A stretch of 48,905 nt of DNA, from NCBI GenBank assembly GCA_022841375.1, contig JALHRQ010000022.1, positions 1 through 48,905 on the forward strand, in the 5' to 3' direction. Source of the DNA: Burkholderiales bacterium. Its GTDB lineage: Bacteria > Pseudomonadota > Gammaproteobacteria > Burkholderiales > SG8-41. Positions 1 through 48,905 of this stretch are shown here, piece by piece (the stretch's first letter is position 1; every line of letters begins with the position of its first letter). A program made the translations under genes and the position numbers. The notes under the pieces were generated by a model. That model did no database searches. It worked only from the letters and a program-made list of their open reading frames with translations, and was not told where the DNA came from.

Positions 1-237
1 ATGCAGCACTTCAGCGGCCGCAGGCTGCCGTGCCAGCAGCGCCCGGTACGCCGCCTCCGCTTCATCCAGCTTTCCCTGCCGATGTAAATCCACACCCCGC
101 TCAAACTCCGCCTGCAGCAAACCCGCCTCATCTCCGGCTTCCGGCTCATCCATGCCGTGACCTGCCTGCTGCGCGGATTTCCCGCGCAGGCGCCCCCACC
201 AGTTCAATAATCCCCCTTGATTACGGCCCTCAGACAC
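1..237 (-). CDS. TPR-repeat protein, N-terminal fragment (cut by window edge)
   Basis: The frame is open from a GTG at 237 to base 1, giving 79 codons, and the gene continues beyond the left edge. The GTG is preceded by a good ribosome site (AAGGTGAT), and a TAA lies three codons upstream in the same frame. Residues about 44-79 read as a tetratricopeptide helix pair (FERGVDLHRQGKLDEAEAAY). The N-terminus (NWWGRLRGK, then an acidic stretch) resembles in style the start of the large TPR protein just upstream at 297-2951. This is therefore probably a second TPR paralogue in the same operon, 59 bp after the first. Its full function cannot be seen. Confidence 0.75.
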   Translation of the reverse strand, partial: MSEGRNQGGLLNWWGRLRGKSAQQAGHGMDEPEAGDEAGLLQAEFERGVDLHRQGKLDEAEAAYRALLARQPAAAEVLH

Positions 238-296
238 GGCATCACCTTAGTTTCGGAACATTGCGCGGCACAAGAACAGAACGGTAAAAAGCGGCC

Positions 297-2951
297 CTAG
301 CGATCGCCGGAATCCGCACTCCGGCTCCGGCTACATTCTGTAATAAATGCCGGGAGCTTCTCCTGGATGCGGGCTAGCGGACCCGACCAATCGCCCGGAC
401 TATCCTGCCTGAACAAACGCATGCTCGGATACCACGCACTGCTCCCGGAATCGCGGAACCAGTACCATAGCAGCGCATCGCCCCGGGGAAGCAGCGTCCA
501 CACCGGAATATCCAGCGCGCCGGCGAAATGCACGGTGCTGTTGCTGGTCGAGATCACCAGATCCATGGCCGCCACCTGCGCGGCAAATGCATCAAGATCC
601 TTCAGCGAATCGACCGTATCGTCGGTGTGCAGTTTCACCCCTGTATCCCGCTCCAGTGCTGCGATTTCATCCGCGCAATCGCCATACTGCAAATTGACAA
701 AGCTGGCACCCGGTATTTTCAGCAACGGTGCCAAAGCGGTTAGCTGCAGACTTTTTCTTGTACCAACTTTGTAGTTACTGCTGCGCCACGAGATGCCAAT
801 CACCGGCCCCCCGCCCCCCGATCCGCGGTAACGGTCCCTGAACGCTGCAACCCGGGCTGCATCGGGTTTCAAATAAGGGCCTTGCCACTTGAAGTCCTCA
901 TGACTCGCACGCAACCAGCGGCACAAAGAACCCAGCGGACTTTGCCAATGCGTACCCTTTGCCGCCGGATGCACCTGATCGCTGCGCATGACCACCTGTG
1001 CCTGCGGAAATGACCGGGTCAGCAGCGGCACCAGCCTGGCCTCGCATTCCATCACCAGACGCGGACCTCGCGCCAGCAAGTCGGGAATCAAACCGGCATA
1101 CAGGATGACATCGCCCACGCCCTGCTCCTGCCAGACCACCATACTCTTTCCATCGAATGATTCGCCCTGCCATGGCACCTGCGGGGATTGATGGCGCAAG
1201 GCATTGAACCCCTTCATCTGCCAGCGCCGCTCATAACCCTCCCATCCCTCCTTCAATCTCCCCCGGGACAAACAGAACAGTCCAAAGTTGTATTGCGCAA
1301 AATCATTCTCGGGGTCGATTGCCAGAGCGGCGCGATAGCAGTCTTCAGCCTCGTCGAAACGTTCCACTTCGTGCAGCAGCAACGCCAGATTGGTCAGGTT
1401 GCCGGCGCTTTCCGGTTGCAGCGTCAGGGCACGACGGTAGGCCGTCTCGGCTTCAATCACACGGCCGGTTTCCTTGTACAGCGTGCCAAGGCGATTACAG
1501 GCATCCGCCAGATCGGGTTGCAATTCCAGGGCACGGACGAGCATCGCCTCCGCCTCTGCAAACTGGGTGATTTCCAACAGCAAGCCCGCAAGGTTGTAGT
1601 GTGCGGCGGCGGAACCGGGATCCAGTGCAAGCGCCTTGCGAAAAAGAGTTTCCGCCTCCACCAACCGCCCCCCGCCATGCAGCAAGGCGCCGAAATTGCC
1701 GCAGGCCTCGGGATATTCAGGCCTCAGCTCCAGCGCACGACGGTAGGCCGCTTCAGCTTCGGCGTTGCGATTGGTCCGGCAAAACAGATTGGCAAGATTA
1801 AAGTGGGCAACTGCGTTGTCCGCAGTCAGGGAAATCACGCGCTGATGCGCAGTTTCCGCTTCTTCCATCCGATCCGTTTGCTCCAGAAGCATGCCGAGGT
1901 TGCTCAAGGCCTTTGCAAAATCGGGTTTTAATGCCAGAGCCTCTCTGTAGGCCGCTTCCGCCTCATTTTGCCGACCAATACTTCTGAATAAATTACCCAG
2001 ATTATTGTGGGCATCAACATAATCAGGCTGCAAATCAAGGGCACGGCGATACGCCTGCTCGCCCTCGGAAAAGCGACCTGTGGCCGTGCAAAGATTGCCC
2101 AAACTGTTGAACGCTACTGCAAAATCGGGCTGCAATTCCAAGGCCTGCCGGTAAGCCGCCTCCGCCTCGGCAAAACGACCCGTTTTCTGCAGCAGTTGCC
2201 CCAGATTGCAATGTACTGCCGCTGAACCGGGCTGCATGACAAGGGCTTGCCGGTACGCCGACTCTGCTTCTGCATGCCGGCCCATGCCGGCCAGCAGATT
2301 GCCCAAATTGTTGCAAGCATCGGTAAACAAAGGACGTAGCGCCAATGCGCTTCGATAAGCTTCAACCGCCTCAGCATCCCGCCCCAACTCGACCAGCAAC
2401 GCGCCCAGTTTGAAATAAACATCCGCGTCATCGGGCAACAACTGGAGCGCCGCACGGAATGACTGCTCGGCTTCGCCCCTCCGTCCGGCATTGAGCAGCG
2501 CATCACCGAGCGCACCATGGGCTGCCGCATTTTCCGGAGCGAGGCGCAAGACCTCGCGCCGTGCAGCGATCGCTTCCTCACGCCGTCCCTGCCCGTCAAG
2601 CACCATTGCGAGATTGCTGAAATATTCCGGGAATGGTTTCAGCAGGAGCGACTGCCTGATCAATTTTTCGGCCCGCTGAAGATCGCCTGCCTGTCCATGA
2701 CTGACGCCCAGAAAGTGCAACGCCGGCGCATGGTCGGGCGTGTGCTCCAGTAGCTGGAGATAGGCGGCTTGCGCTTCCGAGATGCGGCCGGCCTGATGCG
2801 CAGCAAATGCGTCCTCAAACGCGCGGTCTGCGGCATCCACTCCACCATCGGCACCCTTAAAGGAATCGGGTACGGGAATGCGATCGCGTTGCGAATCCCC
2901 GGCTTTTCTGCCCGTTACTGCGTGCCACGCATCCCGCAACAGCTTCTTCAT
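297..2951 (-). CDS. Large TPR protein with C-terminal glycosyltransferase-like domain
   Basis: The 884-residue protein has about 16 consecutive 34-residue TPR units from roughly residue 45 to 590, many with the same core (EAEAAYRRALELQPD). A C-terminal domain of about 260 residues follows. It starts with the GWEGYERRW junction and contains EQGVGDVILYAG and GISWRSSNYKVGTRKSLQL, as in TPR proteins that carry a glycosyltransferase-9/OGT-like fold. No signal peptide is evident. The domain suggests sugar transfer onto protein or surface glycan, but donor and acceptor are unknown. The proximity of pilin genes and an O-antigen-ligase-like gene makes a surface glycosylation role plausible (inference). 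It begins 10 bp after the small upstream gene and is followed by another TPR gene. The near-identical repeats make internal recombination possible. Confidence 0.85.
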   Translation of the reverse strand: MKKLLRDAWHAVTGRKAGDSQRDRIPVPDSFKGADGGVDAADRAFEDAFAAHQAGRISEAQAAYLQLLEHTPDHAPALHFLGVSHGQAGDLQRAEKLIRQSLLLKPFPEYFSNLAMVLDGQGRREEAIAARREVLRLAPENAAAHGALGDALLNAGRRGEAEQSFRAALQLLPDDADVYFKLGALLVELGRDAEAVEAYRSALALRPLFTDACNNLGNLLAGMGRHAEAESAYRQALVMQPGSAAVHCNLGQLLQKTGRFAEAEAAYRQALELQPDFAVAFNSLGNLCTATGRFSEGEQAYRRALDLQPDYVDAHNNLGNLFRSIGRQNEAEAAYREALALKPDFAKALSNLGMLLEQTDRMEEAETAHQRVISLTADNAVAHFNLANLFCRTNRNAEAEAAYRRALELRPEYPEACGNFGALLHGGGRLVEAETLFRKALALDPGSAAAHYNLAGLLLEITQFAEAEAMLVRALELQPDLADACNRLGTLYKETGRVIEAETAYRRALTLQPESAGNLTNLALLLHEVERFDEAEDCYRAALAIDPENDFAQYNFGLFCLSRGRLKEGWEGYERRWQMKGFNALRHQSPQVPWQGESFDGKSMVVWQEQGVGDVILYAGLIPDLLARGPRLVMECEARLVPLLTRSFPQAQVVMRSDQVHPAAKGTHWQSPLGSLCRWLRASHEDFKWQGPYLKPDAARVAAFRDRYRGSGGGGPVIGISWRSSNYKVGTRKSLQLTALAPLLKIPGASFVNLQYGDCADEIAALERDTGVKLHTDDTVDSLKDLDAFAAQVAAMDLVISTSNSTVHFAGALDIPVWTLLPRGDALLWYWFRDSGSSAWYPSMRLFRQDSPGDWSGPLARIQEKLPAFITECSRSRSADSGDR

Positions 2952-2961
2952 CGGGGTGACG

Positions 2962-3282
2962 TTACGTTTTCTGCCTTACCGGTGTAATCGCCAGCATGAG
3001 ATCGTGGGTCATGATATCCACAAATTCCTGATCATAACCAGCATCCAGCAGCGCCCATTTGAAAGTGTTTCCCAAATGCGCCTTTTTAAACCAGTTGATT
3101 TTGTGCATCCGCGCAAAAGCGGCCGCGCGCGACACGATGGCGTCGTGCGTATTGCGCATGCGCTCGGGCGTTGCTTTTTTGGCGGGTCCGGGCGGCGGCG
3201 GAAACCGTTCGATGAGGTCGCCGGCAAGCGTACGGGCAAATTCGTCAACTTCTTTGGTATCAAACCAAGTCAGAATGGACAT
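2962..3282 (-). CDS. Small conserved-looking protein of unknown function
   Basis: This encodes 106 residues beginning MSILTWFDTKEV. The frame stays open 23 codons further upstream, but the internal ATG at 3282 is preferred because the protein-like composition starts there; its ribosome site is weak. The product is soluble and helical, with a proline run (PPPPGP) near residue 30 and a Trp/Lys/His-rich middle (KINWFKKAHLGNTFKWALLDAGYD). I recognise no domain, signal peptide or membrane segment. It ends 10 bp before the large TPR gene, so the two are probably co-transcribed. Function unknown. Confidence 0.65.
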   Translation of the reverse strand: MSILTWFDTKEVDEFARTLAGDLIERFPPPPGPAKKATPERMRNTHDAIVSRAAAFARMHKINWFKKAHLGNTFKWALLDAGYDQEFVDIMTHDLMLAITPVRQKT

Positions 3283-3452
3283 CGCTCGTTCAATTAGTCG
3301 GGTTGATGAGACGTTGCTGACATTCGGTGGCACTTGATCGGCAGGGCACACCGTTAATAAAGTGATCGGCTTGATCCGCAGCGCGGTACAACTTTACCAT
3401 TATATGCCACCCATATCGACGATTAACCGGATTAAGAATCTGATCGCTGAAG

Positions 3453-4940
3453 TTACGGCCTGATCCACCCCTGCGTCCAGAACCGCGGCTGCAGGATCTC
3501 ATTTTCAATGTGCACATCAAAAAACATTTTCTGTTGTACTAATAAATCGTCAATTTCAGGTGCCGCGCACCAAACGCTCACGGTCGCCGCAAAAATAACC
3601 GTCAGTGCCAACAGCGACCGTTCTGTTGTACCGATAATATGTATTGGCTTTAAGTGCCACATCACTCCCATAGCCCAACCGGCAAGCAGCACCAGCAACA
3701 TCTGGCTGACCGGCATGACCAAAACACCGTCGACCATCGCCTGTGCCGAGGCCCCGGTGAGTGCGGCCAGTAAAGCAACGCGAAAAATCTGCGCTTTGTC
3801 ATCATCCTGCGCTGCGGTGCGCCGCACGTAAGCCGCCAGAGACAAGCCGCCGGCGGCCCACAGACCGATCAACAGCAGCGTTGCTGGAACGCCCCATTCC
3901 GCGAGCCACTGCAGCACTGCATTGTGCGGATGCGCCCCAATCACTTTGGCCCAATACGCAAAGTGCATCGGACCAACACCCAACCAGGGATGATCCCGGA
4001 CGAATTGCCATGCCAATGACCAAATTACTTCGCGGAGTGATAGCGAAATGATGTCCCCCGTTCGATGTAAAAATGACACCGGCAGATCAAGGAGTTGCGG
4101 CACGCCCAAAACGAAAAGGAAGTAACACATCAAACCGCTCAGAAATCCGCCGAGCTGCCAGATTGCCCATTTGCGACCGCATCTACCACCAAACCACCAT
4201 GCAGCAATAATTCCGGCCGTAAGTGCGACCCAGGTTCCGCGCGTACCTGACCCAATCGCCAGCATCCACCAGATTGCCGGAATGCTCCCCAAAAGCACAA
4301 GTCGCAACCGGGTCGCTCCCCAGTACAGTGCCGGCAATAGCAGGAATGGCAGCAGCATGGTCTGCACATGTGCGAAAAAGCGGATGTTCGAAAAGCCGGT
4401 ATAGAGTTCGCGTATGTCAAAGCCCAGCCCATACACCGGGCCGACCAGCAACATCAGCCCGTATATGCCGCAGGTCGTCACCGTATAGGCGAGCGCGGTG
4501 CTGAAGCACAACAGGACCAGCATCATGTCAATCTGCTCGCCAAGTTCCCGGCGGGCAGCGGCTACTGCAAGGGCGGTAGTCAATAACAATACTGACATCC
4601 CCCACTCCAGCAGCGCCCAGCGCGGCAACGGTGCCTGTATCGCCGAAATAATACCCAGGGCGAAAACAGCGCCCAACGCCCATCGGCTCCAGCGCGGCAA
4701 AGCTGCCCACGCGTCTGCTAAAGAGAATTTCGCCCTGGATCCGATCAATACCAGCACCAGCAGACTGATGACCGCCATTTGAGCAATTCTCTGGCCGTCA
4801 TGCCAGGCCAGCTTTACCGCAAAATCGACATTGGGCGCCAGGAATACATAACCGGCAACCGCGATCAACGGCCACGAAACAGGACGCCGCAAGACCGTCA
4901 ACCATCTCGCGAGGTTATTGCTCAGATAATTAATGAACAT
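3453..4940 (-). CDS. O-antigen ligase / pilin oligosaccharyltransferase-like membrane protein
   Basis: The 495-residue protein is almost entirely hydrophobic, with about 11-12 predicted membrane segments and a short C-terminal tail. It has the Wzy_C/WaaL-type periplasmic loop (SGTRGTW around residue 230; HPHNAVLQWLAEWGVP near residue 320), including the conserved His and Arg region of O-antigen ligases and PglL/PilO-type O-oligosaccharyltransferases. These enzymes move a lipid-linked glycan to LPS core or to a protein in the periplasm. It lies directly downstream of two type IV pilin genes, the usual place for a pilin-specific transferase (TfpO/PglL), so pilin glycosylation is my preferred reading. 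WaaL or Wzy is the alternative. Both pilin copies end in strong terminators, so it likely has its own promoter. No strong ribosome site precedes the ATG. Confidence 0.8.
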   Translation of the reverse strand: MFINYLSNNLARWLTVLRRPVSWPLIAVAGYVFLAPNVDFAVKLAWHDGQRIAQMAVISLLVLVLIGSRAKFSLADAWAALPRWSRWALGAVFALGIISAIQAPLPRWALLEWGMSVLLLTTALAVAAARRELGEQIDMMLVLLCFSTALAYTVTTCGIYGLMLLVGPVYGLGFDIRELYTGFSNIRFFAHVQTMLLPFLLLPALYWGATRLRLVLLGSIPAIWWMLAIGSGTRGTWVALTAGIIAAWWFGGRCGRKWAIWQLGGFLSGLMCYFLFVLGVPQLLDLPVSFLHRTGDIISLSLREVIWSLAWQFVRDHPWLGVGPMHFAYWAKVIGAHPHNAVLQWLAEWGVPATLLLIGLWAAGGLSLAAYVRRTAAQDDDKAQIFRVALLAALTGASAQAMVDGVLVMPVSQMLLVLLAGWAMGVMWHLKPIHIIGTTERSLLALTVIFAATVSVWCAAPEIDDLLVQQKMFFDVHIENEILQPRFWTQGWIRP

Positions 4941-5039
4941 TGAGATCTAAATTACCGTCGGCGGCCGTTATCACTGAACGATTTGCGACTGTCCGGACCG
5001 TTCAGCTTCTTCGCCAAACAGAATCGTAAAAATCAGCAC

Positions 5040-5064
5040 AAAAAAAACCCCGGCGAACCGGGGT
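5040..5064 (-). terminator. Rho-independent terminator of pilin copy 1
   Basis: On the minus strand a CCCCGG-TTCG-CCGGGG hairpin with a stable tetraloop is followed by eight T. It starts 23 bp past the pilin stop codon and is identical to the terminator of copy 2. Confidence 0.92.
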
Positions 5065-5086
5065 TCTTGCAACAACAGACGATGGA

Positions 5087-5524
5087 TCAGGTGCCCACGC
5101 CGGTTTTCGATTTGCCGCAACCCGTACCCGAGTTGGCAAAGCTCCAGGTCACGGACGTGGTGCCCGCTCCAGGGGTCATGGTCACGGTGCAGTCGCCCAC
5201 GCCGGGGGTGCCGACGATGACGATGGCGCCGGTAGTAGCGGTTTGCGTCAGTGCGGAGATTTGGCCACCAATCGCGGGGAACGTAGCGCCGGTCGCGCTG
5301 ATCACCTGGGCCGACGTGTCACACAGCGTGATGAAGCCGTTGTTGTTTTGCAGACATTCAGCAATTGCGGTCTTGTACGACTGAACGCGGGCAATGTTGT
5401 CCTGCCACTTCGCGCGCGTGATGTAGTCCTGATACTGCGGAATGGCAATCGCTGCCAGAATGCCGATAATCGCAACCACGATCATCAGTTCGATCAGCGT
5501 GAAGCCTTTTTGCATATTTCTCAT
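5087..5524 (-). CDS. pilA: Type IV major pilin, copy 1
   Basis: The 145-residue prepilin has a seven-residue leader (MRNMQKG) cut before Phe by the PilD peptidase. The class IVa N-terminus follows ([20 protein letters not shown], with Glu5 of the mature protein), which forms the membrane and filament-core helix. Four cysteines in the globular domain could form two disulfides, the last near the C-terminus (GTGCGK). The start at 5524 is chosen over an in-frame upstream ATG because AGGAGT lies just before it and the leader has the normal length. The protein is identical to copy 2. A sigma-54 promoter lies about 60 bp upstream, and transcription ends at a strong terminator. It forms the pilus fibre, probably powered by a PilB-type motor and possibly modified by the O-antigen-ligase-like neighbour. 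Confidence 0.95.
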
Positions 5525-5584
5525 TTGTCGATACTCCTTAAAATTAATCAGGGGGTTAGCATTAAGTAACCGCCCCACCAAAGA

Positions 5585-5600
5585 TGCAAGTGTCGTGCCA
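5585..5600 (-). promoter_or_regulatory. Sigma-54 promoter of pilin copy 1
   Basis: The minus strand reads TGGCAC-GACAC-TTGC, an exact match to the -24/-12 consensus TGGCAC-N5-TTGC. The predicted start of transcription leaves an untranslated leader of about 50 nt before the ATG at 5524. Sigma-54 plus PilR control is the established mode for type IVa pilins in many proteobacteria. Confidence 0.88.
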
Positions 5601-5756
5601 CCTCAGGCAGTTGAACAGCTGACCCAGAAGATTATTTCAAATAATTGATTTGTATAGACAATCGTACACGATGGAAAAATAAGATGCCCGAAAAAGTTCT
5701 GATTTATCCACGATACGGAATTCAAAAACAGATTGCATACAATAAGGGGGAGGATG

Positions 5757-5771
5757 TGGCAATTATTGTCA
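5757..5771. promoter_or_regulatory. Candidate upstream activator (PilR-type) site, copy 1
   Basis: TGGCAATTATTGTCA is an imperfect inverted repeat about 160 bp upstream of the sigma-54 promoter. The same sequence with one change, giving a perfect palindrome, occurs at the equivalent place before copy 2 (6713-6727). It is retained although the surrounding DNA has diverged. Half-sites contain TGTC, the core described for PilR binding in Pseudomonas; assignment to PilR is inference. Confidence 0.5.
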
Positions 5772-5822
5772 TGTGCGCCCGGACAGCCGTGTCCGAACAT
5801 GCCGATGCCGACTTTACTTTGT

Positions 5823-5905
5823 GAAGGATCCGGGACATTGATTTGAGCCATACCGATAACTACTTTGCCCATTTCTCTTAAAACTTCTCCCACATGAACC
5901 AATCA
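5823..5905 (-). pseudogene. Decayed copy of the 3' end of the HD-GYP gene
   Basis: This segment aligns, with one- to two-base gaps and roughly 70% identity by eye, to 6805-6885 inside the HD-GYP gene, including a 16-base exact match (CTTCTCCCACATGAAC). In the matching frame it reads FMWEKF-stop-EKWAK-stop against FMWEKVYEKYAKEF in the intact gene. It is non-functional and marks the far end of a tandem duplication that also copied the pilin gene. A 99-codon open frame crosses it in another phase and is not considered a gene. Confidence 0.7.
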
Positions 5906-6008
5906 GGTTACAGCGGTCCCCAAGTTCGCCGCACGTTATCACTGTAACGATCTGCGACTGTCCGGATCGTTCAGCTTCTTCGCCAAACAGAATCGTAAAA
6001 ATCAGCAC

Positions 6009-6033
6009 AAAAAAAACCCCGGCGAACCGGGGT
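6009..6033 (-). terminator. Rho-independent terminator of pilin copy 2
   Basis: It has the same CCCCGG-TTCG-CCGGGG hairpin and eight-T tail as at copy 1, 23 bp past the stop codon. It should separate transcription of copy 2 from copy 1. Confidence 0.92.
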
Positions 6034-6055
6034 TCTTGCAACAACAGACGATGGA

Positions 6056-6493
6056 TCAGGTGCCCACGCCGGTTTTCGATTTGCCGCAACCCGTACCCGA
6101 GTTGGCAAAGCTCCAGGTCACGGACGTGGTGCCCGCTCCAGGGGTCATGGTCACGGTGCAGTCGCCCACGCCGGGGGTGCCGACGATGACGATGGCGCCG
6201 GTAGTAGCGGTTTGCGTCAGTGCGGAGATTTGGCCACCAATCGCGGGGAACGTAGCGCCGGTCGCGCTGATCACCTGGGCCGACGTGTCACACAGCGTGA
6301 TGAAGCCGTTGTTGTTTTGCAGACATTCAGCAATTGCGGTCTTGTACGACTGAACGCGGGCAATGTTGTCCTGCCACTTCGCGCGCGTGATGTAGTCCTG
6401 ATACTGCGGAATGGCAATCGCTGCCAGAATGCCGATAATCGCAACCACGATCATCAGTTCGATCAGCGTGAAGCCTTTTTGCATATTTCTCAT
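6056..6493 (-). CDS. pilA: Type IV major pilin, copy 2
   Basis: The 145-residue prepilin is identical in sequence to copy 1, with leader MRNMQKG, mature [10 protein letters not shown] and four cysteines. The ribosome site is AGGAGT, seven bases before the ATG. This copy lies closest to the HD-GYP gene and has its own sigma-54 promoter, with a one-base deviation from consensus, and a perfect palindromic upstream site. Because the proteins are identical, the two genes can differ only in expression. The duplication may raise dosage, provide differently regulated supplies of one pilin, or keep a recombination partner. Both copies appear intact. Confidence 0.95.
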
Positions 6494-6557
6494 TTGTCGA
6501 TACTCCTAGAAGTTGGGGTCAGGCATTTAGCAGGAATTAATCTGCTGTCACTTGCTA

Positions 6558-6573
6558 TGCAAAGGGTGTACCA
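6558..6573 (-). promoter_or_regulatory. Sigma-54 promoter of pilin copy 2
   Basis: The minus strand reads TGGTAC-ACCCT-TTGC, matching TGGCAC-N5-TTGC with one substitution in the -24 element. It sits 65 bp upstream of the ATG, aligned with the copy 1 promoter. The substitution suggests a strength different from copy 1. Confidence 0.75.
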
Positions 6574-6711
6574 ACCCGCAGCAGTTAAAAGGTCCTGCTC
6601 GCAAAGCAATGTTAATTATCTGATTTATATAGAATTTTTATAGCGGACGTGTCAGGAAATTAGCAGGGATGCGCACTTAAATACGCAGAGGAATAGCTGA
6701 GGGGTCAGGAA

Positions 6712-6728
6712 ATGACAATTATTGTCAT
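6712..6728. promoter_or_regulatory. Candidate upstream activator (PilR-type) palindrome, copy 2
   Basis: ATGACAATTATTGTCAT is a perfect 17-base palindrome about 145 bp upstream of the sigma-54 promoter, in the short gap after the HD-GYP stop codon. Its near twin is at 5757-5771. Position and symmetry fit an enhancer site for a sigma-54 activator dimer; PilR is the likely candidate but is not encoded here. Confidence 0.55.
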
Positions 6729-6770
6729 ATCACGGGACTAAAACTGCGACCTTATTCAACCGCCCGGATC

Positions 6771-8387
6771 TTAGCCGGGGGGCGGCGCATAGCCCGGTAT
6801 TTTTGACGGATCAACGTCATCGATCTGTTCCGGACCGAGAAACTCCTTCGCGTATTTCTCGTACACCTTCTCCCACATGAACACATCGAACAGATCGGGA
6901 TCGATGTGGCCGTTCAACTTGAATTTGCCCAGTATGGTCAGCGACTCGGTCAGCGTCTTGCCTTTCTTGTACGGCCGGTCTTTCGCAGTCAATGCCTCAA
7001 AAATGTCGGCAATGCCCATGCAGCGTGCCTGCACCGACATCTGCTCCCGCTTGAGACCGCGCGGATAACCCTTGCCGTCCATCCGTTCATGGTGCCCGCC
7101 GGCGTACTCCGGAACATGGCGCAGATGTTTGGGCCACGGCAGTGACTCCAGCATTTGAATGGTGACTTCGATGTGATGATTGATGATCTGGCGCTCTGCC
7201 GCGGTCAGCGTGCCGGCACGAATGGTCAGGTTATCCACTTCTTCAACCGTCAGAAAATCCACCGTCTTGCCGCCGGCCTCGCACCAGCGATACCGGGTGG
7301 AAATCGCCCTGACCCGCGCAATATCTTCGTCGCTCATCGTCTCGCCGCCGATATTGGCACGACGCAGAAATTCCCGGTCATCCTCGATGTCTTTCAACAG
7401 CGACCGGGTGACGGATTCGCTTGCTGCGCCCGTCAGCATCGCAATCTGGGCGTCGCGCCGGACAATTTCGAATCGGGTATCGACTAGATCGATACGGTCA
7501 TAAATCGTCTGCAGCTTGGTCGCCTTGTCGACCACATGCACCGGCGTCGTCACCTTGCCGCAATCGTGCAGCAATCCGGCAATCTTCAGTTCGTAGCGAT
7601 CGCGATCGCTCATCGAAAAATTGCTGAGCGGCCCCGATTTGCAGTTGTTGACGGCGTCGGCCAGCATCATTGTCAGCGTCGGCACGCGCTCGCAATGCCC
7701 GCCGGTATAGGGCGATTTGTCGTCGATCGCGGCGTTGATCATCTGGATGAATGATTCAAACAGGGTTTCCAGATGATTAATCAACAACCGGTTGGTCAGT
7801 GCAATCGCCGCCTGCGACGCCAGAGACTCGGCAAGCTGCTGGTCTTCATCGGAAAACGCCACAACCTTGCCGGTATTCCGGTCCTTGGCATTGATCAACT
7901 GCAGCACGCCGATGATTTCCTCTTCGTGATTCTTCATCGGCACGGTGAGGAAGGATGTGGATCGATAACCGGTCTTTTTGTCGAAATTCTTGGTGCCGGA
8001 AAAATCAAAACCCGCTTCAGTGTAGGCATCCGACACGTTGACCGAACGGTCATGATGCACGGCATACGCCGCAACCATACTGAGAACCGGTTTGCCATCC
8101 TTGTCGAACAGATTGACGGGGTAAAACGGTATGTCGACGCCGCTGGTGCCGCCCATGGCAATCCCCAGCGAGTCGTTGCGCATGATTTCAAAGCGCAGCG
8201 ACTGCTCATCCGTCATGCGGTAGAGGGTGCCGCCGTCGGCATTGGTAATACTTTTGGCGGCAATCAGGATCGCCTCCAGCAGGCGATTGATATCGCGCTC
8301 CTTGGAGAGCGCCACCCCGATGCGCAGCAGTTCGCCCAGGCGGTGTGTCAGTTCCCCCTGGGGCGAAGGGGCTTGCATGCGATTCAT
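6771..8387 (-). CDS. GAF and HD-GYP domain c-di-GMP phosphodiesterase
   Basis: The 538-residue soluble protein has a GAF domain at about residues 17-200 and an HD-GYP domain at about 205-500. The catalytic elements are present: His231, the HDCGK pair at 274-278 and the full HHERMDGKGYP signature at 432-442. The family hydrolyses c-di-GMP to pGpG or GMP, using a di- or tri-iron/manganese centre. The GAF domain would sense a small ligand; it resembles the GAF of the adjacent PilB-like ATPase (both contain a KTGYR-type strand followed by VGVLQLIN/VGVVQIIN-like text). It lies 60 bp downstream of that ATPase and immediately upstream of the pilins, so control of pilus function by c-di-GMP turnover is likely. 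Its 3' end is partly duplicated at 5823-5905. Confidence 0.93.
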   Translation of the reverse strand: MNRMQAPSPQGELTHRLGELLRIGVALSKERDINRLLEAILIAAKSITNADGGTLYRMTDEQSLRFEIMRNDSLGIAMGGTSGVDIPFYPVNLFDKDGKPVLSMVAAYAVHHDRSVNVSDAYTEAGFDFSGTKNFDKKTGYRSTSFLTVPMKNHEEEIIGVLQLINAKDRNTGKVVAFSDEDQQLAESLASQAAIALTNRLLINHLETLFESFIQMINAAIDDKSPYTGGHCERVPTLTMMLADAVNNCKSGPLSNFSMSDRDRYELKIAGLLHDCGKVTTPVHVVDKATKLQTIYDRIDLVDTRFEIVRRDAQIAMLTGAASESVTRSLLKDIEDDREFLRRANIGGETMSDEDIARVRAISTRYRWCEAGGKTVDFLTVEEVDNLTIRAGTLTAAERQIINHHIEVTIQMLESLPWPKHLRHVPEYAGGHHERMDGKGYPRGLKREQMSVQARCMGIADIFEALTAKDRPYKKGKTLTESLTILGKFKLNGHIDPDLFDVFMWEKVYEKYAKEFLGPEQIDDVDPSKIPGYAPPPG

Positions 8388-8447
8388 CGACTGGCCTGGG
8401 ATATGCGGGTTACTCGGGGGTTGCTCTTGGGCAGTTGGCGGCGATGA

Positions 8448-10826
8448 TTACTTGATACAGACCGCACGCACCTGTTTCATGTCGGTGATGCCCATCAGCA
8501 CTTTCTCAATGCCGTCCTGTTTCAGGGTGCGCATGCCGTGCTCCAGCGCGGTCGCCACCATTTCTGCAACGCGTGCGTGCTCCTGAATATTCTTTTTCAG
8601 CGCATCCGTGCCCACCAGCAATTCGTGCAAGCCGACCCGGCCCTTGTAACCGCTGCCGCCGCAGACTTCGCAGCCTACGGGGTCATGGATCACCAGCTTG
8701 CCGCTGTCGCCGCCGTAATTGGTAATCCAGTCTTCGAGCATTTTCGCTTCAGCCGCCTTCGGATCCTTTTTCCAGGATTCGGTATTCTTCAGTTCCATCG
8801 CATATTCAACCACCAGAGACTGGATTTCCTCGGATGTCGCCTCATGCGGCTTCTTGCACTTGCCGCACAGGCGCTTGGCCAGACGCTGCGCCAGAATGCC
8901 CAGCAGCGCATCGGCAAAATTGAAGGGGTCCATGCCCATGTCGAGCAGGCGGATGATCGATTCCGGAGCGCTGTTCGTATGCAGCGTGGCAAACACCAGG
9001 TGACCCGTCAGCGAAGCTTCAATGCCGGTACCGGCGGTTTCCTTGTCGCGCATCTCGCCAACCATGATGATGTCCGGATCGGCACGGAGAAAGGCCTTCA
9101 TCGCCACCGCGAAAGTCATGCCGGCCTTCGGGTTCATCTGCACCTGGCGCAGCCCCTTCTGGGTAATCTCGACCGGATCCTCTGCCGTCCAGATTTTAGT
9201 ATCGGAAGTATTCAGGTAACCGAGCACCGAGTGCAGCGTTGTCGTTTTCCCCGAACCCGTGGGACCGCAAACGAAAAAGAGCCCGTAAGGTTTCGATACG
9301 ACCTCTTTCAAGGTCTCCAGATTGAATTTGGTGAGGCCCAGCTTGTCGAGCGGGATGGGCTCGCCGGCTGCCAGAATCCGCATGACGATGTCTTCGACGC
9401 CGCCCGCTGAAGGAATGGTGGCGACCCGTAACTCGATATCCAGCGGACCGAATTTCTTGAACTTGATCTTGCCGTCCTGCGGCCGCCGGCGCTCGGAGAT
9501 ATCAAGGTCACACATGATTTTCAGCCGCGCAGCAAGAGCGCTGCGGTAACTCGCCGGGACCTGGATGTAGGGTTGCAGCGAGCCGTCCTTGCGGAAACGA
9601 ATTTCGGTCTTTGCCTTGCCCGGATAAGGTTCGATGTGGATATCCGATGCGCCCTGATGATAAGCATCGATAATGACCTTGTTGACCAGCTTGACCAGTT
9701 CGTTGTCAGCCGCAGCGGATACAACGTCTTCGCCGCCGCCGCCTTCACCTTCCGCATCCTCGTCCAGCGTGCCCAGCAGATCGTCGATGTTGCCCGAGTC
9801 TTCGAGTCCGGTCGAGCCACCGAACATCGCATCCAGCGTGCTGGCAAATTCCTTGTTGGTGGTGACGCGAAAAACGATCTTGCTCTTCGGGTAAACGTTG
9901 TTGACCATCCGCGACGCCTTGACGCGCTCGGGGTCGGTGGTGACAACGATGATGCCTTCCTTGACTTCTTCCAGCGGCACCCACTGATTGGTCTGACAGA
10001 ACTCGCGATTCATGTTCTTCATCAGGTCGGGTGACTTGATGCGGTCCTGTTTGAACGGTTCGTATGGCACGCCGAAGTAGCCGCCCAGCGCATCTCCCAG
10101 CGCCGGCAACTTGACCTGGAATTCGTCGGTCAGCACGGTCTCGACGTCCAGATTCTTGCGCCGCGCGGAACGCTGTGCCAGTTCCAGTTCCTCGCCCGAG
10201 ATAACGGCATTGGTCACCAGCGCGTCATACTTGCTGCGCACCTGCATCATCGGGCCCTGGCGTTGGCGGAACGCAATCGCCAGCGTTTCGGTCAGCGAAA
10301 CCACGCCCTCTTCCATCATCGGCGGGAACGGCTGCCCGGCCTTGTTGTTGATGATCTGGACGACCCCGATCAGTTCCTTGCTCTTGGCTTCGAGCACCGG
10401 TGCCACCAGCATCTGTTTGGTGCGATAACCGGTCTTGGCATCAACCGCTTTCAGGAAATTCAGTTGCGCGCTGTAGGACTTGAGCTCGACGTCATCGTAA
10501 ACGTCGCGGATGTTGACGACCCGCTTGTTGGTCGCGACAAACCCCGCGATCGACTGCTCGTTGATGGGCAGCTTGATGTCCTTGAACGAGTTCAGACCCG
10601 TCTTCACTTTGGAGATGATCGAGCCCTTGTCCTCGCTGAGCAGATAAATCGTCAAGCGGTCGGCGTTAAACAGGTTGCACAACTCCTGCGACAGTTCAAG
10701 GATGATCTCGTCGAGGTTTTTCGTCGCGTGTATCTTGTTGGTTACCGCCTGAAGCTTTTGCTGAAAACTCAGCTTTTCAGCCAGATTGTCGGCAGCGACC
10801 GGTTTGCTCTGAAGTACTGTGCTCAT
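8448..10826 (-). CDS. PilB/GspE-type extension ATPase with N-terminal GAF domain
   Basis: The 792-residue protein is longer than ordinary PilB (about 565) because a GAF domain occupies residues 24-190. A MshEN-like N1 domain (about 205-335) follows, then an acidic Gly-rich linker (350-370) and the secretion ATPase core. Visible motifs are Walker A GPTGSGKTT (521-529), the Asp box around DPVE (550), Walker B with DPDIIMVGEMRD (583-594), the His box TGHLVFATLHTN (607-618) and the zinc site CGKC (654-657) with a distal CEVCGGSG. Such hexameric ATPases drive pilus extension or type II secretion. MshEN domains often bind c-di-GMP, which fits the HD-GYP gene next door. No pilC, pilM or pilT is in the window, so this may be an auxiliary motor. 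A good GAGG ribosome site precedes the ATG. Confidence 0.92.
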   Translation of the reverse strand: MSTVLQSKPVAADNLAEKLSFQQKLQAVTNKIHATKNLDEIILELSQELCNLFNADRLTIYLLSEDKGSIISKVKTGLNSFKDIKLPINEQSIAGFVATNKRVVNIRDVYDDVELKSYSAQLNFLKAVDAKTGYRTKQMLVAPVLEAKSKELIGVVQIINNKAGQPFPPMMEEGVVSLTETLAIAFRQRQGPMMQVRSKYDALVTNAVISGEELELAQRSARRKNLDVETVLTDEFQVKLPALGDALGGYFGVPYEPFKQDRIKSPDLMKNMNREFCQTNQWVPLEEVKEGIIVVTTDPERVKASRMVNNVYPKSKIVFRVTTNKEFASTLDAMFGGSTGLEDSGNIDDLLGTLDEDAEGEGGGGEDVVSAAADNELVKLVNKVIIDAYHQGASDIHIEPYPGKAKTEIRFRKDGSLQPYIQVPASYRSALAARLKIMCDLDISERRRPQDGKIKFKKFGPLDIELRVATIPSAGGVEDIVMRILAAGEPIPLDKLGLTKFNLETLKEVVSKPYGLFFVCGPTGSGKTTTLHSVLGYLNTSDTKIWTAEDPVEITQKGLRQVQMNPKAGMTFAVAMKAFLRADPDIIMVGEMRDKETAGTGIEASLTGHLVFATLHTNSAPESIIRLLDMGMDPFNFADALLGILAQRLAKRLCGKCKKPHEATSEEIQSLVVEYAMELKNTESWKKDPKAAEAKMLEDWITNYGGDSGKLVIHDPVGCEVCGGSGYKGRVGLHELLVGTDALKKNIQEHARVAEMVATALEHGMRTLKQDGIEKVLMGITDMKQVRAVCIK

Positions 10827-11238
10827 GATTACCTCACTGTTCCCACTGCTGCACTAGCGGCTGGCGCCAGGCGCCGCGCCGGACTCAGAATTGAATAGCT
10901 GGTTTTGCTGAAGCATCCGTGCAGAAGCATCCGTGCCCGGCGATGCACTGCCTGTGCTGACTTCTCTTCCATGATAAGTGCCGCGTTCCGTGGAATGAAG
11001 TGTGTCACATAAATGGGCGGATCCCGTTCCAGGATTCCAATCACCGTCGCTGCCCATGCCAACAGGTCACCCAGATGAAAAACCAATATGCCATTGATTT
11101 TATTATGAATTTTTAATGGCGGTGAATTGTTGGATCCATTCGGTGCCAGATCCAGCCGGGCTCTACCGCACTCCTCCTGGCAACCGACAGTCGGCTGATC
11201 ACCGGATCCGTCGCTGTAATCCGATAGGCGCAACCCCA
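10827..11238. other. Intergenic region, 412 bp, no convincing gene
   Basis: This separates the CHASE2 cyclase from the PilB-like gene, both minus-strand. A 136-codon open frame crosses it but has no coding character or start signal. A perfect 13-base direct repeat (GAAGCATCCGTGC) occurs at 10910-10922 and 10924-10936. An AT-rich stretch at 11085-11115 is the most promoter-like part. No terminator hairpin with a T tail was found. Confidence 0.5.
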
Positions 11239-13473
11239 TTACTTGGTCTCGAACTTGTGCACACCGTTCCAGGACGGCTCGGGCGGGTCAGCGCGATAAG
11301 CCGCGATACGTTCGAGAAAAACTTCATACAGGTAACGTTGAGACACTTTCTGCAGGTTCAGCAACTGCATCTCCGCCTTGTCCCATTCCTGGGCGCGGTA
11401 ATAACGCAATGCCTGGTTCCACAGCTTGAGTTCGTCAAGCGTCGCCTGCTCAACCTCGCCTTCCAGACCCAGCGGCTGGTAAATGACGATCGGTTCGTCC
11501 TTGCCCTTGACCTGCACCATGTCGATCTCACGCAACACGATGCCGCTGATGCGCTGCTTGGTTTCCTGGCCGATCAGGATGTCTGCGCCATATTGCTTGG
11601 TAATGCCTTCCAGCCGCGAACCCAGATTCACCGCGTCGCCCATCACCGTGTACGCCTTGCGGATCTGCGAGCCCATGTCACCCACGCGCATGGTGCCCGA
11701 GTTGACCCCGATGCCGATCGCAAAAGGCGGCCAGTTTTTGGCGTGGAATTTCTCGTTGAGGACCTTGGCCTGTTTCATCATGTCCAGCGCCGCCAGCACC
11801 GCGTCCTGCGCATGATTAGGGTTCGCCACCGGCGCCCCCCAGAATGCCATCACCGCATCGCCGATGTATTTGTCGAGCGTGCCGCGGTGGCCTTCGCGAA
11901 TCACCAGACTCATCGTCGTCAGATAATCGTTGATGTACAACGAAAGATCATCCGGAGACAGGGTTTCCGAGATCGTCGTGAAACCGCGTACATCCGAAAA
12001 CAGCACCGACAGATCCTCGGCGCGCGGCGCCATGTTGAACTGCTCGGGGTTGCGCGCCATCTCTTCAACCAGTTCAGGCGGCACATACTGGCCGAACAGA
12101 CCGGTAATCAGGCGGGTGCCGCGCGCCTCCACCAGGAAGCCGTACGCCATATTAAAGGTGAACAGCACCAGAATCAGGACCAGGCCCGAGGCCAGCGGCA
12201 GCACCAGGTTGCCAGAATGAAAAACCAGCAGGTTGGTGCCGATCACGCCGAGCAACACGACTGCCGAGACCAGCATCGACTTGAACGGGGTCAGCATCGG
12301 CAACAACAGGCACAACGCAACCCCCGCGACCAGCAGCAGCACGAACTCCGCGCCCACCACATACGGCGGCCTTTGCTTGATGTTGCCGTCAAGAATGCCG
12401 CCGATCAGATTGGCGTGGATTTCCACGCCCGGAAACACCGGATCGACGGGCGTCGCCCGCAAATCGAGCAGTCCGGGCGCGGTGGTGCCCACCAGGGCGA
12501 TCTTGCCTTTGAGTTCCTCGACAGGAATCCGCTCGTGCAGCACGTCGACCAGCGAGTAATAGCGGTAACTGCCCTTGACGCCGCGATAAGGCACCAGCGC
12601 GGCTGCCTGATCGTCGACCGGGATTTCAAAAGGACCGGTCTTGACCCATTCAAGCCCGCTGTATTGCGTGGAACTGCCGTCATCACTGACGACTGCCTGC
12701 ACCGGAGGCTTGCCATGAACCGCGCGTACCATCGCCAGCGACAGCGGTTCGTAATAGGCGTTGTTATATTCAACCAGTATCGGTACCCGACGGGTAATAC
12801 CGTCGGTATCCGGTAACGGGTTGATATGCCCCGCACTGGCCGCGGCCTTGTGCAGCCGTTCCAGATTTGCGGTATATCCGCTCCACGAAGTAACCCCGAC
12901 CTTGCGCTGCCCGAAAGCACCCTCGGGCAACACCGGCGGCGGCAGCATGCCCTTGCGGCTGGCGTTCGCGGGATCGTCGCTCAGAAACACGTGCCCGAGA
13001 ACGACCGCGCGACCCTTCATCTTGCGCGCGAAGATATCATCGTATTCAAGCTGCGGCCGTACCTGGTCCAGCACGGCCTGAAACTGCGGAACGCCGCGCA
13101 GCTCGCGCTGGCTCAGGCGCTCCAGCACGCGGATGCCGGACGACTCATCGCGCTCGGCAAACACCACGTCGAAGCCGACCACCGCAATACCGTATTTATC
13201 GAACAGTTTGTCGAGAAGCAGCGCCAGCCGGTCACGCGGCCAGGGCCAGCGGCCTTCACCGCCCTTTTCCTTTTCCAGCAGGCTTTTTTCGTCGATGTCG
13301 AGAATGACGACCCGCGGATCCACTGTCTGCGGCATGGTCAGGCGCAGGCGGGTGTCGTAAACAATGGCCTCGAGGTTATCGAGCAACGGCAGGCGGAAGA
13401 CATGTATCGCATGCGCAAGGAAAAAGCCGGTGATGACCAGCCCGATCACGATGCGATTCAGATTTTTCTTCAC
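11239..13473 (-). CDS. CHASE2-domain class III adenylate cyclase
   Basis: The 744-residue protein has one N-terminal membrane segment (about 8-26), a periplasmic CHASE2 sensor (about 30-365) and three more membrane segments (375-448). A class III nucleotide cyclase domain follows at about 485-680, with a short C-terminal helical tail. Metal aspartates are present in LFSDVRGFT (491-499, Asp494) and YIGDAVMAFWG (Asp539). A lysine four residues before that Asp and the MGDAVN motif favour ATP over GTP as substrate. It should make cAMP in response to an envelope signal. The start is GTG at 13473 with AGGA upstream. The sensor layout mirrors that of the CHASE2 kinase four genes upstream. A CRP-like protein could read the cAMP, but the only Crp/Fnr gene here seems tied to oxalate. 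Confidence 0.92.
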   Translation of the reverse strand: MKKNLNRIVIGLVITGFFLAHAIHVFRLPLLDNLEAIVYDTRLRLTMPQTVDPRVVILDIDEKSLLEKEKGGEGRWPWPRDRLALLLDKLFDKYGIAVVGFDVVFAERDESSGIRVLERLSQRELRGVPQFQAVLDQVRPQLEYDDIFARKMKGRAVVLGHVFLSDDPANASRKGMLPPPVLPEGAFGQRKVGVTSWSGYTANLERLHKAAASAGHINPLPDTDGITRRVPILVEYNNAYYEPLSLAMVRAVHGKPPVQAVVSDDGSSTQYSGLEWVKTGPFEIPVDDQAAALVPYRGVKGSYRYYSLVDVLHERIPVEELKGKIALVGTTAPGLLDLRATPVDPVFPGVEIHANLIGGILDGNIKQRPPYVVGAEFVLLLVAGVALCLLLPMLTPFKSMLVSAVVLLGVIGTNLLVFHSGNLVLPLASGLVLILVLFTFNMAYGFLVEARGTRLITGLFGQYVPPELVEEMARNPEQFNMAPRAEDLSVLFSDVRGFTTISETLSPDDLSLYINDYLTTMSLVIREGHRGTLDKYIGDAVMAFWGAPVANPNHAQDAVLAALDMMKQAKVLNEKFHAKNWPPFAIGIGVNSGTMRVGDMGSQIRKAYTVMGDAVNLGSRLEGITKQYGADILIGQETKQRISGIVLREIDMVQVKGKDEPIVIYQPLGLEGEVEQATLDELKLWNQALRYYRAQEWDKAEMQLLNLQKVSQRYLYEVFLERIAAYRADPPEPSWNGVHKFETK

Positions 13474-13591
13474 CCTGTCGTCCTATACCAATGCCGCTGT
13501 GAACGCGGCTTGAATTCGCGTTAAGGCTTTAGGCCGTTTGCCCTGGCTGCGCAGCCATCAGCCGATCCCTGATCATGCCGCCGACCATCAA

Positions 13592-13617
13592 CCGGAGGCC
13601 GGGGCCGCAACCTCCGG
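13592..13617. other. Hairpin in the FHA-cyclase gap
   Basis: CCGGAGG and CCTCCGG form a 7-bp stem around a 12-base loop, about 45 bp beyond the FHA stop codon. No T tail follows on the minus strand, so it may be a processing or pausing element and not an intrinsic terminator. A short palindrome GGCTGCGCAGCC follows at 13545-13556. Confidence 0.4.
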
Positions 13618-13659
13618 AACAATTACAAAAAGATTACCGGCCCTATGCAGCGCAGTTGA

Positions 13660-14454
13660 TTATTTCTTGATGAAGAATTCCATTTTGACGCCGGCCAACT
13701 CAATCACATCGTGATCGTGCAAAGGCTGTGCCTGGGCATCAATCATCTTGCCGTTGACGATCGGGAATTTGGCGCCCTCGACATGGGTAATAAAGTAGCC
13801 TTGGGGGCGGCGCGTGATCACGGCCACCTGCAGACCCGGTTTGCCCAGCGTGGTCAGGTTCTTGACCAGATCCAGTTCGCGGCCCGCACTGGGACCGGTG
13901 AGGATCTGCACGGCTGCCAGCATATGCACCTCTCCGGGCTTAGCTGCTGCAGCAACAGCCGGAGCGGGCTTGGCAACTGCGGATGCTGCGGGAGCAACTG
14001 CCGGTGCCGCCGACGGCGCGGGAACCACCGACTTGGGGGTCGGCGGCGGCATCGAAGGTTTGGCTGCCGGCGCCGGCTCGTTGGCGGGTTTGGGCGCCGC
14101 GGCAGGCTTCGCCGACGGGCGCAGAATCATGGTTTTCTCGAAATCTTCCGCCGGTGCATGCGCCGGCGCTTCGGCGATGTACTTGAGCTTGTATTTGCCG
14201 ATCTCGATCACATCGTTGTTCTGGAGGATGTGTTTCTTGATCGGATTGCCGTTGACCAGTGTGCCGTTGGTCGACCCCATATCCTCGAGAAACGAATCAT
14301 TGAGTATCGTCACAATGCAGGCATGTTCCCCGCTGACCGCGAGATTCTCGATCTGGATCTCGTTGCTAGCCTTGCGGCCGATCATGATGCGCTCCTTGTC
14401 GAGCGGCACCTCGCGGATCACCGAGTTTTCGAGAGAAAGTATCAACTTCGCCAT
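13660..14454 (-). CDS. FHA-domain protein (phosphothreonine reader)
   Basis: The 264-residue soluble protein has a canonical FHA domain at residues 1-95, with GRK near 27, SGEHACI near 42-48 and the MGSTNGTLVNG loop. This is the full set of residues that bind phosphothreonine. An Ala/Pro-rich linker of about 80 residues leads to a second FHA-like fold (about 175-264) that keeps IVNG but lacks the Ser-His pair, so it is probably a degenerate domain without phosphopeptide binding. It is the last gene of the kinase-phosphatase-FHA operon, 17 bp after the PP2C gene, and is a likely substrate or effector of the CHASE2 kinase. Confidence 0.92.
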   Translation of the reverse strand: MAKLILSLENSVIREVPLDKERIMIGRKASNEIQIENLAVSGEHACIVTILNDSFLEDMGSTNGTLVNGNPIKKHILQNNDVIEIGKYKLKYIAEAPAHAPAEDFEKTMILRPSAKPAAAPKPANEPAPAAKPSMPPPTPKSVVPAPSAAPAVAPAASAVAKPAPAVAAAAKPGEVHMLAAVQILTGPSAGRELDLVKNLTTLGKPGLQVAVITRRPQGYFITHVEGAKFPIVNGKMIDAQAQPLHDHDVIELAGVKMEFFIKK

Positions 14455-14471
14455 AGTGTCATCCCCGTTGC

Positions 14472-15284
14472 TTATCTGAACCAGGACTTGAGCCTGTCCA
14501 TCAAACCGCTGCGGGCCGGGAAACTCTTCAGCACACGCACCAGAATAACCGAAACATTGTCACGACCGCCATTGTCATTGGCCTGCTGCACCAGTTGCTC
14601 CGCCGCCAGCGGCAGATTGGCTTGCAGCGAGGACAGCGTCAATTCAATATCCTCGTCGGTCACCATGTCGTTGAGACCGTCCGAGCACAGCAGATAAATA
14701 TCCCCTGCCTGAACCGGGTAACTGTGCACTTCGGCGTCGACTTCCGGGTCGATGCCGACCGCCCGGGTCACCAGATTCTTGTTCTGCGAATGCCGCGCCT
14801 GCTCCTTGGTGATCAGGCCGCTGTCGATCTGTTCCTGCAGCAGCGAATGGTCGCGTGTCACCTGCTCCAGTTTGCTGCCGCGCATCCGGTACAGGCGCGA
14901 GTCACCGATGTGCCCGACGATCATATGATCATCGTGCCACAGCGCAACGACCAGTGTGGTACCCATGCCCGCATATTGCGGCTGGCTCTGCGCAGCCTGG
15001 AAGATGGCGTTGTTGGCGCGAACGGCATGCTCGCCGACCAGCTTCTCCGCAGTGGCTACATCCAGTTCTCCGGTAATCGCCGCCAGATTTTTTTTGAGCT
15101 CGGCGCTGATCATCGCCACCGCAATGCCGCTGGCCACCTCGCCGGCGTTATAACCGCCCATGCCGTCGGCCAATACCGCGAGCCCGACCTCGGCGTCAGT
15201 GGTAATACTGTCTTCATTGTGCGAGCGAACCATCCCGGAATGGGTCGCAGTGGCGATTTCAATCACGTGGGTTAAGTCTGTCAT
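14472..15284 (-). CDS. PP2C-family Ser/Thr protein phosphatase
   Basis: The 270-residue protein carries the metal-dependent PP2C motifs in order: SHNEDS near 20, VLADGMGGYNAGEVAS near 36-51, GTTLV, HIGDSRLYRM, TRDHSLL, CSDGLNDMV and GGRDNVSVI at the end. The aspartates of the DGMGG, SDG and GRDN motifs coordinate Mn2+/Mg2+. It is cytosolic, with no membrane anchor, and should dephosphorylate targets of the kinase encoded 9 bp upstream, such as the FHA protein. The tight spacing indicates translational coupling. Confidence 0.94.
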   Translation of the reverse strand: MTDLTHVIEIATATHSGMVRSHNEDSITTDAEVGLAVLADGMGGYNAGEVASGIAVAMISAELKKNLAAITGELDVATAEKLVGEHAVRANNAIFQAAQSQPQYAGMGTTLVVALWHDDHMIVGHIGDSRLYRMRGSKLEQVTRDHSLLQEQIDSGLITKEQARHSQNKNLVTRAVGIDPEVDAEVHSYPVQAGDIYLLCSDGLNDMVTDEDIELTLSSLQANLPLAAEQLVQQANDNGGRDNVSVILVRVLKSFPARSGLMDRLKSWFR

Positions 15285-15293
15285 GCAATAGCC

Positions 15294-17855
15294 TCAGGAT
15301 ACCGCAGCAGCCGGTCTGGCTGGTGCATTCATGGTTCCAAGACACAAACGGATGGCTTTTGCCATCTGTTCACCGGTCTGGTAACGCTGATCCGGATCCT
15401 TGGCCAGTGATTTGTTGATGACTGCAGCAACGCAGGTGGGCAGGTTGGGATTGACGGTGCGGATGTCGGCATGCTGCTCGTTGGCAATCTTGAACATCAG
15501 CTGCGCCATGGAATCCCCGGTAAACGGCAGGCTGCCGCTGAGCATCTGGTACAGCGTGACACCCAGCGAGAACAGATCCGAGCGACCCTCGACTTTTTTG
15601 CCCGCCAGTTGCTCGGGCGACATGTACGACGGCGTACCCAGCACCATGCCGGTCTTGGTTTTGGAGGAATCGGTGACGCGGGCGATGCCGAAGTCGGTGA
15701 CTTTCGGCGTATCGCTCTCCGGTTCATACATGATATTCGCCGGCTTGATATCCCGGTGCACCACGTTCTGCTGGTGCGCATATCCCAGCGCCTCGGCCAC
15801 ACGTGCAACGATCGACATCACCAGCTGCACCGGCAGCAGCGCATCTTTCTTGGTGTACGGCACCAGATCGCGGCCTTTCAGAAACTCCATCGCAATGAAA
15901 GCCAGATCGTGCTCTTCGCCGGCGTCGTAGATCGTAACTATATTCGGGTGGGTCAGCCGTCCCGCGGTTTCTGCTTCGCGGAAGAACCGTTCCTTGACCT
16001 CGACCAGCTCATCGCCCTCGAACTCCTGCGACAACGCCATGGTCTTGATCGCAACTACCCGGCCGATCTTGGGATCCTTGCCGAGGTAAACCACGCCCAT
16101 TGCCCCCTTGCCAAGTTCCTTCTCGACCTGGTAGCGACCGAGCATGGGTTTTTCCATGCCGCCGCCCTCGAGCAGCACCGTGCCCCCCGGATGCCCCTGC
16201 GCGCCGCCCAGAATGACGGTCTCTGACAACGCCTTGGCCCGCGTCAGCCGCTGCTCCAGATCGCGAAACTTGGGATTGAATTCAGCCATGTAGCGGAACA
16301 CCGATTCCGCCTTGTTGAACTGGCGTTTACGCTCGAAATCCAGCGCCAGACTATAGAGGTTTTCCATCACCGGATCAGCCAGCGGGCACTGCCGGAATTT
16401 GTCCCACGCCAGATCGAGCTGCCCTTGCGCCTGGTAGGCGATGCCCAGCATGCGGCTGGATTCCGCTGACTCGGCATCAGACTTTTCCTTACCGCGTTCG
16501 GTGACCAGAAACCGCTTGGTCGTCAACGCCGCGTAACCGACCGCCAGCAGCGCCGTCGCGCCCATCAGTTGCACCCACATCAACTGCGTGATCATCAGGC
16601 CGAAGTGTGTCCCCAGCAACATGATGCCGATACCCAGACTGATCACCGCCGCCACCCCGGCCTTGAGCCGCGGCAGCACCACAATCAGATACAGCGCGAC
16701 CAGCAGAAAAACACCGGCCTGCACCCAGATGCCCCACGACGGGGTAATAAAAAAGTGCTCGCCCAAAATGCTCGAAACGGTATGAGCCAGCGTCATCACC
16801 GGCGCAGTCGCCGGCGAGGCCGGCGTCACCTGCGCCGTACCCAGGCCGGCGGCAGTGGCGCCGATGAGCACAATCTTGTCCTGGTATTTGGCAGCCGGCA
16901 CCTTGCCGCTGAGCACATCAAAGAACGAATCCACCGGAAATGGCGGCCGGCCGTCACGGTCGGCATAAAAGAAGGTATGCATGCGCAGTTCTGCATCGGT
17001 GCGCACCCGCAATTTGCCCACCTGCAGCGCTTCGCCCCAAACCGGCTTGAGGTCGGCAACACCGAGGTTCAGGCTGCGCGCAGCGACTTGCAGCGACAGC
17101 GCGGGGAACAACCGGTCGTAGTAGCGCACCAGCAGCGGCTCGGCGCGCACCGCGCCATCAACGTCGTGGTCAGCGTTCAGATGGCCGATGCCCGGTTGCG
17201 CAGCACCGAGTTCAGCGATCGGGTAGATCGGCAGAATGCCGGGCGGCGGCAGCCATTCACCGGCGCCGGCCAAGGCAATGCTGTTCGCGCTGACATAGGC
17301 CGGCAGCGGCTTGTCAGGATTGCCCTGGGGTTCGGTCAGTTGCTGGAAGATCATCGGCAGCACGACATTGCCCGCCCGCTTGATGCTGCCGGCCAGTTTG
17401 CGATCGGTATTCAGCACCTGCTCGGCTTCAGCCAATACGCCGCCGATCTTCGTCAGCACGTCATCGCCTGCGCCCGGTTTGCCGGCATCTGCGGGCGCTG
17501 CTTGCTGCTGCAGCACCATCAGTTTCTCGATATAGGCCAGGCCGGCGTCGCGCTGGGGCTCAAAAAAGAAGGTGGTATTGGCAATGACTTTGGCCTTGGC
17601 GCCGCCGAGCAGATCGATCATCCGCGCGTGAACATCACGGGACCACGGCCAGCGTCCGATGTTGGCGATGCTGACATCATCAATGGCGATGATGGCGATG
17701 CGGTCGGATGGCGTGCGTGAGGCCGCCTTGACCCCGAGATCGTAGGCCTTGCGTTCCAGGCTCTGGATCAGATCCCCGCGCGCCGCAATCAGCATCACGA
17801 TGGCGACCAAGAGCCCGAGAAACCAGTCGGCCTTCCAGAAGCTCAGCTTTTTCAT
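15294..17855 (-). CDS. CHASE2-domain transmembrane Ser/Thr protein kinase
   Basis: The 853-residue protein has an N-terminal membrane helix (about 11-25), a periplasmic CHASE2 sensor (about 28-365) and three membrane segments (375-443). A short TPR-like helical region (465-540) and a Hanks-type kinase domain (about 573-835) follow. Kinase elements are complete: Gly loop GKGAMG (582-587), Lys604, HRDIKPANIMY (700-710), DFG (721-723) and the GTPSYMSPEQ activation segment. It should phosphorylate Ser/Thr in response to an envelope signal. It heads the kinase-PP2C-FHA operon. The sensor and membrane architecture is the same as in the CHASE2 cyclase nearby, suggesting domain shuffling of one input module onto two outputs. 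Confidence 0.94.
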   Translation of the reverse strand: MKKLSFWKADWFLGLLVAIVMLIAARGDLIQSLERKAYDLGVKAASRTPSDRIAIIAIDDVSIANIGRWPWSRDVHARMIDLLGGAKAKVIANTTFFFEPQRDAGLAYIEKLMVLQQQAAPADAGKPGAGDDVLTKIGGVLAEAEQVLNTDRKLAGSIKRAGNVVLPMIFQQLTEPQGNPDKPLPAYVSANSIALAGAGEWLPPPGILPIYPIAELGAAQPGIGHLNADHDVDGAVRAEPLLVRYYDRLFPALSLQVAARSLNLGVADLKPVWGEALQVGKLRVRTDAELRMHTFFYADRDGRPPFPVDSFFDVLSGKVPAAKYQDKIVLIGATAAGLGTAQVTPASPATAPVMTLAHTVSSILGEHFFITPSWGIWVQAGVFLLVALYLIVVLPRLKAGVAAVISLGIGIMLLGTHFGLMITQLMWVQLMGATALLAVGYAALTTKRFLVTERGKEKSDAESAESSRMLGIAYQAQGQLDLAWDKFRQCPLADPVMENLYSLALDFERKRQFNKAESVFRYMAEFNPKFRDLEQRLTRAKALSETVILGGAQGHPGGTVLLEGGGMEKPMLGRYQVEKELGKGAMGVVYLGKDPKIGRVVAIKTMALSQEFEGDELVEVKERFFREAETAGRLTHPNIVTIYDAGEEHDLAFIAMEFLKGRDLVPYTKKDALLPVQLVMSIVARVAEALGYAHQQNVVHRDIKPANIMYEPESDTPKVTDFGIARVTDSSKTKTGMVLGTPSYMSPEQLAGKKVEGRSDLFSLGVTLYQMLSGSLPFTGDSMAQLMFKIANEQHADIRTVNPNLPTCVAAVINKSLAKDPDQRYQTGEQMAKAIRLCLGTMNAPARPAAAVS

Positions 17856-18110
17856 CCCTAATTACGCCCCGGTCCGCGTTGTTTTTATGTTTCTACTGAA
17901 TGGCTTAACGACGGAATCTCGAAGATTTTACGATATTCCCCCCTGAAAGTTTCGTTTTTTTAAGTACTTAGTGTGAAACGTCACACAGTATTCAGCGTTG
18001 TCCGACCATCGGTCGGTGCACGCCGACAAACGCGCAAAAAAATAGCGGGCGCTGATGGATGTGCGTGGGGAGTAAACAAAATATTCAATTAAAACATGTG
18101 GTTACAGAAC
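17856..18110. other. Regulatory gap upstream of the kinase operon
   Basis: No gene is seen here. It contains two palindromes: GTGTGA-AACG-TCACAC (17971-17986), about 115 bp before the kinase start, and CCGACC-ATC-GGTCGG (18002-18016). AT-rich DNA at 17935-17975 is a plausible promoter zone for the kinase operon. The first palindrome has CRP-like half-sites but a 4-base spacer in place of 6. Confidence 0.45.
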
Positions 18111-18140
18111 AAATAAAAAAGGCCACGCCGCAGCGTGGCC
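18111..18140 (-). terminator. Rho-independent terminator of the frc operon
   Basis: The minus strand forms GGCCACGC-TGCG-GCGTGGCC, an 8-bp GC-rich stem, followed by TTTTTTATTT. It lies 30 bp beyond the stop of the formyltransferase-like gene. Confidence 0.93.
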
Positions 18141-18169
18141 TTGAACCGGGTTTAAAACTCCGGGAAACG

Positions 18170-19102
18170 TCAGGTGCCGAGCAGCGCACCTTTGGCGAGT
18201 CCATTCGCACGCGCGAATTCACCGCCCGAGAGTTTTTTGCCGTCTTCACCACGTGCACGCAACACTTCGATGAAACCGCCCTGCGCCGTCACCTTGAAAC
18301 TGCCTTCAGTCACCTCGGCGACCTCGCCAATCTTGCCGACGACATCGGCAAAGCGGCGGAACAGGTGTTTGCGCGCATCGAAAATCTGCACTTTCTTGCC
18401 GTTGAGCGTAGTCCATGCGCCGGGCGCCGGATTGGTGCCGCGGATCACGTTGTAAACGAAATCAACATGGTTGGCCCACTGGATGTGTGACTCGCCGGCA
18501 CGGCACCAGCCTTCGTAACTGGCCTGCGACTCGTCCTGCACCGTCTCGGTATGTTTGCCGGCAAATACCAGGTCGGCGGCCTCCAGTATGGCTTTGACGC
18601 CCATCGGAAACAGCTTGTTGAAGTAGACTTCGCCGATGGTTTCGTCAGGGCCGATGTCGCAGGTCTTCTGCAGGATCACCGGGCCTTCGTCCAGACCTTC
18701 ATTGGGGCGGAAAATGGTCAGCCCGGTTTTGGTATCGCCGCGCATGATCGGCCAGTTGATCGACGACGGGCCGCGGTACTTCGGCAGCATTGACGGGTGG
18801 AACTGGATCATGCCCAGCCGCGGCAGATGCACAAACGTATCCGGCGCGAACTGCAGCACATAGGCCATCACGCCGATATCGACGTTCAGCGACTTCAGCG
18901 CATCGTGCGCTTCCGGCACGCGCAGCGACGGAAACTGGAACACTTTCAGGCCGTGTGCTTCTGCGGCGGTGCGCAACGGATCGGCTTTGGCGCCGGGTTT
19001 CTCCGGCGCGCAGAACACGCCGGCGACTTCATCCTTGCGCGCGAGAAATGCCTCGAGTACTTCTTTACCGAAATCCTGCTGTCCGATGATTGCGATTTTC
19101 AT
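18170..19102 (-). CDS. Formyltransferase-fold protein (10-formyl-THF hydrolase-like) of the frc operon
   Basis: The 310-residue protein has an N-terminal Rossmann-type formyltransferase domain (1-200) and a C-terminal Fmt-like barrel (205-310). It resembles the hydrolase half of 10-formyltetrahydrofolate dehydrogenase (IGQQDFGKEV start, HPSMLPKYRGPSSINW, GLDEGP) more than methionyl-tRNA formyltransferase. The catalytic His102 and Asp138 are present, but the Asn of true formyltransferases is Gln100. It starts 36 bp after frc with an AAGGAC ribosome site and shares its terminator. It probably transfers or hydrolyses a formyl group, linking formyl-CoA chemistry to folate. Whether formyl-CoA or 10-formyl-THF is the substrate is not known from sequence. 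Confidence 0.85.
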   Translation of the reverse strand: MKIAIIGQQDFGKEVLEAFLARKDEVAGVFCAPEKPGAKADPLRTAAEAHGLKVFQFPSLRVPEAHDALKSLNVDIGVMAYVLQFAPDTFVHLPRLGMIQFHPSMLPKYRGPSSINWPIMRGDTKTGLTIFRPNEGLDEGPVILQKTCDIGPDETIGEVYFNKLFPMGVKAILEAADLVFAGKHTETVQDESQASYEGWCRAGESHIQWANHVDFVYNVIRGTNPAPGAWTTLNGKKVQIFDARKHLFRRFADVVGKIGEVAEVTEGSFKVTAQGGFIEVLRARGEDGKKLSGGEFARANGLAKGALLGT

Positions 19103-19138
19103 TACGAGTCCTTTGGAGAATACCGGTCGTGGCGGTGA

Positions 19139-20407
19139 TTATTTTTTCTTCGGCGGCAGGCTGAATGCGCCGGCGGCCTTGAGCTTCTCGATGTCGTCGC
19201 CGCCGTAGCCGAGCACATCCTTCAGCACTTCGTCGGTATGCTCGCCCAGCAGCGGCGAACGCTTGATCACCGCCGGTGAAGCCGACATTTTGATCGGCAT
19301 GCCGACGTTGTACCACTTGCCGCGCTGCGGATGATCGAGCTCCACATACATCTCGCGGCCGCGTACGTGTTCGTCATTCGCCAGATCTTCGGTCGACATG
19401 ATCGGGCCGCAGGGCACATCCAGCGGATTAAGAAGGGCCATGAATTCGCGCTTGGTGAATTTTTCGGCGAACTTGTTGATCAGTGTCCACATCAGCTGCT
19501 GATTCTTGCGGCGCTCTCCGATGGTGGCGAAGCGCGGGTCGGTGGCGAGATCGGGCATGCCGATATCCGGCCCGATGCGTTTACCCAGCGCGTCCCACAC
19601 CGCCTCCTGCACCACGATATACAGCCAGTCGTTGGCGCCGTGCGGCTTGCAGTGAATTGCGTTGCCAAGCTGGCCGCCGCCGGAGTCGTTACCTGCGCGC
19701 GGCGTCTCGCCCATGCCCTTGTAGGTCGGCACCGAATATTCCGGCATATCGCCGCGGGTAAGACGCTGGTGGTCGCGCCATTTCACGCGGCACAGGTTCA
19801 TCACGCCGTCCATCATTGCCACTTCGACATACTGGCCCTGGCCGGTGCGGTTGGCCTGGTGCAGTGCGGCCAGCAGGCCGATCGCCAGATGCAGTCCGGT
19901 GCCGGAATCACCGATCTGCGCGCCGGTCACAAACGGCGGGCCGTCGGGCACGCCGGTGGTGCTCATCGCGCCGCCCATCGCCTGCGCGACGTTTTCGTAA
20001 GCCTTGAAATCCGAATACGGGCCGCTGGAACCGAAGCCCTTGATCGAACCCATGACAATCTTCGGATTGATCTCGTGAATCTTTTCCCAGGTGAAGCCGA
20101 AGCGGTCGAGCACGCCGGGGCCGAAGTTTTCCATGATGATGTCGCACTTCATCAGCAGATCGATGAAGACTTTTTTACCATCCGGGTTCTTCATGTTCAC
20201 CGTAATCGAACGCTTGTTGCAGTTCAGCATGGTGAAATAAAGACTGTCGGCGTTCGGCACATCACGCAGCTGGCCGCGCGTCGCGTCGCCCTGTGGCGGC
20301 TCGAACTTGATCACGTCCGCGCCCATCCACGCCAGCAATTGCGAGCACGTCGGGCCCGCCTGCACGTGGGTCATGTCGAGAATTCGAACACCCTTCAATG
20401 CTTCCAT
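19139..20407 (-). CDS. frc: Formyl-CoA:oxalate CoA-transferase
   Basis: The 422-residue class III CoA-transferase is close to the usual 428 of the Oxalobacter enzyme. The start at 20407 has a strong GGAG site, whereas the open frame runs 25 codons further upstream without coding character. The catalytic aspartate that forms the acyl-CoA anhydride is Asp167 in GAQIGDSGTGLH. The N-terminal KGVRILDMTHVQAGP and ENFGPGVLDRFG signatures are typical. It moves CoA from formyl-CoA to oxalate in the cytosol, producing oxalyl-CoA for oxc. It heads a two-gene operon, divergent from a Crp/Fnr-type regulator, with a TTGAC-N4-GTCAA site in the shared promoter region. CoA transferases of this class are similar to one another; the nearby oxc makes the assignment firm. 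Confidence 0.95.
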   Translation of the reverse strand: MEALKGVRILDMTHVQAGPTCSQLLAWMGADVIKFEPPQGDATRGQLRDVPNADSLYFTMLNCNKRSITVNMKNPDGKKVFIDLLMKCDIIMENFGPGVLDRFGFTWEKIHEINPKIVMGSIKGFGSSGPYSDFKAYENVAQAMGGAMSTTGVPDGPPFVTGAQIGDSGTGLHLAIGLLAALHQANRTGQGQYVEVAMMDGVMNLCRVKWRDHQRLTRGDMPEYSVPTYKGMGETPRAGNDSGGGQLGNAIHCKPHGANDWLYIVVQEAVWDALGKRIGPDIGMPDLATDPRFATIGERRKNQQLMWTLINKFAEKFTKREFMALLNPLDVPCGPIMSTEDLANDEHVRGREMYVELDHPQRGKWYNVGMPIKMSASPAVIKRSPLLGEHTDEVLKDVLGYGGDDIEKLKAAGAFSLPPKKK

Positions 20408-20581
20408 TTTGATCTCCAAAAAATTCTGCGGCAGAAAAAAGGCTGCCTGCCCGTTATGTCCGCCGCGTAGATCGCAGCGCATTGGCCGTCTGCATAATTT
20501 TAAATGCAGCCGCGCCGATCCCCCATAATCTGTTACCCGGGAGAGAGGGCGCCACTATAGGGTAATGGCGTTCACGCTGGC

Positions 20582-20597
20582 CTTGACCAGAGTCAAG
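20582..20597. promoter_or_regulatory. Crp/Fnr-type operator between frc and its regulator
   Basis: CTTGAC-CAGA-GTCAAG is a perfect dyad with 6-base arms. It lies 175 bp before frc and 92 bp before the regulator gene. It belongs to a set of four near-identical sites in the window (also 21432, 26768 and 40559). Confidence 0.75.
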
Positions 20598-20688
20598 ATT
20601 CCAAGCCAAAAATTTACCTAATAAACAAATAGTTATAAAATCCAACCCCTGCTGTCCACTGCGCATTCCTCTACCCTTTCCGCCACCC

Positions 20689-21297
20689 ATGACCCAGCTT
20701 GCGCTGCACCCCCAATCCAAAATCATCCGCCTGCAGTTGCGGCAGAACATGGTTTTGAAAACTCTCAGCGCGGCGCAATGGAGCGAATTCGAACCCCTGC
20801 TGGAAATCACCGATTACGCCAAAAGCGAAACCCTGGAACACCAGGGCACACACTCGATGGAGCAGTATTTCATCATCGACGGCATCCTCAAACGTACGGT
20901 TTCCAATGCCCAGGGCAAGGAGATGATCCTGCGTTTTGCCGCCGAAAGCGACATCGACACCAGCTACGCTGCCTGGCGGCTGAAAACGCCGATGCCGTAC
21001 TCGATCCGCGCGGTCACCCGTGTGCGCGCCGCCAAGCTGTCGATGCTGCAATGGGCGGCATTCCTTGAGCGCCATGCCCGGATCAAGGGCGAATTTGAAC
21101 TCGAAGTCATGCGGCTGATGAGCGAAGTGATGGCGCATACCATAACCCTGCATCTGCTCGACGCACCGGGCCGGGTGCAGCGTTTCATGCGCAAAAACAT
21201 CGAACTGGGTGAACGCCTGCCGAAAAAGGAACTGGCCTCCTATTTGAACCTCTCCCCGGAGACACTGAGCCGTCTCAAACGGCGCGGCAAAATTTAA
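20689..21297 (+). CDS. Crp/Fnr-family regulator, probable oxalate-locus regulator
   Basis: The 202-residue protein has a cyclic-nucleotide-binding-like beta roll (about 20-115), a long dimer helix (about 118-150) and a C-terminal winged HTH (about 155-202). There is no cysteine at all, so it cannot hold an FNR iron-sulfur cluster. The effector pocket lacks an obvious cAMP-binding RE...R set. The recognition helix LSPETLSRLKRRG has the ExxSR arrangement FNR uses to read TTGA half-sites, matching the TTGAC dyads nearby. It is divergent from frc and upstream of oxc. It ends soon after the HTH, so it lacks a C-terminal extension. The likely inducer is an oxalate-pathway metabolite (inference). 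Confidence 0.9.
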   Translation: MTQLALHPQSKIIRLQLRQNMVLKTLSAAQWSEFEPLLEITDYAKSETLEHQGTHSMEQYFIIDGILKRTVSNAQGKEMILRFAAESDIDTSYAAWRLKTPMPYSIRAVTRVRAAKLSMLQWAAFLERHARIKGEFELEVMRLMSEVMAHTITLHLLDAPGRVQRFMRKNIELGERLPKKELASYLNLSPETLSRLKRRGKI

Positions 21298-21431
21298 GCG
21301 GCTGCAGCGGGGCGAAAAATCTGCCGGTTTCCCGCCTGCCCCTCGCAAACAGCCGGGCCATTTGATGCATTGCAATACGCTGACCCTGCCGGTCAAACCT
21401 GGGCTTCGAGGGAACTGTCCCGGCGTAAAAA

Positions 21432-21445
21432 TTGACCGGGGTCAA
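21432..21445. promoter_or_regulatory. Crp/Fnr-type operator upstream of oxc
   Basis: TTGAC-CGGG-GTCAA, an exact dyad, lies 185 bp before the oxc start. It sits in the 332-bp gap after the regulator gene, which shows no other gene and probably carries the oxc promoter and leader. Confidence 0.72.
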
Positions 21446-21629
21446 GAGCGCAGGTGCATGCCGCCGCCTATGATACGCCCCAGCTAATCACAGCCCTGTT
21501 AAGGGGCGCAGATTCGCCGTGAACCGATGCAACCCGGCCCTGAACCGATTGGCCCTGCGTCTATCCCCACGGCGGGTTAAATGAGAAAACTCCTGTTCAA
21601 TCGACAGCAAGATCACGAGGCATTCCAAT

Positions 21630-23366
21630 ATGACGACTGACACCCCATCTCAAGAAATGACCGACGGCTTCAACCTGGTCATCGATGCGCTGAAACTCAA
21701 CGGCATCGACACCATTTTCGGTCTTCCCGGCATTCCGATTACCGACCTGACCCGCAAGATGCAGGCTGCCGGCATGCGCGTGATTTCGTTCCGCCACGAG
21801 CAGAATGCCGGCAATGCCGCCGCCATCGCCGGATTTCTGACGCAAAAGCCCGGCATCTGCCTGACAGTGTCCGCGCCCGGCTTTCTCAACGGCCTTAACG
21901 CACTGACCAATGCCACCACCAACTGCTTTCCGATGATCCTGATCAGCGGCTCCAGCGAGCGCGAGATCGTCGACCTGCAGCAGGGTGACTACGAAGAAAT
22001 GGACCAACTGGCGATCGCCAAACCGCTGTGCAAGGCCGCCTTCCGCGTGCTGCATGCCGAGGATATCGGCATCGGCGTCGCGCGCGCAATCCGCGCCGCG
22101 GTCTCCGGCCGTCCGGGCGGTGTTTACCTCGACCTGCCGGCCAAGCTGTTCGCACAGAGCATCGACGCAGCTGCCGGCAAGGCCTCACTGATCAAGGTTG
22201 TCGATCCGGCACCACGGCAGATCCCGGCACCGGAAGCCGTGCAGCGTGCACTTGAAATGCTGAAAAACGCCAAACGCCCGTTGATCGTGCTCGGCAAAGG
22301 TGCCGCCTACGCCCAGGCCGATGACGACATCCGCGCGCTGGTCGAGAAAACCGGCATCCCCTACCTGCCGATGTCGATGGCCAAGGGCCTGCTGCCCGAT
22401 ACCCACAAACAGTCTGCTGCCGCCGCGCGCTCCTATGTGCTGCCGGAGGCCGACGTGGTGATGCTGATCGGCGCGCGCCTGAACTGGCTGCTGTCGCACG
22501 GCAAGGGTAAAACCTGGGGCGGCAAGGACCACAAGGCCTGGGGCGGCCAGAAATACATTCAAATCGACATTTCGCCGCAGGAAGCCGACAGCAATGTACG
22601 CATCGACGCACCGGTGGTCGGTGACATCGGCTCCTGCGTCTCCGCCATGCTCGGCGGCATCAAGGCGGCGGGCGCCGGCTGGCCGCAGCCCTCCGGTGAC
22701 TGGTTGGGCGCAATAGACGAACGCAAAACCAAAAACATCGCCAAGATGGCCGAGACGCTGGCGAAAAATCCGAGCCCGATGAATTTCCACAGCGCGCTCA
22801 ACGTGATGCGCGACGTCATCAAGGACAACCCGGACGCGATGCTGGTCAACGAAGGGGCCAACGCGCTGGACTTCACCCGCAGCATTGTCGACATGTACAA
22901 GCCGCGCAAGCGCCTCGACGTCGGCACCTGGGGCGTGATGGGCATCGGCATGGGCTTTGCCGTCGCCGCCGCCGTGGTCAGCGGCCAGCCGGTGATCGCG
23001 GTCGAGGGCGACAGCGCCTTCGGCTTCTCCGGCATGGAAGTCGAGACCATCTGCCGCTACAACCTGCCGGTGTGCGTGGTGATCATGAACAACAACGGCG
23101 TTTACAAGGGCACCGACGTCAATCCGACCGGCGGTACAGACGTCGCGCCCACGGTGTTCGTCAAAGGCGCGCGTTACGACAAGATGATGGAAGCCTTTGG
23201 CGGCGTCGGCGTACAGGCCACAACGCCCGCAGAATTGCGCAAGGCGGTCGAAGAAGCCGTGCGTTCACGTAAACCGACGCTGATCAATGCCGTGATCGAT
23301 GAAACCGCCGGCACCGAAAGCGGGCGCATCACCAGCCTGAATCCGACAGCGGCAAAAAAGAAATAA
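21630..23366 (+). CDS. oxc: Oxalyl-CoA decarboxylase
   Basis: The 578-residue thiamine-diphosphate enzyme compares with about 568 in Oxalobacter. Glu57 (FRHEQNAGN) is the cofactor-activating glutamate. Tyr121-Glu122 (GDYEEMDQ) match the active-site pair of characterised oxalyl-CoA decarboxylases. The ThDP/Mg motif runs from GDSAFGFSG (460-468) to NNN (487-489). A Rossmann-like middle domain (190-345) would bind ADP/CoA. It converts oxalyl-CoA to formyl-CoA and CO2 in the cytosol, consuming a proton. A GAGG ribosome site precedes the ATG. It is transcribed alone and ends at a bidirectional terminator facing the tct operon. Confidence 0.96.
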
Positions 23367-23377
23367 GCACACGCAAC

Positions 23378-23418
23378 AAAAAATACGGCCCGGGCAGATG
23401 CCCGGGCCGTATTTTTTT
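23378..23418. terminator. Bidirectional terminator between oxc and tctA
   Basis: A 12-bp stem (TACGGCCCGGGC / GCCCGGGCCGTA) with an AGAT loop is flanked by six A on the left and seven T on the right, so it can end transcripts from both converging genes. Confidence 0.93.
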
Positions 23419-23434
23419 GCCAATGCTGTCGGGA

Positions 23435-24934
23435 TCAGGCCGCGCTCTTGCGCAACGCCGCCTTCATTCGGCCGATCAGGGGCCAGAACAGCATCAGCAA
23501 TCCCAGCGCCATGATGCTGCCGACCAGCCCGTTGGAGAAAAACACCCGCACATCACCTTGCGAGATCAGCATCGACTGCCGGAAAGCATCTTCGGCCTGG
23601 TCGCCCAGAACAAGGGCCAGCACCAGCGGCGCCAGCGGGTAGGACAGTTTCTTGAAGGCGTAGCCCATGACACCGAACAACAGCATGAACCAGATGTCCA
23701 GCATCGCATTGTTAACCGTAAAAGCACCGATGGCGCAGATGACGATGATCACCGGCGCCACGATCGAAAACGGAATGCGCAGGATGGCGGCGAACAGCGG
23801 CACGCAGGTCAGGACGATGATCAGGCCGACGATGTTGCCGAGATACATGCTGGCAATCAGGCCCCAGACAAAATCCTTCTGCTCGACAAACAGCAACGGT
23901 CCCGGCTGCAAGCCCCAGATCAGCAGGCCGCCCAGCAGCACGGCGGCGGTGGGCGACCCGGGGATGCCCAGCGACAACATCGGCAACAGGGCTGCAGTGC
24001 CCGCGGCATGGGCCGCGGTTTCCGGCGCGACTATGCCTTCGGGCATACCGGTACCAAACTTGCCGCCATCAGGGGACATGCGTTTGGCGATGCCGTAACT
24101 CATGAACGAGGCTGGTGTAGCGCCACCCGGCGTGATCCCCATCCAGCAGCCGATGATGCAGCTGCGCAGCGAGGTCAGCCAGAATTTGGGCAGCTTTTTC
24201 CAGGTTTCGATGACAATACGCATGTTGATTTTCGCAGTGCGCCCCTGGAACGACAGGCCCTCCTCCATCGACAACAGGATCTCGCCGATTCCGAACAGGC
24301 CGATCACCGCGATCAGGAAGTCGAAACCGCGCATCAGCTCATGCCAGCCGAAAATCAGGCGCAGCTGGCCGGTGACCGTATCGATACCCACCGCGGCCAG
24401 TGCAAAGCCCAACATCATCGCCGCGACAATCTTGAACGGCGGCTCTTTGCCCATACCGATGAAGCTGCAGAAGGTCAGGAAAAATACGGAAAAGAATTCC
24501 GGTGGACCGAACTGCAACGCAAATTTGGCGACCAGCGGCGCGAGGAAGGTGATCATCACCACCGCAAAAAATGCGCCGATGAAGGACGACGTGAACGCCG
24601 TGGTCAGCGCCTCTCCCGCCTTGCCCTGCTGCGCCATCGGGTAACCGTCAAACGTGGTTGCGACCGACCAGGGTTCGCCCGGAATGTTGAACAGGATGGA
24701 GGTGATCGCACCGCCGAACAGCGCACCCCAGTAAATGCATGAAAGCATGATTACCGCCGAGGTCGGCGGCATGGTGAACGTCAGTGGCAGCAGGATCGCA
24801 ATACCGTTGGCACCGCCCAGACCGGGCAGCACGCCGATCAATACGCCCAATACGACCCCGATCACCATCAACATCAGGTTGAACGGCGTCAGCGCTACGG
24901 AGAACCCGTGAAATAGGGCGTTGATTTCTTCCAA
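23435..24934 (-). CDS. tctA: Tripartite tricarboxylate transporter, large membrane subunit
   Basis: The 499-residue protein has about 11-12 membrane segments and the TctA signatures GVLPGLGGANGIAILLPLTF near 35-54 and GITPGGATPASFMSYG near 255. In the family it forms the carboxylate channel, driven by an ion gradient and fed by a periplasmic binding protein. It is the last gene of tctCBA. The substrate is unknown from sequence; its position between oxc and the shared operator upstream of tctC makes oxalate or a related dicarboxylate a reasonable guess. Confidence 0.94.
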   Translation of the reverse strand: MEEINALFHGFSVALTPFNLMLMVIGVVLGVLIGVLPGLGGANGIAILLPLTFTMPPTSAVIMLSCIYWGALFGGAITSILFNIPGEPWSVATTFDGYPMAQQGKAGEALTTAFTSSFIGAFFAVVMITFLAPLVAKFALQFGPPEFFSVFFLTFCSFIGMGKEPPFKIVAAMMLGFALAAVGIDTVTGQLRLIFGWHELMRGFDFLIAVIGLFGIGEILLSMEEGLSFQGRTAKINMRIVIETWKKLPKFWLTSLRSCIIGCWMGITPGGATPASFMSYGIAKRMSPDGGKFGTGMPEGIVAPETAAHAAGTAALLPMLSLGIPGSPTAAVLLGGLLIWGLQPGPLLFVEQKDFVWGLIASMYLGNIVGLIIVLTCVPLFAAILRIPFSIVAPVIIVICAIGAFTVNNAMLDIWFMLLFGVMGYAFKKLSYPLAPLVLALVLGDQAEDAFRQSMLISQGDVRVFFSNGLVGSIMALGLLMLFWPLIGRMKAALRKSAA

Positions 24935-25002
24935 GTCGCCTGCTCCTCTAAATCAATATGACCGGTATCAGTGCGTTTACCGGGGATGCTCAGAAACCTA
25001 AC

Positions 25003-25527
25003 TCAGTAACCTAAAAAGCTGAGGGGATTGAACGCCCCTTTGAACAGCGGCACCTTGAACCATATTTCGAACATCATGAATGTGGCCACGCTGACGGCGA
25101 TGCCGAGCAGCACGCTCTTGAACCAGGAATATTTGCCGAGCCACACCATGAAAAAAGCGATATAGGCCACCGACGCGACATAAATGCCGATCATCTGGAT
25201 GCCGAATACAAAAATCGCGGCGGGCACCAGCACGGACAGTACCAGCCTGAGCTGATCCCACTCGACGAACACCTTGTGCTCGCCGCGACGCTTGCCGAAA
25301 AAAACCTGGCTCAGGACGCCCAGACTGGACACGCAGATCAACACGGCGATATAAAAGGGGAAATAACCCGCCTCGGGTCCGTCCCCCACCCAGCGAAACC
25401 CCAGACGGACACTGTCATACATGACCAGTCCGCCCAAAGTCAGCAGAAATAGAGCCACTGCAATCTCTGCAGCCCGTACCGAAATGCCGGATGGCACCAC
25501 TTCACCGGAATCCTGTTTGTTTGCCAT
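25003..25527 (-). CDS. tctB: Tripartite tricarboxylate transporter, small membrane subunit
   Basis: The product has 174 residues from the ATG at 25527. A TTG three codons upstream is possible but less likely. It has four hydrophobic segments, including one near residue 20 and a pair in the C-terminal half, the normal TctB topology, with few conserved residues. It lies between tctC and tctA in the operon, 68 bp before tctA, and completes the membrane complex. Confidence 0.9.
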   Translation of the reverse strand: MANKQDSGEVVPSGISVRAAEIAVALFLLTLGGLVMYDSVRLGFRWVGDGPEAGYFPFYIAVLICVSSLGVLSQVFFGKRRGEHKVFVEWDQLRLVLSVLVPAAIFVFGIQMIGIYVASVAYIAFFMVWLGKYSWFKSVLLGIAVSVATFMMFEIWFKVPLFKGAFNPLSFLGY

Positions 25528-25591
25528 GCAATTCAACCCAGTGCTTTAAAGAAATCTGGAAAGCCGGACGCATCCCCGCCGGATACCGGAA

Positions 25592-25617
25592 CCCGACGGG
25601 CCGGGAGGCCCGTCGGG
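25592..25617 (-). other. Intercistronic stem-loop between tctC and tctB
   Basis: A perfect 11-bp stem (CCCGACGGGCC / GGCCCGTCGGG) with a four-base loop starts 12 bp after the tctC stop codon. No T tail follows, so it probably stabilises the tctC 3' end or weakens read-through, giving more binding protein than membrane subunits. Confidence 0.6.
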
Positions 25618-25629
25618 ATAAGCCAATGA

Positions 25630-26643
25630 TCAGGGTTTAGCCAGGAACCCGGCTTCCTTCATCAGGTCGCGGTGCAGCGATTCCGCCTTGGCCACCCAGT
25701 CAGCGTAGGCTTTACCGGTCATGAAAGTCTGGTTGAATGCGCCGTCTTCCATGAATTTTTTCCACTCCGGAGTCGCACGCACCTTGTTGAACAGGTCAAC
25801 ATAAAAAGCGACCACGTCCGGGGGCACACCGGCCGGCATGAAAATGCCGCGCAGCATCACGTAATCCATCGGGATGCCGGCTTCCTTGCAGGTCGGGACG
25901 TCGTTCCAGGACTGTGTTGCGGTGACTTTATCCTTGTACGGCATGCGCTGATCGTCAAACACGCACAATGCACGCAGTGAACCCGCACGCCATTGCGCCA
26001 CCGCCTCGATCGGATTGTTGACGCTCGAGTTGATGTGTTTGCCGACCAGCTGGGTTGCCACCGCACCACCGCCCTTGAACGGGATGTAGGTGAACTTGAC
26101 GCCGGCTGCCTTTTCGATCGCCACGGTGATGATCTGGTCTTCCTGCTTGGAACCCGTGCCGCCCATCTTGAAGGCGTTGGGGCCGCCTTTTTTCACCGCG
26201 TCCAGATACTCCTTGGGGGTTTTGTAGGGATCTTCCGAGTTCACCCACAACACGAAGTTGTCCAGAGACAACATCGCCACCGGAGTCAGATCTTTCCAGT
26301 TGAACGGAACACCGGTGGCCATCGGCGTCGTGAACAGGTTCGACAGCGTGATGATGATTTTGTGCGGGTCGCCCTTGGCCGCCTTGAGCTCAAGGAAACC
26401 TTCGGCGCCGGCGCCACCCGACTTGTTAACGGGAATCAGCGCCTGCTTCATCAGGTTGTGCTTGGCGACGATGCCCTGGATCAGGCGCGCCATCTGGTCA
26501 GCACCACCGCCGGTGCCTGCGGGGATGATGAACTCGACCGACTTGGTCGGCTCCCATGCGGCGACAGGCGATGCCGCGGTCATGAAACCAAGTGCAGCGA
26601 CCAGTGGCAACAGGCCGCGCGAAAATGCTCGCTGAATGTTCAT
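25630..26643 (-). CDS. tctC: Bug/TctC-family periplasmic solute-binding protein
   Basis: The 337-residue precursor has a signal peptide ending near residue 29 (SPVAAWEP). The mature protein starts with the Bug fold (SVEFIIPAGTGGGADQMAR) and has the second-domain carboxylate loop (IPFKGGGAVATQLVGKH near 195). Such proteins bind a carboxylate through two water-bridged loops and deliver it to TctAB. A strong AAGGAGGAG site precedes the ATG. It heads the tct operon, and a TTGAC-CGCA-ATCAA site 125 bp upstream ties it to the oxalate genes. Confidence 0.93.
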   Translation of the reverse strand: MNIQRAFSRGLLPLVAALGFMTAASPVAAWEPTKSVEFIIPAGTGGGADQMARLIQGIVAKHNLMKQALIPVNKSGGAGAEGFLELKAAKGDPHKIIITLSNLFTTPMATGVPFNWKDLTPVAMLSLDNFVLWVNSEDPYKTPKEYLDAVKKGGPNAFKMGGTGSKQEDQIITVAIEKAAGVKFTYIPFKGGGAVATQLVGKHINSSVNNPIEAVAQWRAGSLRALCVFDDQRMPYKDKVTATQSWNDVPTCKEAGIPMDYVMLRGIFMPAGVPPDVVAFYVDLFNKVRATPEWKKFMEDGAFNQTFMTGKAYADWVAKAESLHRDLMKEAGFLAKP

Positions 26644-26767
26644 GTGACTCCTCCTTGTTACGATTGAACGACGGGTTTGCTGAGTTATACCCTGCGACCT
26701 TGATCGCGGCCCAACTTTATTAGTACGTCGTGTGCGTCATTCTTCCGCATAAAGCGCGGTGAAAGAA

Positions 26768-26781
26768 TTGACCGCAATCAA
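26768..26781. promoter_or_regulatory. Crp/Fnr-type operator upstream of tctC
   Basis: TTGAC-CGCA-ATCAA lies 125 bp before tctC. It is one base off a perfect dyad, and the sequence TTGACCGCA is shared with the site before sucC. The surrounding gap (26644-26910) shows no gene. Confidence 0.7.
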
Positions 26782-26910
26782 GAATTGAGTATATCCGCCC
26801 GTTTAACGCATTGGTCACGCATTCGCGCGACCGCGGAGGGGACACGTCTGCTGCCGTCAGGCCAGCACTGAGGTGTGGTTAAAAATAATGTCAATAAATA
26901 CAAACACTTA

Positions 26911-26944
26911 GAAAATCCGCCCGATGCAGAATGCGCCGGACGGA
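26911..26944 (-). terminator. Probable terminator of the transporter-usp operon
   Basis: The minus strand pairs TCCGTCCGGCGCA with TGCATCGGGCGGA, 13 positions with one mismatch and two G-T pairs, around TTC. TTTTC follows. It begins 9 bp after the usp stop codon. Confidence 0.65.
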
Positions 26945-26952
26945 ATCCGTAA

Positions 26953-27396
26953 TCAGCGATGCACGAACACCGGGACTTTCGACCCGGAAATGACTTTCTG
27001 CGTCTGGCTTCCCAGCAACGCCCGGGACAGACCGCGACGGCCGTGCGATGCGATGTAAATCAGGTCGCATTTTTCCTTTTTCGCGGTGGCGAGAATTACG
27101 TCCGCCGGAAAATCACTGGTGGTGCTGATCAATTTGTACGGAACTTTCGCCGCCTTGGCATCTTTCTCGACAATCCCCAGATAAAGCTCGGCAGACTTGC
27201 GAATCACCGCGGCATGTTCTGACGACGTGCCGTAACCCACCGGCAGCAGATTTTTGTAGACCAGCGGAGTCGCCGGCGGCGCGGCGTAAACCGCGGTCAC
27301 CTTGGCACCTATCGTTTTGGCGAGTTTGACGGCGGCCGCGATTGCGGAACGGGACAGCGCGGAGCCGTCGGTCGGAACCAGAATATTCTTGTACAT
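26953..27396 (-). CDS. Universal stress protein, UspA family
   Basis: The 147-residue single-domain protein begins YKNILVPTDGSALS and ends in VPVFVHR, the two outer strands of the Usp fold. The glycine loop reads GRRGLSRALLGS, with six residues between the second and third glycine in place of nine, so ATP binding of the MJ0577 kind is uncertain. It is the third gene behind the Mn-type riboswitch at 30314-30444, 83 bp after the second transporter, and is presumably co-expressed with it. The TerC fusion protein nearby carries a different Usp domain. Confidence 0.9.
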   Translation of the reverse strand: MYKNILVPTDGSALSRSAIAAAVKLAKTIGAKVTAVYAAPPATPLVYKNLLPVGYGTSSEHAAVIRKSAELYLGIVEKDAKAAKVPYKLISTTSDFPADVILATAKKEKCDLIYIASHGRRGLSRALLGSQTQKVISGSKVPVFVHR

Positions 27397-27479
27397 GTCT
27401 TCTCCTTCAATTTTGTTTTCCGGCGCACGCTGCCGCGCCGGATGTCTTTAACAGTGCGCGTGCTTATGACGCATCCTGC

Positions 27480-28796
27480 TTACTTCGCGTACGGCAGCAC
27501 CCAGAACAGCATGCCGAGCACATAGCAGACTACCGAACAGACGATTGTAAAGGGCACGCTCCAAGCCAGGAATTCGCGCAACGACACCTTGCGCCCCTCC
27601 TCTTTCTCGCCCAGCGACAACGCGACATACAGCGCTGGCGCACCGGCCACCGTCAGGTTGCTGCCCAACGTGCCCGACCACAGCAGCATCCAGTACAGCG
27701 GCCACGGCTCGATGCCGCTCGCGCCCATGTCCTTGATGGTGCGCAGGAAGGTCAGGATATAGGCATCGTGTTCAACAATGCCGACGATGGGGACGGTAAT
27801 CCAATACAACAACGTTGCGCCCAAGGCATAGTTTTCGAGAAATATCGGCTTGATCTGGTTGGCCAGCAGATCAAGGATATGGCTTTTCTCGAGACCACCG
27901 ACCAGCGCAAACAGCGCAACATAGAAAAAGATCGCCCGCCAGTCGAGCTCCTGCACGCTTTCCTCGAAACTGTCAGCCTCCTTGACGCGGTCGCCGAGCA
28001 GTGCCAGCACCAGCACCAGCGAAATCGCGCCGGTCATCGAAATGAAACCGAGTTGTACGCCGATGTATTCGCGCATCGACATCGCCACCACGGTGCCGAC
28101 AAACCAGACGACGACGACGGTCGCAAACAGCGGGTTTTCGATTTTTGCCGAAAGGCCCAGACTGTTCAGGTCGGCAACGCGTTTGTGGCCGCGAAAGCCG
28201 TAGAACCACATCGCGGCGAGGGTGATCACAAAAGTCACCATCAGGATCGGGAACGACGACGGCCTGCCATGCTGCCAGAAGAAATCCCAGAACTCGGCAC
28301 CGGCGACGCTGTGCAGCATCTGCGGCGGCAGGTCACCGATCAGCAATGCGGTGCCCATGAAGTTGGCACCGAAGCCGATCATCAGGATCACCGGCACCGG
28401 CGACAACTTCATCGCCCGTGCCAACGGCAGCGCGACGGGCGCCATCATCAGGATGGTCACCACGTTGTCGACGAACATCGAAATAAAGCCGGCAAGGAAG
28501 GTCAGGATCATCACCAGCAGACCGGGACGACCGCCGGACAGCTTCAGCGCCTGTATTGACAGCCAGCTCGGCACCCCGGACTTGCCGAAATGTCCGGCAA
28601 TGATCCAGATACCAACCAGGATCGCCATCACGTTCCAGTCAACGAACTTGAAGGCTTCGGTCTCGGTCATGATACCCATCCAGCACATCACGGCCACGCC
28701 GATCAGCGCCGCCAACGTGCCGTCAATTACATTGGTGATCACCACCACGATCGTCAGGGCAAAGACGATCAGCGTTAGCCATTGCATCGCTTCCAT
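27480..28796 (-). CDS. ArsB/NhaD-family (ion transporter superfamily) membrane transporter
   Basis: The 438-residue protein has about 11 membrane segments. Signature regions are MFVDNVVTILMMAPVALPLAR near 115 and GANFMGTALLIGD near 145, with an inverted-repeat partner near VEHDAYILTF and GSNLTVAGAPA near 385. This pattern fits the ArsB/NhaD/P-protein branch of the IT superfamily, which exchanges cations or oxyanions for protons. The substrate cannot be told. It is the second gene after the riboswitch, 34 bp behind another transporter of the same superfamily. The two differ in length and sequence, so they are not a recent duplication. Confidence 0.87.
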   Translation of the reverse strand: MEAMQWLTLIVFALTIVVVITNVIDGTLAALIGVAVMCWMGIMTETEAFKFVDWNVMAILVGIWIIAGHFGKSGVPSWLSIQALKLSGGRPGLLVMILTFLAGFISMFVDNVVTILMMAPVALPLARAMKLSPVPVILMIGFGANFMGTALLIGDLPPQMLHSVAGAEFWDFFWQHGRPSSFPILMVTFVITLAAMWFYGFRGHKRVADLNSLGLSAKIENPLFATVVVVWFVGTVVAMSMREYIGVQLGFISMTGAISLVLVLALLGDRVKEADSFEESVQELDWRAIFFYVALFALVGGLEKSHILDLLANQIKPIFLENYALGATLLYWITVPIVGIVEHDAYILTFLRTIKDMGASGIEPWPLYWMLLWSGTLGSNLTVAGAPALYVALSLGEKEEGRKVSLREFLAWSVPFTIVCSVVCYVLGMLFWVLPYAK

Positions 28797-28830
28797 AGGT
28801 TTTCTCTTCTGTAAATTTAAAAACTAAAAA

Positions 28831-30204
28831 TTAAGGCTTGCTTACCGCAGCCGGCTGCACTGCCGGCACCGAAACCGCGGATCCGGGGGCGGGTTTGTGT
28901 CGCTCGTGCGGCTCCCAGCCAACGAACGCCAGCATCACGAAAAAACCGATGACGTAGGCGATGGGGATATGCCAGCCGTGGCGCAGCCACAGTCCGACCG
29001 AACGCGCCTCAGGATACATGTTGGACAGCGCAACGCCGGCGCTGGAACCGAACCAGATCATCGAGCCGCCAAAACCCACGGCGTAGGCCAGCACACCCCA
29101 GTCGTAACCACCCTGCTTCAGCGCCAGTGCGGTCAGCGGGATGTTGTCGAACACCGAGGAAATAAAGCCAAGGCCGAACGCCGATTGCCAGGAAGCGGCG
29201 GGAAGCTTTTCGACCGGCATCAGCGAGGCGCACAACACCAGCGACAGCAGAAAAATGCTGCCCTTGAACGCCTCCGGCACCAGGTCCCACTGCGGCTTGC
29301 GCACGGGCACGCACACCAGAATGGCTACCCACACCGCGGCGCCGATGAACGGGAAAGCGTCGGAAAGATGGTTGAAGCGCAGGTTGACCGTAACATTGGT
29401 GATGACGGCAACAATCAGGATAAAAGCGACGATGCCAAGCCTCGACCAGTCGACCGGGGCGTGCTGGCCTTCGTTTTTAACGATCGGCGAATATCGCTGT
29501 TGCTGGATGGCGGCCGGGATGCCGAATACGATCAGCGCAGCGGCCGCGGCGACATAGGCGGGCAGCACGTCGAGCGGGCTCACGCCGTCCAGCCACATCA
29601 TCGTGGTGGTGGTGTCCCCGACCACGCTGCCTGCACCGCCGGCATTGGAAGCCGCGACGATGGCTGCCAGGTAGCCGATATGCACCTTGCGGCTGAATAC
29701 CGTTGCCGCGATGGTGCCGCCGATCAGCGCCGCCGCAATGTTGTCGAGGAAACCCGACAGCACAAAAATCATCACCAGCAGCGCGAAACAGCCTTTCCAG
29801 TCGTCGGGCAGGAATCGCGGCAGCACCTGCGGCAAGTGGCTTTTCTCAAAGTGGTTCGACAGCAGTGCAAAACCCACCAGCAGACCCAGCAGGTTGGTGA
29901 GGATCACCCATTCATGCGCGAGGTGCGTGAGCAAGCCGGAAAAACCATCGCCGGTCTTGAACCCGGTAAAGCCCAGTTTGTACAGCGTAATGATCGCTAA
30001 ACCGGTCAGCGCCACCTGCAGGGTGTATTTGTGGAACAGCGCGACGCCGAGCAGCGTAGCGGCAAACAGGATGAAATCGAAAGGAACGCCGTATACGGCC
30101 GGAGACTCGGCAGCGGCGGCGATGCCGGAAAACATCGAAAGCAGCAGTCCGGCGAACCCCATCGCCGTCAACCGGATACGCGGTACTTTTTGAATATGAT
30201 GCAT
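28831..30204 (-). CDS. NhaD/ArsB-type cation:proton antiporter under a Mn-type riboswitch
   Basis: The 457-residue protein starts at the ATG at 30204, with AGGGGAG six bases upstream; a GTG two codons earlier is also possible. The N-terminus (MGFAGLLLSMFSGIAAAAE) looks like a signal peptide or first membrane helix. About 11-12 further membrane segments follow. Typical motifs are GFLDNIAAALIGGTIAA near 155, ASNAGGAGSVVGDTTTTMMW near 187, SSVFDNIPLTALAL near 355 and GSSAGVALSNMYPEAR near 395, as in NhaD-type antiporters. It exchanges Na+ or another cation for protons. A yybP-ykoY riboswitch in the leader points to manganese or alkaline-pH control. Confidence 0.88.
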   Translation of the reverse strand: MHHIQKVPRIRLTAMGFAGLLLSMFSGIAAAAESPAVYGVPFDFILFAATLLGVALFHKYTLQVALTGLAIITLYKLGFTGFKTGDGFSGLLTHLAHEWVILTNLLGLLVGFALLSNHFEKSHLPQVLPRFLPDDWKGCFALLVMIFVLSGFLDNIAAALIGGTIAATVFSRKVHIGYLAAIVAASNAGGAGSVVGDTTTTMMWLDGVSPLDVLPAYVAAAAALIVFGIPAAIQQQRYSPIVKNEGQHAPVDWSRLGIVAFILIVAVITNVTVNLRFNHLSDAFPFIGAAVWVAILVCVPVRKPQWDLVPEAFKGSIFLLSLVLCASLMPVEKLPAASWQSAFGLGFISSVFDNIPLTALALKQGGYDWGVLAYAVGFGGSMIWFGSSAGVALSNMYPEARSVGLWLRHGWHIPIAYVIGFFVMLAFVGWEPHERHKPAPGSAVSVPAVQPAAVSKP

Positions 30205-30313
30205 GCACACTCCCCTTAGGTCTCAAGGACGCATGCCGGGAGCGTTCAGCTACATATTGCAACCCGGCCTTTACCTCAGAACACGCTGCAGCAGTCTGCA
30301 GATCCGTCGTCTA

Positions 30314-30444
30314 GGCAAAGGTCTCGCTTGCAATGGCACATTGCCGGCATGGCCGGGGAATCAGAATGGATCCTGATTCCCGTGATGACGACCATGTCGC
30401 AGCGGCTTGTTGTTGTTATTGCCGCCGTAGCTACTCCCCTTTAG
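30314..30444 (-). promoter_or_regulatory. yybP-ykoY (Mn2+) riboswitch upstream of the antiporter operon
   Basis: The minus strand has the hallmark AAAGGGGAGTAGC at 30442-30430 and the closing element GCGAGACCTTTGCC ending at 30313-30314. AAAGG pairs with CCTTT to form P1, with two GC-rich arms between them. Downstream, AGGTAAAGG can pair with CCTTTGCCT, offering an alternative fold, but no T-run follows, so control may be translational or by another terminator. The class senses Mn2+, and a relative in E. coli (alx) responds to alkaline pH. Confidence 0.87.
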
Positions 30445-30489
30445 CGCGCACTTTCAGAGAATCATTGAGACCCGAAAGCACGTAGGGGC

Positions 30490-30519
30490 TTTTTAACACG
30501 GTGCTTTTCGTCGAGTCAA
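30490..30519 (-). promoter_or_regulatory. Probable sigma-70 promoter of the antiporter operon
   Basis: TTGACT (30519-30514) and TAAAAA (30495-30490) are separated by 18 bp. Transcription would start about 40 nt before the riboswitch aptamer. The -35 matches consensus at 5 of 6 positions and the -10 at 4 of 6. Confidence 0.5.
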
Positions 30520-30549
30520 CCAAACACGCCGTGTATTGAACTTATTTTT

Positions 30550-31743
30550 TCACTTCACCAGGAGTACCGGAACAGTGCTTCGCTGCGCCACTCCAAGCGC
30601 CACGGAACCGAGTGCCGCACCCGTGTGCGATCCCAGTCCGCGGCTACCCATCACGATCAGATCAAATTGATGAGTGCCGGCATATTCGCTGATGACGTCC
30701 CAGGGCTTGCCGACCAGCTTGTGCTCGCTGAATTTCACACCGGCATCTTCCAGCATCTTGCGCGCCCGGGCCAGCGCCTTGACGCTGTTCTCCAGGTGGT
30801 AGTCCTGCAAGGTTTTCTGGGCGATAAAATGGCTGATGTCCCCGGTCACTTCTCGCTGCACATTGATCAGATGGATATCCAGCGATTCGGGTGCCGGATG
30901 ACGGCCGCGGATTTTCAGCACGTGTTCTACCGCGCGTGCGGCGTTGTCGGATGCATCCACCGGCAGCAGGACGCGGCCGAGGTGTCCCGTCGCCAGCACT
31001 TCCGCCGGTATTGGTGCCGGTGCAGCAACCTGCTGCCCGAGCTCCACCAGCGAGGGCCGTTTGCTGATCGCACGGCTGGCCAGCCATTTACCCGCCCCGA
31101 CGACCAGCAAGGTACCGAGCACGGGGCCTACCCATTTGGCCCCCGGCACATTGGCCGCCATCCATTCCTTGAGCGCGACATCGGTCACCGTCATGTCACC
31201 GGCAATCCACCCGAGCAGCCCGCCACCCAGGACGATCACCACCGGATAACGGTCCATCAGCTTCATCACGAACTTGCTGCCCCAGACAATGATGGGCACG
31301 CTCGCCACAAGCCCGAAGATCACCAGACCAAGGCTGCCCTTCGCGGCCCCCGCAATCGCGATCACGTTATCCAGACTCATTACCGCATCAGCGATGATGA
31401 CGGTTTTGATCGCGCCGAACAGCGTTCCGCTGGCCTCGACGTCGTGACCACCTTCGCTTGCTTCCGGCTGCATCATCTTGACGCCAATCCAGACCAGCAA
31501 GGCTGCACCAGCGACCTTGAGGAAAGGAACGGCCAACAGTTGCAGTGCGAAAAAGATCAGAATGACGCGAAGGCCGATGGCGCCGGCAACTCCCCAGATG
31601 ATGCCCAGTCTGCGCTGGCGCTCGGGCAGTCGGCGACAGGCCAGTGCGATCACGACCGCATTGTCGCCGCCGAGCACGATATCGATGGCGATAATCTGCA
31701 TAACGGCGATCCAAAACTGCGGGTTGCTGATATCCACGACCAT
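30550..31743 (-). CDS. TerC (YjbE-type) membrane protein fused to a UspA domain
   Basis: The product has 397 residues from the ATG at 31743 (site GGAGAA). The frame is open further upstream only because it runs through the riboswitch leader. Residues 1-225 are a TerC/YjbE domain with seven or so membrane segments and two acidic metal motifs, DIVLGGDNAVVIALA (21-35) and DAVMSLDNVIAIAG (119-132), typical of Mn2+ exporters. Residues about 255-397 are a Usp domain with an exact G-2x-G-9x-GS nucleotide motif (GSRGLGSHTGAALGS). The fusion suggests ATP- or stress-linked control of Mn efflux. It is driven by its own Mn-type riboswitch. Confidence 0.92.
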   Translation of the reverse strand: MVVDISNPQFWIAVMQIIAIDIVLGGDNAVVIALACRRLPERQRRLGIIWGVAGAIGLRVILIFFALQLLAVPFLKVAGAALLVWIGVKMMQPEASEGGHDVEASGTLFGAIKTVIIADAVMSLDNVIAIAGAAKGSLGLVIFGLVASVPIIVWGSKFVMKLMDRYPVVIVLGGGLLGWIAGDMTVTDVALKEWMAANVPGAKWVGPVLGTLLVVGAGKWLASRAISKRPSLVELGQQVAAPAPIPAEVLATGHLGRVLLPVDASDNAARAVEHVLKIRGRHPAPESLDIHLINVQREVTGDISHFIAQKTLQDYHLENSVKALARARKMLEDAGVKFSEHKLVGKPWDVISEYAGTHQFDLIVMGSRGLGSHTGAALGSVALGVAQRSTVPVLLVK

Positions 31744-31802
31744 TTTCTTCTCCGGTATCTCGACGGTGCAGCGGCCACCCGCCACAGCCTTGTTGTTAAC
31801 GC

Positions 31803-31840
31803 AAAAAAAAAGACCTTTGCCCGTTACCGGACAAAGGTCT
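31803..31840 (-). terminator. Riboswitch-controlled terminator in the TerC leader
   Basis: AGACCTTTG and CAAAGGTCT, extended by inner CCG/CGG pairs, form a strong hairpin followed by at least eight T. Its 5' arm is the 3' strand of the riboswitch P1 stem, so aptamer closure and terminator formation exclude each other. Confidence 0.92.
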
Positions 31841-31953
31841 TGCTTGCAAAATTGCTTTTGCCGGCGGACCGGGGAGCGAACGATATCCGCATCCCGTAAT
31901 GACGGCCCCACCGGGGCAGCCAACTCAGCGCCACCCTAGCTACTCCCCTTTGC
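31829..31953 (-). promoter_or_regulatory. yybP-ykoY (Mn2+) riboswitch upstream of the TerC fusion gene
   Basis: The minus strand begins GCAAAGGGGAGTAGC at 31953 and closes with GCAAGACCTTTGTCC at 31843-31829, both diagnostic for this class. P1 formation captures the 5' arm of the overlapping terminator, so metal binding should turn the gene on. The TerC YjbE family is a classic partner of this riboswitch. Confidence 0.94.
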
Positions 31954-32028
31954 GACGCTAAGCCATCGGCTTGACGCGTCCTGCTGCAAAATCTTGCTGA
32001 ATCCGCCCCGCTGAGGGGCAAAGTCCGC

Positions 32029-32034
32029 ATTATA
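32029..32034 (-). promoter_or_regulatory. -10 element for the TerC riboswitch transcript
   Basis: A perfect TATAAT on the minus strand lies just after the fhs stop codon, about 70 bp before the aptamer. No good -35 is visible; it would fall inside the fhs 3' end. Confidence 0.45.
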
Positions 32035-32037
32035 CGA

Positions 32038-33711
32038 TCAGAACAGCCCGATCACCTTGCCATCATCGGTCAAATCGATTTTCTCCGACGACGGCACTTT
32101 GGGCAGACCCGGCATGGTCATGATGTCACCGCAGATCATCACAATGAATTCCGCGCCGGCGGCGAGCCGCACTTCACGGACGTTGACCATATGCCCGCTG
32201 GGCGCGCCACGCACGCTGGCATCGGTCGAAAACGACGACTGGGTTTTTGCCACACATACCGGATAGTGGCCATAACCGGCTTCCTGCAGTTCCTTGATGC
32301 GATTGCGCACTTTGGAGTCTGCGGAAATGTCGGCTGCGCCGTAAACCTTGGTCGCGATCTTTTTCATCTTGTCCCACAGCGTGTCGCTGTCTTCGTAGAC
32401 GAAGGTCGGGTTGGATTTCTGTTCGCACAGTTCGACCACGATATTCGCCAGTTCGGCCGCGCCCTTGCCACCCTCACCCCAATGGTTGGCCACAACAACA
32501 CGCGCGCCGAGCTTGGCGATGCGGTCGGTGAGCAGATCCATCTCGGCCTTGGTGTCGGCAGTAAAGCGGTTGACCGAGACCACGCAGGGGATGTTGTAGA
32601 CGTTCTTGACGTTGTGAACATGACGCTCGAGGTTGACCAGGCCTTTTTCCAGCGCGACCAGGTTTTCCTTGTTGAGGTCTTCCTTGCCGACGCCGCCATG
32701 ATGTTTAAGTGCGCGGACGGTGGCAACAATCACCGCTGCAGCCGGCATCAGCCCGGCCTTGCGGCATTTGATGTCGAGGAATTTCTCCGCGCCGAGGTCG
32801 GCACCGAAGCCGGCTTCGGTCACTACGTAGTCAACCAGTTTCAGCGCGGTCTTGGTGGCGATCACCGAGTTGCAGCCGTGGGCGATATTGGCGAAGGGAC
32901 CGCCGTGGATGAACGCGGCGTTGTTTTCCAGCGTCTGCACCAGGTTCGGCGCCAGTTGATCTTTCAGCAACACCGTCATTGCGCCGTGCGCCTTCAGATC
33001 GCGCGCACGCAGCGGCTTGCCGTCTCGGGTATAACCGAACACGATATTGCCGAGGCGCTCTTTCAGATCCTTCAGCGAGGTCGCCAGACAGAAAATCGCC
33101 ATCACTTCGGAGGCCACAACGATGTCGAAACCGTCTTCGCGCGGATAGCCGTTGGCGGTACCGCCCAGCGATATCACGATGTCACGCAGCGCGCGGTCGT
33201 TCATGTCCATCACGCGCTTCCAGGTAATGCGGCGCGGATCGATACCGAGTTCGTTGCCATGCGAGATGTGGTTGTCGATCATCGCGGCGAGCAGGTTGTT
33301 CGCCAGTGCGATGGCGCCGAAGTCACCGGTGAAATGCAGGTTGATGTCTTCCATCGGCACCACCTGGGCATAACCGCCACCAGCTGCGCCGCCCTTGACG
33401 CCGAACACCGGGCCCAGCGAAGGTTCGCGCAGGCAGATCATCGCTTTTTTGCCGATGTGGTTCAGCGCGTCGCCCAGACCCACGGTGGTCGTGGTCTTGC
33501 CTTCGCCCGCGGGCGTCGGATTGATCGCGGTGACGAGGATCAGCTTGCCGTCTTTTTTGCCTTTCAGGCTGTCGACATACTCCAGCGACACCTTGGTCTT
33601 GTAGTGGCCATAAGGCACCAGATGTTCTTCAGGTATGCCCAGCTTCTGCGCAATCTTGTTGATGCGCTCCATTTTTGCCGCCTGGGCAATTTCGATGTCC
33701 GACAGTGCCAT
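32038..33711 (-). CDS. fhs: Formate-tetrahydrofolate ligase
   Basis: The 557-residue cytosolic enzyme joins formate to THF using ATP, giving 10-formyl-THF. The P-loop [20 protein letters not shown] is near residues 65-84, followed by [23 protein letters not shown] and FTGDFGA, all family signatures. The length is normal for bacterial Fhs. The ribosome site is AGGAGAGG. It is the last gene of the fdhB-fdhA-fhs group, 69 bp after fdhA, so formate can be either oxidised or captured into folate. A CCCGC/GCGGG stem lies in the gap at 33751-33764. Confidence 0.96.
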
Positions 33712-33780
33712 GTTGATTCCTCTCCTGAACGATAAATAATTTTTGATCCCCGCAGTCGCGGGTGTTGTTTTGCTGCAGTA

Positions 33781-36591
33781 TTAAACCTTGGCCAGTTTCG
33801 CAAGCACCTGCCCGCCGCCATAACTGGATCGCGGCATCAGTTCGCCGCCTTTCATCACCTTGACCGCGCAATATTTGAACTCCGGAATCTTGCCGAAGGG
33901 ATCCAGCGCCGCGTTGGTCAGCAGATTGGCGGCGGCCTCGTAGAACGCAAACGGAATGAACACTGCACCGCGCGGCGTGCCGTCGTCAGCGCGCGCGTGC
34001 AGAGAAATAATGCCGCGCCGTGATTCGACGGTGATGACGTCGCCGCCCTTTGCACCCAGCGCATCGAGGTCGAGCGGATGAAGCGACACCGTCGGTTCCG
34101 GTTCGATCGCATCGAGCACCCCGGCCCGGCGGGTCATCGAGCCGGTATGCCAGTGTTCAAGTTGCCGTCCGGTGATCAACACAAACGGGAATTCACCGTC
34201 AGGGCGTTCATTCGCCGGGATGATGTCCGCCGGCACAAATTTGGCGCGCCCCGTCGGCGTTGGAAATTTATCAATAAAAACAGTAGCTTGTCCGGGGTCA
34301 CCCTCTTTGAGGCAGGGATAGGTGACGCTGCTCTCGGCTTCCAGCCGTTCCCAGGTAATGCCGGCGATTGAATTCATCGCCAGGCGCATCTCGTTGAACA
34401 CATCCTTCGGACCGCTGTAGTTCCAGTCGAGATCAAGCCGGCGCGCCAGCTCCTGGATGATCCACAAATCCGGCTTGGCTTCACCCGGCGCATCAACTGC
34501 CTTTCGCCCGAGCTGCACCATGCGGTCGGTGTTGGTGACGGTGCCGTCTTTTTCCGGCCACACGGTGGCGGGCAGGATCACGTCGGCGTGATAACAGGTT
34601 TCGGTGAGGAAAATTTCCTGCACCACCAGCCAGTCGAGTTTGGCCAGCGCTTCGCGCGCGTGATTGGCATCCGGATCGGACATTGCCGGGTTTTCACCCA
34701 TCACATACATGCCGCGGATGTCGCCATCGAGAATCGCATGCACGATTTCGACGACGGTCAGGCCCGGCTTCGGATCCAGCTTGGTGTTCCACAGTTTTTC
34801 GAAACGTGCCAACGCCTGCGGATTGTCAACGCGCTGATAGTCCGGAAACAGCATCGGGATCAAACCCGAATCGGATGCACCCTGCACGTTGTTCTGGCCG
34901 CGCAAGGGATGCAGGCCCGAACCCGGTTTGCCGATCTGACCGGTCATCAGGCAAAGCGCGATCAGGCAACGCGCGTTGTCGGTGCCGTGCACGTGCTGGG
35001 AAATGCCCATGCCCCACAGAATCATCGAGGCCCTGGAAGTCGCATAAAGCCGCGCCACTTCCTTGATGGTTTCCGCCGGGATGCCGCACAACGGCGCCAT
35101 CGCCTCGGGGCTGTAACCTTCTACGTTGTTCTTCAGGTCTTCGTAACCGATGGTGCGCGAGCGGATGAAATCCTCGTCAACCAGTCCTTCATGGACAATG
35201 ACATGCATGATCGCGTTGAGTAGCGCGACGTCGGTATCGGGCTTGAACTGCAGCATGTGAGTGGCGTGCCGCGCCAGCTCGTTGCGCCGCGGATCGGCAT
35301 AAATCAGCTTGGCGCCGTTTTTGACCGCGTTCTTGATCCAGGTCGCCGCCACCGGATGATTGGACAGCGGGTTCGCGCCGATCAGGAAAATCACTTCCGC
35401 ATGCGCCACATCGTTGACCTGGTTCGACACCGCGCCGGAACTCACCGCTTCCATCAGTGCGGCGACGCTCGAGGCATGGCACAGCCGCGTGCAATGGTCG
35501 ACATTGTTGGAGCCGAAGCCGGTGCGTACCAGCTTCTGGAACAGATAGGCTTCTTCGTTGCTGCCCTTGGCCGAACCGAATCCGGCCAGCGCCTTGTTGC
35601 CGTACTGGTCACGAATGCCTTTGAGCTTGCCGGCGGCCAGATCCAGCGCCTCTTCCCAGGTCGCTTCGCGGAAATATTCCAGAGGCTTCGCCGGATCCAT
35701 CGTGAAGTCGGCGTGTTTAGGTACGCCCGGCTTGCGAATCAGCGGCTTGGTCAGACGCTGGGGATGGTGCGCATAGTCAAAGCCATAGCGGCCCTTGACG
35801 CACAGCCGGCCATGATTCGACGGACCGTCGCGGCCATCCACCGACAGGATTTTGTTGTCCTTGATGTTGTAAGTCAGCTGGCAGCCGACGCCGCAGTACG
35901 GACATACCGAATGAACCTGCTTGTCCGGCTTGACCAGTCCCGCCTCGCGCGCCGGCATCAGTGCGCCGGTCGGGCAGGCCTGCACGCATTCGCCGCAGGC
36001 GACACAGGTGGACTCACCCATTGGATCATCAAGATCGAAAACGATCCTGGAGTGATCACCGCGGAAGGCATAACCGATGACATCGTTGACCTGTTCTTCG
36101 CGGCAGGCGCGCACGCAGCGTGTGCACTGGATGCAGGAATCAAGATTGACCGCTATGCCGTGGTGCGACAGGTCGGCCTGCGGCTGCTGCCGTTTCGCAA
36201 AACGCGGCTTGCCGACCTGCAGTTTGCCCGCCCAATGGTCGAGCTCGGAATTATTGGTATGGCGCTTTTCAGGCATGTCGGAGAGCAGCAGTTCCATCAC
36301 CATTTTCTGCGACGCCACGGCGCGCGTGCTGTTGGTGGTGACTTCCATGCCCGGCGACGGATTGCGGCAGCACGATGCCGCCAAGACGCGCTCACCCTTG
36401 ACCTCGACCACGCAGGCGCGGCAGTTGCCGTCGGGACGCAGACCTTCCTTGTAGCAAAGGTGCGGAATCTCGACGCCGTGGCGTTTCGCGGTCTGGATGA
36501 TGGTTTCCGACGCGTAGCCGACGACTTCCTTGCCGTTCAGTTTGAACTCGACCGGCATTGCCGCGAGTTCGTCTTTGCTCATTGCAGTCAT
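33781..36591 (-). CDS. fdsA: NAD-dependent formate dehydrogenase, molybdopterin alpha subunit
   Basis: The 936-residue protein has, in order, a [2Fe-2S] ferredoxin domain (about 10-95, with CYKEGLRPDGNCRAC) and a NuoG-type His/Cys segment. A two-[4Fe-4S] ferredoxin domain follows (CIQCTRCVRAC, then CVACGECVQACPTGAL). The catalytic bis-MGD domain begins CPYCGVGCQLTYN. The active-site residue is Cys in DHCTRLCHASS, followed by His, as in Mo/W enzymes without selenocysteine. It oxidises formate to CO2 and passes electrons to the partner flavoprotein and NAD+. The twin-arginine signal is absent, so it is cytosolic. It lies 43 bp after the partner gene. Mo versus W cannot be told. Confidence 0.95.
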   Translation of the reverse strand: MTAMSKDELAAMPVEFKLNGKEVVGYASETIIQTAKRHGVEIPHLCYKEGLRPDGNCRACVVEVKGERVLAASCCRNPSPGMEVTTNSTRAVASQKMVMELLLSDMPEKRHTNNSELDHWAGKLQVGKPRFAKRQQPQADLSHHGIAVNLDSCIQCTRCVRACREEQVNDVIGYAFRGDHSRIVFDLDDPMGESTCVACGECVQACPTGALMPAREAGLVKPDKQVHSVCPYCGVGCQLTYNIKDNKILSVDGRDGPSNHGRLCVKGRYGFDYAHHPQRLTKPLIRKPGVPKHADFTMDPAKPLEYFREATWEEALDLAAGKLKGIRDQYGNKALAGFGSAKGSNEEAYLFQKLVRTGFGSNNVDHCTRLCHASSVAALMEAVSSGAVSNQVNDVAHAEVIFLIGANPLSNHPVAATWIKNAVKNGAKLIYADPRRNELARHATHMLQFKPDTDVALLNAIMHVIVHEGLVDEDFIRSRTIGYEDLKNNVEGYSPEAMAPLCGIPAETIKEVARLYATSRASMILWGMGISQHVHGTDNARCLIALCLMTGQIGKPGSGLHPLRGQNNVQGASDSGLIPMLFPDYQRVDNPQALARFEKLWNTKLDPKPGLTVVEIVHAILDGDIRGMYVMGENPAMSDPDANHAREALAKLDWLVVQEIFLTETCYHADVILPATVWPEKDGTVTNTDRMVQLGRKAVDAPGEAKPDLWIIQELARRLDLDWNYSGPKDVFNEMRLAMNSIAGITWERLEAESSVTYPCLKEGDPGQATVFIDKFPTPTGRAKFVPADIIPANERPDGEFPFVLITGRQLEHWHTGSMTRRAGVLDAIEPEPTVSLHPLDLDALGAKGGDVITVESRRGIISLHARADDGTPRGAVFIPFAFYEAAANLLTNAALDPFGKIPEFKYCAVKVMKGGELMPRSSYGGGQVLAKLAKV

Positions 36592-36634
36592 GGCTTCAAC
36601 TCCGGTATGACGCCGCGCAGTCGCGCCGGCATCC

Positions 36635-38332
36635 CTACTCGACTTCCTTGGGGAAATACTTGATCACGGTGCGGATCGGGTTCGGCGCCGCCTGGCCCAG
36701 ACCGCAGATCGACGCATCAGCCATCGCGCCCGACAGTTCTTCGAGCAGACCGCGGTTCCATTGCGGTGCACCCATCAACTGCAACGCCTTCGCCGTGCCA
36801 ACGCGGCAGGGCGTGCACTGACCGCAGGATTCTTCAGAGAAGAACTTCATCACGTTGCGCGCTGCGCTGCGGGCCTTGTCCTGGTCTGAAAAAATGATCA
36901 CCGCCGCCGAACCGATGAAACAGCCGTATTGATTCAGCGTGTCAAAATCCAGCGGAATGTCACCCATCGACGCCGGCAGGATGCCGCCCGAGGCGCCACC
37001 CGGCAGATAGCCGTAGAACTGGTGCCCCGGCAGCATGCCGCCGCAATATTCAGCGATCAGTTCTTTCACTGTGATGCCCGCCGGCGCGAGATGCACACCG
37101 GGCTTGTTCACGCGGCCTGACACCGAAAACGAGCGCAGGCCCTTGCGCCCGTTGCGGCCATGGCCGGCAAACCAGTCAGCGCCCTTTTCGAGGATATCGC
37201 GCACCCAGTACAGGGTTTCCATGTTGTGCTCGAGCGTCGGGTAACCGAACAGCCCCACCTGAGCCACATACGGCGGACGCAGCCGCGGCATGCCGCGTTT
37301 GCCTTCTATCGATTCGATCATTGCCGACTCTTCGCCGCAGATATAGGCACCTGCACCGCGGCGCAGGAATATCGGCGGCAGCGGGCACGGCGGATTGGCC
37401 TGCAACGCCTTGATTTCTTTTTCAAGTATCGCCCGCACGCCGGCGTATTCGTCGCGCAGGTAAATATAAACCTCGGATATCTGCACCGTCCACGCGGCGA
37501 TGATCACGCCTTCGAGGAAACGATGCGGATCGCGCTCGAGATAGTACCGGTCCTTGAACGTGCCGGGCTCACCCTCGTCGATATTGACCGCCATCAACCG
37601 CGGCCCTTTTTCGCCGCGCACGATGCGCCATTTGCGACCCGACGGGAAACCCGCGCCGCCCAGGCCACGCAGCCCCGAGTTCTCCATGGTCTTGATCAGC
37701 GATTCGGCGTCACGTTTACCTGAAAGACACTCGATGACGATGTCGTAACCACCCTGCTTGCGGTATTCGGCGTAAGACACATATTTGCCGACCGCACATT
37801 TGTCCCTGTTGCCGGCGACCAGTGCTTTGACTTTATCAACGGTCGCCTGCGCCACCGGATTCTGTCCGACCACCGCCACCGGGGCCTGTTCGCAGCGGCC
37901 GACGCAGGGCGCGGGGATTACACGCACCTTGTCGCCCAGCGATTGTTTGAGACCTTTGATCAGTTCATTGGAACCGGACAGTTCGCAGGACAGCGAATCG
38001 CAGACCCGCACGGTCAACGCCGGCGGCGCCTTGTCGCCTTCCTTGACCACGTCGAAGTGGTGATAGAAGGTCGCCACTTCATAGACTTCCGTCATCGCCA
38101 GTTTCATTTCACGCGCCAGCGCCACCACATGCGCAGCGGGAATATGGCCGTAACGGTCCTGGATCAGATGCAGATTTTCAATCAGCAGATCGCGACGGCG
38201 CGGGTCAACCCCGGTTTTGCGCTGCGCCTCATCCAGCAAGGCTTGGACTTCGGCGAGCGCGCCCGTATCCAGCGCGCGCCCCCTGAGGGCGCCCCGCACA
38301 CGTTTACCGCGTTTCACGATGCCACCTTCCAA
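36635..38332 (-). CDS. fdsB: Formate dehydrogenase beta subunit, fused NuoE/NuoF (FdsG-FdsB) type
   Basis: Of 565 residues, about 20-170 form a NuoE-like thioredoxin-fold [2Fe-2S] domain (CDSLSCELSG and CVGRCEQAP). Residues about 190-565 form a NuoF-like flavoprotein with the NADH/FMN loop GLRGLGGAGFPSGRKW, GAGAYICGEESAMI and the [4Fe-4S] site ESCGQCTPCRVG. Fds systems often encode these as two genes; here they are fused, as in two-subunit FDH1-type enzymes. It takes electrons from the alpha subunit and reduces NAD+. The start is TTG at 38332, seven bases after GAGGAGG; a GTG five codons later is the alternative. Confidence 0.93.
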   Translation of the reverse strand: MEGGIVKRGKRVRGALRGRALDTGALAEVQALLDEAQRKTGVDPRRRDLLIENLHLIQDRYGHIPAAHVVALAREMKLAMTEVYEVATFYHHFDVVKEGDKAPPALTVRVCDSLSCELSGSNELIKGLKQSLGDKVRVIPAPCVGRCEQAPVAVVGQNPVAQATVDKVKALVAGNRDKCAVGKYVSYAEYRKQGGYDIVIECLSGKRDAESLIKTMENSGLRGLGGAGFPSGRKWRIVRGEKGPRLMAVNIDEGEPGTFKDRYYLERDPHRFLEGVIIAAWTVQISEVYIYLRDEYAGVRAILEKEIKALQANPPCPLPPIFLRRGAGAYICGEESAMIESIEGKRGMPRLRPPYVAQVGLFGYPTLEHNMETLYWVRDILEKGADWFAGHGRNGRKGLRSFSVSGRVNKPGVHLAPAGITVKELIAEYCGGMLPGHQFYGYLPGGASGGILPASMGDIPLDFDTLNQYGCFIGSAAVIIFSDQDKARSAARNVMKFFSEESCGQCTPCRVGTAKALQLMGAPQWNRGLLEELSGAMADASICGLGQAAPNPIRTVIKYFPKEVE

Positions 38333-38413
38333 AATTGCGCCTCCTCAAGCCATCACTGCAACCGCTCCCCATTCATGAGGAGCGGGACTTCCCTTGGATT
38401 ACTTCCTCGTTAC

Positions 38414-39298
38414 TTACTTCAGTACCGATTTAAGCAGCTTGCCCATCTCCGCCGGATTTTTTGTCGTGCGAATGCCGCACTCTTCCATCACCGACAGCTT
38501 TTCTTCCGCCGTGCCTTTGCCGCCCGAGATGATCGCGCCGGCATGACCCATGCGTTTTCCGGGTGGCGCGGTAACGCCGGCGATAAAGCCGACCACCGGT
38601 TTTTTCATGTTGTCCTTGATCCAGCGCGCGCATTCCTCTTCATTGGAACCGCCGATTTCGCCGACCATGATCACCGCCTCGGTCTGCGGATCATCGTTGA
38701 ACATTTTCATGACATCGATGTGCTTCAGGCCGTTGACGGGATCGCCGCCGATACCGACACACGATGACTGGCCGAGCCCGATTTCCATCAACTGCCCGAC
38801 CGCCTCATAGGTCAGAGTGCCGGAGCGCGACACCACGCCAATCGGTCCCTTCTTGTGGATGTGTCCCGGCATGATGCCGATCTTGATTTCATCCGGCGTG
38901 ATTACGCCCGGGCAGTTCGGCCCGATCAGCAGGGTTCTGCTGTTGTTCTGCTGCATCTTGTATTTCAGGCGCACCATGTCGCGCACCGGAATGCCTTCGG
39001 TGATGCAGATCACCAGATCAAGATCGGCGTCCACCGCTTCTTCGATCGCTGCGGCAGCATAGGGGGGCGGCACGTAAATCACCGAAACATTGGCGCCGGT
39101 CGCATCCTTGGCTTCGCGCACCGAGTTGAAAATGGGGATGCCTTCGTAATTCTGGCCACCCTTTTTCGGCGTCACGCCGGCGACGTAGCAGTTCTTGCCG
39201 TTGGCGTATTCCTTGCCGGTCTTGGTGTGAAACATGCCGGTCTTGCCGGTGATGCCCTGGGTCATCACCCGGGTGTCTTTGTTGATCAGAATCGACAT
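38414..39298 (-). CDS. sucD: Succinyl-CoA synthetase alpha subunit
   Basis: The 294-residue protein is of normal length. It has a CoA-binding Rossmann domain ([13 protein letters not shown] near 15-28; [15 protein letters not shown]) and the phosphohistidine loop [17 protein letters not shown] near 250. It overlaps the sucC stop codon in TGATG, implying coupled translation. It forms the heterodimer or heterotetramer with SucC. Here it may also supply succinyl-CoA for the first activation of oxalate. A 7-bp hairpin without T tail lies between it and the formate dehydrogenase genes. Confidence 0.96.
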
Positions 39299-40467
39299 CA
39301 GTTTTTCCCCTTCGCCGCAGCAACCACTTTTTGCGCGGCATCAGCCATGTTGTTCCCGGAAATGATCGGCAACCCCGAGTCTGCGAGGATCTTTTTGCCG
39401 AGTTCGACGTTGGTGCCTTCGAGGCGCACCACCAGCGGCACGCTCAGGCTGACCTGACGCGCCGCGGCAACCACGCCCTGCGCGATCACGTCGCATTTCA
39501 TGATGCCGCCGAAAATGTTGACCAGGATGGCCTTCAGCTGCGGGTTGCGCAGCATGATCTTGAACGCTTCGGTGACCTTCTCCGCCGTGGCGCTGCCGCC
39601 GACGTCGAGGAAGTTGGCGGGACTGCCGCCGTAGAGCTTGATGATGTCCATCGACGCCATCGCCAGCCCGGCGCCGTTGACCAGGCAGCCGATGTTGCCG
39701 TCGAGTTGAATGTAATTGAGGTCGTGTTTCGACGCTTCGACTTCCGCGGGATCTTCTTCGTCGAGATCGCGCAGCGCCACCAGTTCCGGATGACGGAACA
39801 TAGCGTTGTTGTCGAAGTCGATTTTGGCGTCGAGGGCGATGACCTTGCCGTCGCCGGTGAGGATCAAGGGATTGATTTCAGCCAGCGAAGCATCGGTCTC
39901 GTCGAACGCCTTGTACAACGACTGCAGCATGGCACGCGCCTGTGGCACTGCTGCATCGGGCACGCCGATCTTGCGCGCCACGTTATCGGCGTCGGCGTCG
40001 GCCAGCCCTTTGACCGGATCAATGACGACCTTGTGGATTTTTTCAGGGGTATGTGCGGCGACTTCTTCGATGTCCATGCCGCCTTCACTGGAGGCCATCA
40101 ACACTGCGCGCTGGGTGCCGCGGTCGATCACCAGGCCGATATACAACTCCTTTTTGATGTCGGCGCCTTCCTCAATCAGCAGCCGGCGCACTTTCTGACC
40201 TTCGGGGCCGGTCTGATGGGTCTTCAATTGCATGCCGAGGATCGCAGACGCGTAGGTTTTGACGTCGGCCGGCGACTTCGCCACCTTGACGCCGCCGCCC
40301 TTGCCGCGGCCGCCGGCGTGAATCTGCGCCTTGACGACCCACACGCTGCCACCCAGTTTGGCAGCGGCGCCGACGGCTTCATCAACCGTAAAACACGGGA
40401 TGCCGCGCGGCGTGACAACGCCATATTTGCGCAGGAGTTCTTTTGCCTGATATTCGTGAATTTTCAT
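39298..40467 (-). CDS. sucC: Succinyl-CoA synthetase beta subunit
   Basis: The 389-residue ATP-grasp protein starts [17 protein letters not shown] and includes [20 protein letters not shown] and [18 protein letters not shown], plus the C-terminal [17 protein letters not shown] motif. All are typical of SucC, including the nucleotide-binding and SucD contact regions. It makes succinyl-CoA from succinate, CoA and ATP or GTP, reversibly. A TTGAC-CGCA-GTCAA dyad lies 92 bp upstream. It is the first of up to five same-strand genes (sucC, sucD, fdsB, fdsA, fhs). Confidence 0.96.
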
Positions 40468-40558
40468 ATTTCATTCCGCGTGATTAGCGCTGTTGGATGG
40501 AAGGCGTCACCCGGCCCCGCAGGGACGCCAATCTATTACAGCGCACTCCGCAGCAGCC

Positions 40559-40572
40559 TTGACCGCAGTCAA
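40559..40572. promoter_or_regulatory. Crp/Fnr-type operator upstream of sucC
   Basis: TTGAC-CGCA-GTCAA, a perfect dyad, shares TTGACCGCA with the tctC site. Its placement connects sucCD, and perhaps the downstream formate genes, to the oxalate regulator. Confidence 0.72.
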
Positions 40573-40905
40573 TAAACTCACGATTGGATAACACGCGAGT
40601 CCGGCGCATGACGCGCATTGGACGAGTCAGGAATGACGCCGCGCTGATGATGCTGGAGCAACGACGAATGTTCCGGGTACAGGAGCTGCATGAATTTGCT
40701 GCACCGCAAGTATATCAAACACCCACCCCCGCTTCTTCTCCAAGATCAAGCCTGCCGGCCCGACACTGCGATGAGTCATGCACAACTGCGGGACCCCGGA
40801 TTTTGAGTCTGGGTGCGACACAGTCCCAAGCTGACTTCGATTGATCGAAGTTAGTGCACGCTATCAAGAGCCTTGTTTGTATGCTGCGCTGCAGTAGGAA
40901 TTTGC
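40573..40905. other. Gap without a recognised gene
   Basis: About 330 bp lie between the sucC operator and the small RNA terminator. Open frames on both strands lack start signals and coding character. No repeats or strong hairpins were seen. Confidence 0.4.
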
Positions 40906-40937
40906 CAAAAAAAAGCGCAACCCCGGAGGGTTGCGCT
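40906..40937 (-). terminator. Strong intrinsic terminator of a small transcript
   Basis: The minus strand has AGCGCAACCC-TCCG-GGGTTGCGCT, a 10-bp stem with a UNCG-type tetraloop, and then eight T. No protein gene precedes it on this strand, which is the main reason to propose a small RNA here. Confidence 0.9.
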
Positions 40938-41003
40938 GAAGTTCCACCAAAGGAGGAGGTTTTGGAGGATATATGCCGATACCTGTAGAAGGCACCCAGC
41001 ACA
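40907..41003 (-). ncRNA. Candidate small RNA with a CCUCC-containing loop
   Basis: This is a predicted transcript of about 97 nt. Upstream are TTGACA at 41037-41032 and CAAAAT at 41015-41010 with a 16-bp spacer. The body has a hairpin, UCCUCCAAA pairing with UUUGGUGGA with one U-U mismatch, that presents the loop ACCUCCUCC, complementary to Shine-Dalgarno sequences. The strong terminator follows directly. No open frame of note is in the transcript. C-rich anti-ribosome-site loops are found in several proteobacterial regulatory RNAs; targets here are unknown. The small size and lack of comparison limit certainty. Confidence 0.5.
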
Positions 41004-41009
41004 GTTACT

Positions 41010-41037
41010 ATTTTGCCATGCAGCACACCGCTGTCAA
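41010..41037 (-). promoter_or_regulatory. Probable sigma-70 promoter of the small RNA
   Basis: A consensus -35 TTGACA (41037-41032), a 16-bp spacer and CAAAAT (4 of 6 matches, 41015-41010) place the transcription start near 41003. Confidence 0.5.
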
Positions 41038-41119
41038 GCCATTTATGCTGCTCCGCAATATACATTTTGTTTTCGAATTGATGAGAAAAACTATACCGAA
41101 GTTTAAGGTGGGATTTTAG

Positions 41120-41135
41120 CGTGATCTGGTTCACG
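41120..41135. promoter_or_regulatory. CRP-like site upstream of the CapA-like gene
   Basis: CGTGATCTGGTTCACG has GTGA and TCAC halves with the 6-base spacing of CRP sites and symmetric outer bases. It lies 120 bp before the gene at 41255. Confidence 0.45.
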
Positions 41136-41254
41136 TTCCGTTCCACCAAATGGGTCTCCCCGTCGGCCAGCGGCAAATCCGTGGTAAAGAATGCGCTGCT
41201 CTAAAAGCCTCGCATCGCGAATGATGCCGTCGCCCCTCACCACCCGGAGAACCC

Positions 41255-42301
41255 ATGGCTTGCAAACAGTTGCTGTTCACCGGCGACATCAACCTGATGA
41301 ATGTCGTCGACCCCGCCCTGCCCTTTAACCGCGTCATCGATACACTGCGCGGGGCCGACATGCTGTTTGGCAACCTGGAGTGCTGTTTCTACCAGCCTGC
41401 GGCTTCGGTTTCGGTCAGCGATGAGGGGTTTTTTGCGGCACCGGATGCAGGGCGCGCGCTGCAGCAGGCCGGTTTCCGCGCGGTGGGCAATGCCAACAAC
41501 GTAAACTACGGTGCCGAAGCGATCTGCTCCTCGCTGACCCAACTCGAAAAACTCGGCATTCCGTACACCGGTGCCGGCCGCAATCGCGCGCAGGCGCGCG
41601 CACCGGTGATCATTGAACATGAAGGTGTGCGTTACGGCTTCCTGCAACGCACATCCGTGTATTGGCCGACCAATCATGAGGCCGGTGAACACAGCCCCGG
41701 CGTTGCCGCATTGCGCGGCCATACCGCGTACCAGTTGCCGATCTACAAAACGCGCCAGGAAATGCCGCCGGCCAACCGGCCCGGCGTTCCGCCGCTGATC
41801 GTCACCTGGGCCGACCCGAAATACCTTGCCGAATACATCGCCGAAATCACCGAACTGCGCAAAAAAGTGGATGTGCTCGTGGCCTCACAACACTGGGGCC
41901 TGCACGAAGAAGTGCTGGAATACATGCCCGAAATTGCGCACGCCGTGATTGATGCCGGCGCCGACATTGTCATCGGCCACGGCCCCCACTACTCGCTGCC
42001 GGTCGAAATTTACAAGGGCAAACCGGTGTTCTACGGCCTCGGCAGCTTCTCCTTCCACACGGGGCATGGGGGCCGCCAGCACGGCAACTGGCTGGGCATG
42101 CTGGCGCGGGTCACCATGGACGGCAAGGCCGTTACCGAGGCGTCGTTTGAATTCGTCCGCCACAACGACAAAAACGAAACCGTGATCTGCGACCTCGGCA
42201 AGGAACAGGAAGGCCTGGAAGCTCTGCGCAAGCGCAGCAGCGCCTTCAACTCCCGCCTTGATGTCTCGGGCAACGCGGTGGTGTTCCGCGCCGAGGGCTA
42301 A
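41255..42301 (+). CDS. CapA-family protein (metallophosphatase-like fold)
   Basis: The 348-residue protein has the PGA_cap domain signatures: TGDINLM near 9-15, NLECCF near 46, a Gly-rich AVGNANNVNYG, then SQHWGLHEE and DAGADIVIGHGPHY, and FYGLGSFSF. These form the two-metal site of the calcineurin-like fold. No signal peptide or membrane helix is present, unlike CapA of poly-gamma-glutamate capsule systems, so it is probably a cytosolic relative of unknown substrate. It stands alone, with GGAGA before the ATG, and meets the next gene tail to tail with a 6-bp gap. Confidence 0.85.
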   Translation: MACKQLLFTGDINLMNVVDPALPFNRVIDTLRGADMLFGNLECCFYQPAASVSVSDEGFFAAPDAGRALQQAGFRAVGNANNVNYGAEAICSSLTQLEKLGIPYTGAGRNRAQARAPVIIEHEGVRYGFLQRTSVYWPTNHEAGEHSPGVAALRGHTAYQLPIYKTRQEMPPANRPGVPPLIVTWADPKYLAEYIAEITELRKKVDVLVASQHWGLHEEVLEYMPEIAHAVIDAGADIVIGHGPHYSLPVEIYKGKPVFYGLGSFSFHTGHGGRQHGNWLGMLARVTMDGKAVTEASFEFVRHNDKNETVICDLGKEQEGLEALRKRSSAFNSRLDVSGNAVVFRAEG

Positions 42302-42307
42302 ACCCGA

Positions 42308-43465
42308 TCAGATGCCGCCGGGCTCATCTTTGGGATGGCGCAGGTTGCGCGCCGGATAAACCTTGGCCGGATGCTTCTTGAGTTCTTCCTCAAGCACATC
42401 AATGCCCAGCCCCGGCGCGGTCGGCAATTCGATATAGCCGTTTTTCGGCTTGAGTTGATTCGGTGAAATCTTGTCGCAGAAATCGACGAAGGGCAGGAAA
42501 TACTCGGTGATGATGAAATTGGGCATCGTCGCCGAGGCATGCACCGTGGAGGCCAGCGCCACCAGCGTCGAGTTGTAGTTGTGCGGTGATACGGCGACCA
42601 GGAAAGGCTCGGCCATCGCGGCAATTTCCTTCAGCTCAAGGATGCCGCCAACGCAGGCCACGTCCGGGTTGAGGATGTCGGCCGAACGTTTTTCCAGCAG
42701 CGGCCGGAAACCGGTCTTGGTGTAAGTGGCTTCACCGATGACCATCGGTATGCCGATCTCGCGGCGGATCTGCGCCAGCTCATCCGGAAACTCGGCTTGG
42801 CAGGACTCTTCCATCCAGTAGAGATTGAATTCAGCTAGCTGCTTGTCGAGACGGATCGCATGCATCGGCGCCAGCCGGCGATGCTGCTCAAGCAGCAGGT
42901 CGACATCGGGACCAACCGCATCACGGATCGCCTTGACGATGCTGATCGCCCGCTTCTCGTGTTCCTTCGGGATATAGCTGCGCCACGGCGAGGGCAGCGG
43001 ATCGAATTTCATCGCCGAGAAGCCCATCTTGACGACTTTTTCAGCGGCGCGCGCGTAGTCGTCCGGCTCCTTCATGCCGTAGCTCCAGCCGTTGGCATAA
43101 ACGCGGACCTTATCGCGATATTTGCCACCGAGCAGGTTGTAGACCGGCTGCTGCGCCGCCTTGCCGACGATGTCCCACATCGCCTGTTCAATGCCGCTGA
43201 TCGCGCAGAACAGTTCGACCGAACCGCGACGGGCCGCGTAATCATCAAACGCAAACTGGGTGAAATGTTTGATGTCGAACGGGCTGCGGCCGACCATGTA
43301 TGGTCCCAGCGCTGCGAGTTGTGCCATCACCGCGGTATCGCGGTCGTACTGTGAATAGGCCTCACCCCAGCCGTGGATGCCGGCATCGGTTTCGACTTTG
43401 ACGAAAATCAGATTCTTGCGCCAGCCCGGATGCACGGCATAACTTTTAACCGCGGTGATTTTCAT
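42308..43465 (-). CDS. Mandelate racemase/enolase-superfamily acid-sugar dehydratase
   Basis: The 385-residue protein has the N-terminal capping domain and a barrel with expected ligands. Candidate metal residues are Glu193, Glu219 or 220, and Glu245. His195 in LLEQHRRLAP and His295 in SPHNYNST match the two general acid/base histidines of galactonate-dehydratase-like members. The usual first ligand Asp is Glu here. Such enzymes remove a proton alpha to a carboxylate and eliminate water from sugar acids. Substrate unknown. No sugar-acid transporter or aldolase adjoins it. Confidence 0.85.
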   Translation of the reverse strand: MKITAVKSYAVHPGWRKNLIFVKVETDAGIHGWGEAYSQYDRDTAVMAQLAALGPYMVGRSPFDIKHFTQFAFDDYAARRGSVELFCAISGIEQAMWDIVGKAAQQPVYNLLGGKYRDKVRVYANGWSYGMKEPDDYARAAEKVVKMGFSAMKFDPLPSPWRSYIPKEHEKRAISIVKAIRDAVGPDVDLLLEQHRRLAPMHAIRLDKQLAEFNLYWMEESCQAEFPDELAQIRREIGIPMVIGEATYTKTGFRPLLEKRSADILNPDVACVGGILELKEIAAMAEPFLVAVSPHNYNSTLVALASTVHASATMPNFIITEYFLPFVDFCDKISPNQLKPKNGYIELPTAPGLGIDVLEEELKKHPAKVYPARNLRHPKDEPGGI

Positions 43466-43588
43466 GAGGTAACCCTTTAAAGCGTGATGTGGTGTGTGAC
43501 GGAAAGGCTTCGAATCTAGGCGGCAGGTGCAAGCCGTGTCAAGAAAGCATCGTCATGGTCCATCATGCGAAAGCGCATGGCGGGGTAT

Positions 43589-44725
43589 TTACAGCGTGCG
43601 CGGCTGCAAGTTCAGCAACTGCCCGATGCGTTCCGAACTTTTTAATCCGCAGCCGGTGAGCACGACCACCGTCGTCTCTTCAGAACGTATCGCGCCCGAC
43701 GCGAGCAACTGCGTCAGTCCCGCGCCGGCGGCAGCACAGGTCGGCTCGACATAAAACCCCATGCGCGCCAGCGCACCCAGTGCGCGGATGATCTCCTCTT
43801 CGCTGACTGCTGCGATTGCGCCCGCGGAGCGACGCACCGCGCGCACCACCTCGCGCAGCCGCGTCGGCTGAGACGAGGCAATGCCCTCGGCGACCGTCGG
43901 CGTCACAGCCACCGGCACCGGCGTCTCGCCGCCCGATTGCCATGTGGCATGGCAGGGCGCACAGTTCGCCGCCTGCACGCCGAAAATCCGTGGCATTTTT
44001 GCGATCTCACCGTTGCGCAGCAGTTCGTCAAAACCGCGCTCCAAGCCGAGCACGTTGCTGCCATAACCCAGCGGCGTCACCACATTGTCCGGCGCGCGGA
44101 AACCGAGCGACTCCCATAATTCGTAAGCCAGTGTTTTGGTGCCTTCGACAAAAAACGGCTGCCAGTTATGACTGGCGTAGAAAATCTCGCTGCTCATGCG
44201 CAGCGCGGCATCGGCGACATCCTGGCGTGAACCGCGAACCGTGACCACATCGGCGCCGCAGGCCGCAATCTGCGCGATTTTCGGATACGAAGCGGTCTCC
44301 GGCACCAGAATGCGGCAGCGCATGCCCGCCGCAGCTGCATACGCCGACAGCGAAGCGCCGGCATTGCCCGATGAATCCTCCAGCACATGATCAATGCCGC
44401 GGCTTTTCAGATAACTGACCATCACCGTCATGCCCCGATCCTTGAACGAACCGGTGGGCATCATGAATTCCAGCTTGAACTGCACCGGGACGCCTTGCCA
44501 GCTGCGGCTGAGCAGCGGCGTGCAGCCTTCGCCCAGTGACACCGCATCGCTGTGCTTGACCGCAATCGCCCGGGCGTAACGCCAGATCGAGCGTTCCCCG
44601 GTGTCGATGTCACCGCGTCTCAGACCGGGCACCGGCGCCAGATTGAGATAAGCCCCGGTATCACCACACCACCGGGCAAGCTCGTCGGAATAACGGGCCC
44701 CACTTGAAGAGTCAATGTAACTCAT
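43589..44725 (-). CDS. Threonine-synthase-like PLP enzyme (fold type II)
   Basis: The 378-residue protein has a cofactor lysine at Lys95 (PTGSFKDRGM) and the phosphate/substrate loop DSSGNAGAS (117-125). A glycine-rich PLP phosphate site lies further on (TPLGYGSNVLG), and the tail is VLTGCGLKSSERIG. It matches ThrC-type enzymes that act on O-phosphohomoserine, but it is shorter than the long ThrC of many proteobacteria and lies away from hom or thrB. Threonine synthase, diaminopropionate lyase or a threonine dehydratase-like activity are all possible. No clear ribosome site is visible before the ATG. Confidence 0.8.
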   Translation of the reverse strand: MSYIDSSSGARYSDELARWCGDTGAYLNLAPVPGLRRGDIDTGERSIWRYARAIAVKHSDAVSLGEGCTPLLSRSWQGVPVQFKLEFMMPTGSFKDRGMTVMVSYLKSRGIDHVLEDSSGNAGASLSAYAAAAGMRCRILVPETASYPKIAQIAACGADVVTVRGSRQDVADAALRMSSEIFYASHNWQPFFVEGTKTLAYELWESLGFRAPDNVVTPLGYGSNVLGLERGFDELLRNGEIAKMPRIFGVQAANCAPCHATWQSGGETPVPVAVTPTVAEGIASSQPTRLREVVRAVRRSAGAIAAVSEEEIIRALGALARMGFYVEPTCAAAGAGLTQLLASGAIRSEETTVVVLTGCGLKSSERIGQLLNLQPRTL

Positions 44726-44773
44726 TGTTTAAATTAACTTTTTTGATAATTATAACGCCACGAGCTGCGACGC

Positions 44774-44809
44774 AAAAAAAGAGGGCAGGCGCAACGCGCC
44801 TGCCCTCTT
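44774..44809 (-). terminator. Terminator of the Lys/Ala-rich gene
   Basis: The minus strand has GAGGGCAGGCGC-GTT-GCGCCTGCCCTC, a 12-bp stem, followed by seven T. It lies about 50 bp after the stop codon at 44855. Confidence 0.93.
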
Positions 44810-44854
44810 GATTCTAACGCGTCGCCGAGACCGGCGACGCTACTAGCAGCTTAC

Positions 44855-45193
44855 TTACTTGGCCGGAGCCGGAGCAGCTTCCGCTTTCGGGGCTTTTTTG
44901 GCTTTTTTCGGTGCGTCAGACTTGGCTTTGGCTTTTTTCGGGGCATCCGATTTGGCTTTAGCTTTTTTCGGCGCATCAGACTTGGCAGCAGGCGTTGCCG
45001 GAGTTGCCGGGGTCGCTTTCGCAGCGTCGCCCTTGGCCGACGTTGCCGGAGTAGCCGGGGTCGCTTTGGCCGGATCAGCCTTGGTAGCAGGTGCGGCTGC
45101 CGGCGCTGCGGGAGCAGGCGCGGTCTGAGCGGCAACATTGAAAGTCAGAGCGGCAAAGCCGGCGGCAACAAGGGTATTCAGCAGTTTGTTCAT
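44855..45193 (-). CDS. Exported lysine/alanine/proline-rich repeat protein
   Basis: The 112-residue protein has a signal peptide (MNKLLNTLVAAGFAALTFNVAAQ). An Ala/Pro/Thr stretch follows with a duplicated AKATPATPAT element, then three exact 10-residue units KSDAPKKAKA (residues 71-100) and a basic tail. Composition recalls histone H1-like proteins, but the signal peptide places it in the periplasm or outside. It has a good GGAGAAG ribosome site and its own strong terminator, so it is a real and probably well-expressed gene. The mature protein should be disordered and highly positive. Binding to LPS, DNA or acidic glycans is a guess. Confidence 0.85.
   Translation of the reverse strand: MNKLLNTLVAAGFAALTFNVAAQTAPAPAAPAAAPATKADPAKATPATPATSAKGDAAKATPATPATPAAKSDAPKKAKAKSDAPKKAKAKSDAPKKAKKAPKAEAAPAPAK
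44894..44983 (-). repeat. Three 30-bp tandem repeats within the Lys/Ala-rich gene
   Basis: Three units encode KSDAPKKAK(A/K). They are nearly identical at DNA level (GGCTTTAGC/GGCTTTGGC variants on the plus strand) and could expand or contract by slippage. Confidence 0.85.
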
Positions 45194-45364
45194 GTCTTCT
45201 CCAATTCTGTTTCAGGCTCGCGTAAAACGCGATTCGCCCCGAACTTTCGGGCCGTATGTCATTAACGCCGTTCCGCGGTTGCGGTTGACGGCGTTTCGCA
45301 AAACACGGTGTTAACATTTCGGACCCGCCGACCGGCGGAACGCGTAAACAGCGGAGGAACACGC

Positions 45365-46141
45365 ATGGAACTGGGTCTCAAAGGCAAACGGGCGCTGATC
45401 ACGGGCGGATCACGCGGCATCGGACTGGGCGTCGCACAAATGCTCGCCCGAGAGGGCTGCCATCTGCATCTAGCGGCGCGCAGTGCAGCCGACCTCAATG
45501 CAGCGCGCGACAAGATCATCGCCGAACACCACGTTGAAGTGCAGTGCCACGCCGTCGACCTCTCGGACGGCGCCAATGCCAGCAAACTCGCCATCGACTG
45601 CGCTGAAGTCGATTTTCTGATCAACAACGCCGGCGCGATCCCGCAAGGCAGTATCGATGCGATCGACGACGCCACCTGGAAACGTTCATGGGATCTCAAA
45701 GTATTCGGTTTCATCGACATCACGCGTGAAATCTACGCGCAGATGCGCAAGCGCAGGAGCGGCGTCATCGTCAACGTCATCGGCGCGGCGGGTGAACGCC
45801 CGGTAGCCAGCTACATTGCCGGCAGCATGGGCAATGCCGCATTGATGGCCTTCACGCGTGCACTCGGCGCCGAAAGCCCTGAATTCGGCGTGCGCGTCGT
45901 CGGCGTCAATCCCGGCGGTACCGCAACGGATCGTGCAGTGAAGCGCTTGCGCGAGCGTGCGGAAAAGGAATTCGGCAATGCGGAGCGCTGGCAGGAATTT
46001 GTCAGCAAGTCGCCGTTTGGCCGTATGGCCACGATCGAGGAGCTGGGGGCAATGGTAACTTTCCTGTGCTCGCCGCTGTCCGGCTACACCACCGGAACGA
46101 TCATTACCGTGGACGGCGGGGCCAGCAGCCGGCGCGCCTGA
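45365..46141 (+). CDS. SDR-family protein with altered active site
   Basis: The 258-residue Rossmann protein has the start at 45365 with GGAGG upstream; the longer open frame lacks a ribosome site. The cofactor loop is TGGSRGIGLG near 13-22, with NNAGAIPQG near 85 and the C-terminal GTIITVDGGASSRR. The region that normally reads YxxxK reads YIAGSMGNAALMAF. If the NAAL end is aligned with KAAL, both the catalytic Tyr and Lys are replaced; if the Tyr is aligned, the Lys is missing. It may have weak, different or no dehydrogenase activity. It ends at a set of A/T-rich hairpins. Confidence 0.88.
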   Translation: MELGLKGKRALITGGSRGIGLGVAQMLAREGCHLHLAARSAADLNAARDKIIAEHHVEVQCHAVDLSDGANASKLAIDCAEVDFLINNAGAIPQGSIDAIDDATWKRSWDLKVFGFIDITREIYAQMRKRRSGVIVNVIGAAGERPVASYIAGSMGNAALMAFTRALGAESPEFGVRVVGVNPGGTATDRAVKRLRERAEKEFGNAERWQEFVSKSPFGRMATIEELGAMVTFLCSPLSGYTTGTIITVDGGASSRRA

Positions 46142-46150
46142 TGATTTGAC

Positions 46151-46219
46151 CGCAATAGCCGGTAATTTTTAACCGGCTATTGTTTGTAACCGGTTATTTT
46201 TACCGGCTATTTTTTTGGC
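46151..46219 (+). terminator. Compound terminator after the SDR gene
   Basis: AATAGCCGGT and AACCGGCTATT form a stem around a T-rich loop. Two more ACCGG/CCGGTT units follow, ending in ACCGGCTATTTTTTT. Several alternative hairpins with T tails are possible. It overlaps the last codons of the opposing gene at 46207. Confidence 0.75.
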
Positions 46220-46587
46220 TCGGCAGGCGCGGAACGCGGCATCGCGTCAACCGCATTGACTGCGTCGTCGTAGGCGCGCTGCGCGGCCTGCAGCCGCGTG
46301 CGCGCCTCGGTCAGTGACTTCTCCGCCTTCTCCAGTTGGCCCCTGCGCAAAGCAGCCTCCTTTTGCGCAACGGCGTTAGCATCTCGCGCGTTCAGCACCT
46401 CCTGCTCGGCGAGCTTCGCGTTGAAACGGGCCTGCTCCAGATCGCGATGCGCAACGCCTGCACGATACTGACCCTGCTGCAACGCACGGCCACGATCCTC
46501 GACAGGCGCAGGGGTTTGCGCCTGCGCAACGCCGGAGGCGAGCAGCGCCAGCGCGCCTAACCAGCCTGCAGCGTTGACGGAATTCAT
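46207..46587 (-). CDS. Small exported coiled-coil protein of unknown function
   Basis: The product has 126 residues from the ATG at 46587 (a GTG four codons earlier is the alternative). The signal peptide runs to about ALLASGVAQAQ. The rest is a single charged helical region (about 40-105; AEQEVLNARDANAVAQKEA, then KAEKSLTEARTRLQAAQRAYDDAVN), predicted to form a coiled coil. The tail is Pro/Lys. It is probably periplasmic. It starts 20 bp after the quinone reductase stop and may be co-transcribed. No family recognised. Confidence 0.7.
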   Translation of the reverse strand: MNSVNAAGWLGALALLASGVAQAQTPAPVEDRGRALQQGQYRAGVAHRDLEQARFNAKLAEQEVLNARDANAVAQKEAALRRGQLEKAEKSLTEARTRLQAAQRAYDDAVNAVDAMPRSAPAEPKK

Positions 46588-46607
46588 GGCCGCGGTCACC
46601 GGGATTG

Positions 46608-47579
46608 TTAAGGCAGCAGCACTGTGGAGCCGGTGGTCTTGCGTGACTCCAGATCACGATGCGCCTGCGCTGCATCGCGCAGTGGATAACGCTGGTTGAT
46701 GGCGATTTTTACCGCGCCCTTTTTCACCACCGCAAACAGTTCACGCGCGGCCGCCAGCAGGTCTTCGCGTGAAGACGTGTAATTCACCAGTGTGGGACGC
46801 GTCAGGAACAACGAGCCCTTCTGCGCCAGGATGCCGATGTTGACCGGCGGTACCGCACCCGACGCATTGCCGAAACTCGCCATGATGCCGCGCGGCTGCA
46901 GGCAGTCCAGCGACTCCATGAACGTGTCCTTGCCGACGCCGTCATAAACCACCGGCACACCCTTGCCCTTGGTGATGGCCTTGACGCGTTCGGAGAGTTT
47001 CTCGCGCGACATCACCACCACGTGTTTGCAGCCGACCTTCTTCGCCAGCGCCACCTTTTCATCGCTGCCGACCGTGCCAATCACCGTGGCACCGAGATGT
47101 TTCGCCCACTGGCAGAGGATCTGGCCGACGCCGCCTGCAGCAGCGTGCACAACAATGGTGTCGCCTTTTTTGACGCGATAAGTGCGGCGGCACAGGTACC
47201 AGGCCGTCATGCCTTTGAGCATCATTGCCGCTGCGGTTTCATCCTTGATGCCGGCGGGAATCTTCACCAGCCTGCCCACCGGACGAATCAGCACTTCGGC
47301 GTAGGCACCAATCGGCTGCGCATAGGCCACGCGGTCGCCGACCTTGAATTCCTTGACCTTGGGCCCCACCGCTTCCACCACGCCCGCGCCTTCGGAGCCG
47401 AGCACCATCGGCAGCGGCATCTGATACAGACCGGAGCGATGGTAGGTGTCGATGAAATTCAGCCCGACCGCGGTGTTGCGGACGCGGACTTCACCGGGAC
47501 CGGGCTCGGCGACAGTGACTTCCTCCCAGCGCATCTGCTCCGGACCACCGTTCTGATGAATGCGTATGACGTGCGGCAT
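46608..47579 (-). CDS. NADPH:quinone oxidoreductase, zeta-crystallin type
   Basis: The product has 323 residues from the ATG at 47579, preceded by GAGGAGA. The frame extends 10 codons upstream without need. It is a medium-chain dehydrogenase/reductase lacking the structural zinc cysteines, with NAVGLNFIDTYHRSGLY near 38, the nucleotide loop VHAAAGGVGQILCQWAK near 145 and YDGVGKDTF. It transfers hydride from NADPH to quinones or enals in the cytosol. It follows a Bug protein gene with a 39-bp gap, perhaps in one operon. Confidence 0.93.
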   Translation of the reverse strand: MPHVIRIHQNGGPEQMRWEEVTVAEPGPGEVRVRNTAVGLNFIDTYHRSGLYQMPLPMVLGSEGAGVVEAVGPKVKEFKVGDRVAYAQPIGAYAEVLIRPVGRLVKIPAGIKDETAAAMMLKGMTAWYLCRRTYRVKKGDTIVVHAAAGGVGQILCQWAKHLGATVIGTVGSDEKVALAKKVGCKHVVVMSREKLSERVKAITKGKGVPVVYDGVGKDTFMESLDCLQPRGIMASFGNASGAVPPVNIGILAQKGSLFLTRPTLVNYTSSREDLLAAARELFAVVKKGAVKIAINQRYPLRDAAQAHRDLESRKTTGSTVLLP

Positions 47580-47618
47580 GTTGCAATCTCCTCTAAAGAC
47601 CGGGACCACCCGGACAAA

Positions 47619-48608
47619 TTATTCAGCCTTGATGCCGGCGTCTTTTACAACCTTCGACCACTTGGACGTCTCGGCCTTCATGAATTTGATAAAGGTCGCG
47701 GAATTCATATAGGCCACTTCAGCGCCCTGGGAGTCGAATTTCTTCTGCATGTCGGGGTTATCCACCACCTGCTTCACCGCGGCTTCGAGCGTACGCACCA
47801 TCGCCGGCGTTACTCCCGCAGGCGCCAGTATGCCCCACCAGTTGTTCGCCTCGTAACCGGGAACGCCGCTTTCCGCGACCGTCGGCACGTTGGGAAACGC
47901 ATTGTTGCGTTTGGCGCTGCCGACCGAGAGAATGCGCAGCCGGTTGCTCTGGATGTGCGGGACCAGTTGCAGCAGCGAACCCATCGTAATCAGCGTATTG
48001 CCGGCAATCACGTCGGTCATTGCCGGGCCACCGCCCTTGAACGGCACATGCACGAGGTTGATCCCCGCCTGCAGCCGGAACAGCTCGGTGCTGAGATGCT
48101 GGAAGCTGCCGATACCGGCGGTCGCATAGGTCAGCATGCCCGGCTTGGCCTTGGCCATGTCAATCAGGTCTTTGGTCGTCTTAGCAGGCATTTTCGGATT
48201 CACCGTCAGTGCGCTCGGACCGGTGCCGATCAGTGCGATCGGCGTAAACGATTTTTCGGGATCGAAACGAACCTGCGACTTGTAAATCGCCGGGTTGTAG
48301 GCAAACGCCACCGAAGCGATCAGCAGCGTGTGGCCATCCGCCAGTGCATTCGCGGCTATTTCCGTACCGATGATGCCGCCAGCGCCACCGCGGTTGTCGA
48401 TGACCACCTGCTGGCCAAGGATCGGGCTCAGGTCGTTGGCAACCAGGCGACCGACGATGTCGTTGCTGCCACCCGGGGGGAAGGGCACGACAACCCGCAC
48501 CGGCTTGGTCGGTTTCCAGCCGGCGCCCTGCGCAATCACCGTTACGGGCAACGCCAGGGTCGCGGCGATGATGCCGGCCAATGCCGGCTTGAAATATTGC
48601 TTGGTCAT
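47619..48608 (-). CDS. Orphan Bug-family periplasmic binding protein
   Basis: The 329-residue precursor has a signal peptide of about 26 residues (cut near VIAQGAG). The Bug fold is marked by PVRVVVPFPPGGSNDIVGRLVA near 33-54, VIDNRGGAGGIIG and HVPFKGGGPAMTDVIAG. It binds a carboxylate-type ligand. No TctAB genes adjoin, which is common for this expanded betaproteobacterial family. It has an AGGAGATCAGG ribosome site. It differs clearly from the tctC product at 25630. Confidence 0.92.
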   Translation of the reverse strand: MTKQYFKPALAGIIAATLALPVTVIAQGAGWKPTKPVRVVVPFPPGGSNDIVGRLVANDLSPILGQQVVIDNRGGAGGIIGTEIAANALADGHTLLIASVAFAYNPAIYKSQVRFDPEKSFTPIALIGTGPSALTVNPKMPAKTTKDLIDMAKAKPGMLTYATAGIGSFQHLSTELFRLQAGINLVHVPFKGGGPAMTDVIAGNTLITMGSLLQLVPHIQSNRLRILSVGSAKRNNAFPNVPTVAESGVPGYEANNWWGILAPAGVTPAMVRTLEAAVKQVVDNPDMQKKFDSQGAEVAYMNSATFIKFMKAETSKWSKVVKDAGIKAE

Positions 48609-48860
48609 CCTGATCTCCTTTTATCTTAATAAAACATGTGCTTGCGAAGTATCCAGCGATCTACTGCAAGGCTTGTCGTAATTCACCCTTAACGCGTGAA
48701 GACCCAAACTTGTTGAACGCAATTTCGTTGCGGGTTTATTGAAACGGGCGCCGCGACGGATGTCGCCATTTAAACCTCCTCCAACCCGTGCAACGGCGGG
48801 GCTTCGCCCTAGATCCGTATCTATCTTTATGTGCCCCTTACAAACCACAAGTTCACTGAC
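48609..48860. other. Intergenic gap before the tRNA
   Basis: About 250 bp contain no supported gene. A short GGGC-TTCG-CCC-like hairpin occurs near 48801-48812. The Bug gene promoter is probably near 48620-48680, but no clear -10/-35 pair stands out. Confidence 0.4.
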
Positions 48861-48905
48861 TGGTGGGTCGTGTTGGACTCGAACCAACGACCAAGGGATT
48901 ATGAG
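48861..48905 (-). tRNA. tRNA with CAU anticodon (probably Ile2), 3' part only
   Basis: The minus strand contains the anticodon loop CTCATAA, a TGGTC variable loop, the T arm GTTGG-TTCGAGT-CCAAC, the acceptor strand ACGACCC and an encoded ACCA end at 48861. The D arm and 5' acceptor lie beyond the right edge. The TGGTC variable loop and T arm resemble the lysidine-modified tRNA-Ile2 more than elongator Met, but this cannot be settled without the 5' half. Confidence 0.88.

Follow-up and report, generated by a model that had tools for sequence, protein, structure and literature searches.

Whether the genes for oxalate use are switched on together, and by which protein, is the question raised by a locus in a Burkholderiales bacterium; oxalotrophic bacteria turn plant and fungal oxalate into CO2 and carbonate. 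The stretch of DNA analyzed here (the window, 48,905 nucleotides) makes up one complete contig of a genome of 4.08 Mb in 66 contigs, and it carries at about 18-41 kb frc, oxc, tctABC, sucCD, an NAD-type formate dehydrogenase pair, a formate:THF ligase gene and a formyltransferase-like gene. The formyl-CoA transferase gene frc (19139..20407, minus strand) exceeds the cut-offs of TIGR03253 and NF003809; its start at 20407 was set from the start of the family match, the longest open reading frame extending to 20482. Behind it lies the formyltransferase-like gene (18170..19102, minus strand; PF00551 and PF02911 over cut-off, TIGR00460 below). The oxalyl-CoA decarboxylase gene oxc (21630..23366, plus strand; TIGR03254 over cut-off) is followed by the tripartite transporter genes tctC, tctB and tctA (23435..26643, minus strand; PF03401, PF07331, PF01970), which we infer to serve oxalate uptake. 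Further on, sucC and sucD encode a succinyl-CoA ligase (38414..40467, minus strand; NF001913 and NF004230 over cut-off), followed on the same strand by fdhB, fdhA and the formate:THF ligase gene (32038..38332; TIGR01591 and NF010030 over cut-off, TIGR01959 below), of which fdhB encodes a NuoE/NuoF-like formate dehydrogenase subunit (36635-38332, minus strand). With start codons picked mechanically, the annotated gaps along sucCD-fdhBA-formate:THF ligase are 43-81 bp, and the last three genes are possibly in one unit with sucCD. Between frc and oxc sits the gene of a short Crp/Fnr-type regulator (20689..21297, plus strand).

A palindromic site recurs in the promoter regions

The sequence-only reading of this DNA had described four TTGACC-N3-RTCAA sites that occur only in promoter regions. 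The window holds five exact sites. Four lie in promoter regions, as described: the predicted frc/regulator operator (20583..20596, minus strand; TTGACCAGAGTCAA, reading TTGACTCTGGTCAA towards frc), the predicted oxc operator (21432..21445, plus strand; TTGACCGGGGTCAA), the predicted tctCBA operator (26768..26781, minus strand; TTGACCGCAATCAA, reading TTGATTGCGGTCAA towards tctC) and the predicted sucC operator (40559..40572, minus strand; TTGACCGCAGTCAA, reading TTGACTGCGGTCAA towards sucC). The word "only" was off by one, because the fifth exact match (37584..37597, unstranded; TTGACCGCCATCAA) lies inside fdhB. Since fdhB of two close relatives, L247 and L248, showed no such site, we dropped this match as a functional site, and it is probably a chance occurrence. 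If sucCD, fdhBA and the formate:THF ligase gene form one unit, as may be the case, the sucC site would stand at its head, and formate use may belong to the regulon as well.

Counted strand by strand, the window contains 6 motif matches versus 0.03 expected, and none of 100 shuffles got to 6. A genome-wide scan bore out this concentration, with 20 distinct places in the genome, 5 of them in the 48.9 kb contig and 15 elsewhere, where the rate outside the contig predicts 0.18 sites for it (Poisson P(>=5) = 1.4e-6). The tighter form TTGACYNNGGTCAA has 3 places in the genome, at frc, oxc and sucC. When it was searched in 8 relatives, it proved restricted to the oxalate region in four of them (G375, G384, G395 and G416, 3 places each), as it is in G000; the gene behind one of the G416 sites (L130) has no NCBIfam family match. 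In G409, 2 of 4 places are within the oxalate region, in G411 3 of 4 lie no more than about 16 kb from the regulator, in G412 the 2 places are upstream of sucC and oxc, and in G425 no place was found. For the looser TTGAC-N4-GTCAA, G722 has 15 places and G530 has 10, and we therefore reject the reading that in all genomes the motif is restricted to the oxalate genes' surroundings.

The sites are conserved in related loci

Conservation was assessed in 77 loci picked by the regulator and not by the site, comprising the window, 28 of 39 regulator-bearing genomes, 35 further genomes and 13 of 58 further loci; two extra regulator copies of one genome (G713; L236, L237) were left out of the counts. 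Sites were counted within 300 bp upstream of each gene, with 11 scrambled half-sites as control. A site stands upstream of oxc in 58/61 cases, of tctC in 40/53 and of the formate:THF ligase gene in 15/21, as well as upstream of all four genes for an alternative TPP enzyme (identity of 60% or more to the L220 enzyme). For frc the count is 19/85, paralogues being counted and frc often being an internal operon gene. The regulator gene has a site upstream in 63/77 loci, in part the oxc sites, and sucC in 1/2. The scrambled half-sites gave 0 or 1 per gene class. As the genomes are related, the locus and genome counts are not independent. The three oxc genes lacking a site within 300 bp are those of L217, L242 and L244, and the first two have one slightly further up. 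OxlT-like genes have a site in 4 of 19 cases. In a separate count, 4 of 10 sucC genes have the site (the window, G375, G384 and G412, the last from another family), which is not an unbiased rate because three of these four loci were fetched for a found site. For fdhA the count is 1/12, and we dropped it as a direct target apart from the operon argument.

The hold-out set consisted of 26 loci, out of the 43 numbered L152-L194, with a regulator gene that is absent from the first set. Here sites were found at 21/21 oxc, 15/17 tctC and 13/19 frc genes, and at 0/6 formate:THF ligase upstream regions. The hold-out thus makes the oxc part of the regulon stronger and the formate:THF ligase part weaker; it speaks against this ligase as a universal direct target, and in the window, too, no site lies directly upstream of its gene.

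Spacing to the -10 element points to activation

Each promoter site in the window is followed at 23 nt by a -10-like hexamer: TATAGT at frc (20554..20559, minus strand; conserved in relatives), TATGAT at oxc (21469..21474, plus strand), AAGAAT at tctC (26739..26744, minus strand) and TAGATT at sucC (40530..40535, minus strand). Across the loci, such a hexamer lies 22-24 nt downstream of the site at oxc in 58/58 cases (56 distinct sequences), at frc in 19/19, at the ligase gene in 14/15 and at the alternative TPP enzyme gene in 4/4, and at tctC in only 21/41; in shuffled sequence it is found in 3.5%. The hold-out gave 21/21 for oxc, 13/13 for frc and 11/15 for tctC. By comparison, a -35 element at 15-19 nt spacing with at most 2 mismatches is found in 12/116 promoters versus 16% in shuffles, which is no better. 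Fnr and CRP activate class II promoters in this way, from a site near -42 and with no -35 element, and the fixed -10 spacing together with the lack of a good -35 gives the oxc promoters such a layout. Upstream of the regulator gene, where the sites are partly common to oxc, fixed -10 spacing was looked for and none was seen; the gene may still be autoregulated.

The regulator and oxc occur together

Among 399 genomes of the order, the regulator (E <= 1e-20) was found in 76 and Oxc (E <= 1e-150) in 75; 67 have both, 9 the regulator only, 8 Oxc only and 315 neither. Because the genomes are related, a Fisher P for this co-occurrence is no count of events. Pairwise identities of regulator and Oxc correlate over 59 loci with a Spearman coefficient of 0.59, which shared descent alone can yield. 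In 7 genomes, Oxc and the regulator are on separate contigs. The unlinked oxc gene has an exact site upstream in four of these (G406, G412, G458 and G713, the last with two) and one-mismatch sites only in two (G577, G453); in the seventh (G722), the upstream region is cut by the contig end. Conversely, in the 8 Oxc-only genomes no site was found within 320 bp of oxc, even with one mismatch allowed. All 8 have a homologue of the Fnr-like paralogue, the only match of one (G650) having an in-frame TGA, and one of them (G389), from the window's own family, has neither regulator nor site.

A short Crp/Fnr-type protein that ends after its recognition helix

The regulator has 202 aa and no cysteine. 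Superfamily features of Crp/Fnr proteins, namely a cNMP-binding-type beta-roll, a long dimer helix and a helix-turn-helix, are found in it by PF00027 (over cut-off), by its structural model (pLDDT 94) and by Foldseek. The chain, ending in ...PETLSRLKRRGKI, stops just past the ETLSR recognition helix, and in the model it terminates with a predicted recognition helix at 190-198 and four residues, so that the wing of a winged helix-turn-helix is absent; PF13545 stays below its cut-off (18.9 of 27 bits). The 78 distinct orthologues are 198-218 aa long, and most of the 40 orthologue endings listed extend at most about 10 residues beyond ETLSR. The sequence-only reading had pointed to ExxSR recognition residues in a protein without cysteines, and this stands: E191, S194 and R195 do not vary among 58 aligned orthologues, 39 of the 78 orthologues likewise have no cysteine, and no invariant cysteine was found among the 58. 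The ETLSR helix is conserved along with the eight core bases of the site. That the protein would be redox-independent fits the lack of a conserved cysteine.

Its description as a relative of FNR did not hold in the narrow sense, as the window protein scores below the cut-off of every NCBIfam model and has no wing, and the nearest solved structures by profile search are 3dn7 (E 4.7e-15) and then CRP (2.1e-10), with DNR at 3.6e-8. The regulator is thus not Fnr, but of a short, wingless Crp/Fnr type. Candidates for a ligand pocket are the stretch T91-S92-Y93-A94-A95-W96 and the residues R82, R113 and H155, each either invariant or conserved to 90% or more in the 58 aligned orthologues. Records with close relatives are mostly from uncultured Betaproteobacteria and Burkholderiales, and named ones include Curvibacter, Hylemonella, Methylibium, Caldimonas and Variovorax.

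Exchange of enzymes around the regulator

In 6 of the 9 regulator-only genomes (G411, G439, G450, G482, G492 and G530), a TPP enzyme 25-27% identical to Oxc is encoded beside the regulator; in the five scanned (all except G450), it matches acetolactate-synthase-like and 2-hydroxyacyl-CoA-lyase NCBIfam models, both below cut-off. The DYEE, VYKG and C-terminal SGR stretches of Oxc, which have a catalytic role, are absent from it. In G411, sites also stand upstream of an apparent second copy of this enzyme and of an oxalate/formate antiporter gene (TIGR04259 over cut-off). Because of the latter site, we did not adopt a 2-hydroxyacid pathway and set the alternative enzyme aside as proof of one. 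The remaining three regulator-only genomes (G675, G685, G790) have no Oxc at threshold, and no alternative TPP enzyme was seen in them. The formate:THF ligase gene has its own site in several genera. What is kept across these exchanges is the regulator, the site, an frc-type transferase and formate handling, which would place the effector near formyl-CoA or oxalyl-CoA.

Proposed mechanism and its alternatives

We propose, as a probable explanation of the whole, that a short wingless class II activator controls the oxalate and formate genes in response to a pathway metabolite. The product of 20689-21297, presumably a dimer, would be dedicated to oxalate and formate metabolism, bind TTGACC-N2-GGTCAA-type palindromes centred near -42, and act as a class II activator, bringing RNA polymerase to promoters without a good -35. 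Its predicted targets are frc with the formyltransferase-like gene, oxc, tctCBA and sucCD, and perhaps fdhBA and the formate:THF ligase gene, depending on operon extent. The signal would probably be oxalate, oxalyl-CoA, formyl-CoA or formate, and not oxygen or cAMP. A bolder version, which we regard as tentative and rather doubtful, would make the protein a CRP-fold sensor of these compounds and a wingless activator of an order-wide formyl-CoA/formate regulon that outlasts the exchange of Oxc for a 2-hydroxyacyl-CoA-lyase-like enzyme and of Tct for OxlT; to our knowledge, oxalyl-CoA, formyl-CoA, oxalate and formate are not a known ligand class of the CRP fold.

Other readings of the same sites have to be weighed against this. 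Local catabolic regulators are often repressors, and a promoter-adjacent site could also block polymerase, so that the short protein might be a repressor released by an oxalate metabolite; yet a promoter under repression is expected to retain its -35, whereas in the 116 promoters the hexamer keeps a set distance of 22-24 nt from the site and the -35 is no better than in shuffled sequence, and we judge repression quite unlikely. Oxygen control by a conventional Fnr/Anr-type sensor, with the short protein incidental, we consider very unlikely. Such a sensor could be supplied by the two Fnr-like paralogues of the genome (L021, L024), which have ExxSR and cysteines, and TTGA-N6-TCAA is the Fnr box core; site presence, however, tracks the short regulator, and the TTGAT-N4-ATCAA form accounts for only 1/137 sites versus 97/137 with TTGAC on both sides. 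This difference, and the Oxc-only genomes that hold an Fnr homologue and no site at oxc, led us to reject Fnr control as the main reading. It is extremely improbable that the matches are chance likenesses in GC-rich promoter DNA: the match inside a coding region and the 15 matches elsewhere in the genome would suit such an origin, but the 6 matches where 0.03 were expected, the scrambled half-sites and the hold-out result, complete at oxc, all argue against it, the latter two for the promoters of oxc and tctC.

For the activator reading, conservation, co-occurrence and promoter layout argue strongly, and they bear out the sequence-only proposal that a single regulon covers oxalate uptake, CoA activation and decarboxylation together with sucCD. 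Its further remark that no oxalate regulator of this kind is described also stands for the literature searched (mostly without subscription journals), in which no such transcriptional regulator of frc and oxc was found; PMC3886118 makes no mention of regulation, GntR, upstream regions, operons, Crp or Fnr. Judged by sequence comparison, the regulon is real, conserved and, in that literature, not described, while its regulator is of a known kind. In many Burkholderiales, the short protein seems to activate the genes for taking up and degrading oxalate, and the regulon probably extends to using the formate that results. The gene, its predicted operator and its predicted targets are now available for study, also in records of Variovorax, Methylibium, Caldimonas and Curvibacter, and an oxalate-responsive expression switch could be derived from the regulator. 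The finding also raises the question of how a Crp/Fnr protein without a wing grips DNA.

Comparison with known regulators

The best profile match, 3dn7, presumably a protein of Cytophaga hutchinsonii, has 194 aa and aligns with residues 26-199 of the regulator; because the match reaches nearly its chain end, it is also without a wing. The regulator thus fits a 3dn7-like short wingless class of about 190-200 aa whose chain ends soon after the recognition helix, although identity to 3dn7 is low and the first 50 structural matches listed by Foldseek, mostly cAMP receptors, do not include it. CRP and GlxR share the fold, as top Foldseek matches. CRP acts at class II promoters and reads TGTGA. It differs in being winged and in its residues E72, R82 and S83, which we take to contact cAMP: they align by eye with S92, M102 and P103 of the regulator, so that the cAMP contacts are not kept. 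FNR/ANR have class II spacing. They share the ExxSR residues and the TTGA-N6-TCAA core, in contrast to which the present protein has no conserved cysteines and no wing, and its site has TTGAC in place of TTGAT. Similar in its site is HcpR of delta-proteobacteria, for which PMC1274295 reports the motif wyTTGACnnnnGTCAArw, close to the TTGAC-N4-GTCAA form here; DNR is like the regulator by its profile match. The reported targets of HcpR and DNR (DNR box CTTGATnnnnATCAAG) are nitrogen-oxide genes, whereas those predicted for the present regulator are the genes of oxalate and formate metabolism.

In most of the mapped loci, frc is accompanied by a formyltransferase-like gene, which in the window lies at positions 18170-19102. 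The oxc position beside the short Crp/Fnr-type regulator is occupied in six loci (L090, L211, L213, L220, L222 and L240) by a TPP enzyme that shares 25-27% identity with Oxc. One Burkholderiales genome, G411, has 2 TPP-enzyme genes (L118 and L090), approximately 16 kb apart, and their promoters are near-identical, each with a predicted operator site.

A second copy of the regulator (33-45% identical) lies near the first one in each of L198, L200, L202 and L206, and in L198 and L206 this copy has its own site upstream. The genome from which the window derives contains many more Crp/Fnr paralogues (e.g., L022, L023, L027, L029, L030, L034 and L035), several of which combine a recognition helix of the MLGVRREGVTEAA type with a CECY motif at the C-terminus. 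Among the relatives, eight MAG records (L152, L158, L160, L166 and L173-L176) are titled Bordetella parapertussis, yet the regulators they encode share 89-98% identity with counterparts from uncultured Betaproteobacteria, and these labels are probably wrong.

Finally, 4 of the 8 genomes that encode Oxc without the regulator (L259, L262, L263 and L264) have the palindrome TGATATATCA in common 5' of oxc, as if a different regulator had taken over this gene; our guess is that the replacement is perhaps of the GntR type.
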